NCBI GenBank assembly: GCA_916048095.2
Contig: OU696594.1
Coordinates: forward strand, 3,534,281-3,598,280
Length of the DNA stretch: 64,000 bases
DNA from: Sacculina carcini
Taxonomy: Eukaryota > Arthropoda > Thecostraca > Sacculinidae
Reading direction: 5' to 3'
Part shown: positions 1 through 64,000 of the stretch, piece by piece
Numbering within the stretch: the first letter of the stretch is position 1
Layout: each line of letters opens with the position of its first letter
Notes under the pieces: generated by a model
Database searches by the model: none
Told to the model about the DNA's origin: nothing
What the model saw: the letters and a program-made list of their open reading frames with translations, nothing else
Position numbers and translations under genes: made by a program

Positions 1-2622
1 CACTTAGCCCCGAAATCAAACGGTGATTTCAGACCATGCGGAGATTATCGCGCCTTGAATAACCGCACCGTGCCCGATCAATACCCGCTGCCGTACCTGC
101 GAGATTTTTCCGCTAAGCTTCACGGCTGCAAGGTGTTCTCCAGTCTCGATCTGGTGAGAGCCTACCACCAGATTCCCGTCGAACCGGCCGATATTCCCAA
201 AACGGCAATCACGACACCATTCGGCCTCTACGAGTATGTACGCATGCCGTTTGGCTTGAGGAACGCCGGGCAGACGTTTCAGCGTTTTATGGACGGTGTT
301 CTGCGCGATATCGACGGCGTATTCTGCTATTTGGACGATTTGCTGCTCGCATCGAATTCGCACGATCAGCACGAACGCCTGCTCACAACTATCATGTCTC
401 GTCTGGAGCAGTATGGTCTGGTCGTCAATGTTGACAAGTGCGTCATTGGGGTCCCTTCAATCCGATTCCTGGGACATCAAGTGACTGCCGATGGAGTTCT
501 TCCCCTCGAAGACAAAGTGACCGCAATCCAGACCTTTCCAAAACCGACAACGCAATCGCAGCTCCGTCGTTTTCTCGGGATGGTAGCGTACTACCAACGC
601 TTCATACCCAACGCGGCTGCAAAGCTGAAGCCGTTGCACGCCCTGCTTACGCACCGGGCAAAGCGTTCGAAGGCACCTGTTGAATGGTGTGCGGACACCA
701 ACAGAAATTTCGACGACGTCAAGCAAGCTCTGACAACCTCCGCCATGCTTTCGCACCAAATACCCAGGGCTGAGCTTAGCCTTCACGTTGACGCATCCGA
801 TTCCGGCGTCGGAGCCGTATTACAGCAGCACGTACATGACGACTGGCAGCCCCTCGGCTACTTTTCAAAAACTCTGTCAAAAACCGAGCAGAAATATAGC
901 ACCTTCGGAAGAGAACTGCTGGGCGTTTATCTGGCCGTGCGTCACTTCAGGCACACGATCGAAGGACGAAATGTCATCGTCTTTACAGACCATCGTCCAC
1001 TGGTACACGCATTGTCTTCCAACTCCGACAAGTACGCGCCACGAGAGATGAGACATCTAGACTTCGTCAGCCAGTTCGTGTCTGACATTCGTCACATCCC
1101 CGGTGCTGAGAACCAGGTGGCCGACGCTTTATCACGCACGACAGCAGCAATCATTTCGCCCGTCATCCGCACGGATGATTTTGCCTCACTGGCCGCGGCG
1201 CAAGCCGAAGACCCGTCGCTTTCTTCACTTCGCGATTCTCCAGGCTCCCTACAGCTCCAGAATGTGCAGTTTGGCCAGGACTCGCTCTTGTGCGATGTGT
1301 CCACTGGCACACCACGACCGGTACTGCCCGCAGACTTGCGTCGACTGTACACCAAGAGCCTACACGAGCTGTCACATCCCGGAGTAGAAGCAACAGTGAA
1401 GTTGGTCGCGAAGCGTTTCGTATGGCCAAACATGGATCGCGACATACGCCGGTGGACGCGTTGTTGCGTGAGCTGTCAACGTTCGAAGATCACCCGCCAT
1501 ACAAAGAGCGCAGTGTCACCATTCGGGACACCCAGTGAACGTTTCAGCCACGTTCACGTCGACCTTGTTGGGCCGCTACCACCGTCGCAGGGCCAGACAT
1601 ACCTGCTCACCTGCATCGACCGCTTCACGCGCTGGCCGGAAGCCATACCTCTGCCCGATATAAGAACGGTGACAATCGCACGTGCGTTCGTCCATCAGTG
1701 GGTGTCCCGTTTCGGCGTTCCTGACACGATCACCACCGACCGCGGAGCCCAGTTCGAATCGGCTCTCTGGTCCGAACTGAGTCGAGTTCTAGGCTGTCGG
1801 CGCATACGCACGACCAGCTATCACCCGGCAAGCAACGGTATGGTGGAAAGATTTCATCGACAGCTGAAATCCAGCCTACGCGCGTCGCAGACGTCATGGA
1901 TGGACGCATTACCCATGGCGCTGCTCGGCATCCGATCGACGCACAAGACCGATCTGCAAGCGTGCACGGCGGAGCTTGTGTATGGCACAACACTACGTCT
2001 TCCCGGTGAGCTAGTCAGCGACACGCGCCTCAGCTCCGGCGATCCAGCGTCGTTTGCAGCAGTTCTCCGCAACAATATGCGCAAGCTTCGTCCCGTCTTA
2101 CCGCGACCCTCCAACGCACCGTCCTTCGTGCCAAAGGCCCTTCAGTCAGCAACTCACGTTTTCGTGAGGCGCGACAGCCACCGTTACCCGCTCGACTGTC
2201 CATACGACGGACCATACGCCATTGTACAGCGGTCCGATAAACATATGGTGGTTTCGCGTAAGGAACACACGGAGACCATATCGATCGACCGCTGCAAGCC
2301 AGCTTTCATCGACGACACCTCGCTGCCGACACAAGACTTGAGGGTAACACCGGATCCGTGCGAGGACCCACTGGAGGAACCGCAAACAACAGAATTGGCG
2401 ATACAAGGTCCAGCCACCGAACACGTGAGTCCACACAGACACATCGATACACATTATTCTCCGACACACAACAGTTCATATTCTAATGCGTCTACAACAC
2501 AGTCCAGAAACGATTTGCCACAATCTGTACTGCGCACACGTAGCGGTCGCACAGTCCGGCCTCCTTTGCGTTATCGACGTGTCTCTTTCGTCATCGACAC
2601 ATCTAGGGAGGGGGCACTGTAG
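1..2622 (+). CDS. Ty3/gypsy Pol, 5'-truncated by window edge (RT-RNase H-integrase)
   Basis: The frame is open from base 1, so the N-terminal half (Gag, protease, start of RT) lies outside the window. The RT has the palm region with F-G-L-Y-E-Y and the catalytic Y-L-D-D-L-L motif near base 330, then the thumb (F-L-G-H-Q). RNase H follows ([12 protein letters not shown] near base 785; F-T-D-H-R-P; A-D-A-L-S-R near 1125). The integrase has an H2C2 zinc-binding stretch (H-P-G-V-E-A ... C-C-V-S-C-Q, about 1375-1475) and a DDE core ([22 protein letters not shown]). Enzymatically it is the polyprotein that copies the element's RNA and inserts the cDNA. There are no internal stops, so it looks young. 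The stop codon lies inside the following LTR. Family assignment is firm; the clade is not determined. Confidence 0.95.
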
Positions 2623-3405
2623 GCGCAGCACGCTTGCATATTTTACTTATTTGTTCACGTGTCATGGTAATTAATGTATTGTGTTATTTTAAAGGTGCAC
2701 TGTTGTTTATATTTATATGTGTGTTATGATGTATTAATGTTTTATTTAATATCACTATATAAACGCACAAGCATACATGTCTATAATTGCGGAACGTATG
2801 TTATTGCATGTATATATTATTGAGTGTGTTGTGCATTGCTTGATGTGTGCAATTGTTGTCTCGCGTCGCGTTCCCTGTACAACATATCATTCTGCGCATT
2901 GCGCAAGTAGACCCATGCAGCGCGGATTTATGTGAGTATCGGACAACTTCCGGTGAGCGCGCTCATTGTCCGATACTGGCATAAATCCGAAATACACTTA
3001 GTCACGCGCAGAGCGCTGTGAGGGACCGCTCATCGCTCGCTGTTAAGTGCCTCAAGATCTCGCCCTTTTCGACCCGCTCATTTTTGCCGTGTGTATTATC
3101 ATCCTGTGTGTATCGTCGATCTATGTGTGTCATCGACGACTATTTGTATTGTTGCGGACGGCGACAATATAGCGTTCGAGAAAACTCGTGTTTTCTGCTA
3201 ATCGGCCAGATACATCAAGCTGCTCTTTTAAGAGCATTTAATTAGCGAATAATTTACACCGCCTTTTTAAAGGCGAATTTTCAGTTGCGAATTCAACGCA
3301 TTGTACAGTCTTTGTAAAGACTAAGCGAATTTAACGCAATCGGCCGAGCGTTTCCGGTGTCGTTGATAAACGCGTGTTTGTCAACCTTGGCGTAGCAATG
3401 TCTAC
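2618..3405 (+). repeat. 3' LTR of the gypsy element at 1-2622
   Basis: A purine tract (about 2604-2614) is followed by TGTAGG at 2618, the usual polypurine tract plus LTR start. The LTR contains a TATA-like CTATATAAA near 2755 and a hairpin at about 2934-2980. The right border is uncertain: Penelope-type sequence (ACATTAATTGGATATC) begins at about 3411, so the LTR ends near 3405 and is about 790 bp. The partner LTR is outside the window, so the border cannot be confirmed by comparison. Confidence 0.7.
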
Positions 3406-3432
3406 CAACAATACATTAATTGGATATCTGAC

Positions 3433-3468
<36 letters not shown>

Positions 3469-3597
3469 GCATATATATATATGCTCGTATATATCTATAT
3501 ATACGTATACATGCGTATATATATACATATATATATACACATATATACACATATATACATATATATATAATAGAATTTGAGGATATACTCTGTTGTC

Positions 3598-3662
3598 TCA
3601 AAACTTGCAGTTGAGATCAACTCCTCTGCAGCCGTTCATCAATTTACTGGGTTCCACTTCCC

Positions 3663-3704
<42 letters not shown>

Positions 3705-5354
3705 CCTCAACGTATTTTCTCTGGATTTGATCTCTCAGACCTTCATGTATTATTGACCATTTGATCCTTGCGGGGTTCGTCTGATGCTCCTCTCTGAAAT
3801 GTTGTACGACTGCACTATTAAGTTTAGGATTAGTGTGCTCTATGATTCTAGTTTTGATAGGTCGGGCCGTTTCCCCAATGTATATTTTATGACACATGCC
3901 ACATTCGATTTTGTAGATCAAGTGCTTTTTCCAGCACTGTTGCTTTTTGTTAGCCATATGGCATGTGTTACATTTCTCTGGGCAACCCAGTTTTTCTTTT
4001 GGAGGTCCAAAGATACTTTTTAGAGGTCGACCAGCATCGAACCATACCCGAACCTTATCAGACAATCCTGTGCGTCTTAGAAGAGCCTTACATTGACGTT
4101 TGTGCGCTTCCCCGAGAAATGGCATTTTCAAATAGTAGAGATTCTTGTCTAAATTTCTCTTTTGTTTTCGTTCTGACTCGATGGCTCGTTTTTCAATTTG
4201 TTTTATAGCATGATGGGGGTAGTTATTTTGTTTCAAACGCTGTTTTACTTTGCCAAGCGATATGCTCATATCCTGTGGTGTTATCGACCTCCTACAAGCC
4301 CTCACAAATTCACCATGTGCAACTGAATGTTTTGCTTGCCTAGGTCCATGGGAATGCCAGTTCATAATAGAGCCACTGTGAAACGGCTTCATATAAAGTT
4401 CACTTGTGAATTGATCACCATCGTATATCACTTTGCAGTCCAAGAATGGGAGGGATTTGTCTGATGAAACTTCCATTGTGAATTGTATGGAGGAACAGAC
4501 AGAATTGGCGACTTCAAGAAGATGTTGAGGATCAATGTCGTCGTACCACACAACAAAGATATCATCGATGTAGCGTTTCCACAGAACGATGTATGGTAGC
4601 TTTGCTTGGATCTGTCGTTCAATATAATCAGCGTATATGATCGCTAGTTGTGGAGCCATCGCATTACCCATAGACAATCCATTGGTTTGTTCATAGCTGT
4701 TGCCGTCATGTATAACAACATCGTTTGACATTGCTAGACGAATTAGCTCTATAACATCGTCGGTTTTTATCATGCAGATAACGTTTTCTTTTGATTTGTT
4801 ATTTTCCAAAAATATTCTCATCACATCATATAGACCGAGCTCTTCTTTTGTCGAATTTCGTGGAATATTTCCATATAGATTTTTCACATCTAGAGATGCA
4901 AATCCTTTTACTCCGGTTTGCTGGATGGTTTGTATCCATGAAAGAAAACCATTTGTACTTCTGATGTGTGCAGGAATAACGTCCAAAAAGCTGTCCAACT
5001 GCTTAGAAAAAGACTGAGCCAATTTAGTAGCAGGTCCATCAATAGATGCGACGATAGGTCTCCCTCTTAGTTGTCCCTCTTTATGATCTTTGGGCAGAAT
5101 GTACGTACTGCTCGGCATTGGAAAACTGCATTTGAAGCTATTGATGTACTTTTCAACTTGTTCATTATTTTTGTATTTTTTTGATATTGTGCCAAGTTTC
5201 CTATTGAAATTTGCCTGTCTGGTAGATGGTAATACCGTTGGAATTTTCGTAAAGTTTTCTGTATTAATGGTGGCTTCAGATAACATTTGTGCGTACTCAT
5301 TTTCCTTCATTGCAATGAGACGACCAGTTTTATCTGTCGATGTAATCACAATTT
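3598..5354 (-). pseudogene. PLE reverse transcriptase plus GIY-YIG endonuclease (main part)
   Basis: This is the C-terminal part of the Penelope-type protein, uninterrupted over about 583 residues. It starts in the T-D-K-T-G-R motif typical of the PLE RT N-terminal region. It has N-G-L-S-M-G-N-A-M-A-P for RT motif B, and the catalytic Y-I-D-D-I-F at about 4555-4575. The GIY-YIG endonuclease is C-terminal (I-Y-K-I-E-C-G-M-C, then I-Y-I-G-E-T, about 3850-3910) and is preceded by a C-x2-C-x2-H-x-like cluster. Such enzymes nick the target and prime reverse transcription there. The last 40 residues read through a (TA)n microsatellite (3664-3700) as an Ile-Tyr run, which is probably not original. 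The natural N-terminus is at 8311-8996, beyond the inserted LTR element. Confidence 0.9.
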
Positions 5355-5547
5355 TGTGTTGTCATACACTTTTATAATAAAGACGGATGACAATACGGTG
5401 TTTGTCTTCCACACGAAACATCAAAATAACCAGAACAAACAATTAGTCACCAACCCCGAAACATCCGAAAACACACTCCCCTTTCGTCTCCCCCTCGCCA
5501 CCAACATCTACATCGTGGCAAATCACAGAGTTGCCAACCACCATACA
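5355..5547 (-). repeat. 3' LTR (193 bp) of the RT-less element
   Basis: It begins TGTGTTGTC and ends CCATACA on the + strand. It matches 8118-8310 with no difference that I can see. On the minus strand it is the downstream LTR, immediately preceded by the polypurine tract at 5548-5556. Confidence 0.93.
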
Positions 5548-5556
5548 CCTCCCCCT
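5548..5556 (-). promoter_or_regulatory. Polypurine tract of the RT-less LTR element
   Basis: Read on the minus strand this is a run of A/G (AGGGGGAGG) directly abutting the 3' LTR. That is the position and composition expected for the plus-strand primer of reverse transcription, and it confirms the minus orientation. Confidence 0.75.
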
Positions 5557-5565
5557 AGTTTCTAA

Positions 5566-6837
5566 CTAATTAAGCACATAATCCCGTAAACGAGTCGGTG
5601 CGCGCCGTCGTCGTGTCGAGCGCCGCAACGGCGGGCAACCGTCCTCTTCAGTCCGACGACATCGATCGGCGTGCTGATGTGAGTCACTTGCTGGTTCACT
5701 GTTATCGAACACTGGTGGAGGACTGTTTGGCTGCGGTCGCTGTTGGTCACCACGCTCTAACTGACTTGCATCGGCTCTCATGTCCACCAGCAAGTGTCGA
5801 CGATTCCTTCGCGTGATCCGTCCACTCGGCATGCGAAGAGTGTAGCTAAGGTGTCCGTTGGAGCCGACAATCACGCCTCGTCGGTCCCAACGTTGAGACG
5901 TCTGGTCTTGGATGTACACCGAACTACCTACAGGAAGACGTGGCAGAGTACGCGCAGTCACGTTGTACCTCGTCTCCGCCTTACGCTGCTCCTCCTCCCC
6001 CACTGCGTCGTAGACATCAGATTTGCGCTGCCACTCGGGGGCGTATGATGACGAGTGCGCCGGAACAGACGATCGCATCGGGTGCCCGAAGACGATTTGG
6101 GCCGGCGACCGTCCATCTCGACCGGGCGAATTCCGCATCTCCAGAAGACCTTCTGTAACGGCATCATCGTCCAGATTTCCGTTGGTCGACGCTTTCTGGA
6201 GCAGGCGTTTGATGCGCTTCACGGCAGACTCTGCATGTCCGTTACTTTGCGGGAACTCCGGACTGCTGACTGAATGTTCGACATGCCAGCGCTGCAAAAA
6301 CATCTTTGTTCTGCGCGCCATAAACTGTGGTCCCCCATCGCTTCGCAGGCGATTTGGGACGCCATACAAAGCAAAAAGCTGTCGCAGAGTTCTAATCAGG
6401 TGCCGGGAGGTGGCGTCACTTCGGGGGCACTCCACAACGAGAGGCCAATTGGAGAGTCTGTCAACATACACTAGGTACGTCCGGCCACCATACTGGAAAT
6501 AGTCCGACGACACGCTTTCAAAAATTCTAGCCGGCTTATCGTCGTTTCGCATATTTGATGTCCAGGGCGGTCGTTCGCTGCGATTTTCTGCGTCTTCGCG
6601 ACCGCAGGAACTTTCAGTACTCGCAGGAACACTGATGGAATCGCCCATTTTCTCATGTTTCACAGAAGCACGTGCCATTGTGAGCTGCTGTGGAAACGTT
6701 TTGTGTATGATGTCCAGATCCACAGCGTCGCACCGTCGCACGAAAGCAGTGAGTCCGTAGCGGCTGGCACCACATAAAGTTTGGTGCGACAAGAAGCATC
6801 TCCCAGTGTGAGTACCGCACTGCATGTGCCTAGGCAA
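5566..6837 (-). CDS. Integrase ORF of the RT-less LTR element
   Basis: A 423-residue open frame. The integrase catalytic core is visible: D-Y-F-Q-Y-G-G-R-T-Y-L (first Asp, about 6480), L-R-S-D-G-G-P-Q-F (second Asp, about 6330) and Q-S-N-G-H-A-E-S-A-V (Glu, about 6250). A C-terminal DNA-binding-like region follows (L-P-R-L-P-V-G-S-S-V-Y-I-Q-D) and a basic tail with a V-D-M-like end. The usual H2C2 zinc finger and everything N-terminal to it (RT, RNase H) are missing. The first ~100 residues are a fusion product: part is out-of-frame protease region, part is joined sequence. The intact frame suggests recent mobility with help in trans. Confidence 0.85.
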   Translation of the reverse strand: MPRHMQCGTHTGRCFLSHQTLCGASRYGLTAFVRRCDAVDLDIIHKTFPQQLTMARASVKHEKMGDSISVPASTESSCGREDAENRSERPPWTSNMRNDDKPARIFESVSSDYFQYGGRTYLVYVDRLSNWPLVVECPRSDATSRHLIRTLRQLFALYGVPNRLRSDGGPQFMARRTKMFLQRWHVEHSVSSPEFPQSNGHAESAVKRIKRLLQKASTNGNLDDDAVTEGLLEMRNSPGRDGRSPAQIVFGHPMRSSVPAHSSSYAPEWQRKSDVYDAVGEEEQRKAETRYNVTARTLPRLPVGSSVYIQDQTSQRWDRRGVIVGSNGHLSYTLRMPSGRITRRNRRHLLVDMRADASQLERGDQQRPQPNSPPPVFDNSEPASDSHQHADRCRRTEEDGCPPLRRSTRRRRAPTRLRDYVLN

Positions 6838-8042
6838 TTCAGACGGTTACCATTGGCAGAACAGAGGCGGTCCTGACACGCAGTCAACTTCTGACAATCC
6901 AGGCCAACCTTCCGAGCAGTGGCCGCGTTGATGACGCTCACTTCCGCGCCGGTATCAGCGATCCACTTTACATCCACTGCACTCTTGCCTTCTACAGCTA
7001 CTGAAATCGACACCGCGGGCGCCTTTCGTTTGGTCGCTCCTTTTCTGATATCCGCCACGGTGATGCGACGTATCGTTTGGTCGTCGTTTCTCACACTGGC
7101 AACACGAGCCTGTTGATTTTTATTACGGCCTTTGCCAGCAGGTTTTTGTTTCGACCGACACATACTAGCAAAATGTCCGGTTTTACCGCATGTGTTACAA
7201 GACCGGCCAATCGCGGGACAATCATGGTTACCCGCGTACGGATATCCACAACGCTGACACGTGTGTGACGTCATACCCTTGTCACTTGCACTCACATCTC
7301 TTTTTACAGCATGTTTAACTGCTCGACATGGTGCCTCTTGACGCTCGATAGCAGATGAGTTCACAGATGCGTTTTCTGATGACCGGCATATATCTATAAC
7401 TTTGCCAAGATCGGGGTCTTTTTCTTGCAGCATGCGGTGCAATGCCTGGGAGTCATTGCTACCCATAATGACTTTGTCACGCAGTCTATTGTCTTTGCAG
7501 ACTTCACAAAAATTACAAAAAGACATAATTTCTCTGGCAGCACATACAAAATTATCAAAACTTTCCCCTGTCTGTTGTTTTCTGAGGTAAAAATCGCGGC
7601 GATCGAGCACCACGTTTCTCTGTGACCTGAGATGTGATTCCATTTGGGCGACACACTCACTGAGACATGTTTCGTCAGTGATATTCAAGCTGAAACGCAA
7701 AATACGGCTCCAATCTTCATCTACGGCGGCGTGAAGCACGGCCTGCTGTTCTTTGACAGGCAGTTGATCGAGACACGCCAACCGGATTTGACCGTTGAAT
7801 TTGTATCGCCATGTGTCAAAATCCATTAAAGACGCGTCAGACTGTAGCACCGGAACAGGGTTCGATGGCACTTTTACAGGGCGGCTTTGCTCTCTGTAAA
7901 CGTCCGCGTTTTGGTTTGGACCAGTTTGTTGTGACACTGCGTGCATGAGTCTGTCTACAGTGGCTTCTCGCTGGACAGAATTTTCAATCAATTGTGACAC
8001 CGATTGAGACAGTTTTTCTACTTGTTGTTCCATAATAATCAC
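6660..8042 (-). CDS. Gag-protease ORF of the RT-less LTR element
   Basis: A 460-residue ORF starting just inside the 5' LTR (8118-8310). The N-terminal half is a Gag capsid-like helical region. Two zinc knuckles follow: a variant one (C-Q-R-C-G-Y-P-Y ... H-x4-C-type) and a canonical C-N-T-C-G-K-T-G-H-F-A-S-M-C at about 7150-7200. An aspartic protease follows with W-I-A-D-T-G-A-E-V-S-V at about 6930-6965, the D-T-G active site. The frame then runs out of homology near 6770, where RT should begin. Gag packages the RNA and protease matures the polyprotein. No stops or frameshifts are seen. Confidence 0.88.
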   Translation of the reverse strand: MIIMEQQVEKLSQSVSQLIENSVQREATVDRLMHAVSQQTGPNQNADVYREQSRPVKVPSNPVPVLQSDASLMDFDTWRYKFNGQIRLACLDQLPVKEQQAVLHAAVDEDWSRILRFSLNITDETCLSECVAQMESHLRSQRNVVLDRRDFYLRKQQTGESFDNFVCAAREIMSFCNFCEVCKDNRLRDKVIMGSNDSQALHRMLQEKDPDLGKVIDICRSSENASVNSSAIERQEAPCRAVKHAVKRDVSASDKGMTSHTCQRCGYPYAGNHDCPAIGRSCNTCGKTGHFASMCRSKQKPAGKGRNKNQQARVASVRNDDQTIRRITVADIRKGATKRKAPAVSISVAVEGKSAVDVKWIADTGAEVSVINAATARKVGLDCQKLTACQDRLCSANGNRLNCLGTCSAVLTLGDASCRTKLYVVPAATDSLLSCDGATLWIWTSYTKRFHSSSQWHVLL

Positions 8043-8102
8043 TCAATCCAAACAAGCAGAAATAATCCCCACAAACAACAACAAATATACAACGTTACTT
8101 CA

Positions 8103-8117
8103 CAAGCGGCTGCGCCA
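8103..8117 (-). promoter_or_regulatory. Primer-binding site of the RT-less LTR element
   Basis: On the minus strand the bases immediately inside the 5' LTR read TGGCGCAGCCGC. TGG directly after the LTR is the signature of pairing with a tRNA 3' CCA end. The tRNA species is not identified. Confidence 0.6.
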
Positions 8118-8310
8118 TGTGTTGTCATACACTTTTATAATAAAGACGGATGACAATACGGTGTTTGTCTTCCACACGAAACATCAAAATAACCAGAACA
8201 AACAATTAGTCACCAACCCCGAAACATCCGAAAACACACTCCCCTTTCGTCTCCCCCTCGCCACCAACATCTACATCGTGGCAAATCACAGAGTTGCCAA
8301 CCACCATACA
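8118..8310 (-). repeat. 5' LTR (193 bp) of the RT-less element
   Basis: This is the upstream LTR on the minus strand. It is identical by eye to 5355-5547 and is followed on the + strand by the AATTT target duplication (8311-8315). Confidence 0.93.
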
Positions 8311-8996
8311 AATTTCACTCTTCTTTATGTCCCTTATTTGTTCAGCTTCTTTTGTTTTTCGGTGAGGTAGTAGTTGATCACTGCATTTTAGAAGCTTCAT
8401 CATGCCACCTGAGAATTCTTGTATAGTTTCTCTTTCGATGCCATCTTTTTTCATAGTATCTGAACATTTTTCTATGAAAGCACCACATTCCTTCTTCAAT
8501 CGTTGACTGTCATTGAGACTGTATTGATTCGGTATATATGAAGGTCCTTGTTTCAGAAGTTCTGAGTGTGGAACCTGGTCCGTTTTGTCGATAAATAGTG
8601 AATCGTTGTTAGACACGCTTTGTTTATTTTCCACCCTGTCACTTTTATTCAAAGATTTTGAGTATATGTTCTGAAATTTTCGTTTTTTTTTTATTCTAGC
8701 TCTGAGCGGAATTTTATCATGATACGATGCTCCTCTTCCTTCAGCGGATATATGGCACATTTCAATCTTTCTAAGCGTTGGTATTCCTCATCTAATGCCA
8801 TGTGCAGCCATTGTTTGCTATGTCTCTCTGTCAGTCGATCTGCTGCCAACGACGGAAATGTACTTCGTAGAACATTTTTTGCTCTCAATCCCATCGGAAT
8901 TATTTTATTTTTACGACATAAACGTAAGAACTCAATGTTAATCCGACATCGTTCCAGCTTTTTAGCTTTGAATAAGTTGATGTCACATAACTGCAT
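8311..8996 (-). pseudogene. PLE N-terminal region (leader half of the RT ORF)
   Basis: This is the upstream half of the PLE protein. A basic, helical N-terminus (...F-L-R-L-C-R-K-N...) is followed by a charged linker. The reading frame shifts at an oligo-A tract (T-run on the + strand at about 8681-8691), so two overlapping frames are needed to follow the protein. Its last codons join in frame with the T-D-K-T-G-R segment at 5349 once the LTR insertion and one target duplication are ignored. The same N-terminal sequence recurs on the + strand at 13441-13570, which confirms the family. Confidence 0.8.
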
Positions 8997-9246
8997 GGTT
9001 GACGATTTGTTGAGTACGAGGTAGAATATTTAGATCCAAAATGTATGGAGTACTCACGTGTCTGGTGGATAAATGATATAAGATGAAGTTGAACTTCTTC
9101 AGACACAAGTATTTATTTATTTTTTACCACAACGTTTCGCCTTACGGCTTTATCAAGCAGTGATAACACATCGTCAACCATTGTAAGAAACCAAATTCAC
9201 AAAAATATGTTAAAACACGTGATCATACATTAATTGGATATCTGAC

Positions 9247-9249
<3 letters not shown>

Positions 9250-9314
<65 letters not shown>
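9250..9314. repeat. (TA)n microsatellite
   Basis: About 32 perfect AT dinucleotides between PLE-derived segments. Similar TA runs lie at 3440-3470, 3664-3700, 9541-9567, 13228-13250 and 21445-21524. Several sit at matching places in different PLE ends, so the tract is probably carried by the element. Confidence 0.95.
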
Positions 9315-9317
<3 letters not shown>

Positions 9318-9535
9318 ATAAGATGAAGTTGAACTTCTTCAGACACAATATTTATTTTTTTACCAACATCATCAGCATCCTCAGCATCGTCAGCATCCTC
9401 TCATAGTGCTCAGTGCTGAGTGCCATTAGACGTCCGGTCTTGTCTGTAGGAGTGATGACGGTATTGCTTTGCATCTTAATCACTTTGATCTTATGCAACT
9501 CATCTGGCATTTTATTCGGTAAAAGTTTATGACCA
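9315..9535 (-). pseudogene. Fragment of a third, divergent PLE (RT N-terminal region)
   Basis: The minus strand reads V-I-T-P-T-D-K-T-G-R-L-M-A-L, the same motif as at the start of the 5349-3598 ORF but with different surrounding residues. It therefore belongs to a related PLE lineage. It is bounded by PLE-end sequence (9315-9345) and by a (TA)n run (9541-9567). Confidence 0.75.
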
Positions 9536-9764
9536 TAAATAAATATATATATATATATATATATATTTATGTCAAATATCCAATTAATGTATGATCACGT
9601 GTTTTAACATATTTTTGTGAATTTGATTTCTTACAATGGTTGACGATGTGTTATCACTGCTTGATAAAGCCGTAAGGCGAAACGTTGTGGTAAAAAAATA
9701 AATATTGTGTCTGAAGTGTCTGTAGTGTCTGTCTAAGTGTCTGAAGTGTAAATATTGTGTCTGT

Positions 9765-12700
9765 TTCACTCCCACTCGTCTTTCAGCTCCTCTTGCCCTT
9801 CATTCATCGGTGTGCGTAATTCTCTTCGCCTCCGCACTGCGACTGATGATTCTCCTGTTGCTTCTCCTCAGGCTTGACTACTTCCCCTTTCTCACCACTC
9901 CTCTCACTCTACTGTTGCTACCCCTATTACTTTCCCTCCAACATCCCGTCCTTCTCATCTTTCCATTGGGCTTCTTAACATTCGTTCCTGCAGAAATAAA
10001 ACTCTTCCGATCTGTAATTTAATCTCTTCATTCAATCTCTCTATTTTGTGTTTAACTGAAACCTGGCTTCTCGATTCTGATGTTTCTTCTTTCGCTGCAA
10101 ATATTCCCTCCTCTTACAATTTCTTGCACAAATCTCGCTCACATTATAAATCTTCTGGCGGTGGAGTTGGCTGTATATTTTCCAAGTCTTTCTCTGTTTC
10201 TCCTGTAAATGACCTGATTCCGGATTGCTCCTCATTTGAATTCCTTGCACTCTCCCTTGCTGTTCCTTCTTTCTCTAAATTTTGTTTTTTGATAGTCTAC
10301 CGTCATAATCACCCTGGCTCATCTCCTCTTTTCCTTAACGAATTTTCTTACCTCATCGATGCTGTCTCCTCGCGTTTCTCCAGCGACTTCATCGTCGTAG
10401 GGGATTTCAATTTCTGGGTTGACTCCCCATCCAATAATCCTTACTGTCAAAACTTCATTTCTCTTCTTCAGGCACTCGGTCTATCAATTCTGAATTCTTC
10501 TCCTACTCACATATCTGGTCATTCTCTTGACCTATTTCTCTCTCCCGCTCCCGCTATCTCCTCAGACCGTCCTCCTCCTGATGTTTTCACATTGCCTTCT
10601 GATCCAAATATTTCTGACCATTGCCTCTTGATTTCTTCACTTCCTTTCTCCCGTGCTGCTTGTCCTCCACCATTCTCATATCGCAATTACAAACAGTTTG
10701 ATCCTACTAAATTTACTTCACTTTTATCTTCCTTACTTTCTCTCGACCGCTTCTACTGGCTCCCTCTCCGCGATATTTTTCCAGCCATTTCAGATGTTCT
10801 CTCAGGTATAAATGATTTTATATTTCCTTTGGTCACTCGGTCTAAACCTCTCACTTCCTCTCCCCCTTGGTTCTCCTCTCATCTTCATTCTCTTAAACAT
10901 ACTCAGCGGCGTGCCGAAACTGTCTGGAGTAGAACTCGATCTTCACAGGATTGGGAACTACTTTGCTCTGCCCGGTCGTCTTATGTTTCTGCATTACATA
11001 TTGCCAAACAAGATTTTTACAAATCCAAACTTGCTTCCCTTTCCCGTTCTTCTTCTAAATCTCTTTGGTCCTCTCTCAATTCTCTCTGCGGTCTCCGATC
11101 TCCTTCTACCTCGTGTGATCTTACAGCCTCTCAGTTTGCGTCTTTTTTCTCTGCAAAAATTGATTCTGTTCTAAAGAATATCCCTCCTTTCCGATCCTCC
11201 CTCTGTCATACTCGCACTTCCGAAAATTTTCCTTCATTTTCTTTTGTCTCGCTTCCTGACATTCTCCACCTTTTGTCTTCAATCAAGATGTCCCACTCTC
11301 CCTCGGACTCAATTAATTTTCGAGCTATTTCTGTGTCTCTTCCTTCTCTTGTGCCTTACCTTCTCCACCTTATCAACTCTTCTTTTCTGCATGGTGTTTT
11401 CTTGCCAGACAAACATGCTATTGTTCGACCCATTATAAAAAAACCTACTCTTGATCCCGCTGCTCTCACCAATTACCGTCCTATATCTCTCCTCAGTCTT
11501 CCCTCCAAACTCCTTGAATCCGCTATTTCATTGCAACTCTCTCCTTACATCTCTAAATTCCTTGACCCGTGTCAATCTGGTTTCCGCTCTGCTCACTCTA
11601 CTGAATCTGTACTTATTTCCTTGTGTAATGATACCCTTTCACACTTCTCCTACCGTCAATCTGTCCTCTTGGTATAACTTGATCTGTCCTCGGCTTTTGA
11701 TCTTGTTAGTCACCCTATTATTATTCGTGATCTTTCCTGTTTGGGTCTATCTTCTTCCGCCCTTTCTCTTCTGAAATCTTACCTCACTGATCGTACTTAC
11801 TCAGTTGACTTCAATTCCTCTACCTCTGCTCACTTCCCTCTTCGATCTGGTGTTCCCCAAGGTTCCGTCCTTGGCCCACTATTATTTAATCTTTATATGT
11901 CTTCTCTTTGCCCTGTTCTTCGAAAACATTCCATTACTTTCAAAATCTATGCCGATGACATCCAATTCCTCATTCCTTTAACTCCTTATACTCCCTCCTT
12001 TCTCTCTGATATACTTTCTGAAATTTCCTCTTGGGCCGCCTCTCGGCAGTTGTACTTGAATACTTCTAAGTCTGAGTTCATCGTCCTCCATCCACCTCGT
12101 ATTTCACCTCCTCTTCTCACATTTCCTATCTCAACTGCTGTTCGCAATCTCGGCTCTATCTTTGTCTCTTCGCTCTCCTGCTTTGACAATATCGTTTCTG
12201 TCGCCCGCACTTGTCATCTTATTCTGCGCTCTCTCTACCCTATACGTCCCTATCTTGATAAAAATTCCGCCATCACTCTTGTTCATACTCTCATTTTCCC
12301 CAGGTTAGACTACTGCAACTCGCTTTACTTTAGTGCTCCTCGTTCTCATCTCTTAATCCTTCAGCGTGTGATCAACCAATCTTGTCGATTTGTCTTTCAT
12401 CCTACCTTTTCTCGCCACACGTCTCACCTACTTTTTCAACTCCACTGGCTTCCTATCATCCCACGAATTCATTTTCGCCTTTGCTGTCTCATTTACAAGC
12501 TTCTGCATGATCCTCACCAACCTTCTTATCTTGCTAATCTTTTGTCTCCCACTGACTCACACTCCTCTCGTCGCCCTCTTCCTCTCGCTTGTCCTCGTGC
12601 ATCTAATGAATCTTCCTGGTCCTCTAAATCGTTCTTCTTTTACGCCCCTCGCTTGTATAATTCTCTTCCCTCTCATATCACCCGCGCCTCTTCATTTCGG

Positions 12701-13154
12701 TCATTCCGCCATCGGCTTCGCCTGTACCTTTTTGACATTTCATTTGATCCCGTCTCTCACTCTCTCTCTCTCCTTTCGCCTCTCTGTGATATTGTTTGAA
12801 CTATTTCTCCGTTTCATGATTATTTCAATTCTCGTTGTCTTATTTTTCCCTGTCTTGAGCACAGTTACTGCTTCCTTTCCTTCCTTGCTGCTTTATTTAT
12901 TCTATTGTGAATGTTCTCTGTAATAATTCTCTGTCGATTTTATTGTTCGAACATACCACTTGATTTTTTGGAACTGTGCCCTTTGTGCTTGTGCTTGCTA
13001 TTTACCAATTTTGGTTGTTTTGTGACTTCTCTTTCTATTACTTGCTCATTTCTCCCATATTCTTTACAATTGTCGTTTTATCTCAATTGATGTTTTCCGT
13101 TTTTCGCGCTTGTGTTTTACCGGCGCTATAGCAAATACACGTTGTTGTTGTTGT
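9765..13154 (+). mobile_element. Non-LTR retrotransposon (CR1/L2-like LINE) nested in PLE 2
   Basis: Near full-length LINE with endonuclease and RT, ending in a (TTG)5 tail (about 13141-13154) like CR1/L2 elements that end in short repeats rather than poly-A. Immediately to its right the PLE sequence resumes (AAGAAGTTCAACTTC) where it stopped at about 9717 (GTGTCTGAAG), so the LINE landed inside PLE copy 2. The 5' boundary lies somewhere in 9718-9780, in a patch of GTGTCTG repeats. Confidence 0.85.
9878..12799 (+). pseudogene. LINE ORF2: AP endonuclease + reverse transcriptase, one in-frame stop
   Basis: Open in one frame from 9878 apart from a single TAA at 11675-11677. The endonuclease domain has L-N-I-R-S-C-R-N-K (about 9972), L-C-L-T-E-T-W-L (10050), V-G-D-F-N-F-W-V (about 10396) and S-D-H-C-L-L (10613). 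The RT has Y-R-P-I-S-L-L (about 11475), Q-S-G-F-R-S-A-H-S-T-E (11574), D-L-S-S-A-F-D just after the stop, S-G-V-P-Q-G-S-V-L-G-P (11850) and catalytic Y-A-D-D-I-Q-F (about 11950). The C-terminus has L-H-W-L-P-I-I. The lone nonsense codon sits beside the first catalytic Asp and probably kills an otherwise well-preserved copy. Codons are very rich in C/T. Confidence 0.9.
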
Positions 13155-13570
13155 TGAAGAAGTTCAACTTCATCTTATATCATTTATCCACCAGACACGT
13201 GAGTACTCCATACATTTTGGATCTAAATATATATATATATATATACATGCATATATATATGCTCGTATATATCTATATATACGTATATATGCGTATATAT
13301 ATACATATATATACACATATATACATATATATAAAATAGAATTTGAGGATATACTCTGTTGTCTCAAAACTTGCAGTTGAGATCAACTCCTCTGCAGCCG
13401 TTCATCAATTTACTGGGTTCCACTTCCCGTATATATAAGCTTCCCGTATATTCTAAAAAGCTGGAACAATGTCGGAGTAACATTGAGTTCTTACGTTTAT
13501 GTCGTAAAAATACAATAATTCCGATGGGATTGAGAGCAAAAAATGTTCTACGAAGTACATTTCCGTCGTT
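13155..13570 (+). mobile_element. Penelope-like element 2, 5' end and start of ORF (plus strand)
   Basis: 13155-13230 is the reverse complement of 9030-9105, and 13345-13435 repeats 3590-3660. So the PLE terminal sequence resumes here after the LINE, now on the plus strand. 13441-13570 encodes the same N-terminal residues as the minus-strand leader at 8996-8880 (E-F-L-R-L-C-R-K-N). At 13570 the homology stops abruptly in a CGT-rich junction with gypsy sequence. PLE 2 is therefore a truncated partner in inverted orientation to PLE 1. Confidence 0.8.
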
Positions 13571-15161
13571 GGTAGTCGTCAGTCGTCGTCGTCGTAGACA
13601 CAGTGGCCGGAAGAAAGCAACGTTGGAATTGTTTTGTACGACAACGAATTGGAGAAATGCACTGGGAATGCTGTTTGGATGTAAACCGTGTGCTTCTTGC
13701 TGCCACGAAATCATCAGGAATTGACTTGCTCATCGGATGATGGTCGTTGTGCTTGATCTTGTACAGCATGCACACGCTGCTGACCTTTCGACGATGGCAA
13801 AGATCACCAAGAACCAAGTCACCACAGAGGAACTTGCAAGTTCTAACAACTCTGAAAAGGAGATGGTTGAAAAGGAGAGCAAATGCGCTGTCCAGTGGTT
13901 GGGACGACCCTATAAACAATGCCTGCAACGTGAAATGGCCTTGAAACTATCAATGGTTTTGGTGCGATCAGAGGACAACAGAGCGTATTGCCTGACAAGA
14001 ATACCGCAACAGTGGCTACGATGCATTGACGGTCAAGTGACGGCAGCTCCCGGTTTGCGTGATTGTGGTGACCTGGATGATGCCGTGCAACGCATACACG
14101 TGGAAGCCGGTCACCCAGGAGTTCGGTGCACCTTGTATTTCGTTAGGCGTCACAAACTGAATGTCACAAGACGTCAAGTACATCGAGTGGTGACGGCATG
14201 TCAAACTTGTCGGTCAATAGATCCATCACCAATCAAGTGGCGGCGTGGTGATGTGAGTGTGCCAGGTATTTGGCAGCGTGTGGCCATCGATGTGACGCAT
14301 TATAACGGCCGCGTGTATTTGACGATGATCGACTGTGGCCCGTCAAAGTTCGTGTTGTGGCGTCAATTACCTACGGAATCAGCGTCCCATGTTGTTCGAG
14401 AGCTCGAGCGAGTTTTCTTTGAACGAGGTGCACCAGAGGAAGTTCTTTCTGACAATGGCACAGGTTTTCGAAGCCGAGAATTTTCTGCCTTTGCTGCAAA
14501 ATGGTGCGTCAAGATTCGATACCGATGCGCTTACGTGCCGTCCGGGAACGGTATTGTAGAACGGTGCCACCGCAGCATTAAAACGATTGCTGCGAGAAAA
14601 CAGTGTTCCGTGCCGGAAGCAGTGAATCTACATAACGTCACGCCAAAGGACGACGTTACTTCTGCAACGGCCCCGGCTAACATCATTTACGGATATTCTC
14701 CGAGAGTGAGGTAAATTGATCGAGAACCAGAAGCAAGAGCGCGCGGGTTCACTTGCCGCTTCGGTGTTGGTGATAATGTGTGGGTGAAACCACCAGGAGC
14801 ACGCTGCACGAGTCAATATACACCCGCCAAGGTGACTGCGATTGTCTCAGAGCAGGCGGTAGAAGTGGACGGTGTGACTCGTCACGTGCGAGATTTGAGA
14901 CTACGTCGTTGTCACTATGATGTTCGTGAAGACAATACTGAGAATAAACAAGGACGATGTTCAGCTCAGCACAGCGAAGATGATTATCCCATATACGTAC
15001 CTGTTACGCCAGCAGCAGTGAGCAGCAACTTACCTTCACAGTCGAATGAATCAGCGGAGCCCGAGCACGGCAGTGGCGGAGTACCGGCCGATGATATAGT
15101 CCCGAGAAGATCCGGCCGTGAGAGTAGGCCACCTGCGTGGCTGAGTGACTATGAGACTTGA
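13571..15161 (+). pseudogene. Gypsy-type integrase end of Pol, 5'-truncated, one in-frame stop
   Basis: The main frame runs from 13737. The integrase N-terminal H2C2 finger (H-V-E-A-G-H-P-G-V-R ... C-Q-T-C-R, about 14095-14210) is followed by the catalytic core: A-I-D-V-T-H-Y (14285), L-S-D-N-G-T-G-F (14447), and P-S-G-N-G-I-V-E-R (about 14538). A TAA at 14712-14714 interrupts the frame, which then continues in register to a C-terminal region ending R-R-S-G-R-E-S-R-P-P-A-W-L-S-D-Y at 15161. RT and RNase H are missing because the copy begins at the junction with PLE 2. 13600-13735 holds further degenerate Pol-like sequence. The following LTR (15210) recurs at 61151. Confidence 0.85.
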
Positions 15162-15209
15162 GACAAGGCTTGGTGAACATTTTTGTCATGATTCTTGAGA
15201 ATCAGGAGG

Positions 15210-15680
15210 TGTATTTGTGTGTGCGATTGTCATTGTTTGAGTATACTTGCGAGTGAGCATGCATGTGTGCGTGTGTGCGTTTGTGTATGCGTTGCCTTGT
15301 GTATGCGTTTGACTGAGTGCGTGTGGGCTTAGACTTGACCTTGACGACCCTTGTTATTGTGTGTATCATGTTGGAGACCACTGGCTAGTTCGAGTGGCCA
15401 GTTCGATTCGCGTGTGAGCGTCAGTGTGTTGATGTCACTGTGTGTGTGTGATGGTGTCGGTGGTGTGGTATTGCGGTTGAATTGTGTTGTGGTTGGATTG
15501 CAGTGTGGCGATAAATTTCTCTTACTTTTTCTACTACAGTATAAGTGCATGTTTGTGTATGTATATATATAAGTGCATGTTTGTGTATGTGTGTATATTT
15601 ATAAGTGCATGTTTGTGTATGTATGTATATGTATATATGTATTTACGCTTTGTTGTTCATCTTGAAGTTATGCGCTCCAG
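15210..15680 (+). repeat. 3' LTR of the gypsy element at 13571-15161 (right border unclear)
   Basis: It starts TGTATTTGTGTGTGCG after a purine stretch (AATCAGGAGG). The first ~115 bp match 61151-61290 closely, where they precede a gag ORF. The right border cannot be set; the sequence runs into GT-rich repeats and then a GCGCTATAGTAAATATACG motif near 15689 that resembles LINE 3' tails. Confidence 0.6.
15541..15640 (+). repeat. Tandem repeat, three ~32-bp units
   Basis: Three copies of ATAAGTGCATGTTTGTGTATG with variable TA/TG tails, at about 15541, 15569 and 15601. It lies within or next to the LTR. Confidence 0.85.
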
Positions 15681-15719
15681 TGTTTCACAGGCGCTATAGT
15701 AAATATACGTTCGTTCGTG

Positions 15720-17589
15720 TTCAATATTGTTTATCTGCAGTGCATCTAAAACTGTGTGCGAATATTTGCGCTTTATAAATACACATTACGTTACCTTACC
15801 TAACAATTATCCTATTATCGAATAAATTCTAGGAGTTATGCATCACATTCATTGATGAATGTTTGTGCAGTAGTGTGTGAATGTCTGTAATGATGAATAT
15901 TTTTCATAACAATTTTCCAAAAATAATATATAATAAAGTACATGGAATGTACATGGAGTGTATATGGAAAATCCGTATATTGTAAAAATCAGTACAAATA
16001 TTAGCAGAATACTAAACAATGTATTATAGACTATTGAATGTAGAATAAGTTAAACTTGAATGAAACATTCATAAAATGATCCCGATAACTGATAAATTAA
16101 TTGATTATGTAGAAAATATGCAAAACATTTTGAATGTTGATGTTTATGTATGAATAACGCACTTGGATTAAATCAAAATGCAAATGGAGCAAATCAAAAT
16201 GCAAATGGTATAGCCGCCTTGTGTGAAAGGAGCATTACAACTACATTTTGAGGTAGAACAGAGAAACACCTGTCTTCAAGATAATTTTACCTTTTTAAGA
16301 AACTGGTGCGCCACGTGTAACTGCGTCTCGCGCCACATGACGGTACCTGTCAGAAGCGCAGTGTCCTGTGCAGCTGTGTGTCGTGTTGTGTTTGTTCGAC
16401 TTGCTTGTCTCTTCTTGTATGCAGGAATACAGTCGGTCCAAAGAACTCGCACTGTGAACATGTGTAATTTCATGGCTAGCTAAACGCCACAACACCAGCT
16501 ATTCTGACAGAGCATCTATTGTTTTCAAGACGCTCTCTTTGTGACTCAAACTAGTTGTGGCTCATCGACCAGTTGGCTGATTCTATACAATACAATGCCA
16601 CTCAAAATTGAACTTCTTATATTCGGGGAAAACTGCAAGCAGTAGCACGTGTTCGCACGAGGCTGTGTATTTGGTGTGCTGCGTTTGGTGTTGTTTTCTG
16701 TTAAATTAATCACATTTAATTATGAGAGGAGTTTTGAAATGTGATAAAGTAATCCGCATCGTGTATTGACGCCGAGTTCGCCAGACGAAACCTGCGTGAA
16801 CCATCAATGCAGATAAACACTCGACAGCAGTACTGAACCGACCTCACCATACAATACTTCACTTGTGTGTCGCTCGCTTGTGCAAGTTCGACACTGGACA
16901 TACTGGACATCAACTGACGCGTAGACTATACCGGAGTATCCCTAGTTATCTTCGTTTTTAGATAACGTGAATGCTGCGACTGCCGCTCATTGCCTAAGTC
17001 AATATGATTTGTAGTAATTTTAACAGGGCAATCGCTATGTCACTGAGGGACTAGTATCAATAAGGTGAGGCCAATTCTAAGGTAACCAGGATGCAACACC
17101 CCGGGTATGTTTGACCTCGCTTGAGTACTGGCTAGCTTTCATTTTCTTCATTAGGTTAGATAAGGTTGGGTTAATTAGGCTGAGTTTGTTGATTAAGAGA
17201 AAGAGAGCCGCGACTGAAGCGGTACCAAACGTACCCGGAGCATAATATCCCTAGCTCCAATTCTAACATTATTAAAACTCTGGTGGACAGACTGAAACAT
17301 TTATTCACCACACACAGAACAAGGAGTTAGATAAAAGAGAATGTTGCACGCCAACAGAAACGACCAATCGCAAGTCCTATTGATCACGCTCGTACATTCC
17401 ATCAGCAACAATATGATCCTAGCTTACAACAGGATTGCACAAGGCGTTACAGAGTTGCACAATTGCACGAAATTAGAAATACACGCGAACAGACACACAC
17501 ACACATATATAAATACACAAATGAACGATATCAAAAATATACACAAGCCAACATAGGCGTACATAGGCCACAACATCCTCTCATGAAAA
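15720..17589. other. No recognisable gene
   Basis: AT-rich non-coding sequence. Small items only: a doubled AAATCAAAATGCAAATGG unit (about 16171-16210) and a CA-rich stretch at 17490-17520. The open frames here are short and show no family motifs or codon bias. I see no RNA gene. Confidence 0.5.
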
Positions 17590-18290
17590 TTTAGATAAAT
17601 TCCCCTGAAATAGCACGCTGCAACTCAGTCAAATATTTGGGCGTTATTATCGATGAAAACTTCAAATTGTCTTCTCATAAAGCCAACGTTTACAAAATTG
17701 TATCCAGGAGCATCGGTATGATCTCCCAAGTTGAAACTATTTTTCCAACTTATGCTCCCCTTTTACTTTATAACGCACTGGCGTTACCACATCTTTCATA
17801 CTGTCAATTTACTATGCATTTGGGGCTTGGGGCATTCAACGTCATTTGATCGGCTGAGGGTTGTTAAAAAAAGACCAATCAGTGTAATTTCAATTTCTCA
17901 TCTTCTGGCCCACGCCTCTCCCATCTTTCGGTCACTAAATATCTACAAATTTGACGATTTAGTTAAGTATCACATTTTTCTAACAGTTCATTAACAGTTT
18001 CTATCAGTTCTTGCAGTGCAAATCAGCGCCATCGATCCAGAACAATATATATTACAAATCAAAAAAGCAAATACAAGGAATATACAGCCTCTTACCCAGC
18101 CCACATATTCTCACAATTTCGAAACGAATTCACTCTTTGTAAGTGCTCCAATAGTCTGGAACACAGTGCCATCCCCATTAGTTAAACATCCTTCTGATCT
18201 GCCAAACGAAACTCGTCAATTTAGAGATATTATTAAAAAAGTTTTACAGAAGGATTATTTAAGTTATGCATATAGTTATTCCTCATATTT
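17590..18290 (+). pseudogene. Degenerate LINE reverse-transcriptase C-terminus
   Basis: The frame opens with S-V-K-Y-L-G-V-I-I-D (17630), the conserved V-x-x-L-G-V-x-x-D block that follows the RT palm in LINEs. It continues to L-P-H-L-S-Y-C-Q at 17800 and then breaks. A second frame (18016-18300) carries W-N-T-V-P-S-P-L-V, like the Y/W-N-x-L-P-x-x-I motif near the end of such ORFs. At least two frameshifts separate the pieces. It is not the same family as the 9765-13154 LINE. Confidence 0.7.
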
Positions 18291-18727
18291 AATGTTATAT
18301 TTTCGTCTTAGTGGATATATTTTGGATGTTAAAAATAAGGAAGTATGGGTGACTGAGACAGTTCAACAGACAAATGCCACAGAAGGGGTTAACTACATAC
18401 CTCAACCTGTCAAGGAACCACAAGAAGACGATTTGGACAATATGCCATTGATAAAACGGCTAGCACTAAAACGGATCCAGGATATAGGAGTAAATATAGG
18501 TGATCATCGACAGAATACGTAGCTGACATTGTATAAGCGAAAGGCCGAAACCAACAATTCTGAAAATAAAAGTAAACAAATAACGACCCAGAACCAGACT
18601 GTCTGATGATAGATCGAACAAAATAGACGTCAACATAGACAATGTGAATCTCACTCAATCTAGTGACAATAATCTTGTAAATGCTATTTTGCCATAATTT
18701 GGTGTTCGCTGTATTTGTGCTATGTAA

Positions 18728-18890
18728 AACCGCGGTCACACGAGGCCAATTGTTGGCCAAGCCAACGATTGGCCTAGCCAACTGTTGGCTTGCAGCGGAC
18801 AATCGTTGGCTAGGCCAACAGTTGGCTTGGCCAACAATTGGCTTGCGACTGGTCACACGAGGCCAGTAATTGTCCAAGCCAATAGATGTG
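18728..18890 (+). repeat. Left TIR and subterminal TTGGC palindrome array of the Harbinger element
   Basis: After the TIR come repeated blocks built on CCAATTGTTGGC, CCAACGATTGG and CCAACAGTTGG in both orientations, then a second GGTCACACGAGGCC. The right end (22275-22417) has the mirror arrangement. Each block can pair with itself and with the others. They probably bind transposase. Confidence 0.85.
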
Positions 18891-18965
18891 GTGCATAGTA
18901 CGTTCAGTGTGGTTTGTCTTGCTGTCCTGACTAGTTCTCTCAGTGGTGGTGGTGCTTTGCCGATC

Positions 18966-19422
18966 ATGCCAAAAATAAAAAGGAATTTTTTAAAGCACTG
19001 CATATCAATTGTGTGCGATGAAATTGAAAACGAACTACAAGAGGAAGAGCGAGGCACAAGCGCGAAAATATGGGTGAAACCATGGATTTACGCAAGAAAC
19101 AAATTTGGGGCATCAGACAACTTGATTCAAGAACTGTTGAGCGAAGACGTTTTGTAGTACAGAAATGTTCTACGCATGGACGAAGATAAGTTTAACGAGT
19201 TATTAGAGATCGTGTCTCCTGCGATCGAAAAACAGAACAGCGTGATGAGGCCTGCTCTTTCTGCGAAAATGAAGTTTGAAATAACCTTGAGATATCTGGC
19301 CAGTGGTGACAGCCTGCATTCCCTTGCTCTACTATTTAGAGTTCCAACAACAACAGCGTATCTACGTTTCTGTATGATGTGCTGAGGGCAGTTTACGATG
19401 GTCTTGCTTCGTACATCAAGGT
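18966..19422 (+). pseudogene. Harbinger transposase, N-terminal exon
   Basis: Starts with ATG at 18966. A basic N-terminus is followed by the region before the DDE core (M-D-E-D-K-F-N-E-L-L ... L-S-A-K-M-K-F-E-I-T-L-R-Y-L-A-S-G), as in HARBI1-type nucleases. An in-frame TAG lies at 19155-19157, and a frameshift near 19355 is needed to follow the protein to Y-D-G-L-A-S-Y-I-K, which ends at a good splice donor (AAG|GTAAGA, 19422/19423). The copy is inactive. Confidence 0.8.
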
Positions 19423-19484
19423 AAGAATAAACCCATATGATTTGTTCTTATTATGATTTATATTATTTTTTTTGTCCTTATCAT

Positions 19485-20719
19485 TAGGGCTGTCAAAAAA
19501 GTAACCTAAAAATCAGAAAAAAGTAACTTTATTTTCGAGAAAAAGTAACCTAAAAATAACCTGAGTTTTAATGTTATTATCACTTTTGTATCGCTTTATC
19601 ACATGTTTATCACGCCTTTGCTGATTAGTGCGCTATATGAAATACACGGTTTGTTTGTTGTTTGTTTGTGAACATATAAAGTAACCTAATAACCAATAAA
19701 AAAAGTAACCTAAAAATAACCTTCAAAAAAGGTCAATTTCTGTTTGCAGTTCTGAAGGAAGAAAATACACCAGTCCTTCTATCCTATTTCCGAGTTGGTA
19801 CTATTTTTCCGTCCTCTCTCCGATCTGGCACCATTTTACATCAAACCACCATAAGTGACTTACCATAATTTTGCTAACTTCGAAAAAAGGAGCATAACCA
19901 TCCAAATATAATTTCATGTGTAAGGCTAATACAAATGCGAAATACACTAATTGCAAATGTAAATATTTGTAATAATGGTCGCAATAATGTTCCAATGGAA
20001 CTTTTTATCAAATAGCACGTACTACAGCTTGTATATTTGTGTGAGCGTAAACACTGCATGTGTGAATGCCCCCGTCCTCCCATATGTAGCACCCTGTGCT
20101 CACAGTCTTATCAATGTAAAACGTGAGAAAATGGCGCTATCTCACGCCCTGAAAATCACGTTCTAATTCCTGTTCAAGTAAATACGTACTGTCAAGTGCT
20201 ACAGTGCAGTATCTGGTATAGAGAGCTCACACATCGTACTATACCACGCTCCAAACATCTCACGACACCCTCCAGTTCGTGGACATTTTCTAAAATGGAA
20301 TTACACTATCCTGCGTAACCAAAAACGTATATTTATCGAGTAGCACAGATATTAAGATGAATACCAATTGCTAAATCCTAACAGCAGAAACTTTGACATT
20401 TCTTGATCTTCAGACCTAATAGTCCATCTCTTTTCCTATTTTATCCTCATATATACCGTTTTGTGCCTCTTATCTGCAAAAAGTCACCGAACTTCGTGGT
20501 TAACTTACCTAATAACAAGAAAAATACCAAAAGCTAACCTGACGGTAAAAAGTAACCTTAAAAGCAAAAAAAGTAACTTAACGATGGAAAAGTAACTTTT
20601 GGTAACTTAATAACTTTTTAAATAATTATCGTACACAACTTTTATATGCAGTTTTAGGTAGCTTATGAAAAAGTGACCTTTAGGTGAAAAAGTAACTTTA
20701 TTAACTTTTGACAGCCCTA
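19485..20719. mobile_element. Non-autonomous hAT-type element inside the Harbinger intron
   Basis: Both ends read TAGGGCTGTCAAAA (inverted). They are flanked by a perfect 8-bp duplication CTTATCAT (19477-19484, 20720-20727), the signature of hAT transposons. The 1235-bp interior has no transposase. It has many AAAAGTAACCT-type repeats near both ends, which may be transposase-binding sites. Confidence 0.9.
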
Positions 20720-20769
20720 CTTATCATATATAATTAGTTTTTATTCACAGTAAACTAGTAAAAGTAAAA

Positions 20770-21435
20770 CCCCAACACATAACACCCCAACACTACAGCA
20801 TCGTTCTGTTTGCCCTGGTTGACGCAGAGTACTGTTTCAGATACATCGACGTCGGCAACGATGGCAGGGCGTCGGACAGCACTGTATTCAGGAACTCTTC
20901 CCTGAACATAGCGATGGAGAGAAACCTCCTTAATTGGCCTAAAGGTGGGGTTTGTGTGGGGGATGACGCTTTTCCCTTGCAGACCAATCTGCTGAAACCC
21001 TTCAGCCATCGTAACCTCACGCAATGCGAAAAGATATTCAATTATCGGTTGTCAAGGGCGAGGCGAGTGGTGGAGAACGCATTTGGAATACTATGTTCAA
21101 GATTCCGAATTTTCTTGAGGCCAATTGATTTAAAGATTGACACGACAATTGCCTTGGTGAAAGCTGCGTGCGCCCTCCACAATTGGCTGCGTAAAACGTC
21201 TCCAAAAAAGTATTTTTCGTCTGGTTCTGTGGATAGTGAAGACTTGAACAACGGTGATATTAATGTGGGCTCCTGGAGACGAGAGGTCACTGCAGGATCA
21301 TTGCAATCTTTGAGCCGAGAGACAGTGGGATTTTTATCCAACAACCATACCAGAGCAGCTGGCGAGATTAGAAGACAGTATATGGAAGCGTTCAACACCC
21401 ATTTGTCGGTTCCGTGGCAACTGGATCGGATATGA
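20770..21435 (+). pseudogene. Harbinger transposase, C-terminal exon (DDE_Tnp_4-like)
   Basis: It resumes the transposase: S-I-V-L-F-A-L-V-D-A-E, then Y-I-D-V-G-N-D-G-R-A-S-D (second catalytic Asp region, about 20845), and V-V-E-N-A-F-G-I-L (catalytic Glu, about 21070). It ends at the TGA at 21433-21435. The segment with the first Asp, normally just upstream, is missing between the intron acceptor (about 20749) and 20770. The protein would cut DNA at the TIRs. Confidence 0.85.
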
Positions 21436-21441
21436 GACAAA

Positions 21442-21444
<3 letters not shown>

Positions 21445-21524
<80 letters not shown>
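21445..21524. repeat. (TA)40 microsatellite
   Basis: Perfect TA run inside the Harbinger element, downstream of the transposase stop. It reads as an artificial Ile-Tyr run in overlapping frames. Confidence 0.97.
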
Positions 21525-21528
<4 letters not shown>

Positions 21529-21673
21529 CATGTTTGAAATCGTTTGTGAGATGTTTTCAATTTGTTGAAATTTGTTTGTAAAATCTTTGAATTGCGTTTT
21601 GAATATATAAAAAATATTATATTGTGAAATTGGTGTAATGCAAATGTATTGGTGTAAATGCACAATCACTCAC

Positions 21674-22027
21674 CAGATTCGATGAAGATTCCTGCACAGA
21701 AGAAGTGTTCCGCCAGAAGGAATGAGCAGCCGAAAACCAGCCAAGCCTAGGGGTGTATATATCCGCAGCACCCGCTCCACTTTTTGCCGCTCTCTTCATC
21801 TTGTTCACTTCTATGCGGTAGACACTCTTGAGGGATTTAATTTTTCTTTTTAACATATCCAGACTGGGAACGTCGATTCCCGCCCCAATCAGCTCGTCTC
21901 TCAGCTCCACAAAACTACGTTCTCTTACAAATTTGACCATGTAATTCTTATTTGTTGCATCCCACAACGCGGAATACTTTTGGAAGATATCCAAAAAAGC
22001 AATGGTTTCCTTAGTTGACCACTTCAT
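21674..22027 (-). CDS. Harbinger accessory Myb/MADF-like protein, first exon
   Basis: Begins M-K-W-S-T-K-E-T-I-A-F-L (ATG at 22027), a SANT/Myb-like or MADF DNA-binding fold with spaced Trp/Leu. It continues 118 residues to a canonical donor (TCTG|GTGAGT at 21674/21673). In PIF/Harbinger elements this second protein imports transposase into the nucleus and binds subterminal repeats. Downstream exons are not apparent; the microsatellite at 21445-21524 may have replaced them. Frame intact over the visible exon. Confidence 0.75.
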
Positions 22028-22420
22028 CACGAAAAATTTAAGACAAACAAAACACGAAAACACAACACAACATAGGCCCTCAAACTGAATTGCATTCAAT
22101 GTACGCGTTGCTTCAGCGCCATGTGGTGAAAAACGGAGAATCGAATATTTGCCTTGCACGAGAATTCAATCATTTTCAGCGTGAGAGTGCGCGTTCATTG
22201 CACGGCAACGTAGCGCCCTCTTGAGGCAAGCGGCTGAAATGCAGGCCAATTGGCTTGAAAAGTTGAACATGTTCAACTTCGGTTTTCGGGACAATTGTTG
22301 GCCAAGCCAACGATTGGCTTGGCCAACAGTTGGCCTCGTGTGACCACTCGACCAAGCCAACAGTTGGCCAAGCCAATCGTTGGCTAAGCCAACAATTGGC
22401 CTCGTGTGACCACGGCTTAA

Positions 22421-22940
22421 GTGCTCTGGAATCGCCGTTGAAAGTATTTCAAACACTAGTGACGAATGCAGTTGCATGGTGATATTGCTCATATTCTAGC
22501 TTCACGGTTTGACCCAGCAATACACATATAAGCAGCTAAGGCGAGTTTGGATGGTAGGTGGGACCCGTCATCTAACTCCTGGCCACACAACAATCACGAA
22601 AACTTGACAACAGCAGAGGAAATTATTCGGAGTATTTGAACTTTACACAAGTACGAGAGCTTTTGAGTTATTTCTTGACGAGAACATAATGCACCTACAG
22701 AGATGAAATACTAAAATCTATATTTGTATAGAAGACAACATAACGACTGGTCCAATAAGGCATAATTATTCACTCTTACTCGTATGACTCGTGAAGATAG
22801 ACTGAACAATAACACGATTGCTGTAACACACTATTGCAGACGAACATGAATGCATGACACATTCAGGTGTGACAACGGAGAATGCATTCCTGAGAAGAAA
22901 AGCACGACAAAAAATTATTTCACCATATGCACAAACTATG
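22421..22940. other. No recognisable gene; left edge of the mosaic region
   Basis: Unique-looking AT-rich sequence between the Harbinger element and the first mosaic module (about 22940). No ORF or RNA feature is supported. Confidence 0.5.
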
Positions 22941-22974
22941 AACAAAATGGACGTCAAGCCAGCCAGGTGGCTGA

Positions 22975-23100
22975 CATATTGACACGCAGTGCACTGCGTG
23001 CGTACGTGCAAAGGATCGAGGGTCCGTATCAAAGAATAGGATCGAGGATCGAGGGTCCGGCACACCGACGTATCCGACCTTGGCGGCATCCTAATCGTGC
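22975..23100 (+). repeat. Connector module A (GGATCGAGGGTCCG type), 4 copies
   Basis: Begins ACATATTGACACGCAGTGC and carries GGATCGAGGGTCCG twice, then a ~63-bp unit GGCACGCCGACGTATCCGACC...GGCATCCTC. The same module lies at 27450-27690 (three units), 28990-29145 and 30720-30905 (two units). Two copies (22975, 27450) are followed by the same Helitron Rep fragment. Confidence 0.9.
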
Positions 23101-23490
23101 TAATCAATGCCGCAATGACATATGTCCGCTACTTTGGTAAGCCCGACTTGTTCGTCACATTCACTTCCAACCCGAAATGTAATGAGATTCAACGTGAGCT
23201 GATTCCCGGTCAAAGACATGGTGATAGACAAGATCTTATTGCTAGAGTATATCGTTTGAAGCTGATCAAACTGATGTATCTTATAAAAAAGTCACAAATC
23301 TTAGGAGATGTAAGATGTACGCAATTGAGTGGCAGAAACGTGCCTCATTGTAAAATATTGCCATGACTAAAAACTCAAATCAATCATAATCAAATTCATG
23401 CTGTGATATCGGCAGCCTGATCCCGATAATGACCCAGTACTCGCTGATATTGTTAAGAAACATATGGTGCATTCTCCCCAACATGCGGAG
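23100..23490 (+). pseudogene. Helitron Rep-region fragment, copy 1
   Basis: Reads Y-F-G-K-P-D-L-F-V-T-F-T-S-N-P-K, the Helitron-like replication-initiator N-terminal motif. It continues D-L-I-A-R-V-Y-R-L-K-L-I-K-L-M and, after a frameshift, H-A-V-I-S-A-A and I-V-K-K-H-M-V-H. The catalytic HUH and Tyr residues are not preserved: the expected histidine pair is replaced at the frameshifted part around 23340. A near-identical copy lies at 27720-28090. Confidence 0.8.
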
Positions 23491-23654
23491 AAGGATTAGT
23501 GCGCTGCGTAGCAGCTCGTCTTTACGCATCGCTAACACCATCAGGGCTAGCGTCCATGATCGCACAGCACCCGCGTTTCGCAGAAACGGATGAGGGGATC
23601 CTTTTTTAAGGATATGCCGAGTATCAGGGGTCCGCCAGTTTAATCTTTTTCTCC

Positions 23655-24010
23655 AACATCATGGCCCATCTTTTGCGGGAAAATTGTCAAATTTTTGTTG
23701 ACGGCACATTCTACGTGTCAGACAATGTTCCGCCAGATTTTCACTGTCCATGTAAAGTAAGACAATAACGGTGCCCAGGGATTTTGTCCGTTGTCTATGT
23801 GTTGATGCCAGTGCGCACACAGGGCATGTACGAGGCCGTCTGGCGGAAAATGGTGGAGCTATGTCCAAATTTCCGACCATCTGTGTCCATGAGCGACTTT
23901 GAAGGCGGTCTCATGATATCCTTGTGTCGTATTCCCCGGAATTGCTGCCAAAGGTTGTTATCTTCACTATGTGCAGGCAATCCGGACGCGCACCAGAAGA
24001 TTGTCTGGCA
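23655..24010 (+). pseudogene. MULE-type transposase fragment
   Basis: F-V-D-G-T-F-Y-V-S (about 23693) matches the D-G-T-F motif holding the first catalytic Asp of Mutator-like transposases. It is followed, after a stop and frame change near 23766, by V-V-Y-V-L-M-P, Y-E-A-V-W-R-K-M-V-E-L-C-P and S-D-F-E-G-G (second acidic motif, about 23890). Only the core is present. Such domains also occur in FLYWCH-type host proteins, so a host origin is possible. Confidence 0.65.
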
Positions 24011-24054
24011 GCAACACAGGACTTGACCCGTTAAAAAAGAATGAGAAATTGATA

Positions 24055-24300
24055 TTTCACTGTCCGCTCTGCCAGCCGATCTAATGGAGAGGTATATGGG
24101 ATATATCGGATCAAAAGCAGGCGAGCCAAGCAGGCCAAAAACGCAGATGACCATACCAAATACTACATTCACGTGACTTACAAAAACGCCGACGCCAACC
24201 TCCTGCGTCTCTAGGAATGTGTCATGGAGTCGGCGCCGCAGCTAGTCCTTCAGCTTTGTATTGTGTTCAACGAACATGAGACACACCGACGGCTGCCTCC
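24055..24300 (+). pseudogene. XK-related (XKR) protein fragment, middle part
   Basis: After an upstream frameshift the frame reads K-Y-Y-I-H-V-T-Y-K-N-A-D-A-N-L-L-R-L, a TAG stop, then E-S-A-P-Q-L-V-L-Q-L-C-I. E-S-A-P-Q-L-x-L-Q-L is the most conserved stretch of XKR membrane scramblases. In the family this part lies downstream of the segment found at 28110-28590, yet here it is about 4 kb upstream on the same strand, so the two pieces are out of order. Confidence 0.7.
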
Positions 24301-24390
24301 GTTTCCGCTCTCCGGCGACATTGACACTCCGGACTCGGAACGCGCTCCGCACACCCCAATCACCGTGACAATGCACGGGGTTTTCTATCA

Positions 24391-25470
24391 TCCGGGGGCA
24401 CAAACTGGGTCCTCTCACCCCTTACTTGGGGTCAAGTACTTCAGACATGACTTCTATCGTAAAACCATGAAATAACACCCATGATGACCCTGTGGTGAAG
24501 AAGGCCCTATATCTCCGATCAGACATCAACTGGTTCACTCCTACCGACTCAGTTCATATTGCAGTATTGGCAGGGAATTTGGAGGCTAATACAGGACGGA
24601 CAGACGAAGATAACCTTCTCAGATAAATTTGGGGAATCAATCCCTTGTTCCCTCGATTCATTAGCGAGTTTTACAATGCTACGCCATTAGGATTTTCAAA
24701 CTCAATCCACAGTATAGTGGAGAACTTCAGAACGGTGAGACTCCTCCTACCAGATACAAGCCAAAGAAAGCTGTCTGAGACGGTTACCATGTCAGAGTAT
24801 GTCATACTTGAGACCATCTGAACCACATGTAATCGGATCTGAGATCCGGGGGCACAAACTGGGTCCTCTCACCCCTTACTTGGGGTCAAGTACTTCAGAC
24901 ATGACTTCTATCGTAAAACCATGAAATAAGGCCCATGATAACCCTGTGGTGAAGAAGGCCCTATATCTCCGATCAGACATCAACTGGTTCATTCCTACCG
25001 ACTCAGCTCTTATTGCAGTATTGGCAGGGAATTTGGAGGCTAATACAGGACGGACAGACGAAGAGGACCTTCTCAGATGAATTTGGGGAATCAATACCTT
25101 GTTCCCTCAATTCATTAGCGAGTTTTGCAATGCTCCGCCATTTGGATTTGCAAACTCAATCCACAGTATAGTGAAGAACTCCAGAACGGTGAGACTCGTC
25201 CTACCAGATACAAGCCACAGAAAGCTGTCTGAGACGGTTAGCATGTCAGAGTATGTCATACTTGGGACCATCCGAACCACATGCAATCGGATCTGGGAAT
25301 GCAGCACAGTGGGCTGGTCATCTTCGGGCTCTATCGTTGGGCCGAGAACCAGCGGGAAGTACAGTTCCGCCTCCTTATATGTATGATCTGTCCTCCACTC
25401 GAGATGGTTTGATCAGCTCGAGCGCTGAATGCATCATATTCAACAAACTGAGTCTTTATTTCGGTAAATG
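24391..25470 (+). pseudogene. Endogenous mononegavirus-type L polymerase fragment (thumb/capping region), tandemly duplicated
   Basis: A ~454-bp unit (24391-24844) is directly repeated at 24845-25298 and continues to about 25470. One frame reads P-Y-L-G-S-S-T-S (L proteins carry P-Y-x-G-S in the capping region), then L-R-S-D-I-N-W-F-T-P-T-D-S. Another reads L-F-P-R-F-I-S-E-F, S-I-H-S-I-V-x-N-x-R-T-V-R and C-N-R-I-W-E-C-S-T. All are characteristic of Mononegavirales large polymerase proteins. In a virus the F-P-R-F-I-S-E-F block precedes P-Y-x-G-S; here the order is reversed, so the insert is rearranged. Stops and frameshifts are frequent. Virus family not determined. Confidence 0.7.
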
Positions 25471-26600
25471 AGGGCTCTCCGCTGGTCGATCAGGCGACGT
25501 GGAAGCCGTCTATATCCTGGCACATCTGATCATGTTTCTGGCCGAGGATGATTTTCTCCAATACAATAGACCTCACACATTGCATCTCTCGAAGGTGCTG
25601 GGCTAGCAAGACAGCTAACATATTGGACAATAAATATATTCAACATGGACATCTTGGGCCTCTCAACTACATGCCGCAACTATATGGAAAATTACCAATC
25701 ACCACTGTACTACTATGTACAACTTCTGGCAAGTTATATATTGACAGAAGCTATCTACCAGCAAGTAACTGATTATTACGCCCAAACTCTGGCGGGATAT
25801 GCTCCTTCACAAGCAAGCTACGAGCAGTAGTTCTACTGCTATGTATATCCACTGGAGAACTAGGCTTCACACCATGCCAACATTCAACTACATTTCAAAT
25901 ACCAAGTGGGAATACCAATTATAATACCAACTATAATACAATACCAAATACCAAGTATTCAAATACATTGCGGGAGAGATACCGCCACAGACAAATGCCA
26001 CAACAGTTATAGTCAGTTTTCTCTGTTTGTTGTTATTTTTAGGTGTTATAAAGATAACCCTTGCCAGAGGAATGTATCTGGACGCCACCACGTTGTCTGG
26101 CATTCCTCGGCCTCAGGCTGTCGATGGATCCAGAACCACACGTCGATATGCATCCGGCCCTCAGGAGGTCCTTATGCGAAGCCATACGGCATGCCCACCA
26201 CCGAGCCTTAGAATGGAGAAAGATTAGCGGGGTACGTGTCGTTTTTGTTGAGAGTTCTGCGATTACCAACCACACTTGTCACGCTTATTCTGCACTACCC
26301 GGCTCAGACGGCCGCCTTCGCGACCGCAATGATTACGACAGCACCCCTCCGGATTCCACCCGCCATTTTCTTTATGGTGGCCAAGGACGCGGCCACCACA
26401 GGCACAGGTATCGCGACACTCCACGGCGCATGGTCCGTGCCGTGGACGTCTCGGACCGAAATATCTGGCTCGCCATCCTAGGCCTGGCCCTTGCCAACGC
26501 GCAAGGCAGCCAACACACACTACTCGGCACCGATAACATCGGCCTGGCATACAACCTGGCCCGCCGAAGAATGCCACTCAGGATGGCGGCGGCGTATTAG
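25300..26600 (+). repeat. 1.3-kb segment duplicated at 43070-44370
   Basis: L-fragment tail, a tyrosine-rich stretch and the RT/RNase H fragment are present again, collinear and about 95% identical by eye, at 43070-44370. The downstream neighbours differ: the RNase H end here, Helitron helicase there. The tyrosine-rich frame (25645-25830; Q-S-P-L-Y-Y-Y-V-Q-L) is unrecognised. Confidence 0.9.
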
Positions 26601-26870
26601 CACCTGGTCGGCCAGCTACCTTTAATGGTGGCGTACTTGCCCACTACTCTAGACCCGGATGACGACCCGTCACGACGATGCGGTGATGGCGCTCTACAGC
26701 AGCGCCACCCGCTACTGCTGCCGCAGTGGAGGACCGTCAGTCGAGTTTGGGCTTCCGCCGAGAACAGACCGCAGCCTAGACTGCGGGGGCACGGGCGCAT
26801 CTGCGAAGGTTTCCACGGCCAGCCGCGACCACCAGAGATTCACAGCAGCAATTGCCGGCTGCATGATTGA
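26080..26870 (+). pseudogene. RT thumb/RNase H fragment of a hepadna- or retro-type polymerase, copy 1
   Basis: The frame begins L-A-F-L-G-L-R-L (RT thumb, about 26090). An overlapping frame reads K-D-A-A-T-T-G-T-G-I-A (RNase H first Asp, about 26385). It returns to W-L-A-I-L-G-L-A and L-L-G-T-D-N-I-G-L-A (third-Asp-type motif, about 26520), then V-A-Y-L-P-T-T-L and P-D-D-D-P-S-R (about 26640-26680). The closing N/D-P-x-D-D-P-S-R pattern resembles RNase H ends of hepadnavirus-like polymerases but also occurs in DIRS and other retroelements, so origin is open. Two frame changes and a stop at 26600. Copies at 39190-39450 (minus) and 43870-44370. Confidence 0.6.
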
Positions 26871-27185
26871 TGTATATATGCATATTTGTGTTGTCTACCC
26901 ATGTGCATTGCTTATACATAATCACTAATTGTGATACGTTGTTACTGTAATTATTGTTGTAAATATGCTTAAAGGCACAATACATGGAACTAGATGGAGT
27001 TAAATACAAATATAGTTATAGCCATTTCCATGCTGAGTTGACCCAGACTCTGTAATCTTTGTGAGTTGCCCCACTTTTCGCTTGGTTAGGTCACGTCTGA
27101 CGGACGACGGAACGTGTGGCGGTATGGCGGAAAATGTCGCTAGTCGCTAGTCAGTAAGCACCTAAAAATATAGACAGTTCTTTAT
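26871..27185. other. No recognisable gene
   Basis: AT-rich spacer. It contains a CTAGTCGCTAGTC repeat at about 27140 and no supported ORF. Confidence 0.5.
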
Positions 27186-27420
27186 CTCCTTTAATACTGT
27201 CGACTACTCAAATACCAACTGTTTCACAACCAATTTCCGCGTCAAATCCTGATATTACACCGATACAAAACGATCCACCGGCGATAAGAACGCGTGCTTT
27301 CGCACTGAAGACTCAAGAGTGAATAAAACAACTGCATGCTGAATCAACAGGACTGAGGATCTGATATCGACTAAACGATCAACGTAAATGATCAACGGAA
27401 TACCTACAATAGTACCGGAG
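27185..27420 (+). pseudogene. Connector module C: short retroelement-like C-terminal coding remnant
   Basis: Encodes P-T-V-S-Q-P-I-S-A-S-N-P and R-T-R-A-F-A-L-K-T-Q-E then a stop, followed by an M-I-N-G-I-P start. The same block, diverged, lies at 35695-35850 and 41445-41620. At 41618 it leads into a chromodomain-like ORF. Function unknown. Confidence 0.55.
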
Positions 27421-27719
27421 GCGCTCACAAAGAAGACGCCAAGGCAGCCAGGCAGACATATTGACACGCAGTGCACTGCGTACGTACGTGCAAAGGATCG
27501 AGGGTCCGTATACAAGAATAGGATCGAGGATCGAGGGTCCGGCACGCCGACGTATCCGACCTCAGCGGCATCCTCCTCGTGCTCTGTGGCTGCTGGACTC
27601 GGCACGCCGCCATATCCGACATCGGCGGCATCCTCTTCGTGCTCGGTGGCTGCTGGACTCGGCACGCCGACGTATCCCATCTCGGCGAGTCGCGCCAGTG
27701 CTGGCGACTACCACGACAA

Positions 27720-28090
27720 TGCCGCAATATCCGCAACTTTGGTAAGCCCGACTTGTTCATGACATTCACTTCCAACCCGAAATGTAATGAGATTCAACGT
27801 GAGCTGATTCCCGGTCAGACATGGTGATAGACAAGATCTTATTGCTAGAGTATATCGTTTGAAGCTGATCAAACTGATGTACCTTATAAAAAAGTCACAA
27901 ATCTTAGGAGATGTAAGATGTACACAATTGAGTGGCAGAAACGTGCCTCATTGTCATATATTGCTAAGACTAAAAACTCAAATCAATCCTAATCAAACTC
28001 ATGCTGTGATATCGGCAGCCTGATCCCGATAATGACCCAGTACTCGCTGATATTGTTAAGAAACATATGGTGCATTCTCCCCAATGTTGG
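27720..28090 (+). pseudogene. Helitron Rep-region fragment, copy 2
   Basis: Near-identical to 23104-23490 (same D-L-F-x-T-F-T-S-N-P-K motif, with an extra frameshift near 27745 and a small deletion near 27815). It is joined on the right at about 28085 directly to the XKR fragment, where copy 1 is joined to other sequence. Confidence 0.8.
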
Positions 28091-28109
28091 GATTTATTCA
28101 GGAAATACC

Positions 28110-28590
28110 ATGTCGCATTCGCCAGACAACCCTGTGCCGGTTTATTCGGATGTTGATTTGATCATCGAGTCCATGCTTGCCAACATCGGTACTCCTGAAA
28201 ACAGTGATTCTGGTGCCGTGACCCGGAGTGCTCACGATGCGAACAACACGACGGGCAATAATAATGACGAGGTGGATTGTGTAGACTACACTATCATTGA
28301 TGTGATATTCGTGTTATTGTCCATCTTCACCTTCCTGGCGGACATGGGCAGTGATATGTTTGTGGCCGTGCACTTCTACCGGCATCAACGACAATTGGAA
28401 TTCTATTTAACACTGGCGTTTGTCGTCTCGGCTTCGCTCACCATGACCCTCTTCAGTCTGCGCTGGTATCTGAACGAGGTTTATAATGTGGAAGGCCACG
28501 AGTTCAAAGGTGGAAGTGGATTGTGCGCATCATGTGCCTCATACTCCAGTTGAGTCCATTGCTGCGGAGTCGGAGCGTCGTCTGTTGGAA
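28110..28590 (+). pseudogene. XK-related (XKR) protein fragment, N-terminal part
   Basis: Starts with ATG and a ~65-residue acidic N-terminus, then two membrane segments: I-I-D-V-I-F-V-L-L-S-I-F-T-F-L-A-D-M-G-S-D (about 28300-28355) and F-Y-L-T-L-A-F-V-V-S-A-S-L-T-M-T-L (28400-28455), then L-R-W-Y-L. After a frameshift near 28505 it continues W-I-V-R-I-M-C-L-I-L-Q-L-S-P-L-L-R. This is the start of an XKR membrane protein (phospholipid scramblase family). The family's next segment is found at 24055-24300. It could be a host first exon, but its fit within the mosaic and the frameshift favour a captured copy. Confidence 0.75.
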
Positions 28591-28849
28591 GGTAGCTGGT
28601 GCATTGTGACGATTCTGAACCAGAGACGCCAGGTGACCCTCCAAACCCACACCAATCGTAATCCATGGAGATGACGGAGCAAGGCTGAGCCCCGACCTGT
28701 CTGTTGCCTTAGGTTTTGCGACGAGTGCAGTAATGGCGCAGGTGGTCCTCTGTGTCACCCACCACGGTACAGCTGACCAACGCATCCGCAAGTTCTGCCG
28801 AGCGTTGGAGCGAGCGGGGCTCAACCCTGTCACCGCGACTCCGACGAAC

Positions 28850-28965
28850 ATCCAGTCGTGCAATAAACTCTCGCGAGAGACTTTGTGTGTCGCCAGAGTA
28901 ACGAGGCGACGCAATGCCTAACATCACAGCATTGCGCCACCTAACGACTCCGTTACACTTTTTTC
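28850..28965 (+). repeat. Connector module E: LTR-like end, 3 copies
   Basis: Contains GTGTCGCCAG, GCGACGCAATGCCTAACATC and ATTGCGCC, then CTAACGACTCCGTTACA. Copies lie at 31280-31385 and 49592-49705. In the latter it is followed by TTGGTGACCCCGACGA, which looks like a gypsy primer-binding site, and then by the ORF starting M-D-N-L-G. The GCAATG...CATTGC arms form a small hairpin. Confidence 0.65.
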
Positions 28966-29566
28966 TTAGTTAATGATGTGTTAACAGTGTAAATGTACGC
29001 ACGCAGTGCGTACGTGCAAAGGATCGAGGGTCCGTATAAAAGAATAGGATCGAGGATCCGGCACGACGACGTATCCGACCTCGGCGGCATCCTAATCGTG
29101 CTCTGTTGCTGCTGGACTCGGCACGCCGACGTATCCGACCTACCAGCAAGTAACTGATTACTACGTTCAAACTTTGGGGGGATATGCTCCTTCACAGCAT
29201 GTACGTTGCTCGACAACACTTACACTTTTGTGCTATAATATTTGTGATGATACATTTTTCACGCATAAACGGCGCAGTGTGTGTATTGATTTTTCACAAC
29301 GTCGCTCCTTCCCTCCTGGGGGTGAATATAGGGCGTCACGTACGCATCGGTGTGGCGATCAATAGTCCAGCGAAAGCATGACATGGCACTGTAGCAGGTT
29401 AGTTTAGCGATAGGAGCAACATGGAGTGATCCGATACACTTGACAATATTGTGGATTCTATTTTGTTTGATAATTCGACCAAATGTCCTCGTATAATGCC
29501 ACTTGAATGTTACGAGGCCGAGTTTTTGGAACAATCCAAACTTCCAGTAGTGAACAATAGTGTGTC

Positions 29567-30110
29567 ATGAGTAATAGTATGTCAATGAGTCAACGTATCT
29601 GGGTGATCATCGGCATGGCTAAATCTGATGCAGTTCGTAAGAGCTTGAAACGGTTCAAAAAATATCTGGACCTTTCTTTGAACTACTCTCAGCACTACGA
29701 CCCGTTTTGGAAGCTGAGCAAATCTAATGTGAAAATATTTTTCAGAGATGGGCTGATGCTTGTTTTACTGGACACTGTGACCAACCGCGCAATGAGGTAC
29801 GATGTTCTGAATAAATTGTTTGCAACTTTTGAAATACGTGTCAAATATGTCGTTCTTTCGCTAGTCGATGAATCATTAGTCTACAAACCACCGGCAGGCG
29901 GCGAGGACCAGAAGTTCGGCATCAACACTGTAATGAGCACGTTCAACGAAAGAAAACCTTTTCGCGTGCCGACCAAGCGCTACGACGAATTTCAAATGTC
30001 TCCCGACGATCTAATTATGAATGTTGTGGCCCATGGTGGACCGTTTTATAAAAAATTAAATAGTGCACCAAATATATTGAACAAAACTGTTTGTGTGTGT
30101 TTATCGCGAA
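29567..30110 (+). CDS. Unrecognised ORF U1 (possible viral protein)
   Basis: An intact frame of about 180 residues (M-S-N-S-M-S-M-S-Q-R). It has alternating hydrophobic and charged segments, Y-D-P-F-W-K-L-S at residue ~45, F-Q-M-S-P-D-D-L-I-M near the end, and then H-G-G-P-F-Y-K-K where it merges into connector module M1. A clearly homologous but much diverged version lies at 37990-38425, with Y-F-D-P-Y-W-N-I-S and F-Q-M-S-P-D-F-L-I-M. A piece lies at 34680-34875 and an N-terminal piece of the diverged type at 30510-30640. Divergence with conserved motifs implies two coding sources rather than recent copies. I do not recognise the family. Confidence 0.5.
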
Positions 30111-30480
30111 AAAAGAGCGTGGGAAAATAGCGCGAGGGAAAGATCGCGTGGGAAAATAGCGCATGGGAAAGAGCGCGTGGGAAAAGGGCGCGTGGGAAAA
30201 ATCAATAGGGTGAGAAAGAGCGTGAGAAAGATCAATAGGGGGGGAACGTGGGGGAATCATTGGGGGCGTGGGGGAGGGGCTGGAAAAAATCGATTGATTA
30301 GCGCCACTACTAATACTGCATGTGTGTGTGTGTATTTAGTACCATCCGCCGCTGCCGTTGGGTCGTCGCGGAGGCGTCGAGGATCGACGGGCAGTGGCAC
30401 CAGTCGCAAGACAACACACAACAACAGCATTACACATTACATTTCAGTCATACGACGCCTTCTCGCAAGCCGTCACAACC
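30000..30480 (+). repeat. Connector module M1: (GT)n, purine-rich minisatellite and conserved tail, copy 1
   Basis: Starts near CATGGTGGACCGTTTTATAAAA, has a (GT)n run, then a minisatellite of (A)GAGCGTGGGAAA/GATCAATAGGG units and a G-rich block. The tail contains GATTGATTAGCGCCACTAC and CAGTGGCACCAGTCGCAAGAC. Other copies: 34875-35580, 38400-39080, 46205-46755; a tail-only copy lies at 36330-36640. Each copy follows a different cargo (U1, a truncated U1, the diverged U1, and an L fragment). Confidence 0.9.
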
Positions 30481-30509
30481 AGGGAATATTGGAGCTGAGC
30501 TGAGCTCTG

Positions 30510-30645
30510 CGGAGACTAAAGAACCGGTGGCCAACGACGTATTAAGAAAGCTGGCCAAAAAACTCCACAGGCTGATGTCCTTTAAACAGTACTTTGATCC
30601 GTATTGGAACATTAGCTCGGCGACTAAACGCCGATATCGACTAAA
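30510..30645 (+). pseudogene. N-terminal piece of the diverged U1 paralogue
   Basis: Matches the start of the 37990-38425 sequence (E-P-V-A-N-D-V-L-R-K-L; F-D-P-Y-W-N-I-S), then stops at a sharp junction near 30620 where the ATCAACGTAAATGATCAA connector begins. Confidence 0.6.
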
Positions 30646-30909
30646 CGATCAACGTAAATGATCAAAGGAATACCTACAATAGTACCGGAGGCGCTCACAA
30701 CGAAGACGCCAAGCCAGCCAGGTGGCTGACATATTGACACGCAGTGCACTGCGTGCGTACGTGCAAAGGATCGAGGGTCCGTATAAAAGAATAGGATCGA
30801 GGATCGAGGGTCCGGCACGCCGACGTATCCGACCTCGGCGGCATCCTCTTCGTGTTCTGTGGCTGCGGGACTCGGCACGCCGACGTATCCGACCTCGGCG
30901 GCATATTGA

Positions 30910-31280
30910 ACACGAAATCGATTCGGTAACCAGAGCTCTTGTCGAGAATCGAGGATGTGCCTATTTTTCGGCGGCCTGCAGGGTCTAAAAATGACCAATG
31001 AATTTGTAAAAACATACAGGTCTGCTGTTTGGACGTTGGAGGGGTGCGTTGGACAAGCCAATAGGGTTGAGGACACCTGGGAGTCTCTTCGAAAACTACC
31101 CGACTTTCTCCATGCGAGGATGCTCGGGAACGATGATCACAGGTGGATACATGCGCAGTACACGGACCTGCTGTTCTGCGCGAATACCTCTTTCGCAAAA
31201 CACACCAAGACCATGGAGGGGTTTGACCTCGGGCGGAGCTCAACTGTGTTTACCCACGAGCTCTTGATACACTGGCAACA
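30910..31280 (+). pseudogene. Unrecognised coding remnant U3, copy 1
   Basis: Two frames together read V-T-R-A-L-V-E-N-R-G, R-S-A-V-W-T-L-E-G-C-V-G, A-R-M-L-G-N-D-D-H-R-W and F-T-H-E-L-L-I-H-W. The same remnant, about 90% identical but with different frame breaks, is at 49190-49595. That indicates a formerly coding sequence duplicated with its right-hand neighbours (modules E and D). Possibly viral; no family recognised. Confidence 0.5.
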
Positions 31281-31477
31281 AGTTCTCTCGCGAGTTTTTG
31301 TGTGTCGCCAGTAACGAAGCGACGCAATGCCTAACATCACAACATTGCGCCGCCTAACGACTCCGCTCCATCGGTGACCCTGACGACTAAACATCATCAT
31401 CACATCTTCATCATCAATTCTTAAAAATTGTTTGATTGCGGCTTGACTACTTCTGACGGTTTATCACGAGCCCTACG

Positions 31478-31905
31478 ATGGATAACCTCGGGACGAATGA
31501 CCTCGCGGCTGAGGTGATAGCCGCGCTGCGTACAACAGGAGGGAGACCCAACCAACAACCAGAGGCACATCCCAACGAGCCGCTCCCGCCTACTGTCCTA
31601 GATGAGGCGGCTAGTGCCTGGATGGCCAAATTGAAACCAGCCAATACACTGTAGAGGCGGATAGCGACTACCGATGGGATTCTCGGATCGTCGCTGTAGG
31701 AGGCAATTGGAGTGTCTGGCATGCGGGTAACATTACTCCTGATGCAGGCGGGCGTTCTTGCTGGAGCTTACCCGGGGCAAACCTACGCCGCATACCTGGT
31801 TTCGAACGTGGATACAGTCCACCACCTCGACGCGCAGTGGTCGACCACCGAGCTGGCCACATACGCCTTATATGTGACCATGCTGGGAATAGACCCGGCC
31901 CCCCG
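31478..31905 (+). pseudogene. Unrecognised ORF D, copy 1, truncated (gag/capsid-like position)
   Basis: ATG at 31478 (M-D-N-L-G-T-N-D-L-A-A). The frame has at least two stops, and the C-terminus is lost where AT-rich sequence begins at 31905. Copy 2 at 49794-50513 runs longer. It follows module E and a primer-binding-site-like sequence (GGTGACCCTGACGA at 31373), the place of gag in an LTR element. No Gag motif is visible, so a viral capsid or nucleoprotein is equally possible. Confidence 0.5.
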
Positions 31906-31934
31906 GAGATTTTTATTAATTAAATATGAATTTC

Positions 31935-32115
31935 ATTTTATTAATTGTTCCGCACAACGGGCGGGTTTTTAGGCTAGGAAGGGTTTTAGGATTTTCTATT
32001 GGTAAATATTTTTATGATTTTACCTTTTTCTTTTTGAGTTTGTATTCATTCTATTTTATGAATTGAATATTTAGTTTACTTTATTAATTGTTCCGCACGA
32101 CGGGCGGGCTTATAT
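31935..32115 (+). repeat. Two direct repeats in an AT-rich spacer
   Basis: TTTATTAATTGTTCCGCAC[A/G]ACGGGCGGG occurs at about 31938 and 32079. The 31905-32395 stretch otherwise shows no gene. Confidence 0.8.
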
Positions 32116-32394
32116 GTTCCTGAGGGGCGGTGTTATATCGGTGAATACCGCGGATATGCAGTTCTAAACGCATATTGGTAACATGAAGGAAAACATGTGT
32201 CGATCTGCAAGGATACTCCGCAAGTCGGGCGCACGGTCTTGTGTATTTCTGGAAAGTTTCAGGAGTTTCCGTGCTAGCAATGGACAATGTGAGCATTGCA
32301 TTCAACGACCTCTGAGGCGCTCCTCTCGGCAACATACGATATCATGATATCAACATATAATACACTCTGCTGCAAAACTATCAGATAGACGGAC

Positions 32395-32780
32395 CTAGAT
32401 GTACCCGCCGAACACCTCCAGTCGCCATCGCGACGGTACCCCCCTCGACGACAGCCTCGCTCCTCAGGACGACGGCTACCACGAGGTCGCGGCAAGGGCT
32501 TTAAGCCCAGCGCCCGACCTCGCCAACCCCCAAGCCGCCCTTGAGGCGGTCTGGGAACAGTTGGCAAGCCTCGCGCCGTTGGCCGACGGCTTGCCTGATG
32601 GCCAGCCAGTAACGACACTGCTGCGCACACCACAACGGTCGCCGCCAACCTATCACGACTTGCTTCCGACAACATCCCACTAACTCGAACAACAACAGCC
32701 AACAGCCACAATATCAACATCAACCTTGCCTGCCAACACGGCCAACTTACACTGTTGTGACGAGCAGCAGCGAGACGCGC
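32395..32780 (+). other. GC-rich stretch without a clear gene
   Basis: Open on both strands (plus 32399-32683; minus 32274-33017). The plus frame is Pro/Ala/Leu-rich (L-A-P-L-A-D-G-L-P), and the next frames hold S-T-L-P-A-N-T-A-N. The composition differs from the AT-rich surroundings, so it may be another cargo piece. No family is seen. Confidence 0.35.
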
Positions 32781-32788
32781 GACGCTGG

Positions 32789-32890
32789 CGCCATCTGTCG
32801 GGCCGTTCTCTCCTGTCGAGTATCTGGCGCCATTTATCGGGCCGTTCTCTCCTGTCCAGTATCTGGCGCCATTTGTCGGGCGTTTCTGCA
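32789..32890 (+). repeat. Tandem repeat, 39-bp unit, about 2.7 copies
   Basis: Unit TGGCGCCAT[C/T]TGTCGGGCCG plus TTCTCTCCTGTC and GTATC, repeated with a few substitutions. Confidence 0.9.
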
Positions 32891-32944
32891 GGCAGCGCCG
32901 GCAGTGCTGGCGACTACCACGACAATGCAGCAATGCAGCAGCAA

Positions 32945-33060
32945 ACGACGGAGACACTCTACAACCTACCGATCGGGGTTCTCCTCCAATATCAACTAGA
33001 GATCTCTCAGCCTGCAACTGCCAGACCGATTATACAGCACTGGGGGCCACAAGGACCCCC
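32945..33060 (+). pseudogene. Chromodomain-tail connector fragment
   Basis: L-Y-N-L-P-I-G-V-L-L-Q-Y-Q-L-E-I-S-Q and W-G-P-Q-G-P-P-G match the C-terminal half of the chromodomain-like ORF at 41618-42232. At 33061 the shared sequence ends exactly where the PB1-like sequence begins, in the same open frame. Confidence 0.75.
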
Positions 33061-34167
33061 TGGTGTATTAGAGACTAAATTGAACAGAAATACACTGGAG
33101 TGGTTTAAGAAAGTAAGGCCAGATCTTGATGACGAGGGATATATCCAAGCCCCATTTGGGATGCTTATGGGAATGGCCAATGCTACATCCACAGTGCTAG
33201 GATGCATAGCTGGTGAGTACAGGATTCCGCATGGCACAGATTGACAGATTGTGATATCTTCCGACGATTCTACCTCAGTGTTCTCTGCAAGGACAACTGA
33301 TGGACTGATGAAGGCAGTAAGATCAGCCCCAAACACAATGAAGATGGATGGCCAGAACTATTCGTTGGAGAAGACACTGTTGCTGCCCCCGGCATTGATG
33401 AATACACTAGCATGTATATTGAAGAAAAGTTCTGTTCCCAAGCAGGCTTTGAGACCTCCAAGCTGCGGCCAACCGGCAAAACACCACCCGATGATTCCCA
33501 CTCTCAAGCAGTGTCAGCATCAAACTCCCAGAGAGAACTGACAGTCAACTGCTTCGGGGCTGAGGTGTTTATCAGGGCGGGGGTGGAGAATGTGAGGCGT
33601 GCACACAGGGTATTGCATGATCCAACTAAGAGGACCCTCAGCAACAATGTCCTTCTGTCAGACGGAGGGAACAACATCTGGACACCCTTCAACTGTCACT
33701 TAGCAGAGATCCCCATGAGAGAAAGGTGGTGTAAAAACCAGGCCGACAGGGAATACCTCCTCAAATGTATGTCCCCCACGAATCCATTTATCGGATCACA
33801 TGATGAAACTGTCTCATATTCTAAGGATCTGGGCCAACTGGTGTTACAGGAAGTTGAGATTCCTAGGAATGCATTTTGTCTAATGCTAAGGTCTAATGCC
33901 ACCTTGAAGGGACTCTCAAAGAAGAGTGAGGTGAAACAACAGCGGGATAGTGAGGAAGCCGTAAGTGTTGTTGCCAGCGCCTTGCCTGTCTCACTGATAG
34001 CCAATCCAAAAGATCCTAGGAAAATGAGTGAAATCATTGGATTCTCAATGGCCCTAAACTTGCAGGCACTGGTATCGGCAGGGGCTATCACAGACTCAGA
34101 GTTAGAATTAGTAAGAAGAGCAATAAAGCGAGTAAAAGGAGACCAGGAAGGAATGGATGTCAAATGA
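33061..34167 (+). pseudogene. Endogenous orthomyxovirus-type PB1 (RNA polymerase subunit) remnant
   Basis: Covers polymerase motif B to the C-terminus. The first frame has P-F-G-M-L-M-G-M-A-N-A-T-S-T-V-L-G (about 33152). After an in-frame TGA at 33242-33244 comes S-S-D-D-S-T-S (33259), the S-D-D catalytic motif C. A frameshift between about 33300 and 33340 leads to a long intact frame ending at the TGA 34165-34167, with L-L-S-D-G-G-N-N-I-W (33655), N-P-F-I-G-S-H-D-E (33780) and a basic C-terminus. In viruses PB1 is the RdRp core of the trimeric polymerase. The first ~half of PB1 is absent. It may be closer to quaranjavirus-like than influenza-like lineages, but this cannot be settled by eye. 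One stop and one frameshift in 1.1 kb suggest modest age. Confidence 0.8.
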
Positions 34168-34181
34168 GAATAGTATGAAAA

Positions 34182-34680
34182 ATGGCGAGTTACTACTTAG
34201 TTGCACCGTTAGATGCAAAAATTGTTCACGAAGGTGGGTATATGCCCACATTCAAAGTTCAAGGATATATTCACCACAGGATTGGTTCATTGTTGCCTTC
34301 TAATGATGACAGTGCTCTGTATTTGCAAGTGTATTTCATCGGAGGTGATCAGATTAAAGCGAAGCCCGATGCAATCTGAATCAAGGCGTAAGACAAGACA
34401 TTGTGCTTGACTTGCGGAAAATGCTACACACTCACAATTCGTATATTTAAAGTCTGCAATAGAGAGGGCAACGGTACTAGACTTTCGAATTGTAATTGAT
34501 CCCAATAAGCGACCAACCAATGAACATTCTGGTAGATTCAATATCCCCCAGTGTAACGAGGTGGCAATAATAATAAGACGGGCAATTTGGTAAGAGAGGC
34601 ATTGTGTTGCAATCAATGCAGTCCACACTGACGCGCGTTTGTGAGACACACCGTTCATATGATACACTTCATTATCCTTG
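34182..34680 (+). pseudogene. Helitron helicase-like domain fragment
   Basis: Reads Y-M-P-T-F-K-V-Q-G-Y-I-H-H-R-I-G-S-L-L-P (34232-34290) and L-Q-V-Y-F-I-G-G, the conserved segment between Rep and helicase in animal Helitrons. After frameshifts come K-R-P-T-N-E-H-S-G-R-F-N and C-N-E-V-A-I-I-I. It starts 14 bp after the PB1-like stop. The right end meets a U1 piece at about 34680. Confidence 0.8.
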
Positions 34681-34875
34681 AGGTACGATGTTCTGAATAA
34701 ATTGTTTCCAACTTTTGAAATACGTGTCAAGTATGTTGTTCTTTCGCTAGTCGATGAAACATTAGTCTACGAACCACCGGCAGGCGGCGAGGACCAGAAG
34801 TTCGCCATCAACACTGTGATGAGCACGTTCAACGAAAGAAAACCTTTTCGCGTGCCGACCAAGCGCTACGACGAA
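34680..34875 (+). pseudogene. ORF U1, internal piece
   Basis: In frame with and about 95% identical to the middle of the 29567-30110 ORF (L-V-Y-E-P-P-A-G-G-E-D-Q-K). It ends at K-R-Y-D-E, where module M1's minisatellite begins directly, so the F-Q-M-S-P-D-D part was deleted. Confidence 0.8.
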
Positions 34876-35580
34876 AAAAGAGCGTGGGAAAGAGCGCGTG
34901 GGAAAATAGCGCATGGGAAAGAGCGCGTGGGAAAAATCAATAGGGTGAGAAAGAGCGTGAGAAAGATCAATAGGGGGGAACGTGGGGGAATCAATGGGGG
35001 CGTGGGGGAGGGGCTGGAAAAAATCGATTGATTAGCGCCACTACCACTACTGCATGTGTGGGTGTGTGTATTTAGTACCATCCGCCGCTGCCGTTGGGTC
35101 GTCGTGGAGGCGGTCGAGGATCGACGGGCAGTGGCACCAGTCGCAAGACAACACACAACAACAACATTACACAATACATTTCAGTGGACAGACGTGGTGT
35201 CGGCACTGTGGGCTCGAGTAAAGTGGGACGCGACTCGTTCTCGACGACAGGGAGCACAGGGAGAAAGTGGTGCAGGATCAGAGTTAAGGCGAGGCTCGCT
35301 CATCATCGGGCACATCCGCCACTCGGAGAGATGGTCAGGGAGAGAGTGCAGGATCAGAGTCGCAAATAGTGTTAGCTATATTGGTGTTAATGGATACAAT
35401 TGAGTGCAGAATAGTGCAGTACAGTTGCAGAATGCGTGGATTTGAGCCAAAAAAGTGGGAAAACATTGACCACCTGCGTTTCCGTAAAGATTGTTATGAG
35501 TTAGTACTGTTCGAAGATATCTCTGATAACGGAATAACAATAAAACAAATGAAGCAAAAGGTTCAACATTGACAAGATCA
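34875..35580 (+). repeat. Connector module M1, copy 2
   Basis: Minisatellite, G-rich block and the whole conserved tail through GTGCAGTACAGTTGCAGAATG. The tail's downstream part (35230-35570) recurs at 36340-36600 and 38840-39080. Confidence 0.9.
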
Positions 35581-35599
35581 TAAAGTTCATAAATTATAA

Positions 35600-36178
35600 A
35601 CACACAGGGTTTCCCACTATTTTGACAATAGTAGGCTTGTAAATTCATATTGTTGTTATATTCAAGTGTTATAAACTTAAACAGGGTTCGTCATCTCCCA
35701 TAATCCCGTCTGCAATACAAATTCCAACCGTTTCACAACCAATAATCGCATCAAATCCCGTTACCACATCGACACAAAACAAGCCGCAGGCGAGAAGTAC
35801 CTGTGTTTTCGGACTGAAGCGCCAAGAATAAAACAACCGCATGCTAATCAACAGGACCGATACTGTGACCGATATTATGTGTGTGTTTCCAGGGAGCACA
35901 GGGACAGAGTGCAGGATCAGAGTGTACACAAAGGTAAGGCTCGCTCAACGGCCTTAACGGCCGTTTCCCGCCACGTTTCTCGGTCGATCAGGCGACGTGG
36001 AAGCCGTCTATATCCTGGTACATCCGAATGTTTCTGGCCGAGGATGATTTTCTCCAATACAATAGACCTCACACATTGCATCTCTCGAAGGTGGTTACTA
36101 GTTGTTCAGTTATCACGTCCACGATTCAATTTTCTCGTGTGTTGTCTTGCGTGCATGCCGTGTAGTGTTTGGTGACGA

Positions 36179-36210
<32 letters not shown>

Positions 36211-36720
36211 ATTCAGTGGGATCGTGTATTGTTATGCAGTAGTGTTACGTCATCGCAACAAACCGAACGGCGGGCGGGTTGAGAGAAAATATTTTGTCAA
36301 AATGAAAATAAAAACAATTCGTTGCGTGTGTGTGTTTCCAGGGAGCACAGGGAGAAAGTGGTGCAGGATCAGAGTGAAGGCGAGGCTCGCTCATCATCGG
36401 GCACATCCGCCACTCGGAGAGATGGTCAGGGAGAGAGTGCAGGATCAGAGTCTACGCAAATAGTGTTAGCTATATCGGTGTTAATGGATACAATTGAGTG
36501 CAGAATAGTGCAGTACAGTTGCAGAATGCGTGGATTTGAGCCAATAAAGTTGGAAAACATTGACCACCTGCGTTTCCTTAGAGATTGTTATGAGTTATCT
36601 AGAGTGCCTTCAAGATCCTCCAGGATGTAAAGCAAGAAAGCCTGAGTAAGTCAGGATGTGGGTGTGGGTGTGGATTTTTATCGAAAACGGCTCAACTGAA
36701 TGCTAATTTGCGCTATGGAG
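35600..36720 (+). repeat. Patchwork of connector pieces, no gene
   Basis: 35695-35850 is module C. 35970-36100 is a copy of 25475-25590 (AGGCGACGTGGAAGCCG...). 36180-36208 is a (GT)14 run. 36330-36640 is the M1 tail. No coding frame is supported. Confidence 0.7.
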
Positions 36721-37565
36721 CACAGGGAGAGTGCTGCATGATCACAGTGTAAGCAAAGGTGACCAACAAATGAAATCCGATTAACGCATTGCTGCGCAAC
36801 AACAGGATATCTTTGAGCATCAGGACATAACTCCATGGCCTTGCCTCCCTCCACACACCCGTGTTCGGTGAAAAATAATGTATTGCCAACTTGATGTGTC
36901 CCTCCTTCTGGGTGACTGAAGTCAATCTCATGATCTGAAAATGAAGCTATTAATTCTCTTAGAACCTGTTTACCTCATCCGACCGACAGTTGTGGAAGAA
37001 GACATGGTATTCCAATATCATTCTCCAGTAGAGATATGCTCCTAGATCTGTGTCTCCTTGAACTGAACTGAGTGCCAAATTTACTCTGCTTTCCACGAGT
37101 GTTGATTGTCAACTTGCAGAGTGCCTGCTAGAAATCGGTCAGCCTCCTTGGCGGCCACCATAGTGCAATCTGTGTGACAAGAATCTGTGCTGGGTGAGAA
37201 TTTGGTTGTCTATATTTGCTGTAAAACCGAAAATATAGATTTATGTATGTTTTGTGGTGACACTTGCAAATATTTTCTGTAAAAATCGATGAAACTTTTT
37301 GCTCCGATAGATTTGAACAAAAAGTTGTAGGTCCTGATAGGCACCTGCTGCCCTTGAGCGATCGCCCAACAATGTGCCTCATTATTGAGCAAAAGCGGAG
37401 AGTTCAAAAAGAAGTCCCGCACGTTGAGACCTCTTGTGGGGTTTCTGAGCTCGCTCAACAATTGGTTAAATTGATGACCATCTTTCAATTTTAGTTTTTC
37501 ACTCTCTTCCATTAGTTCATTTTCAAATCCTCCCACAGAAAACACGTCATCTAAAAGTTAAATCT
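36720..37565 (-). pseudogene. Unrecognised minus-strand coding remnants
   Basis: One frame (37545-37210) is open for 111 residues: M-F-S-V-G-G-F-E-N-E-L, L-N-N-E-A-H-C-W-A-I-A-Q and F-I-D-F-Y-R-K-Y-L. A second (36931-36713) has I-K-L-A-I-H-Y-F-S-P-N and W-S-Y-V-L-M-L-K-D. Codon-like composition suggests former coding sequence, possibly viral, on the opposite strand to most cargo. No family recognised. Confidence 0.35.
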
Positions 37566-37689
37566 TGGCCTCCATGATCATCAGGGGATCACTCCACCAG
37601 TCCGCTCTGGAGTCCTTTGATGGCTTCCATCCTCCTTCCATTGTTGAATAGAATTATTCACGGTTGCTTATAGTAGACGTTGTCTCCTT

Positions 37690-37800
37690 CACCACAGGGT
37701 CATCATGGGCCTTATGTCATTTTTTACGATAGAAGTCATGTCTGAAGTACTTGACCCCAAGTAAGGGGTGAGAGGATCCAGTTTGTGCCCCCGGATGATA
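37690..37800 (-). pseudogene. Minus-strand copy of the L-polymerase P-Y-L-G-S segment
   Basis: Reverse complement of 24391-24500 with a few differences. It contains the same P-Y-L-G-S-S-T-S frame and then departs from it after GTGGTGAAG. It shows that the fragment was copied in both orientations. Confidence 0.75.
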
Positions 37801-37989
37801 GAAAAACCTCTATACTGTAGAGGTAACCTCTATACTGTTTTTTTTCTCAAGACCCCATGTCTCAAGTCTGACGTTTCAACATGGCATGTGTCAGCATGCC
37901 TCAACCGGATCAAGTGGAAACGACCGAGAGGATTCTGCCGCTGAAGCAGCACGGTGTGAGTTTTGTCACAAATTATCCTACAATATGCG

Positions 37990-38425
37990 GCAAGTCACTA
38001 GAACAACCGGTTTGGATACTCTGCGGAGACTAAAGAACCGGTGGCCAACGACGTATCAAGAAAACTGGCCAAAAATCTTCACAAGCCGATTTCCTTTACA
38101 CAGTACTTTGACCCGTATTGGAACATTAGCCCGGCTCGAGTGAAAATATTAAAAACGAACAGTCGGCTACAAATTGTTTTGGATACCGTAATGAGTCGAG
38201 CAATGCGATCCGTGTTGTTGGATACTCTATTTGAAAACGTGGATATGACTATGGACTACGTTGAGCTAACATGCGCAACGAAACTCAAGTGTTTCAGCCG
38301 CCCGACGAAACAAGCAACACCATGGGCTGGTCCAAGCAAATTACGCTCAGCTACCACATCGACCGCATCGAATTTCAAATGTCTCCCGACTTTTTAATTA
38401 TGAATGTTTTGTCCCATGGTGAACC
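37990..38425 (+). pseudogene. Diverged paralogue of ORF U1
   Basis: Open for about 118 residues, then frame-shifted near 38330. It shares Y-F-D-P-Y-W-N-I-S, V-L-D-T-V-M-S-R-A-M-R and F-Q-M-S-P-D-F-L-I-M with ORF U1 at 29567 but is otherwise strongly different. It is followed by module M1, as U1 is. Confidence 0.55.
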
Positions 38426-39080
38426 GTTTTATAAAAAAAATTAAATAGTGCACCAAATATATTGAACAAAACTGTGTGTGTGTGTGTGTGTGTGTTTATC
38501 GCGAAAAAAGAGCGTAGGAAAATAGCGCATGGGAAAGTGTGGGAAAAATCAATAGGGTGAGAAAGAGCGTGGGAAAGATCAATAGGAGGGGAACGTGGGG
38601 GAGGGGCTGGAAAAAATCGATTGATTAGCGCCACTACCACTACTGCATGTGTGGGTGTGTGTATTTAGTACCAGCCGCCGCTGCCGTTGGGTCGTCGTGG
38701 AGGCGGTCGAGGATCGACGGGCAGTGGCACCAGTCGCAAGACAACACACAACAACAACATTACACATTACATTTCAGTGGACAGACGTGGTGTCGGCACT
38801 GTGGGCTCGAGTAAAGTGGGACGCGACTCGTTCTCGACGACAGGGAGCACAGGGAGAAAGTGGTTCAGGATCAGAGTGAACGCGAGGCTCGCTCATCATC
38901 GGGCACATCCGCCACTCGGAGAGATGGTCAGGGAGAGAGTGCAGGATCAGAGTCTACGCAAATAGTGTTAGCTATATTGGTGTTAATGGATACCATTGAG
39001 TGCAGAATAGTGCAGTACAGTTGCAGAATGCGTGGATTTGAGCCAAAAAAGTGGGAAAACATTGACCACCTGCGTTATGT
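38400..39080 (+). repeat. Connector module M1, copy 3
   Basis: (GT)n at 38474-38495, a shortened minisatellite and the full conserved tail. It ends near 39075 at a GT-rich junction. Confidence 0.9.
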
Positions 39081-39189
39081 GTGTGTGTGTGCGACACGCA
39101 GGAGTTTCGGCTTCAAGGCGGCTGATAGGCATATTGAGCTCTGCTTTCCACGAGTGTTGATTGTCAACTTGCAGAGCGCCTGCTAGAAA

Positions 39190-39450
39190 TCGGTCAGCCT
39201 CCTTAGCGGCCACCATAGTGCACGGCTGGCCGTGGAAACCTTCGCAGAGGCGCCCGTGCCCCCGCAGTCTAGGCTGAGGTCTGTTCTCGGCGGAAGCCCA
39301 AACTCGACTGAAGGCCCTCCACTGCGGCAGCAGTAGCGGGTGGCGCTGCTGTAGAGCGTCATCACCGCATCGTCGTGACGGGTCGTCATCAGGGTTAAGG
39401 GCAGTGGGCACGTACGCCACCATGAAAGGTAGCTGGCCGACCAGGTGCTT
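39190..39450 (-). pseudogene. RNase H fragment, copy 3 (minus strand)
   Basis: Reverse complement of about 26600-26840. It reads V-A-Y-V-P-T-A-L-N-P-D-D-D-P-S-R, here without the substitutions of copy 1, then the same Arg-rich tail. It abuts the totivirus-like fragment on the plus strand. Confidence 0.65.
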
Positions 39451-39462
39451 CAAGTCGCTTCA

Positions 39463-39865
39463 ACCTTTGGCACCTGGCCACCGTACGCGGAGGGGATGTC
39501 CGAGCTGCGGCCCGCTTGTTCCGGGAGGATATGATCCAGGGTGGCTTGAGTGGTCAGGACTGCGCGGATGTCGCACGTACGCCGGTGGCCTTAGGTGGCT
39601 GGGGCGTGTGGCCGGGTACTGGGTGGTGGTATGCGCTGGGGGCGTTCGGGGGGCGGAAGAGGTTACACATATCGGAGGATAGCCCTCCTGACCTCCGGCT
39701 GAGGCTTGGAGAGTGGGAAGGGAGAATGGGTGCAGAATGGTGGAGATCTCTTAGTACCGAGGACAGGCAGAGTGTATTCCGTAATCTGGCCCAGACGTGG
39801 GGGTTAAGGGAGGCCGAATGGAGAGGTAAACTCACATGCAGCTTTGAGCGTGTGGGAGCAGTAGT
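39463..39865 (+). pseudogene. Totivirus-like RNA polymerase C-terminal fragment
   Basis: One frame reads W-H-L-A-T-V-R-G-G-D-V-R-A-A-A-R-L, T-P-V-A-L-G-G-W-G-V-W-P-G-T-G-W-W-Y and R-N-L-A-Q-T-W-G. The pattern (R-G-G-D-P-type helix, then S/T-P-V-x-x-G-G-x-G) resembles the tail of toti-like (Ghabrivirales) RdRps. The catalytic motifs are not included. The assignment rests on this pattern only and needs a profile search. The frame is intact and runs into the inverted repeat that follows. Confidence 0.45.
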
Positions 39866-40150
39866 GAGTCGCCGACCGCTGGCAACCCCGGTGCCTGCAT
39901 CGGCGGGTGCATGGGACGGGATAGTCATACCTTCTGCGGTGACCGCCGTGCGCAGACTCCAGATGTTGAGAGAAGACAGTAGCTTGAGCTTCGTGCAGGA
40001 CGGCAACCTCAGGGAGCTCTTGCGACTGTCTTCTCTCAACATCTGGAGTCTGCGCACGGCGGTCACCACAAAAGGTATGACTATCCCGTCCCATGCACCC
40101 GCCGATGCAGGCACCGGGGTTGCCAGCGGTCGGCGACTCACTACTGCTCC
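39863..40150. repeat. Inverted repeat with ~120-bp arms around a ~45-bp loop
   Basis: 39863-39982 (GTGAGTCGCCGACCGCTGGC...) is repeated in reverse complement at about 40026-40146 with only a few mismatches (for example TCTGCGG versus CACAAAA near the middle). A transcript would fold into a long hairpin. The left arm continues the totivirus-like open frame, so the hairpin is made of probably viral coding sequence. Confidence 0.9.
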
Positions 40151-40209
40151 CAGATCGCTAGCCGTTTTGAATACTACGCTTCAATAACGACTGAATCAAT
40201 CATGGCGCA

Positions 40210-41067
40210 GTGCTTCACCAAGATGAGCGACATGCACCGGGCGGCACAAGACCTCGGCCCATCACGCGATCACAAGAGGCCACGTATTTAAGAGATTCCG
40301 CAGTATCATCGCTCGACCACGTACCCCTCTCGAGAGACGCAGCACTCTACCATCCAGTGTTTGGGGTAGGGTCTTGGAACCCGCTGGTCGAAATCCTGAC
40401 CGGAACACGGGTCATACAATATGAGGTGTTCAACGACGAAGACAACCACTTACTGGACCGTGTAAAGAGATCTGGCATCAGAGACGCGGTGATTAGAGGA
40501 CATTCGATGAGGAGCTTACTGGAAGTTTGGAAAAGCTACGCCGTGGTGACCGATGAAGTTGCTGCACCTTGGACAGTGCCGGCAGACCGGCGTGACGAGG
40601 CGATGTCCTTCATTCTGATGACTTCGGGGGAAGGGGTCTCATTACCGAACTTCATCAGGGAGAAGATCCACTCCGACTACATAAAATTCACATGGACTGC
40701 AGGGACGGTGAGAGAGATAGAATCCACCGCGACCGGACGGCGGCGGGATGTGTATTCGGAAATGACGATGAATGCGGCGGAGTCAGCAGACACGTCATTG
40801 CGCACACTGTGGACGTGGCAAAGCGGAGCTGCGGTCGGCGGTGTCATGGCAAGATGGGCAATACCTGCACCCACGTCGCTTGATGCGACAACGGAAAACG
40901 CCAGGGGGATGCTCGACAGGCTTAGGATTATGCCATGCACCAAACACCTGGTGTATGTGTCATCTGTCAACAGAAAAGCGGACATGGGTTTGGCTTTCAA
41001 ATGGCAAGGCAGTGTTACGAGGGAGTTGTACCACAGAGCAGGCTGGGAGCCATCGAAACGCCCTTGA
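40210..41067 (+). CDS. Unrecognised intact ORF U2 (285 codons)
   Basis: Open throughout, with no stop or shift, which is unusual in this mosaic. Visible: V-F-G-V-G-S-W-N-P-L-V-E-I-L near residue 50, S-F-I-L-M-T-S-G-E-G-V-S-L-P near 135, L-R-T-L-W-T-W-Q-S-G-A-A-V-G-G near 200 and a basic C-terminus. No signal peptide or membrane segment. It lies directly after the totivirus-like fragment and hairpin, so a capsid or other viral protein is possible, but I do not recognise it. The start is arbitrary within the open frame. Confidence 0.5.
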   Translation: MLHQDERHAPGGTRPRPITRSQEATYLRDSAVSSLDHVPLSRDAALYHPVFGVGSWNPLVEILTGTRVIQYEVFNDEDNHLLDRVKRSGIRDAVIRGHSMRSLLEVWKSYAVVTDEVAAPWTVPADRRDEAMSFILMTSGEGVSLPNFIREKIHSDYIKFTWTAGTVREIESTATGRRRDVYSEMTMNAAESADTSLRTLWTWQSGAAVGGVMARWAIPAPTSLDATTENARGMLDRLRIMPCTKHLVYVSSVNRKADMGLAFKWQGSVTRELYHRAGWEPSKRP

Positions 41068-41069
41068 TA

Positions 41070-41440
41070 CAATTCTATTCTATGCACACACACACAACCA
41101 CCACACAATACGATCACACTATGACTTCACAGGTCCGCAACACGAATCACACTGACTAGCACGCACACATACATGAACGCACACACAAGTGTCTGTGACC
41201 TTGACAGGTTACGCAATAACATATACGTCTCTAGTGTTATGGCGCTCATACGCTTACACACACAACAATAACCAGTCCTCAGAACTCACCATGTTGCTGG
41301 CTCGCTCTGTTGTTCACCATTGCTTGTGTTTTGTTTCGCCACTGTAAGTAAGCGCCTCTGAACCGTGATCTCATCTAAATAGATATATTGTGTTGTCGTT
41401 CTCCATTGTGTCGTTCGCCAGACCCAGAGGGATCACAACA
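41070..41440. other. CA-rich spacer, no gene
   Basis: CACACA-rich tracts (41078-41180 and 41255-41270) and AT-rich sequence; no ORF supported. Confidence 0.5.
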
Positions 41441-41617
41441 CTACCGTCGACTATTCAAATCCCAACTGTTTCAAAACCTATCCTGGCGTCAAATCCCGTT
41501 ACCACACCAATACAAAACAAGCCACAGGCAAGAAGTACTCGTGCTTTCGGCCTGAAGAGTCAAGAATAACTCAACTACTGCATGATGAGTCAACAGGACC
41601 GAATATTTTAGAACACT

Positions 41618-42232
41618 ATGATCAACGGAGTATCTTCAATCTTGCCGGAGGCACTCATAAGAAGGATGCCGCGATACAACTTTGGAATTCGACGCCTCCT
41701 CGCCAGCCGTCACAATCAAGGGATATTAGAGGTGTTGGTGGACTGGGAAAATTGGTCTCCATACAACGTGACCTGGGAGCCACTATACAACTTGCCGATC
41801 GGGGTTTTACTCCAATATCAGCTGGAGATATCCCAGCCTGCGACTGATAACTCACTCATACAGCGCTGGGGTCCACAAGGGCCCCCTGGTCCACGACACA
41901 ACAAAGTGGGCACCTATCAGCATAAACCACAACGTCGACAACGCTTTAATGAACGACCCGACAGACAACTACAATATAGATGGGGGCACGTACCACTAGA
42001 AGACGGCCGGATGGTGATTTATGACATCGACAACGGATTGCCGCAGGCTCTTGTTCACGCCGATGACAACGACTGGATGGTTGACAGGGGAGAGCATCGA
42101 CGGAGTGTACCCTGCCGGTATACCGTTGTTGCCGGACATTGCCCCAAAACAACACCGCCAGCCTGGATCGGGACGCGGGCGTCAACATATACGCTAGGAC
42201 CACTTCACCAACATGCTATACTATTCATTTAG
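41618..42232 (+). CDS. Chromodomain-like ORF
   Basis: 204 residues. I-R-R-L-L-A-S-R-H-N-Q-G-I-L-E-V-L-V-D-W and P-Y-N-V-T-W-E-P-L match the chromodomain fold pattern (I-L-x-x-R, L-V-x-W, x-x-x-T-W-E-P). Chromodomains at integrase C-termini guide insertion into heterochromatin; module C upstream may be the end of such a Pol. Pieces of this ORF occur as connectors at 27388, 30430-30480, 30655 and 32945-33060. C-terminal to the chromodomain is a Q/R-rich region without motif. The frame is intact. Confidence 0.5.
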   Translation: MINGVSSILPEALIRRMPRYNFGIRRLLASRHNQGILEVLVDWENWSPYNVTWEPLYNLPIGVLLQYQLEISQPATDNSLIQRWGPQGPPGPRHNKVGTYQHKPQRRQRFNERPDRQLQYRWGHVPLEDGRMVIYDIDNGLPQALVHADDNDWMVDRGEHRRSVPCRYTVVAGHCPKTTPPAWIGTRASTYTLGPLHQHAILFI

Positions 42233-42239
42233 TATTTTC

Positions 42240-43060
42240 ATTTTGTTACAAAACTAACTAAAAACTTGTGTCATGTGATAATTACTTAGACACGTGTCGT
42301 GTGTGTAGTTGTTGTGTAGTCGAGTAGTTGTGAACATGTGTAGTTGTGGGGAAATGTAGAATCGTGTTGTTTTAAATGTTACTGTGTGAAATGTAGTTTA
42401 TCTTGTGCCAAACGGGCACATGCATTAATGTAGATGTGTGTGCGTGTTAATGTATAGATAAATTTTCACATGTGGTTGATAGGACTATCTACTCGCTGGA
42501 CACATTTGAATGTATGGAGAACAAATAACTCGTGGAACAGTCTAGCTAATAATTATTTCTGAAAATGTAAATATAACTGGTCTGAGTAATTATAAAACAT
42601 CACTTTGGATCAAGCTGACGAGTATTTGGACTATTACTGGATGGTGGAGCAGTCAGTTATTAATGCGGCAGGAATACCACAAAACTATTGGGATGAGGCA
42701 AACATCGAAAAAGGACAGTTAATGTGCCAGAATACACTTAGAGGTCACACCGCAGCGATCGCTGCGCGATGCCAGGGAGAGACGAATCGACAGGGCGACA
42801 CAACCACGGCCACCAGAAACGCGTCCTGGCGTCGCTCATGCGGCACACGATATCTAAGATTGTCTATGTGTATTTTGTGCAAAACTTGTGTACCCGACAG
42901 TCGGGGCGACATATGTATGCTTACGACATGCTTTGTATGTATCATGACATGTATCTATGTATGCTTATTGACATATGTATGTTGTTATGCCACTGTGCTG
43001 ACATCTATCGTGCTATTCAAGTTGTACATTTTTGCTTTGGATGGAAAAAAATAAATCGGA
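42240..43060. other. AT/GT-rich spacer with one short unrecognised frame
   Basis: 42605-43054 is open (Y-L-D-Y-Y-W-M-V-E-Q-S near its start), but the second half is translated from TATG-rich repeats. No family seen; 42240-42600 holds nothing recognisable. Confidence 0.4.
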
Positions 43061-43069
43061 TCTGTAATC

Positions 43070-44370
43070 GGATCTGGGATTGCAGCACAGTGGGCTGGTC
43101 ATCTTCGGGCTCTATCGATGGGCCGAGAACCAGCGGGAAGTACAGTTCCGCCTCCTTATATGTATGATCTGTCCTCCACTCGAGATGTGCTGATCAGCTT
43201 GAGCGCTGAATGCAGCAGATTCATCAAACTGAGTCTTTATTTCGGTAAATGAGGGTTCTCCGCTGGTCGATCAGGCGACGTGGAAGCCGTCTATATCCTG
43301 GCACATCTGATCATGTTTCTGGCCGAGGATGATTTTCTCCAATACAATAGACCTCACACATCGCATCTCTCGAAGGTGTTGGGCTAGCAAGACAGCTAAC
43401 ATATTGGACAATAAAGATATTCAACATGGACATCTTGGGTCTCTCAACTACATGCCGCAACTATATGGAAAATTACCAATCACCACTGTACTACTATGTA
43501 CAACCTCTGGCAAGTTATATATTGGCAGAAGCTATCTACCAGCAAGTAACTGATTATTACGCCTAAACTCTGGCGGGATATGCTCCTTCACAAGCAAGCT
43601 ACGAGCAGTAGTTCTACTGCTATGTATATCCACTGGAGAACTAGGCTTCACATCATGCCAACATTAAACTACAATTCAAATACCAAGTGGGAATACCAAT
43701 TGTAATACCAATTATAATATAATACCAAATACCAAGTATTCAAATACATTGCGGGAGAGATACCGCCACAGACAACTGCCAAAACAGTTATAGTCAGTTT
43801 TCTCTGTTTGTTGTTATTTTAAGGTGTTATAAAGATAACCATTGCCAGAGAAATGTATCTGGACGCCACCACGTTGTCTGGCATTCCTCGGCCTGAGGCT
43901 GTCGATGGATCCAGAACCACACGTCGATATGCATCCGGCCCTTGGGAGGTCCTTATGCGAAGCCATACGGCATGCCCAACACCGAGCCTTAGAATGGAGA
44001 AAGATTAGCGGGGTACGTGTCGTTTTTGTTGAGAGTTCTGCGATTACCAACCACACTCGTCACGCTTATTCTGCACTACCCGGCGCAGACGGCCGCATTC
44101 GCGACCGCAATGATTACGACAGATTCCACCCACCATTTTCTTTATGGTGGCCGAGGACGCGGCCACCACAGGCACAGGTATCGCGACACTCCACGGCGAA
44201 TGGTCCGTGTCGTGGACGTCTCGGACCGAAAATATCTAGCTCGCCATCCTAGGCCTGGCCCTTGTCAACGCACAAGGCAGCCAACACACACTACTCGGCA
44301 CCGATAACATCGGCGTGGCATACAACCTGGCCCGCCGAAGAATGCCACTCAGGATGGCGGCGGCTCGTTT
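43070..44370 (+). pseudogene. Second copy of the L-tail plus RT thumb/RNase H block
   Basis: Collinear with 25290-26590: C-N-R-I-W-D-C-S-T (L capping-type fragment), the tyrosine-rich stretch, then L-A-F-L-G-L-R-L (43870) and W-x-L-A-I/L-x-L-A-like RNase H with T-D-N-I-G (about 44300). A 12-bp deletion near 44125 and several shifts break the frames. It is joined at 44370 to Helitron helicase sequence, where copy 1 continues into the RNase H end. Confidence 0.75.
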
Positions 44371-45180
44371 TCTTGCCTGAGAACCGTCAATGGCCAGGAG
44401 TTTGAGACATACAGAGAAGCGTGCCTGCAGCTGAACTTGCTTGAAGAGGACACTCAGTGGGATAACACATTGTCAGAGACTGCACTTTCCCGTATGCCTT
44501 CAACCTTGAGAAAACTGTTTGCCGTCATGCTACACAATTGCCAGATTAGCAATCCTCTCGAGTTGTGGCAAAAGTATAAGGATGATCTGTCGGAGGATTA
44601 CAGATACAGAGTACAGCTGCTCATCCCCGGCCGACATGTTGGTTTTACGAATGAGATATATAATTTTGCACTCGTTGATATTGAGAGCCATATCATTTCC
44701 ATGGGGGGCCAAAGACTGACCTCATTAGGTCTTCCTGAGTCCCTAACCGATGCAGGCACCACACTACATCCTAATGTTTTGCGGGAGACGTCCTACGATA
44801 TCACGTCACTGACATCATTCATTGATGATAATGTTACCAGACTGCTGTCTCAGCAACGATCTGCCTATACGGCAATCATTGATGATGTCACCCACAAGAG
44901 AGGTGGATTGTATTTCATCGATGCGCCTGGGGGAGCAGGCAAAACGTTTGTCATCAACATTTTGCTGGCTACAGTTCGTCAAAGGAGAGACATTGCTGTA
45001 GCGGTGGCAAGTTCGGGAATCGCTGCCACATTGTTGCCTGGTGGTCGCACCGCCCACTGACTTTCAAAATTCCAATTAATCTCGACACAAACGATGAACC
45101 AGTATGCAATATCAGTAAGAACTCAGAGACGGCAGAGCTCTTCAAAAGATGAGCACTGATCATCTGGGAGGAAGCGACAA
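44371..45180 (+). pseudogene. Helitron PIF1-type helicase fragment, copy 1
   Basis: Open from 44437 to 45060. Starts C-L-R-T-V-N-G-Q-E-F with L-E-E-D-T-Q-W-D, continues L-P-E-S-L-T-D, and carries the Walker A motif G-G-A-G-K-T-F (about 44930-44950) and V-A-S-S-G-I-A-A-T-L-L. A stop interrupts at 45058-45060, and a shifted frame continues to E-E-A-T-M-S-H (about 45170). The helicase unwinds the displaced strand during Helitron transposition. 44410-45215 matches 47210-48045 at about 97%. Confidence 0.85.
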
Positions 45181-45291
45181 TGTCTCACAAAAAATCTCTC
45201 GAGGCAGTCAACAGGACATTGATGTGATATGTAGTAGTAGGCTGCTACACTTTGTGACATTTGCAGTGAGTGGGGGAAGTGGGGAGGGGAG

Positions 45292-45385
45292 GTTTTTTTT
45301 GCACGGTTCAGGCCCCGCCCCCTTATGACGTCACAGGTTTTTGCACGGTTTAGGCCCCAAGCCCTTATGACGTCATTTTTGCACA
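45292..45385 (+). promoter_or_regulatory. Two tandem units each with a TGACGTCA (CRE) palindrome
   Basis: Unit TTTTTGCACGGTT[C/T]AGGCCCC...CCTTATGACGTCA occurs twice, with perfect TGACGTCA at 45326-45333 and 45368-45375, the CREB/ATF consensus. It lies just upstream of the L-like ORF. The functional role is inferred from sequence only. Confidence 0.55.
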
Positions 45386-45399
45386 CTCAGGTGGCGCCC

Positions 45400-46202
45400 T
45401 CTATACCTGACCAGTCATCACACATCGAAGAAGGCACCATCCCGTATGATTGGAGAGTAATGGTTGGAATTATGAAAGAGAAAGAGGCGAAAATCGACAA
45501 TGCGCGCTGCTTCTGCAAGCTCACGCAGGAACTACGAGTGTACCAGACATTGACCGAACGGAACATCGCGAAAAGCGTGTTTCCGTACATACGTGATCAA
45601 TCAATGACAATGAGCGAGAAGGTGTTGTTGGACACGCTTTGCTCGATGACAGCCCCGTTTGGCGCCGACGAGCCGAAGTACGGATTCGTGAGTCTGGACT
45701 ACTCACGCTGGTCCATTTCACACGATTCGTGCTCGTCGCTGTTCGTGGAACTCGATGCCTTGTTCGGCCTCAAACGGGTGTTCTCATTTTCACAGATTTT
45801 CCCGTATCTGTGCGCAGTGGTCTTTCAGGACCGATTCAGGCCTCCGCTCTACCGGTCAGACGAGCCCGATGATGGTCCACAGGTGTGGAGAGCTCCAACA
45901 AGGTGGATGGAGGGAATGAGGCAGAAGGGTTGGACTCTCCACACCCAATGTACCATCCTGGCTGTCGCGGAAGAGCGAGGAACAACAGCAACGTTACTTG
46001 GCCAAGGCGGCAATCAAGTGATTGTCATTGAAATTCCGCCTCCTCATGTGTTGGATCGCCTTGGCCAAACTGCTTTTGAATTTATTTCCGCATTTGTTAT
46101 GAGCCTGGCGAACAGATCAACGCAGCTGGGTATGACGCTGAAGTCCGATGAGACCTGGCTGTCGACGGTGCTATTCGAGTATAGCAAGGTCTACCACTTC
46201 CG
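45400..46202 (+). pseudogene. Endogenous mononegavirus-type L polymerase fragment (palm), active site GGNQ
   Basis: Open without a stop over about 265 residues. Features: K-E-K-E-A-K-I (motif A-upstream block), F-V-S-L-D-Y-S-R-W-S (motif A with catalytic Asp, about 45690), R-W-M-E-G-M-R-Q-K-G-W-T (motif B, about 45900-45935) and Q-G-G-N-Q-V-I (motif C, about 46003-46023). Viral L proteins have G-D-N-Q in motif C; here the catalytic Asp codon is GGC (Gly), so polymerase activity is lost. The upstream CRE-like repeats supply part of the same frame. At 46202 the viral frame is replaced by module M1 (H-G-E-P-F-Y-K-K). Family below order not determined. Confidence 0.82.
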
Positions 46203-46204
46203 AG

Positions 46205-46755
46205 GCGTCCATGGTGAACCGTTTTATAAAAAAATTAAATAGTGCACCAAATATATTGAACAAAACTGTGTGTGTGTGTTTATCGCGAAAAAAGAGCGTG
46301 GGAAAGAGCGTGGGAAAAATCAATAGGGTGAGAAAGAGCATGGGAAAGATCAATAGGGGGAGGGACGTGGGGGAATCAATGGGGGCGTGGGGGAGGGGCT
46401 GGAAAAAATCGATTGATTAGCGCCACTACTACTACTGCATGTGGGTGTGTGTATTTAGTATCAGCCGCCGCTGCCGTTGGGTCGTCGTGGAGGCGGTCGA
46501 GGATCGACGGGCAGTGGCACCAGTCGCAAGACAACACACAACAGCATTACACATTACCTTTCAGTGGACAGACGTGGTGTCGGCACTGTGGGCTCGAGTA
46601 AAGTGAGCCGCGACTTACACACACTCACACACACTCACACATGTATGTGCATATACTGCGAGATACACTAGGGAGCACAGGGAGAGAGTGGTGCAGGATC
46701 AGAGTGAAGGCGAGGCTCGCTCATCATCGGGCACATCCGCCATTTTTCGGCAAAT
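46205..46755 (+). repeat. Connector module M1, copy 4
   Basis: Same (GT)n, minisatellite, G-rich block and tail as at 30000, with a CACACTCACACA insertion near 46615. It is cut at 46740 by the join to Helitron sequence. Confidence 0.9.
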
Positions 46756-48050
46756 GTTGCGATAGCAAGGGACAGAGACAGTATGAATTGGGAATATATT
46801 TGAGTACGAATGATGCTTTCTGGCTTATATTTGGGTTCCCCATTCATGAAAGACATCCTGCCATTCAACAGCTTGCTATGCATCTTGAAAATGGCCAGTC
46901 TTTTTCACAAGTCAAACCGCCGAACAAATAGCTAACAATAAAAAAGACCACTCTCATAGCATGCTTTGAACTTTGCCAACGTGACGATTTTGCTCGAACT
47001 CTTTTGTACCATCAGGTTCCGTCCTATTACACGTGGAACAACAGCCAATGGCAAAGGCGTAAGAAAGGTGTCGATGTTGGAGAATTCACAGGCATCAAAT
47101 TTGACACAATTGGCAGAGTTTATTATGTGCATCCCAATCACAGGGAGTGCTTCTTTTTGAGAATGCTTCTACATGTCGTCAAAGGGCCCACCTCGTTTTC
47201 TTGCCTGAGAACCGTCAATGGCCAGGAGTTTGAGACATACAGAGAAGCGTGCCTGCAGCTGAAATTGCTTGAAGACGACACTCAGTGGGATAACACACAG
47301 AGACTGCACTTTCCCGTATGCCTTCAACCTTGAGAAAACTGTTTGCCATCATGCTAAACAATTGCCAGATTAGCAATCCTCTCGAGCTGTGGCAAAAGTA
47401 TAAGGATGATCTGTCGGAGGATTACAGATACAGAGTACAGCTGCTCATCCCCGGCCGACATGTTGGTTTTACGAATGAGATATATAAGTTTGCACTCGTT
47501 GATATTGAGAGCCATATCATTTCCATGGGGGGCCAAAGACTGACCTCATTAGGTCTTCCTGAGTCCCTAACCGATGCAGACACAACACTACATCCTAATG
47601 TTTTGCGGGAGACGTCCTAAGATATCACGTCACTGACATCATTCATTGATGATAATGTTCCCAGACTGCTGCCTAAGCAACGATCTGCCTATACGGCAAT
47701 CATTGATGATGTCACCCACAAGAGAGGTGGATTGTTTTTCATCGATGCGCCTGGGGGAGCAGGCAAAACGTTTGTCATCCACATTTTGCTGGCTACAGTT
47801 CGTCAAAGGAGAGACATTGCTGTGGCGGTGGCAAGTTCGGGAATCGCTGCCACATTGTTGCTTGGTGGTCGCACCGCCCACTGACTTTCAAAATTCCAAT
47901 TAATCTCGACACAAACGATGAACCAATATGCAATACCAGTAAGAACTCAGAGACGGCAGAGCTCTTCAAAAGATGAGCACTGATCATCTGGGAGGAAGCG
48001 ACAATGTCTCACAAAAAATCTCTCGAGACAGTCAACAGGACATTGATGGA
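46755..48050 (+). pseudogene. Helitron helicase region, copy 2 (longer)
   Basis: Begins earlier than copy 1: P-I-H-E-R-H-P-A-I-Q-Q-L-A-M-H-L and, after a stop and shift, D-D-F-A-R-T-L-L-Y-H-Q-V-P-S-Y-Y-T-W-N and G-R-V-Y-Y-V-H-P-N-H-R-E-C-F. These are the conserved Helitron segment before the helicase. Then come the copy-1 region, with a deletion near 47300 and a TAA near 47619, and the same Walker A G-G-A-G-K-T-F (about 47755). The extra 5' part suggests that copy 1 derives from a shorter piece of the same source. Confidence 0.85.
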
Positions 48051-48249
48051 TATACGCGACTCAAATATGTTGATGGGAGGCAACACAGTAGGCAGTAGGC
48101 AGTTGATGGGAGGCAACGGTTTACACCAATCAAACATACACCATTAGCACTCCAATGCATTTTATTTCACTATCTGTCACATATGTACATTAATGATTCT
48201 AACAATTCAATTTTGTTTTAAAACATATTTGAACCATATATAAATTTCA

Positions 48250-48900
48250 GCAATGCCTCGCAAAAAAATGAGTCGTTCACTCCACGAACCAGGAGAGCCA
48301 GTGGAGAGGCAGACAATGACCCAACCGACGATCAGCGACCGGGGCCATCAAACGCGGAGTCTGGCGGCGCACAGCCGCCAATTTACGACGAGCAATCTGG
48401 GCCGTCCACGGTGTCATCTGATGACCACCAACGACGACAGCGGGCGGCTCAGCGCAAGGCAGCTGTGCGTCGCCATGAAACGCCTGAGCAGGCCGCCAAA
48501 CGCCGCAAGGATGACACTGAGCGGACTGCGGCCGTTCGGCGCGGTGAACCAGTGGCCGAGGCCGAGAAGCGGCGCCAAGTGAACGCTGAGCGTACTGCCG
48601 CTGCTCGGCAAATTGAAACGGACGAGGAAGCCGAGCAGCGGCGACGACTGGACGCCCAGCGGACGTCCGATAGTAGAGCCAATGAAGACCCAGAAGCCAC
48701 AGCACAGAGACAGTTGCGAGACAGGCTACGCCGTATTGAAATTGAACATCGTCCTTTCCGTCCTGATCAATGGAGATTAGCTGCATTCAATTACAACCCA
48801 ATTATCCATATGAAGCACAGCCTCTTCTTTCGATAGGGTGTAGTCCTAAAAAGGTTGATTTCCCCAAAGCCAATTTCACGTTAAGGCTTCACCATTTGGT
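48250..48900 (+). pseudogene. Helitron N-terminal region with 20-residue STPR-like repeats
   Basis: Plus frame 48411-48836 has repeats of the type R-x-E-T-P-E-Q-A-A-K-R-R-x-x-D-x-x-R-T-A at ~20-residue spacing (four units), then L-A-A-F-N-Y-N-P-I-I. This repeat plus A-F-N-Y-x-P block is found at the N-termini of Helitron and related proteins. After about 48790 the frame shifts. The natural order (this, Rep, helicase) is not kept: Rep pieces lie at 23 and 27.7 kb. Confidence 0.7.
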
Positions 48901-49189
48901 AATCAGAGCAATTTGCACGTTTAAGCTCGTAGAAGCATCACCAACAGTGTAGTGTACACAAGTTTTAAGACAAATATATAATATGAAACACATTCATCAG
49001 CATAGCACAGTAATACACTATATGTACACTGCGAATATGACAGCTTGGCTTAAGGCGCTGGAACAACATCATACTACCTGACCCTGTGTCTATTCACTGT
49101 TGCCGCCGAGGGATACCAAGCTGAAACGGCAAAAACTCATCGGGAGCTCGAATCGACACATAGACACGGTGGGACACTGCATGACTCAG

Positions 49190-50525
49190 CTCCGAGATCA
49201 AATGGCAGCCAACACAAAATTCCTGTTGAACACCAACGAGATCAATTCGGTAACCAGAGCACTTGTCGAGAATCGAAGATATGCCCATTTTTCGGCGACC
49301 TGCAGAGTCTAAAATGACCCATGAATTTGTCCAAACAGACAGGTCTGCTGTTTGGACGTTGGAGGAGTGCGTTGGACAACCAATAGGGTTGAGGAGACCT
49401 GAGTCTCTTCGAAAACTACCCGAATTCTCTATGCGAGGATGCTCGGCAACGATGATCCCAGGTGGATACATGCGCAGTACCCGGACATGCTGTTCTGCGC
49501 GAATACCTCTTTCGCAAAACACACCAAGAACATGGAGGGGTTTGACCTCGGGAGGAGTTCAACTGTGTATACCCACGAGCTCTTGATACACTGGCGACAC
49601 ACAAGTTCTCACGCATTTTTGTGTTTTTGTGTCGCCAGTGTAACGAGGCGACGCAATGCCTAACATCACAACATTGCGCCGCCTAACGACTCCGTTACAT
49701 TGGTGACCCCGACGACTAAACATCATTCATTTATTCTTAAAAATTGTTTGATTGCGGCTTGACTACTTGTGACGGTTTATCACGAGCCATACGATGGATA
49801 ACCTCGGGATGATGACCTCGCGGCTGCGGTGATTGCCGCCCTGCGTACAACAGGAGGGTCGGTCAGGTGACCCAGCCAACGACCAGAGGCACATTCCAAC
49901 GAGTCGCTCCGCCTACTGTCCTAGATGAGGTGGCTCGAGCCTGGATGACCAAGTTGAAACCAACCAATACACTGTAGAGGCGGATAGCGACTACCGATGG
50001 GATTCCCGGATCGTCGCTGTAGGAGGCAATTGGGGTGTCCGGCATGCGGGTAACAATACTCCTGATGCAGGCGGGCGTTCTTGCTGGAGCTTCCCCGGGG
50101 CAAACCTACGCCGCATACCTGGTTTCCAACGTGGAGACACTCCACTACCTCGACGCGCAGTGTTCGACCTCCCAGCTGGCCACATATGCCATATGTGACC
50201 ATGGTGGGAATCGACCCGGCCCCCCGGAGATTGCGGCTCTGAGGGCCAAGTTCAGGAGAGACCTCTACGGAGAATGGGGGGTTGATTGAGTGGTACCAAA
50301 CACCAGTGGGTGTGAATGGCCTCACGGATCACCCATATGCCAGCAGACCGCTCTACATCACCGACTGGAAAATCAGAGGGTGAACTTCTAGTAGTAGTAA
50401 AGGCTAGTAGAGGAGAGTCACAGCACCATATTCCGGACAGACCTCCCTTCCTCCCGGGCTACAAGCGACGCACCCTCCCATCAGACAACGGGACAGTGGT
50501 GCCACGTCCCTAGTTCGCTGCGTCG
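49190..50525 (+). pseudogene. U3 + module E + ORF D, copy 2
   Basis: Duplicate of 30910-31905 with about 90% identity. U3 is at 49190-49595. Module E is at 49592-49705, ending CGTTACA then TTGGTGACCCCGACGA (primer-binding-site-like, 49697-49715). ORF D runs from ATG 49794. Here ORF D continues past the truncation point of copy 1: P-P-E-I-A-A-L-R-A-K-F-R-R-D-L-Y-G-E-W-G, later D-R-P-P-F-L-P-G-Y-K-R-R, ending near 50513. Frames are broken by several shifts. ORF D occupies the gag position of an LTR element but is unrecognised. Confidence 0.55.
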
Positions 50526-51380
50526 AATTAAGTGTCTCAACTAAGTGTCTAAGTAACTGACTCCCTATTTTCGGTGTGATTGGCAGCAAGCCGTTCAAAT
50601 TTTCAAACCTAAATGCACCAGAGAAATTTTGCGAACACATTCACACGCACAAAAGTCAAAACTTTGAGTATTTTTCATATTTGGAAAAATATGGAACAAT
50701 TTGTCGACGCAACTGAAAAAAAATACGGAAGATGTCAGATTTCAAAAAGCAAATATTAAATTTATATTTAAGGCAATATTAAACTTGGATTGAAACTTAT
50801 GAGTCCTCACCACCCCCTCGGATGAATCTTGTCTGTTTCCGTGTATATACGTGTTTCTTATATTGTTGATGTGTTCTTGTTTTGAGGCAGTACAATCTTC
50901 AAAACAAAAGCTCAAAACAAAGCCTCAAGCTAAACGTTCTTATGCCTCCTCAATTACGATGTATTGTCAATAGTGTTTTCTTCTGAATGACAAATGAATT
51001 TGATAGATTGAACGTTTACCCGTAGTGTCATCCTATCAGAAGTGATGCCATCTCATCATATAAGCATACTACGAGATTGTTTCGACTACAAAGCAAAAAG
51101 CATGACTGGGCTTCATGTGGGCTGACGGCTAAGCGTTGAGATTCGGCTGAAAACTATAGCACCGCAGTATTATTACATCATATACGTGAGTACACTAATG
51201 CGCCATATAAATGCTAGTTTTACAGAGAGTACATACAGTTACTCGAATAAAATAAAAATATTATTTTATGAAATAGTATTTTAGCACCATTACGTAATGA
51301 CATCTGTAATGAAACATTTAACATTTAATGAAAGCAAAACATTAACAATTCATTTGTAGCTAAACACCTATTTTTATTAG
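50526..51380. other. AT-rich intergenic or intronic sequence
   Basis: No ORF, repeat family or RNA recognised. This is where the mosaic ends and host-like sequence begins. Confidence 0.5.
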
Positions 51381-51481
51381 GTTAGTCGCGAGATGAAACC
51401 CATTAACTGGGATGAACTCCGTCAGGTTTGTCGCTTCTTAGACAAAGAAAAGGACGGGTTTATCCCAGTTGCTGAACTAAG
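51381..51481 (+). CDS. Single exon with an EF-hand, host gene
   Basis: Bounded by TTTTATTAG| (acceptor) and AAG|GTCCGC (donor), 101 bp. It encodes W-D-E-L-R-Q-V-C-R-F-L-D-K-E-K-D-G-F-I-P-V-A-E-L. The loop D-K-E-K-D-G-F-I-P-V-A-E fits the 12-residue EF-hand calcium loop (Asp 1, Glu 3, Asp 5, Gly 6, Ile 8, Glu 12). F-I-x-V-x-E-L-R is typical of calmodulin/myosin light chain-like proteins. No neighbouring exon of the same gene is visible within the window, so the gene cannot be named and the exon might be a remnant. Confidence 0.55.
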
Positions 51482-52260
51482 GTCCGCTCTCACACTCTTT
51501 CTCACTGCCTCCCACCACACACTACCTCACTGCCTCTTACATTCTCATATCTCATTCTCACTCTCTTACATGATGATATTTATTTCATATTTTGCTGTTA
51601 TTCTATTTTGTTTCAGCTTGTTCTCATCAGAGTATTACGGCGGTTTCTTGGTCTTGTAGCGGGCATTTATTATTCATTTGTAGGACACCTATTTTCAGCT
51701 GATATATTGAATAATATATTTTTAGACATCTACTATTTTTTATTTAATGATTTCCATAATGAAAAAGTAAATCATTACTAAAACACCTTGTTCCTGAATT
51801 TTAGCCTGACAATTGAAGGTGTCTCTTATACACGACAAAATACGGTATTTAGCTACATTAGCTGGTATTTCAGGGGAATGACCGTATTAGCCCAGACACA
51901 CACACACTCACACCCTATCAAGTAAACATAAACATGTAACACTACTTGTGTTGTCATTAACAAGTTCAGCTAGTACATATGATTTGAAGTGGTCCTTAGA
52001 CTACAACTGCCATCCACCTAACATACAAACACACACGCACACACACAGGCTAGCATACAGACACACATACAGACACACCTGACTTCGGCAGCGTATTAGC
52101 CTGGAAGTCATTCGCGTCAACGCAGCATCCGTTGACTTTATGAGTACACACGTAAAATACAGACACACACACATGTTCCCGTCACATATCCCGACCATTA
52201 AGCCCATATTCTAATCGACAATTCTACTCCATGTTTTTCAAAGGGGACTAAAAAGCCAAA
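51482..52260. other. No recognisable gene
   Basis: Pyrimidine-rich then AT-rich sequence with CACACA tracts (51895-51915, 52025-52080, 52155-52170). Confidence 0.5.
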
Positions 52261-52261
52261 G

Positions 52262-52546
52262 CTATTTCAGGGTACAAAATTCAGTCTGCCAAGGTTATGT
52301 TAAGTTAAAAAACAAGTTTCATTTAAGTATGAATTATATCAATGTTGATAAAGCACAATATGTGCAATAGTTTGATGAAAAATGTAAATTAACACGTAAA
52401 TGAGATGAAAGGAAGGATTTTTCAATATACTGTATATGTAGAACAAACAGAACAATCGAAAATACTAACGGACTGAACAGTTGAGATTTTGAGTGGGCTT
52501 ATTGGAGGACCGTACTACTATAAAAACCTAGTATTTCAGACCTGAA
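52262..52546 (+). repeat. Interspersed ~285-bp repeat, copy 1 of 3
   Basis: Starts near ATTTCAGGGTACAAAATTC and ends near CCTAGTATTTCAG. It contains TTCAATATACTGTATATGTAGAAC. Other copies: 56264-56552 (minus, inside NFU1's first intron) and 57525-57772 (plus, 5'-shortened). No coding capacity; probably a MITE or SINE-like element. Confidence 0.85.
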
Positions 52547-52627
52547 AAGTGAGGGCATAGACTTAATGGCCGAGATCTACGGTGATATATACACATACAC
52601 ACATATACATACAGCGGGAGACATACA

Positions 52628-55600
52628 TTATGATGATGGTGAGTTTGTGTTATCTGTGGATGCAAGTGTATCCGTAGTCTTGGAGGTCGCTTGTTCGATT
52701 TTGGCGTTGAATTTGATGAATTCCTGATGCGTCAGCTCGTCGGTTTCGTCCTGCACCTGTTCAACCTCCACCACCTACAACCGACAAACGGACATACAAC
52801 AGGGCCACACACACGTACGCACATACATTATATTGCATATTAAATTGCACATTACATGTTAAAATGAACAATTATAGGGGTGATTTACACGCCAATGGAG
52901 GCACAAATACAGGCGTATAAACACACTCGCACACAGACACATTTCCATTGTAACACATCGTTATATACTCGACAAACATGAAAAATACACAATTATCGTT
53001 GCAAATACGACAAATGTGTACACAATTGACTTACTAATGATAGTATGAGCTGAAAAAGTAGCATACACAAATATTTGTTCCTTTGATAATGTATTATAGT
53101 TGAACATTTGTGATTGAAAGCAGACAAACATGGTATAATAAACGTTTTTAAATCAAAATACCTTCGTTTTCTCGAAAATGGGCTATACTTGAGCCGGCTC
53201 GCCTTTACAGAAGTCAGGATAAAACTGCATTTTCTGCTGGTCTTTCCCTAGATTATAAAGTCCATTCAGAAAAACATTTGCCAAACGACAAAACATGATG
53301 GACGTCTAATGTAAATCCCGTTGAAAATGGATATATACTTTCAAAATCTCCAGTCTTTTATGGCAGTCATAGCGGTGACGGATTTCCTTGATGAAACAGT
53401 CCACTTTTGACGATATAAATGTAAGCTGTATTTTTGTTCAGGCTGATCTTCTAACATATTCCATCATCATCATAACATTTACCAAGACGTTCACATGCAC
53501 CTCAGGCGATCTTCGGTGTTAAAAACATCAAAACAACCGTGCTCTTTGTCCATGCGATGCTTGGCGATCACAGGGCAATTACCTGGAAAATGGAATATCT
53601 TACAGTGGTGCAGTTACAGCAGTTAAAAGTGATGGCTGACAGTTGGCTGACAATGCTTCTCTCGACCAATCACAATTGAGAGCTTGCACGCGCCGAGCTA
53701 GACACAACACGTGTTCAATGAAGAGCGACACAATACTCACAAACTCTGTCTACACAGCTAACTATACTGGCCTCCGCTCGCTGACTCCGACATCTTGCCG
53801 TGTACGTCCTGCATTTAGTAGTCCTTGGTATGTGTATATGCATGTGTATGAGTGCATAGGTGTATATGTGTGTATGTGTATATATGTGTGTGTTTGTGTG
53901 TGCATGTGTGTATACGTATATGTGTGTATGTATGTGTGTGTGTAGGGGATATGTGTAGGCACCTCTGGCACGTAGAATTGCAGCATGTTTTGCACGCCAT
54001 TCTTGAGTGTGACGGCAGAACTGGGACAGCCGGTGCACGAGCCTTGCATACGCAATCGCACCACACCGTCGCTGAAGCTGACAAACTCAATATCTCCACC
54101 GTCTTCCTGTACTGTCGGTCTGATACGTGTGTCGAGTAGTTCACGAATAACAGATATAACCTCGTCTTCTTCTTCATCTACATTCTGTACACTGTTATGA
54201 TTATGCCCTGATCTGTTGCTCTCATCTGCTCTCTCAAACATACACACACAAAGACAGACATACACGAATATAGGACACTTGTATATACACACACGCACAC
54301 ACAAATACACATTAATACACACATACACACACACACAAATATACATACACTAATACACACATAACTGTGTGTTAAATATATTTATAAATTACATACACAC
54401 GGATACACATTCAAACACAAATCTCACATAAGAGCAAGATCGGTGACACATAGTTTAGACTACACAACCGACCTGTGGTGGACTTTTCGACGGCGGGATG
54501 AACAATTGGCAATCCCGAAGTGAAAAAGTCCATGATTGTGGCAAAAACCTCGGGCTTCAGCACCCGCCATTCAACATCCTCGCCAATCTAGAAAACCACC
54601 CGCAAAAATGGATGTTTCGGTTGCAAAGTAGAAATGTAACACAATGTACCACTATGAGTAATAAAGGTTAAAGGTTAAAGGTCTCAAGTGACAGCTACCA
54701 CACGGGAAGAAGTCGAAGCTTATGAACACACACAGGTGTGTCCCGTGCAGCTCGCTGTCACCACAGAACCAACCCTCTCCACGCTATGACGCCACAAGAA
54801 CGGAAGACGTATTAGAGAGGGCCACCTCCCCAGAATGCATGACACAACACATGACTGGTATCTGGTATCATTTACTGCTGGGTGCACAGGGGCGGTTGGA
54901 TTATAGAATTCGCCTTTAACTATCTAGATACACAACATACTGATGACTATTGAACTGCTAAATACGCAACACAACGAATATACTGAATACTTTAGACACA
55001 TTTCATTTTACACTGAACATATTTCATTGTAAAATGATTCAGTGGTTCTCAAACTCGTGTTCAGTGTTGGCACTTTTTTCAAATCAGCAGATTGATAGCT
55101 ATATAAAAAGGTAAAAATACCAGCGACATAACAACAAAACCTTTGTATCAATTATTCATTCATACATCTTAAAGTTCCTTTAATAGGATTAAGCAAAAAC
55201 ACTTCCCATGAAAATTATAAATACATACTTTTAACTTTTCGCAGAAATATTTCCACTAATTAGAAGTTTCCTCTATTTGGAGGTGTAATTAGTACGTATT
55301 TGAGAGACTTTTGATTGGGATCAATGATGGAGTGCGCTATTTGGAGGATTCCGCTATTTGGATGTGTGTGAGAGTCGTGAAAGGAGCGTGCTAGTGAATG
55401 ATGTGCTCTTGTAGTTGCCAACCGGTTAAATCCGAATCGAACCGGATTGGAACCGGAATTTGGAAGTCTTATTACAGATATAATCCCGATGTACAGTACA
55501 CCATCTACAGTGTTGACTCCCCCAGGTAGACTCAAGCTGAAGTCTTGATGAACCAACCCGGGCCAGGATTCGAACCGCGAACCTGACACGAGAGTTCAGC

Positions 55601-56733
55601 GTCTAACCATTCAGCTACTCGGCAGCTAGAGCAGTGGTTCTCAACCTTTTTTCTCTGATTCCCCACTTCTTAATGAGCCATCTCTTCATTTTCCACACAA
55701 CAACGATGATAAATTCAATAAATTCAGTTGTTACAACAAAGCAAATGTCATTAGAGGTCATTAGAAACAAAAGTAAACGAATTTGAATTGATAAAGACAC
55801 ATAGTTGTCCTGTTCTGTCCGACCTTTAGCTTCCCACTTGATAACTCTTCCATTTCCCACCAGACAGGGGAATTCCCTACACAGGTTGAGAACCCCTGGT
55901 TTAGATAAAGACGATGAAAATATCACTGACGACATAGGACACTAGCGAAGTCGCACCCGGTTGATGGTGATGAAGTTGGCACCGAAAAAGACACTTTTCA
56001 CGCCGGGAATACGAAACAGAAGTTTGGCCAGCGGTGACCTCTGAGCGGCGGTGACCGTGGGAAAATCCATGGTGCCAGACTCCAGCACCTACACACACAT
56101 ATATAATACATTATATTACATTAACACATTTATATCGCGCTTTTCACCCGAGGATCTCAAAAGCGCTCATATACACACATGCACAAGTCATACACATACA
56201 CATACAAACACCAGAAAACATGCACAAGAACGTTGATTTATTGGCAAACACATGACACTTATTAGGCTTGAAATACTAAGTTTTATAGTAGTACGGTCCT
56301 CCAATAAGCCACCTCAAACTTAATAACTTTTCTCAGATAGTAGTTTTCAATTACTCTGTTTGTTCTACATATACAATATGTTGAAAAATCCGTCCTTTCC
56401 TATCATTTACGTGTTAAATTACGTTTTACATTAAACTATTGCACATAATTGTACTTTATCAACATTGATATAAATCATACTATAATGAAGCTCGTTCTTT
56501 AGGATAAATAAAACCTTCACAGACTGAATTTTGTACCCTGAAATACGAGCTAACAGGGAGAAATAATACAGCGAAATAGAGAGAGACACCGTTTTGCCGG
56601 GCAGGAATTTGAGGCTGTTTGGGTTGGGAGTGTCTTGTGTCTGTATGAACATGTCTCGACATGTCGTGGTTCGTAACAGCAGGCAAGGCACGTGAAGAGG
56701 CGACCAGCGAGCGATTCCAGATGAAGACAGCAT
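52628..56733 (-). CDS. NFU1: NFU1, mitochondrial iron-sulfur cluster scaffold/carrier (5 exons)
   Basis: Complete 267-residue protein from exons 56733-56590, 56088-55957, 54587-54473, 54228-53963 and 52774-52628. All have GT..AG borders and consistent phases, with one codon split between exons 3 and 4. Residues 1-27 are Arg/Ser/Leu-rich without acidic residues, a mitochondrial presequence. [13 protein letters not shown] opens the Nfu N-terminal domain (about 28-115; [12 protein letters not shown] in exon 2). The Nfu C-terminal domain (about 152-225) has [12 protein letters not shown] and the cluster-binding C195-T-G-C198 pair. An acidic C-terminal tail follows. NFU1 carries 4Fe-4S clusters to lipoate synthase and other mitochondrial enzymes. 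The length fits animal NFU1 (about 250). Introns hold SINEs, CA repeats and a copy of the 285-bp repeat. No defect seen. Confidence 0.93.
52775..53839. other. NFU1 intron 4 interior
   Basis: AT-rich intron sequence with short CA tracts; no nested gene or transposon recognised. Confidence 0.5.
53840..53950. repeat. GT-rich microsatellite in NFU1 intron 4
   Basis: Imperfect TGTGTATG tract directly behind the exon 4 donor (plus-strand view). A similar CA-rich tract lies on the other side of exon 4 (54240-54420). Confidence 0.85.
54660..54915 (-). repeat. tRNA-derived SINE, head-truncated, in NFU1 intron 2
   Basis: Minus-strand copy of the body seen at 58430-58670: CCACCCAGCAGTAAATG-like block, GTGTTGTG, AATACGTCTTC, GGTGACAGCGAGCTGCACGG and TTCGACTTCTTCCCGTGTG. 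The tail repeats TTTAACC. The tRNA-like head is missing. Confidence 0.85.
55375..55625 (-). repeat. SINE of a second tRNA-derived family, in NFU1 intron 2
   Basis: On the minus strand it begins GCCGAGTAGCTGAATGGTTAG (A-box-like) and has GCGGTTCGAATCC (B box) about 40 bp on. It is followed by a body with CTGGGGGAGTCAACACTG. The spacing fits a pol III tRNA-type promoter. It lacks a foldable acceptor stem, so it is not a tRNA gene. Confidence 0.8.
56264..56552 (-). repeat. Interspersed ~285-bp repeat, copy 2 (NFU1 intron 1)
   Basis: Reverse complement of 52262-52546 with about 85% identity by eye. It lies 38 bp downstream of the NFU1 exon 1 donor. Confidence 0.85.
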
Positions 56734-56827
56734 AGATATTGAATGTCCACCGCTGATTGAGTACGTCCACACACACACATACACACACACATATATATAC
56801 ATATACATATACATACAAATCATACAC

Positions 56828-57190
56828 ATTTGCTGGAGTTCGTGGTGTAGTGATTAGCACACCCTCCTCACAAGCGGAAGCTCCGTGGTTCGAAACCCGA
56901 CGGAGGAGAATTTCTTTGAGCACATTATATAATCCAACAGTCCCTGTCCACCCAGCAGTAAATGGTACCAGATATCCGTCATGTGTTGTGTCATTTATTC
57001 TGGGGAAGTGGTCCTGTCTAATATGTCTTCCGTTCTTGTACTACGAAAAATTTGCATCTCTAAGGGTGGTCCCCAATGAAAGGATGCATGCTTAAAATGC
57101 AAATGCCCGACTCGTGTGCACCACAAATGCTAACGAAAGAGTGCAAGTGCACTATTACCACCCTGCGGTGGCCCCATGTACTGGAAGCTA
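56828..57190 (+). repeat. tRNA-derived SINE, full head
   Basis: The head has GTGGTGTAGTGATTAGCAC (A box) and GTGGTTCGAAACCC (B box). It then shares the body CCACCCAGCAGTAAATGGTACCAGATATC with 58450 and 54860. The tail differs (TGGCCCCATGTACTGGAAGC, then AATAAAAAAATG). It lies about 100 bp upstream of the NFU1 start, in the promoter region. Confidence 0.85.
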
Positions 57191-57524
57191 ATAAAAAAAT
57201 GTAGTGTTCGAAAACAAAATAATAAATAAATAACAAACAGTCCTAATGCTCAGAACCTTAGGCATCTGTGCATTCAACTTTAATTCTGCTGGTAGAAGGG
57301 TCTTATGGTCTTCAAGACAGGTACAGAGCCCAAGCAAGGTTTTATAGCCCCTCTCCTGAAGGCAATAGCACACATTACAATATTACATTACATTACAAGG
57401 CCACACATTACATTACAAGGTACCACATTATAATTAAGACATTACAAGAAGTGAGATTTTGGGCGAATGCATTATAGTACGAAATTCTACTCCGAAATTT
57501 TGACAAAATACTATTCATTCAAAA

Positions 57525-57772
57525 AAATGTTTATTTAAGTATGAATTATATCAATATTGATTAAGTACAAATATGTGCAATAATTTGATGAAAAGCGTAA
57601 ATTAACACGTACATTCCAGAAAAGGACGGATTTTTCAATATACTGTATATGTAGAACAGAGCAATTGAAAAATACTACGAGATTACTATAGAATACTACG
57701 AAAAATAGTCGAGATTTTGAGTGGGTTTTTACTGGAGGACGTAATACTATTAAAACCTAGTATTTCACGAGA
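57525..57772 (+). repeat. Interspersed ~285-bp repeat, copy 3
   Basis: Plus-strand copy lacking the first ~40 bp; shares TTCAATATACTGTATATGTAG and the CCTAGTATTTCA end. Confidence 0.85.
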
Positions 57773-58374
57773 GTGATTGAGAGAGAGAGATGCGTGTTTG
57801 TGTGTGGATGGCTCCATTGTGCAAGTGCTCTACTGCAGCGAGGAATGTGCAACATTGCAACATTGCAAGTGTCGTGGTGGCGTTGGTTTGACCTGCAAGT
57901 ATATGTGACTGTGTGTGTGTGTATGTGTGTGCAATCGTGTCCTTGCTCTGTCCTCGTTTGGTTCGTTGAGGGAGTCGTGTTCGGGCGTGGGTGTAATCTT
58001 GCAGGACAATTATTATGTCCCCCACGCGCGCCTGTCTTCTAATACAGTTGTTCTCAACGTGGTCCATATGGTCCCCTTGGAGCCATGGGATCCTTTTAAG
58101 GGACCATAGAACCAGAATTAAAAAGTCGGGGCCACCATATTTTCTCATTGGCCATAAAAAGTATGTTGACGCAGTTTATTCCTGATATATTTTGTATGGA
58201 AACAGTCACTGGCGTACATGAGCTATGGAGAATTCGCGTGGCGATAATCTATGTGTGTATGAAACCACAAGGACTGTCTGGGAAAGTCACCGACCGTTTT
58301 CGGGAGGCCACAAACACTTACATTGTGTGGAAGGGGACCATGACAAGAACAAGGTTAAGAAAGACTGTTCTAAT
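57773..58374. other. No recognisable gene
   Basis: GT-rich and mixed sequence upstream of NFU1. The open frames (for example 57773-58042) are low-complexity Cys/Val runs from TGTG repeats. Confidence 0.5.
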
Positions 58375-58672
58375 GTGGACTCCGTGGTGTAGTGGTAGCA
58401 CACCCGCCTCAAAAGCAGAGCGGAATTTCTTGGGAGAATTCTATAATCCAACAGCCCCTGTCCACCCAGCAGTAAATGGTACCAGATATCAGTCATGTGT
58501 TGTGACATGCATTCTGGGGAGATGATCCTCTCTAATACGTCTTCTGTTCTTGTGGCGTCATAGCGTGGAGAGGGTCGGTTCTGCGGTGACAGCGAGCTGC
58601 ACGGGACACACCTGTATGTGTTCATAAGCTTCGACTTCTTCCCGTGTAGCAGCTGTCACTTGAGGCATTTAA
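58375..58672 (+). repeat. tRNA-derived SINE with shortened head
   Basis: CTCCGTGGTGTAGTGGTAGCAC (A box) is followed by CCTCAAAAGCAGAGCGGAATTTC, where the B box has been lost. The body then matches 54660-54915 to CTTCGACTTCTTCCCGTGTAG. Confidence 0.85.
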
Positions 58673-58679
58673 CCTTTTC

Positions 58680-60379
58680 GGAACGGCACGGGAATCTGTT
58701 TACATCAGGCTTGAAAAGTGGCATGTGCTTAATAGCCAGGGGCTTATTGTACAAGAAGACGCATGGCGTGAGACAGATAAATAAATGACAATCATAAAAG
58801 CAAAAAAACACAATTACCTGCAATCTGCAAGCGAATGTTGCAGGTTGGAGGAATGACGACAGATATGTGTCATGGTTCGACGACAAAATCGTAGCGAGCT
58901 CATCTTAGCGACACTCACTGTCCGATTTAACAAATCCTCAACAACACTAAGCACAAATCTGAACACACATACACATAAGAAACACAAAATTAAAGATGCT
59001 TTGTCATCAGTGTTCACTTGCCTTTCGTGGTTTTGAACCGTTTTAGCGCGCATGTGTTATATATGCGCTATAACAAACACATGTTGTTAAGAGCATATTT
59101 AATGTGGTTAATATTAAAGTGTAAAATTATCAAACATGAATATCACAATCGAAATTGTGAAACTTACAAATAACGCCGTACTTGCATGAATTGCGGCGCT
59201 CCAATGAACACCAGGAAGTATAAAAATCAGCCTAACAGAGTGCATTCAATGATTCCAAAGTACTGTAGAAACCAAACACGTACAAATTACGAAACACTCT
59301 CACAAACCACAAAGATCAAACACGTCGAATGACAGCAGTGATAAATTACTGTAACACCTTGCTATTGTAGAGACAATACTTTGGACGTGATTTATATAAG
59401 CTCGAAAAGTGAGACAATACAATACCACACCAGCGGGAAAGGTCGTGACGCACGCAGCAAAGGAACATGTTTAAAAACAGAACACTCAAATTGAGTAATA
59501 TTAAAGTGAAATAGAACTTATAATACCAATAATACATAATACCTTATATAATGTGGTATTGTTGGTCAGAAATTGAACGCAGTGCGAGGGAATGAATGGG
59601 AGTGTGAATGCGTTTGCTGAGTTGAGCGAGAGTGTAGGAGAGCGTGTGCGCTTGTGAGCGTAGACTTGTGTGTGTACCTGTGTGTGTGTGTGTGTGTGTG
59701 TATGTGCGTCACTGTATTCATGCGTGTGATTCTACTTTGTGTTTGTATGTTTGTATGCAGCGTGTACTGGTGTCAGCGGCTGGTATGGAATGAGGGCAGT
59801 GATGTTGTAGTGCTCTTCGTGCGGTGTGTTGTTATGTGCGGACTGGTCGGTGTAGTCTTCTGTGTGTTGTTTGTGTGGATCTAATTTCTGCCAGCCTAGA
59901 GAGTAATTATTGCTCTACTGTGTACGTGTGAGTTTTCATCTTGTTGTTGTTCAATTATATTTGTCGTCGTCATCAATAGAGTTCATCATTTTACAAGGTA
60001 GTTTTGTTTTCGTGGTGTAAACATGAACATCAAGCCACATATAATACCTTATATACCTTAGAATACTAAATATATAGCTAAATACAAAATACCACTGGCA
60101 TAATACAAGTTGACATTAGCAATTCAGATTAAACAACAAACTCACCACAAGCATGCAAACCAGAGCAGAAAAGAACGTTATCATTGCTGTCAAACTTTCC
60201 GGCGGGAAACGACAATCTCGCAGTTTGTCTTTCATGCGTCAAACAGTTCGACTAAATATAATATCTCACAGACACGAAATATGGAAGAAAATATTAAAAA
60301 ATATTCAAACGAACTCACATGATAATTGGACAACTGAAATTAATCAAATTTAGGATACGGTGGTTGTCTGGTTATTTGG
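58680..60379. other. No recognisable gene
   Basis: AT-rich non-coding. (GT)n at 59665-59705; a GCGCTATAACAAACACATG motif at about 59064 like LINE tails in this window. The 59654-59884 frame is GT-repeat derived. Confidence 0.5.
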
Positions 60380-61110
60380 TTGTTCAGTTATTCACACAAT
60401 ATAATTTTTCAACAGAAGAGACACCGAGAAGATATGTACAAAGAGAAGTTGAAAAAGACATGTAAGAGAGAGGAGATCGAATTTTAAGAGGAAGTTCATT
60501 AAACAAACGAGGTCCAGAGAAAAAAAGGATTTCGAAGACCAGGTGGAATCGTTGAGAGCACGGTGACAGTAGAGACTACGTGATAGTGAGCGGCCCGGAC
60601 GATCAGAAACAGTAAGAAGAGAACGGAGATAAGGAGGAGCAGAGTCGGAGTGGATGATCTTGAAGATGATGCAGCAAACCTTGTGATGTATTCGCTGCCG
60701 TGCAGGAAGCCATCCAAGTTGGCGGATGAATTTCGAGGAGGGAGTTCTCGGTGGAAGGAGAAAAACAAAACGGCAAGATTGGTTTATAATTTTCTGAAGC
60801 GAGTGTGTATTTTTACAAGAAACATGGAGATAAAGAAGGTTACAATAGTCTAACCTGGAGAAAATTAAGGACTGTACAAGTGTGATTGCTGTAGCATTAT
60901 CAAGGAATCGACGGATAGGATATGGATAGAAGATAGGATAGGATAGGAAGTTGGCGGAGAATAAGACGACAGGAGCGAGTCACACTTGAGATGTTAATTG
61001 AGAAAGAGAGATTGTGATCAAGATATACACCAAGATCACGAACACACTGAGATAGAGGTAATGAAATTATCGGAGGAGATAATTTGGGAGGATGAAACAC
61101 AATATACTCT
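60380..61110 (-). pseudogene. LINE reverse-transcriptase C-terminus, 5'-truncated (minus strand)
   Basis: On the minus strand one frame has C-V-R-D-L-G-V-Y-L-D (about 61035). After a frameshift and small deletion it reads Q-S-C-R-F-V-F, I-R-Q-L-G-W-L-P and S-T-W-S-S-K-S-F-F. These are the same blocks as at 12300-12640 of the CR1/L2-like LINE (Q-S-C-R-F-V-F, L-H-W-L-P, S-S-W-S-S-K-S-F-F). It is therefore a related, 5'-truncated, older copy. Confidence 0.8.
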
Positions 61111-61150
61111 GATTGGAATGAATGTATGTATGCATGTATGTGTATGTATA

Positions 61151-61290
61151 TGTATTTGTGTGTGCGATTGTCATTGTTTGAGTATACTTACGAGTGAGCG
61201 TGCATGTGTGCGTGTGTGGGTGTGTGCGTTTGTGTATGCGTTGCCTTGTGTATGCGTTTGGCTGAGTGCGTGTGGGCTTAGACTTGACCT
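61151..61290 (+). repeat. LTR start of the gypsy family at 13571-15680
   Basis: TGTATTTGTGTGTGCGATTG onward matches 15210-15325, then diverges at GACCTT. It is followed 19 bp later by the gag ATG, so most of the LTR and leader are missing. Confidence 0.75.
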
Positions 61291-61308
61291 TTCAATTCTG
61301 CATCGATA

Positions 61309-62031
61309 ATGCATACTGACAAAGCCTCAGCGCCTCGTCATGAGCTGCAGCACGTGCGAATAATTCCCGAATATGACGGCACAGAAGACGTGGTTGAGTG
61401 GTGGTCGCGGGCCGAGATGCTCTGCCAGCTTGCTGGGGTCAATGTTGTGTCCGTAGCGCCGCAGCGCCTGGTCAAGGGGGCTTTTTATGTGTGGTCACAG
61501 ATGCCAGATCATCTTCGCGTGGACACAGATGCTGTGAGAAACCGCTTGTTCTCAGCGTTTGCGATGGACAGGTTTGCTGCATATGACGCATTCACGGTGC
61601 GCCGCTTGAGAGCAGGTGAGTCCCTAGACGTGTTGCTGGCAGATTTGAGGAGGCTTGCGACTTTGTTTGGCGGCGTTGCGGACAATACGCTGTGTTGTGC
61701 ATTTGTGAGTGGCCTGCCAGATTGCGTTCGGCAAACCATTCGCGCCGGTGCAGGGGCCGAGTGTTTGACTGTTGATGATGTTTTAGCAAGAGCGCGTGCG
61801 GTTCTCAGTGATCAACGAGGTGTTCGGACGTCTGTGGTGTGTGGTGCTGTTACCAATTGTCAGGGTCCAGGTCCTTCTATCGCTGTCCAAGCTTCGCAAC
61901 GTCGACGGCAACAACACCAGTTAATTTGTTGGAACTGTGATCAAAAGAGACATTTTGCTAGGTCATGCAAGCGTTCGGGAAACGCCATGGGGAGCGATGC
62001 ATCGGCACCACCATCCGCTCCCCGACAGTAA
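61309..62031 (+). CDS. Gag-only ORF of a gypsy-type element
   Basis: Intact 240-residue ORF. The N-terminal and middle part is helical (E-Y-D-G-T-E-D-V-V-E-W-W near residue 24; R-A-G-E-S-L-D-V-L-L-A-D-L-R-R near 100), as in Ty3/gypsy Gag capsids. It ends with one zinc knuckle C-W-N-C-D-Q-K-R-H-F-A-R-S-C (C-x2-C-x4-H-x4-C, about 61930-61972). A normal stop follows, with no protease or RT downstream; A/T-rich AATAA repeats (62055-62090) come next. With the shortened LTR upstream it looks like a retrocopied or internally deleted gag transcript. An exapted gag gene is possible. Confidence 0.8.
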   Translation: MHTDKASAPRHELQHVRIIPEYDGTEDVVEWWSRAEMLCQLAGVNVVSVAPQRLVKGAFYVWSQMPDHLRVDTDAVRNRLFSAFAMDRFAAYDAFTVRRLRAGESLDVLLADLRRLATLFGGVADNTLCCAFVSGLPDCVRQTIRAGAGAECLTVDDVLARARAVLSDQRGVRTSVVCGAVTNCQGPGPSIAVQASQRRRQQHQLICWNCDQKRHFARSCKRSGNAMGSDASAPPSAPRQ

Positions 62032-62091
62032 AATGTGCTTCTGGTCAACAGCCATCAATAAATAAGAATAAATATTAATAAATTAGTAATT

Positions 62092-62405
62092 GTAATGTTC
62101 TTACCTGTGTTGTTTATGCGCCACTGTTTGTGTTCCGCTGTTCATTCTCGTAGCTTTGTTTATGTGTATACTGCTTCAGTTTTGTCTCTGGTTACGCTTT
62201 AGGAATTAACGTGTAATGACCTGGAGGTGTGTTGGCATTTTGTATTGTTCCTGGTAAGCACTGTTTCGTGGTACACAGACACACTGAGGCGGGGCATTCG
62301 GTTTTGGGACGTCTAGGTGTCAGGTTGTTATCGGTGTTTAGTTCTGTTAAATATACGTTAGAGTTCTGGCTAAGGGCGTGTCATCTCGGGGCCACTCGGC
62401 ACTAC
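62092..62405 (+). repeat. 5' LTR of the gypsy element that starts at 62406 (left border uncertain)
   Basis: It ends CACTACA at 62405 and is followed by ATTGGCGACGAG, a gypsy-type primer-binding site. TGTAATG at 62092 or at 62212 could be the left end. The second LTR is outside the window. Confidence 0.55.
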
Positions 62406-62418
62406 AATTGGCGACGAG
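62405..62418 (+). promoter_or_regulatory. Primer-binding site (TTGGCGACGAG)
   Basis: TTGGCGACGAG directly after the CACTACA LTR end. This sequence is common as PBS in animal gypsy elements. Confidence 0.65.
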
Positions 62419-62470
62419 TAAGTTTTCTACGTGCCTTTTTCAAATTTTTCGTTCTTTCTGAACGCTTGCA

Positions 62471-64000
62471 ATGGAAGGGGTGTGCGCTCCGCAACCATTC
62501 TTGCAAAGCCCGGGTACGCCACAAACTCCGTGGTCTAACTGGATATATGATTTTGAAAATTACCTTCTGGCGATCGGAGGTGAGAATTTCAGCGACGACC
62601 GACGAAAGGCCATGTTAATTCACTGCATCGGCAACGAAGCCCGGCGAGCGTACCTGAGTCTGCCAGCGGAGACGAAGCGGGAAAGCGAGAGTCACTACGA
62701 CCAAGCCAGAAGAATTATCGGCGCTCATTACTCCCCTAAAGTCAATGTGATCGTTGAACGCTTCACTTTTCGACAGCGCAGACAAGACGAGGCTGAGTCG
62801 ACAAGCGACTACGTATCAGTTCTTCGAGGTCTGGCGGTGAAGTGCAGTTTCGGCACCCTGACGGATGAACTCATACGAGACCAGGTTGTGGAACACACAC
62901 GCCACCCACGGTTGCGGGAGAGGTTCTTACAGGATTCCAGGTTGACGCTGGACTCTCTCCTCGCCGTCGCCACCGCGTACGAACTGTCATTGAAACAGTC
63001 TGCTCAGATGACAGGGACAGCCAAGGACGACGGTACACCGCACGCTGTGGCGAACAAGGTACGTTTCAGGGGCAAACCCAACGCCACTAGCACACCAGAG
63101 CGTCATCCGCCTGCGCGCTCGTCAACATCCTGTACACACTGTGGTCGACGGCACAACCATCCCCGACAACAGCACTGTCCAGCAAAAGACTCGACCTGCA
63201 ACAAATGTGGTCGCAAGGGCCACTGGGCGGCTGTCTGTCAGTCGTCAGACTCCACCGACGACAGGCGAGCAACCAACGTGAGACGTTATGGACCGGTGAA
63301 AGGCGTCACGATCCTGTCCTGCAGCGCCGACAAGACCAAGCGTCTTTCCTGTGATGCCAGACTGACGGTGGATTCTGGTCGCTCCGCTGAGGTGCAGCTG
63401 CAAATCGACACCGGAGCGAGTGTGTGTGTGCTGAGCCTGCCACTGGCGCGTCAGCATTTTAAGGGTACGCCGGTGCATTCAACCTCAACTAGACTATTTG
63501 GCGTTGGCCGCCAACCGCTAAAAGTGGTCGGGGTTTTGCCTACACAGGTGTCCGTCGGCTCCCACACGGCTTCGGTCGAGTTTTACATCGTCGACACCAA
63601 CGCGTCCGAGGGACTGCTGGGACTTGACGCACTCTCGATGCTAGGTCTCACCATACATCCGGACCGTGGGCTGATCGCTGCAGTCTCGACAACAAAATCG
63701 TCGAAAACAGAGGAGCTACCTTCGATCGTCGGCTACCGACACCGGATCCGGCTGAAATCATCAGCTGTGCCTACGCGAATTCCACTCCGTAGACTGCCGC
63801 TCTCCATACAGAGTGATGTTTCGGCAGAGTTGAGAAAACTGCTTGCTCAGGGCATCATAGAGCGCGTGGACGCCTCACCCTGGGTGAGTCCGATTGTCGT
63901 CGCGCGGAAACGTTCCGGCGAGATCAGACTGTGCGTGGACCTCAGAGGGCCCAACAGTCAGATTGTGGACGAGGTGCACCCTCTACCGACGCTGGAGGAG
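62471..64000 (+). CDS. Gypsy Gag-protease-RT polyprotein, 3' end outside window
   Basis: Open without stop from ATG 62471 to the window end (510 codons). Gag capsid part: W-I-Y-D-F-E-N-Y-L-L-A near residue 20, R-L-T-L-D-S-L-L-A near 157. Two zinc knuckles: C-T-H-C-G-R-R-H-N-H-x5-H-C (about 63130-63180) and C-N-K-C-G-R-K-G-H-W-A-A-V-C (63202-63240). Protease with I-D-T-G-A-S-V-C (63407-63430). The RT begins with P-L-R-R-L-P-L, then G-I-I-E-R-V-D-A-S-P-W-V-S-P-I-V (about 63850-63900) and L-C-V-D-L-R. Gag and Pol share one frame. Its RT part abuts in type the fragment at base 1, but the LTR (62092-62405) differs from 2618-3405, so they are different families. Confidence 0.93.
   Translation, partial: MEGVCAPQPFLQSPGTPQTPWSNWIYDFENYLLAIGGENFSDDRRKAMLIHCIGNEARRAYLSLPAETKRESESHYDQARRIIGAHYSPKVNVIVERFTFRQRRQDEAESTSDYVSVLRGLAVKCSFGTLTDELIRDQVVEHTRHPRLRERFLQDSRLTLDSLLAVATAYELSLKQSAQMTGTAKDDGTPHAVANKVRFRGKPNATSTPERHPPARSSTSCTHCGRRHNHPRQQHCPAKDSTCNKCGRKGHWAAVCQSSDSTDDRRATNVRRYGPVKGVTILSCSADKTKRLSCDARLTVDSGRSAEVQLQIDTGASVCVLSLPLARQHFKGTPVHSTSTRLFGVGRQPLKVVGVLPTQVSVGSHTASVEFYIVDTNASEGLLGLDALSMLGLTIHPDRGLIAAVSTTKSSKTEELPSIVGYRHRIRLKSSAVPTRIPLRRLPLSIQSDVSAELRKLLAQGIIERVDASPWVSPIVVARKRSGEIRLCVDLRGPNSQIVDEVHPLPTLEE

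What the first reader, a model, noticed from the sequence alone, without database searches (positions are those of the whole stretch)
22940..50525. A 27-kb mosaic of RNA-virus, host-gene and transposon fragments joined by recurrent connectors
At least three kinds of RNA virus polymerase remnant (mononegavirus L, orthomyxovirus PB1, probable totivirus RdRp), an RT/RNase H fragment, two XKR pieces, Helitron and MULE pieces and several unknown ORFs lie in short blocks with sharp joins. The same connectors (modules A, C, E, M1, chromodomain tail) recur between different cargo. Non-retroviral RNA virus sequences can enter DNA only through reverse transcription, and many sources in one place implies an active capture process. 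It may be an EVE-rich piRNA cluster, or a retroelement or Helitron lineage that assembles cargo by template switching or capture. The sharing of connectors between unrelated cargo is, as far as I know, not a described architecture.
Basis: partly seen in the sequence, partly recalled or inferred. Interest (0 to 1): 0.9.

Follow-up and report, generated by a model that had tools for sequence, protein, structure and literature searches.

The report
Amplified graveyard of virus and transposon fragments
In an arthropod chromosome, broken pieces of several RNA viruses, transposons and a host gene lie together in a locus that has been copied over and over; the mixture is of a known kind, but the heavy tandem copying of virus polymerase pieces is unusual.

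Summary
The mosaic is real: 24 of 30 tested joins recur elsewhere in the locus, 20 of them in copies that differ from the window. It is one stretch of a roughly 1.1-Mb duplicated locus on contig C35 of an arthropod genome (94 cuticle-domain matches), with its halves in opposite orientation. It holds fragments of orthomyxovirus PB1, bornavirus-like L, rhabdovirus-like L, a probable bornavirus-like nucleoprotein and a candidate toti-like capsid/polymerase pair. PB1 occurs in at least 68 copies, all found on C35, mostly in 1.697-kb tandem arrays. The 'connectors' are not one capture machine: one is probably the nucleoprotein remnant, one a piece of a Polinton-like element, one a dispersed chromodomain tail, one a local repeat seen only here. 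Best reading: a transposon and virus graveyard, perhaps a piRNA cluster, rebuilt by duplication. Less expected is the genome-wide picture: L fragments form tandem arrays on several contigs, and L lies within 5 kb of the candidate toti-like pair at two further loci, more often than chance. Small RNAs could not be tested.

The parts
23040..23366 (+). Helitron N-domain fragment
   Evidence: Helitron_like_N E 7e-16; 23105-23481 repeats 27717-28084
24215..24472 (+). second XK-related (XKR) host-gene fragment; the base run before it reads like an intron 3' end (my reading)
   Evidence: XK-related E 0.0012, below cut-off, over the first 22 residues; sequence
24390..25298 (+). two 454-bp tandem copies of a rhabdovirus-like L fragment; a further piece lies reversed at 37684-37808
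   Evidence: tandem repeat; Mononeg_RNA_pol 0.003, below cut-off; vesicular stomatitis virus L chain 5a22_A 1.4e-7; repeats
25282..26593 (+). module D, unidentified; second copy at 43063-44364
   Evidence: 95.7% over 1313 bp; no family over its cut-off in the frames scanned
26599..26825 (+). RT/RNase H-like fragment, weakly supported; inverted copy at 39223-39449
   Evidence: DNA_pol_viral_C 0.024 on the frame 38983-39459 minus; no match for 26601-26867
27717..28084 (+). second Helitron N-domain fragment, joined to the XKR exon at 28084
   Evidence: Helitron_like_N 8.8e-4, below cut-off, for 27808-28020; join seen in 3 other copies
27993..28553 (+). open frame holding an XK-related (XKR) host-gene fragment
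   Evidence: PF09815 E 5.2e-13
29561..30130 (+). fragment related to a gene in the long inverted repeats of a Polinton-like element
   Evidence: 30% identity over 159 aa to the arm ORF; relatives on many contigs; the arm also codes an adenovirus-type protease
29986..30448 (+). connector ending TTTCAGT; other copies at 34873-35185, 38369-38778 and 46209-46565
   Evidence: 45 matches, all on C35, but only 40 of 113 genome candidates scored
30912..31365 (+). 'connector' that is probably a bornavirus-like nucleoprotein remnant; second copy near 49236-49699
   Evidence: 61% over 105 aa to L046; L046 matches BDV_P40 at 0.003, below cut-off; L045 did not
32950..33064 (+). chromodomain-tail piece joined to PB1
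   Evidence: 81% to 41776-41890; the join occurs in 21 other matches, some from overlapping loci
33064..34167 (+). orthomyxovirus PB1 remnant, frame-broken; 288-codon open frame from 33301
   Evidence: Flu_PB1; 85 matches forming at least 68 copies, all on C35, 77 of 77 candidates scored
36283..36630 (+). connector ORF seen only at the C35 locus; part of it forms a 179-bp tandem repeat elsewhere in the locus
   Evidence: 77 of 77 matches on C35, 89 of 89 candidates scored
38002..38397 (+). diverged second member of the 29561-30130 protein family
   Evidence: 30% identity over 82 aa
39426..40187 (+). candidate toti-like polymerase fragment (inferred); overlaps a hairpin, arms 39853-39995 and 40010-40152
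   Evidence: no family or PDB match; relatives incl. C4; hairpin
40195..41067 (+). candidate toti-like capsid fragment (inferred)
   Evidence: no family, PDB or database match; relatives on C4, C6, C7, C29, C30 and C35, short ones on C19 and C37
41612..42232 (+). chromodomain tail of a dispersed element
   Evidence: Chromo 2.9e-5, just under the curated cut-off; matches on many contigs
44308..45060 (+). Helitron helicase fragment; 44364-45230 repeats at 47192-48053
   Evidence: PIF1 1.6e-19 and 5.6e-20; 97% identical
45241..46242 (+). bornavirus-like L remnant (about residues 53-323 of the open frame); the ends are other DNA
   Evidence: Mononeg_RNA_pol 1.9e-38; best PDB chains 9x1v, 9h1g; many long matches on other contigs begin at residues 42-54 and end at 323, and residues 1-58 match other places alone

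Best explanation
The mosaic is a graveyard locus. cDNA copies of several RNA virus genes, DNA transposon pieces (Polinton-like, Helitron, Harbinger) and fragments of a host gene accumulated in one region of C35. The region was then rebuilt by local tandem duplication, segmental duplication in steps of tens of kilobases and inversion to about 1.1 Mb. 'Connectors' recur because these blocks were copied, not because they carry cargo. Shown: composition, copy number, shared joins, dispersed origin of some connectors. Inferred: virus pieces entered through host retroelement reverse transcriptase; tandem arrays grew from a founding duplication by unequal exchange. Plausible but untested: the locus is a piRNA source that retains inserts.
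For: All matches to the PB1 piece (85 of 85) and to the connector ORF (77 of 77) lie on C35 between about 3.32 and 4.44 Mb, plus strand up to 3.90 Mb and minus strand from 4.01 Mb. Segmental repeats in the 200 kb fetched: for example 18.3 kb at 99.4% with offset 66,103 and 11.7 kb at 98.9% with offset 72,339; other pairs have other offsets and 90-99.7% identity. The seven PB1 tandem joins read break at the same base. 24 of 30 joins recur, 20 of them in copies under 100% identity. The L|connector join, one of the six not found there, is crossed by L matches at C35:3,317 kb and 3,687 kb, where connector matches also begin. Connector identities. The Harbinger copy at 18728-22417 is a clean insertion with a TAA repeat and empty sites in two array copies. 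Orientation: 10 of 12 elements that I judged independent are on the plus strand (p 0.039).
Against: The mode of entry is not seen: I could assign no poly-A or target-site repeat to any virus piece. Six of 30 joins were not found in the sequence held, and for four of the 24 (30630, 40188, 41090, 47192) the other copies are 100% identical, so they are weaker evidence against misassembly. The orientation tally is a post hoc judgement and marginal; its two minus-strand entries are a weak RT piece and an unknown frame. Nothing here shows transcription or small RNAs. The connector DNA search scored only 40 of 113 candidates, so weaker copies elsewhere are not excluded. Several blocks are unidentified.
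Confidence: 0.75

Rival explanations
1. It is an active antiviral piRNA cluster: a long precursor, in this half probably transcribed right to left so that virus pieces are antisense, yields piRNAs against the viruses, and tandem copying raises the dose. (An addition to the best reading rather than an alternative to its history.)
For: Several virus remnants and many transposon fragments in one locus; five of five virus pieces on one strand, counting the candidate toti-like pair as one (p 0.06); [quoted passage not shown] shrimp clusters are scrambled (PMC9357335, passages).
Against: No small-RNA or RNA data; the other half of the locus is inverted; a piece of the rhabdovirus-like L also lies reversed.
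Confidence: 0.4
2. A Helitron or retroelement lineage captures unrelated cargo and spreads it, with connectors as its backbone.
For: Helitron coding pieces lie among the cargo; a Helitron piece is joined to an XKR exon in the window and three other copies; the second XKR piece seems to keep an intron end.
Against: Identified connectors have different origins. The connector ORF 36283-36630 is found only on C35. The PB1 unit join read shows no Helitron-type ends (ends recalled). One stretch from each of two L arrays elsewhere lacks the connectors.
Confidence: 0.08
3. A Polinton-like element picked up RNA virus pieces and carried them here.
For: The chromodomain tail adjoins PB1 and the connector adjoins L; chromodomain and arm-ORF loci lie near each other (6 of 53 within 20 kb, 0.9 expected).
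Against: No virus piece was seen inside a whole element; the middle of the one complete element could not be read.
Confidence: 0.06
4. The PB1 frame has been domesticated and makes a protein in many copies.
For: 28 of 46 copies that match over the full 288 codons have no stop (my count); 15 amino-acid against 8 silent single changes in 17 open rows.
Against: That ratio does not differ from neutral (p 0.12); the 17 rows were picked for being open, two loci are in them twice, and two multi-base codons were left out; 18 of the 46 copies carry a stop; PB1 is broken over two frames.
Confidence: 0.05
5. Assembly artefact.
For: Long near-identical repeats are hard to assemble; adjacent units of a C1 array are 100% identical over 1,682 bp.
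Against: 20 of 30 joins recur in copies that differ from the window; insertions and empty sites coexist.
Confidence: 0.03

Closest known systems
EVE-rich piRNA clusters of Aedes mosquitoes (PMC5497376, passages read)
   Same: Fragments of several non-retroviral RNA virus genes packed with transposon pieces, with duplications, in regions of 113 and 312 kb.
   Different: There: rhabdo- and flavivirus pieces with LTR retrotransposons, and piRNAs shown. Here: PB1, L, nucleoprotein and candidate toti-like pieces with Polinton-like and Helitron pieces, tandem arrays of virus units, about 1.1 Mb; piRNAs untested.
Scrambled IHHNV EVE clusters of Penaeus monodon (PMC9357335, passages read)
   Same: Scrambled virus fragments interspersed with host repeats and retrotransposon pieces.
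   Different: One parvovirus per cluster, 7-15 kb, bracketed by direct repeats; here four or five RNA virus sources and far greater copying.
Orthomyxovirus PB1 EVEs of ticks (PMC10675110, passages read)
   Same: PB1 homologues in arthropod genomes.
   Different: The word 'tandem' does not occur in that main text; here at least 68 copies at one locus.
Toti-like EVEs of planthoppers (PMC10636211, passages read)
   Same: Capsid and polymerase pieces of toti-like viruses in arthropod genomes.
   Different: There shown by similarity to known viruses; here inferred from paired loci and gene order only.

Membership tests
EVE-rich piRNA cluster | several non-retroviral virus fragments in one locus | tested here: met
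   PB1 and two kinds of L; probable nucleoprotein
EVE-rich piRNA cluster | many fragmented transposons | tested here: met
EVE-rich piRNA cluster | inserts mostly in one orientation (uni-strand type) | tested here: inconclusive
   10 of 12 by my tally, p 0.039; virus pieces 5 of 5, p 0.06
EVE-rich piRNA cluster | 24-31-nt small RNAs, 1U bias | not testable with these tools
   no small-RNA data
Helitron capture lineage | Helitron proteins present | tested here: met
   Helitron_like_N and PIF1 pieces
Helitron capture lineage | units begin TC and end CTRR after a hairpin (recalled) | tested here: not met
   PB1 tandem unit only, seven joins read by eye
Helitron capture lineage | connectors flank cargo at many unlinked sites | tested here: not met
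   connector ORF only on C35; two L-array stretches without connectors; other connectors not tested this way
Retroelement template switching | poly-A tail and target-site repeat at virus pieces | tested here: inconclusive
   none assigned by eye at the joins printed; duplication obscures original ends
Polinton/Maverick (source of one connector, perhaps two) | long terminal inverted repeats | tested here: met
   3.87-kb arms, 99.5%
Polinton/Maverick (source of one connector, perhaps two) | adenovirus-type protease | tested here: met
   Peptidase_C5 6.8e-8
Polinton/Maverick (source of one connector, perhaps two) | protein-primed polymerase B and integrase | not tested
   part of the element not readable; frames read nearby matched no family over its cut-off
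Totivirus EVE | similarity to a known totivirus protein | tested here: not met
   no match; therefore named candidate only
Totivirus EVE | capsid gene followed by polymerase gene | tested here: inconclusive
   C4 relatives lie in that order on one strand, but the roles are inferred

The most novel reading that the evidence does not exclude
This genome has a recurring process that turns RNA virus remnants into tandem repeats. PB1 has at least 68 copies, L forms arrays on several contigs (about 3,148 bp x ~20 on C16, 1,618 bp on C1, about 4,090 bp x 4 on C8), and remnants of different viruses sit together at unlinked sites. Virus sequence would then be selectively amplified, for example for small-RNA dose, or become satellite DNA at a structural locus.
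Probability: 0.2. Interest if true: 0.85.

Novelty: new variant of a known kind. Interest (0 to 1): 0.55.

Why it matters
It shows how far virus remnants can be copied after capture. A PB1 remnant became tens of tandem copies, and L remnants form separate arrays elsewhere. If small RNAs arise from them, copy number could be a dial for inherited antiviral defence; if not, RNA virus genes are raw material for satellites. It also warns that 'shared connectors' inside a duplicated locus do not imply a shared capture mechanism.

Tried and rejected
Capture backbone: dropped after the connectors that could be identified proved to have different sources. Head-to-tail virus concatemer as the source of the toti-like order: not adopted, since the join carries a 143-nt hairpin and a rearrangement is simpler. 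Coding PB1: not supported. Identification of the toti-like pair failed by family, PDB and database searches and by a single-sequence fold (pLDDT 31). A database search with ORF 29561-30130 found nothing; its origin came from the genome search and a pairwise comparison. No RNA family matched. Naming the species failed: two assembly-size searches gave no candidate; one guess, Sacculina, was looked up in passages and left (a 298-Mb draft). Literature searches. In the rows and abstract starts listed (4, 0, 0, 4, 0, 1, 8 of 687, 15 of 53 and 11) I saw none on tandem RNA-virus EVE arrays like these; papers not listed or not held are not covered. One search printed its test values and then stopped with an error; its last part was rerun.

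Full report
WHAT WAS CHECKED. The window is C35:3534281-3598280 of a 264-Mb genome in 43 contigs. The host is an arthropod by its 94 matches to the chitin-binding cuticle family PF00379, all over the cut-off and none in the 14 control genomes; that this family marks arthropods is recalled, and the nature of the control genomes was not shown. The species is unknown to me.

THE OBSERVATION. The mosaic is real. Pfam gives PB1, mononegavirus L, XK-related and Helitron helicase matches. A second, weaker XK-related piece and two Helitron N-domain pieces were added. The PB1 piece lies in three open stretches in two frames and is not an intact gene. Of 22940-50525, 52% is repeated within the window and 94% has a copy of at least 85% identity in the 200 kb to the left; the right flank also has 76%, the left flank 23%. 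I tested 30 joins with 201-bp probes in the fetched sequence: 24 have at least one other copy spanning the join, 6 have none (28638, 43059, 44364, 45390, 46209, 48053). In 20 of the 24 a spanning copy differs from the window; in four (30630, 40188, 41090, 47192) the spanning copies are 100% identical. A few probe positions were approximate ends of blocks rather than mapped breaks, and some fetched loci overlap, so copy counts per join can be high. One of the six, 46209 (L to connector), is crossed by L matches at C35:3,317 and 3,687 kb where connector matches begin.

THE LOCUS. The mosaic belongs to a much larger duplicated region. Segmental repeats are seen in the 200 kb fetched, the longest being 18.3 kb at 99.4% (offset 66,103) and 11.7 kb at 98.9% (offset 72,339); other pairs have other offsets and 90-99.7% identity. 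PB1 and connector matches run from about 3.32 to 4.44 Mb, on the plus strand to 3.90 Mb and on the minus strand from 4.01 Mb. PB1 gives 85 matches, which I sort into 68 copies: 46 that match over the whole 288 codons, or all but one (28 without and 18 with a stop), and 22 partial; all 77 candidates were scored and all matches lie on C35. The tandem unit is 1.697 kb, and the seven joins read break at the same base with no homology that I could see. This fits one founding duplication followed by unequal exchange (inference).

WHAT THE CONNECTORS ARE. (1) 30912-31365 and its copy near 49236: 61% identity over 105 aa to an ORF on C3 whose protein matches the bornavirus nucleoprotein family at E 0.003, below the curated cut-off; a sister ORF on C26 did not match it. 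So this connector is probably a virus remnant itself. Close copies are on C35 only; relatives of 40-59% identity occur on C3, C19, C21, C26 and elsewhere on C35 (83 of 83 scored). (2) 29561-30130: 30% identity over 159 aa to an ORF in the 3.87-kb inverted repeats of a roughly 17-kb element that also codes an adenovirus-type protease. Relatives are on many contigs (150 of 341 candidates scored). I call the element Polinton-like; polymerase and integrase were not seen. (3) The chromodomain tail is dispersed on many contigs (150 of 435 scored, list cut). It lies within 20 kb of the arm ORF at 6 of 53 entries, 0.9 expected (capped lists), which suggests but does not show a common element. (4) 36283-36630 was found only on C35, and a part of it forms a 179-bp tandem repeat there. 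(5) Helitron pieces. Module D and others stay unidentified. So the identified connectors have several ordinary sources and recur because the locus was copied.

OTHER VIRUS PIECES. The 454-bp tandem repeat holds a rhabdovirus-like L fragment (VSV L chain, 1.4e-7). The main L is nearest to PDB L chains of 1,711-1,756 residues; 'bornavirus-like' is my reading of those lengths together with the nucleoprotein match, recalled rather than looked up. The pair 39426-40187 and 40195-41067 has no family, PDB or database relative at the thresholds used (the database search was run for the second only), nor have two pieces of a relative on C29 (families for both; PDB and database for one). On C4 their relatives lie in the order 40195-type then 39426-type on one strand, like capsid then polymerase; hence 'candidate toti-like'.

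GENOME-WIDE PICTURE. L gives 126 matches (121 of 288 candidates scored) on many contigs, with tandem spacing on C16 (about 3,148 bp, about 20 copies with a gap), C1 (1,618 bp, then about 4.8 kb), C8 (about 4,090 bp, 4 copies) and others. In one C1 stretch adjacent units are identical over 1,682 bp, and the one C16 unit read matches the window and the fetched 200 kb in L only. L and the candidate toti-like pair lie within 5 kb of each other at C16 and C30, in different arrangements: 2 of 12 toti entries near 52 L entries, 0.02 expected, P 2e-4 (entries collapsed by hand and the test thought of after seeing the pairs). This clustering outside C35 is the strongest sign that such pieces gather non-randomly. 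Against a virus-specific process: a host cuticle gene family also has 20 matches in one cluster on C30, and no comparison with non-viral sequence was made.

MECHANISM. Most likely: reverse transcription of virus RNA by host retroelements (general knowledge), insertion into transposon-rich DNA, then repeated duplication. [quoted passage not shown] Ten of 12 elements that I judged independent lie on one strand (p 0.039): both L, PB1, the toti-like pair, the nucleoprotein, the arm ORF, the chromodomain tail, two Helitron pieces and XKR on plus; the RT piece and an unknown frame at 37210-37557 on minus. That is a post hoc tally. No expression data exist here.

VERDICT. Known kind of locus, unusual in tandem copying and in the number of virus sources. 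What remains of interest is the repeated conversion of virus polymerase remnants into tandem arrays.

Noticed in passing
window 18728-22417: Harbinger-type element (DDE_Tnp_4 9e-26 and MADF 4.6e-8) with a TAA target repeat; two array copies keep the empty site.
   Followed up: yes
window 53762-54349 and 56480-56853, minus strand: NFU1-type gene exons beside the mosaic (NifU 2e-27 for the first; the second by eye); copies in the fetched left unit differ by insertions and deletions, intactness not established.
   Followed up: partly
window 3598-5361, minus strand: Penelope-like ORF: reverse transcriptase (3.8e-7) with a weak GIY-YIG match (0.072); the name is recalled.
   Followed up: no
C35:3218-3234 kb: Four matches to the candidate toti-like capsid relative on the minus strand, spaced 4.1, 4.1 and 6.7 kb, about 80 kb left of the big array.
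   Followed up: no
several contigs outside C35: One search lists open frames of over 1,000 codons around L matches; I did not read them.
   Followed up: no
C35:4206.7-4213.2 kb: A 179-bp tandem repeat made of part of the 36283-36630 connector.
   Followed up: partly
C30:335-429 kb: Twenty cuticle-protein matches in a cluster, so clustered copying in this genome is not limited to virus pieces.
   Followed up: no
the 200 kb fetched: A roughly 17-kb Polinton-like element with 3.87-kb inverted repeats inserted in one array unit; the window holds the empty site.
   Followed up: partly
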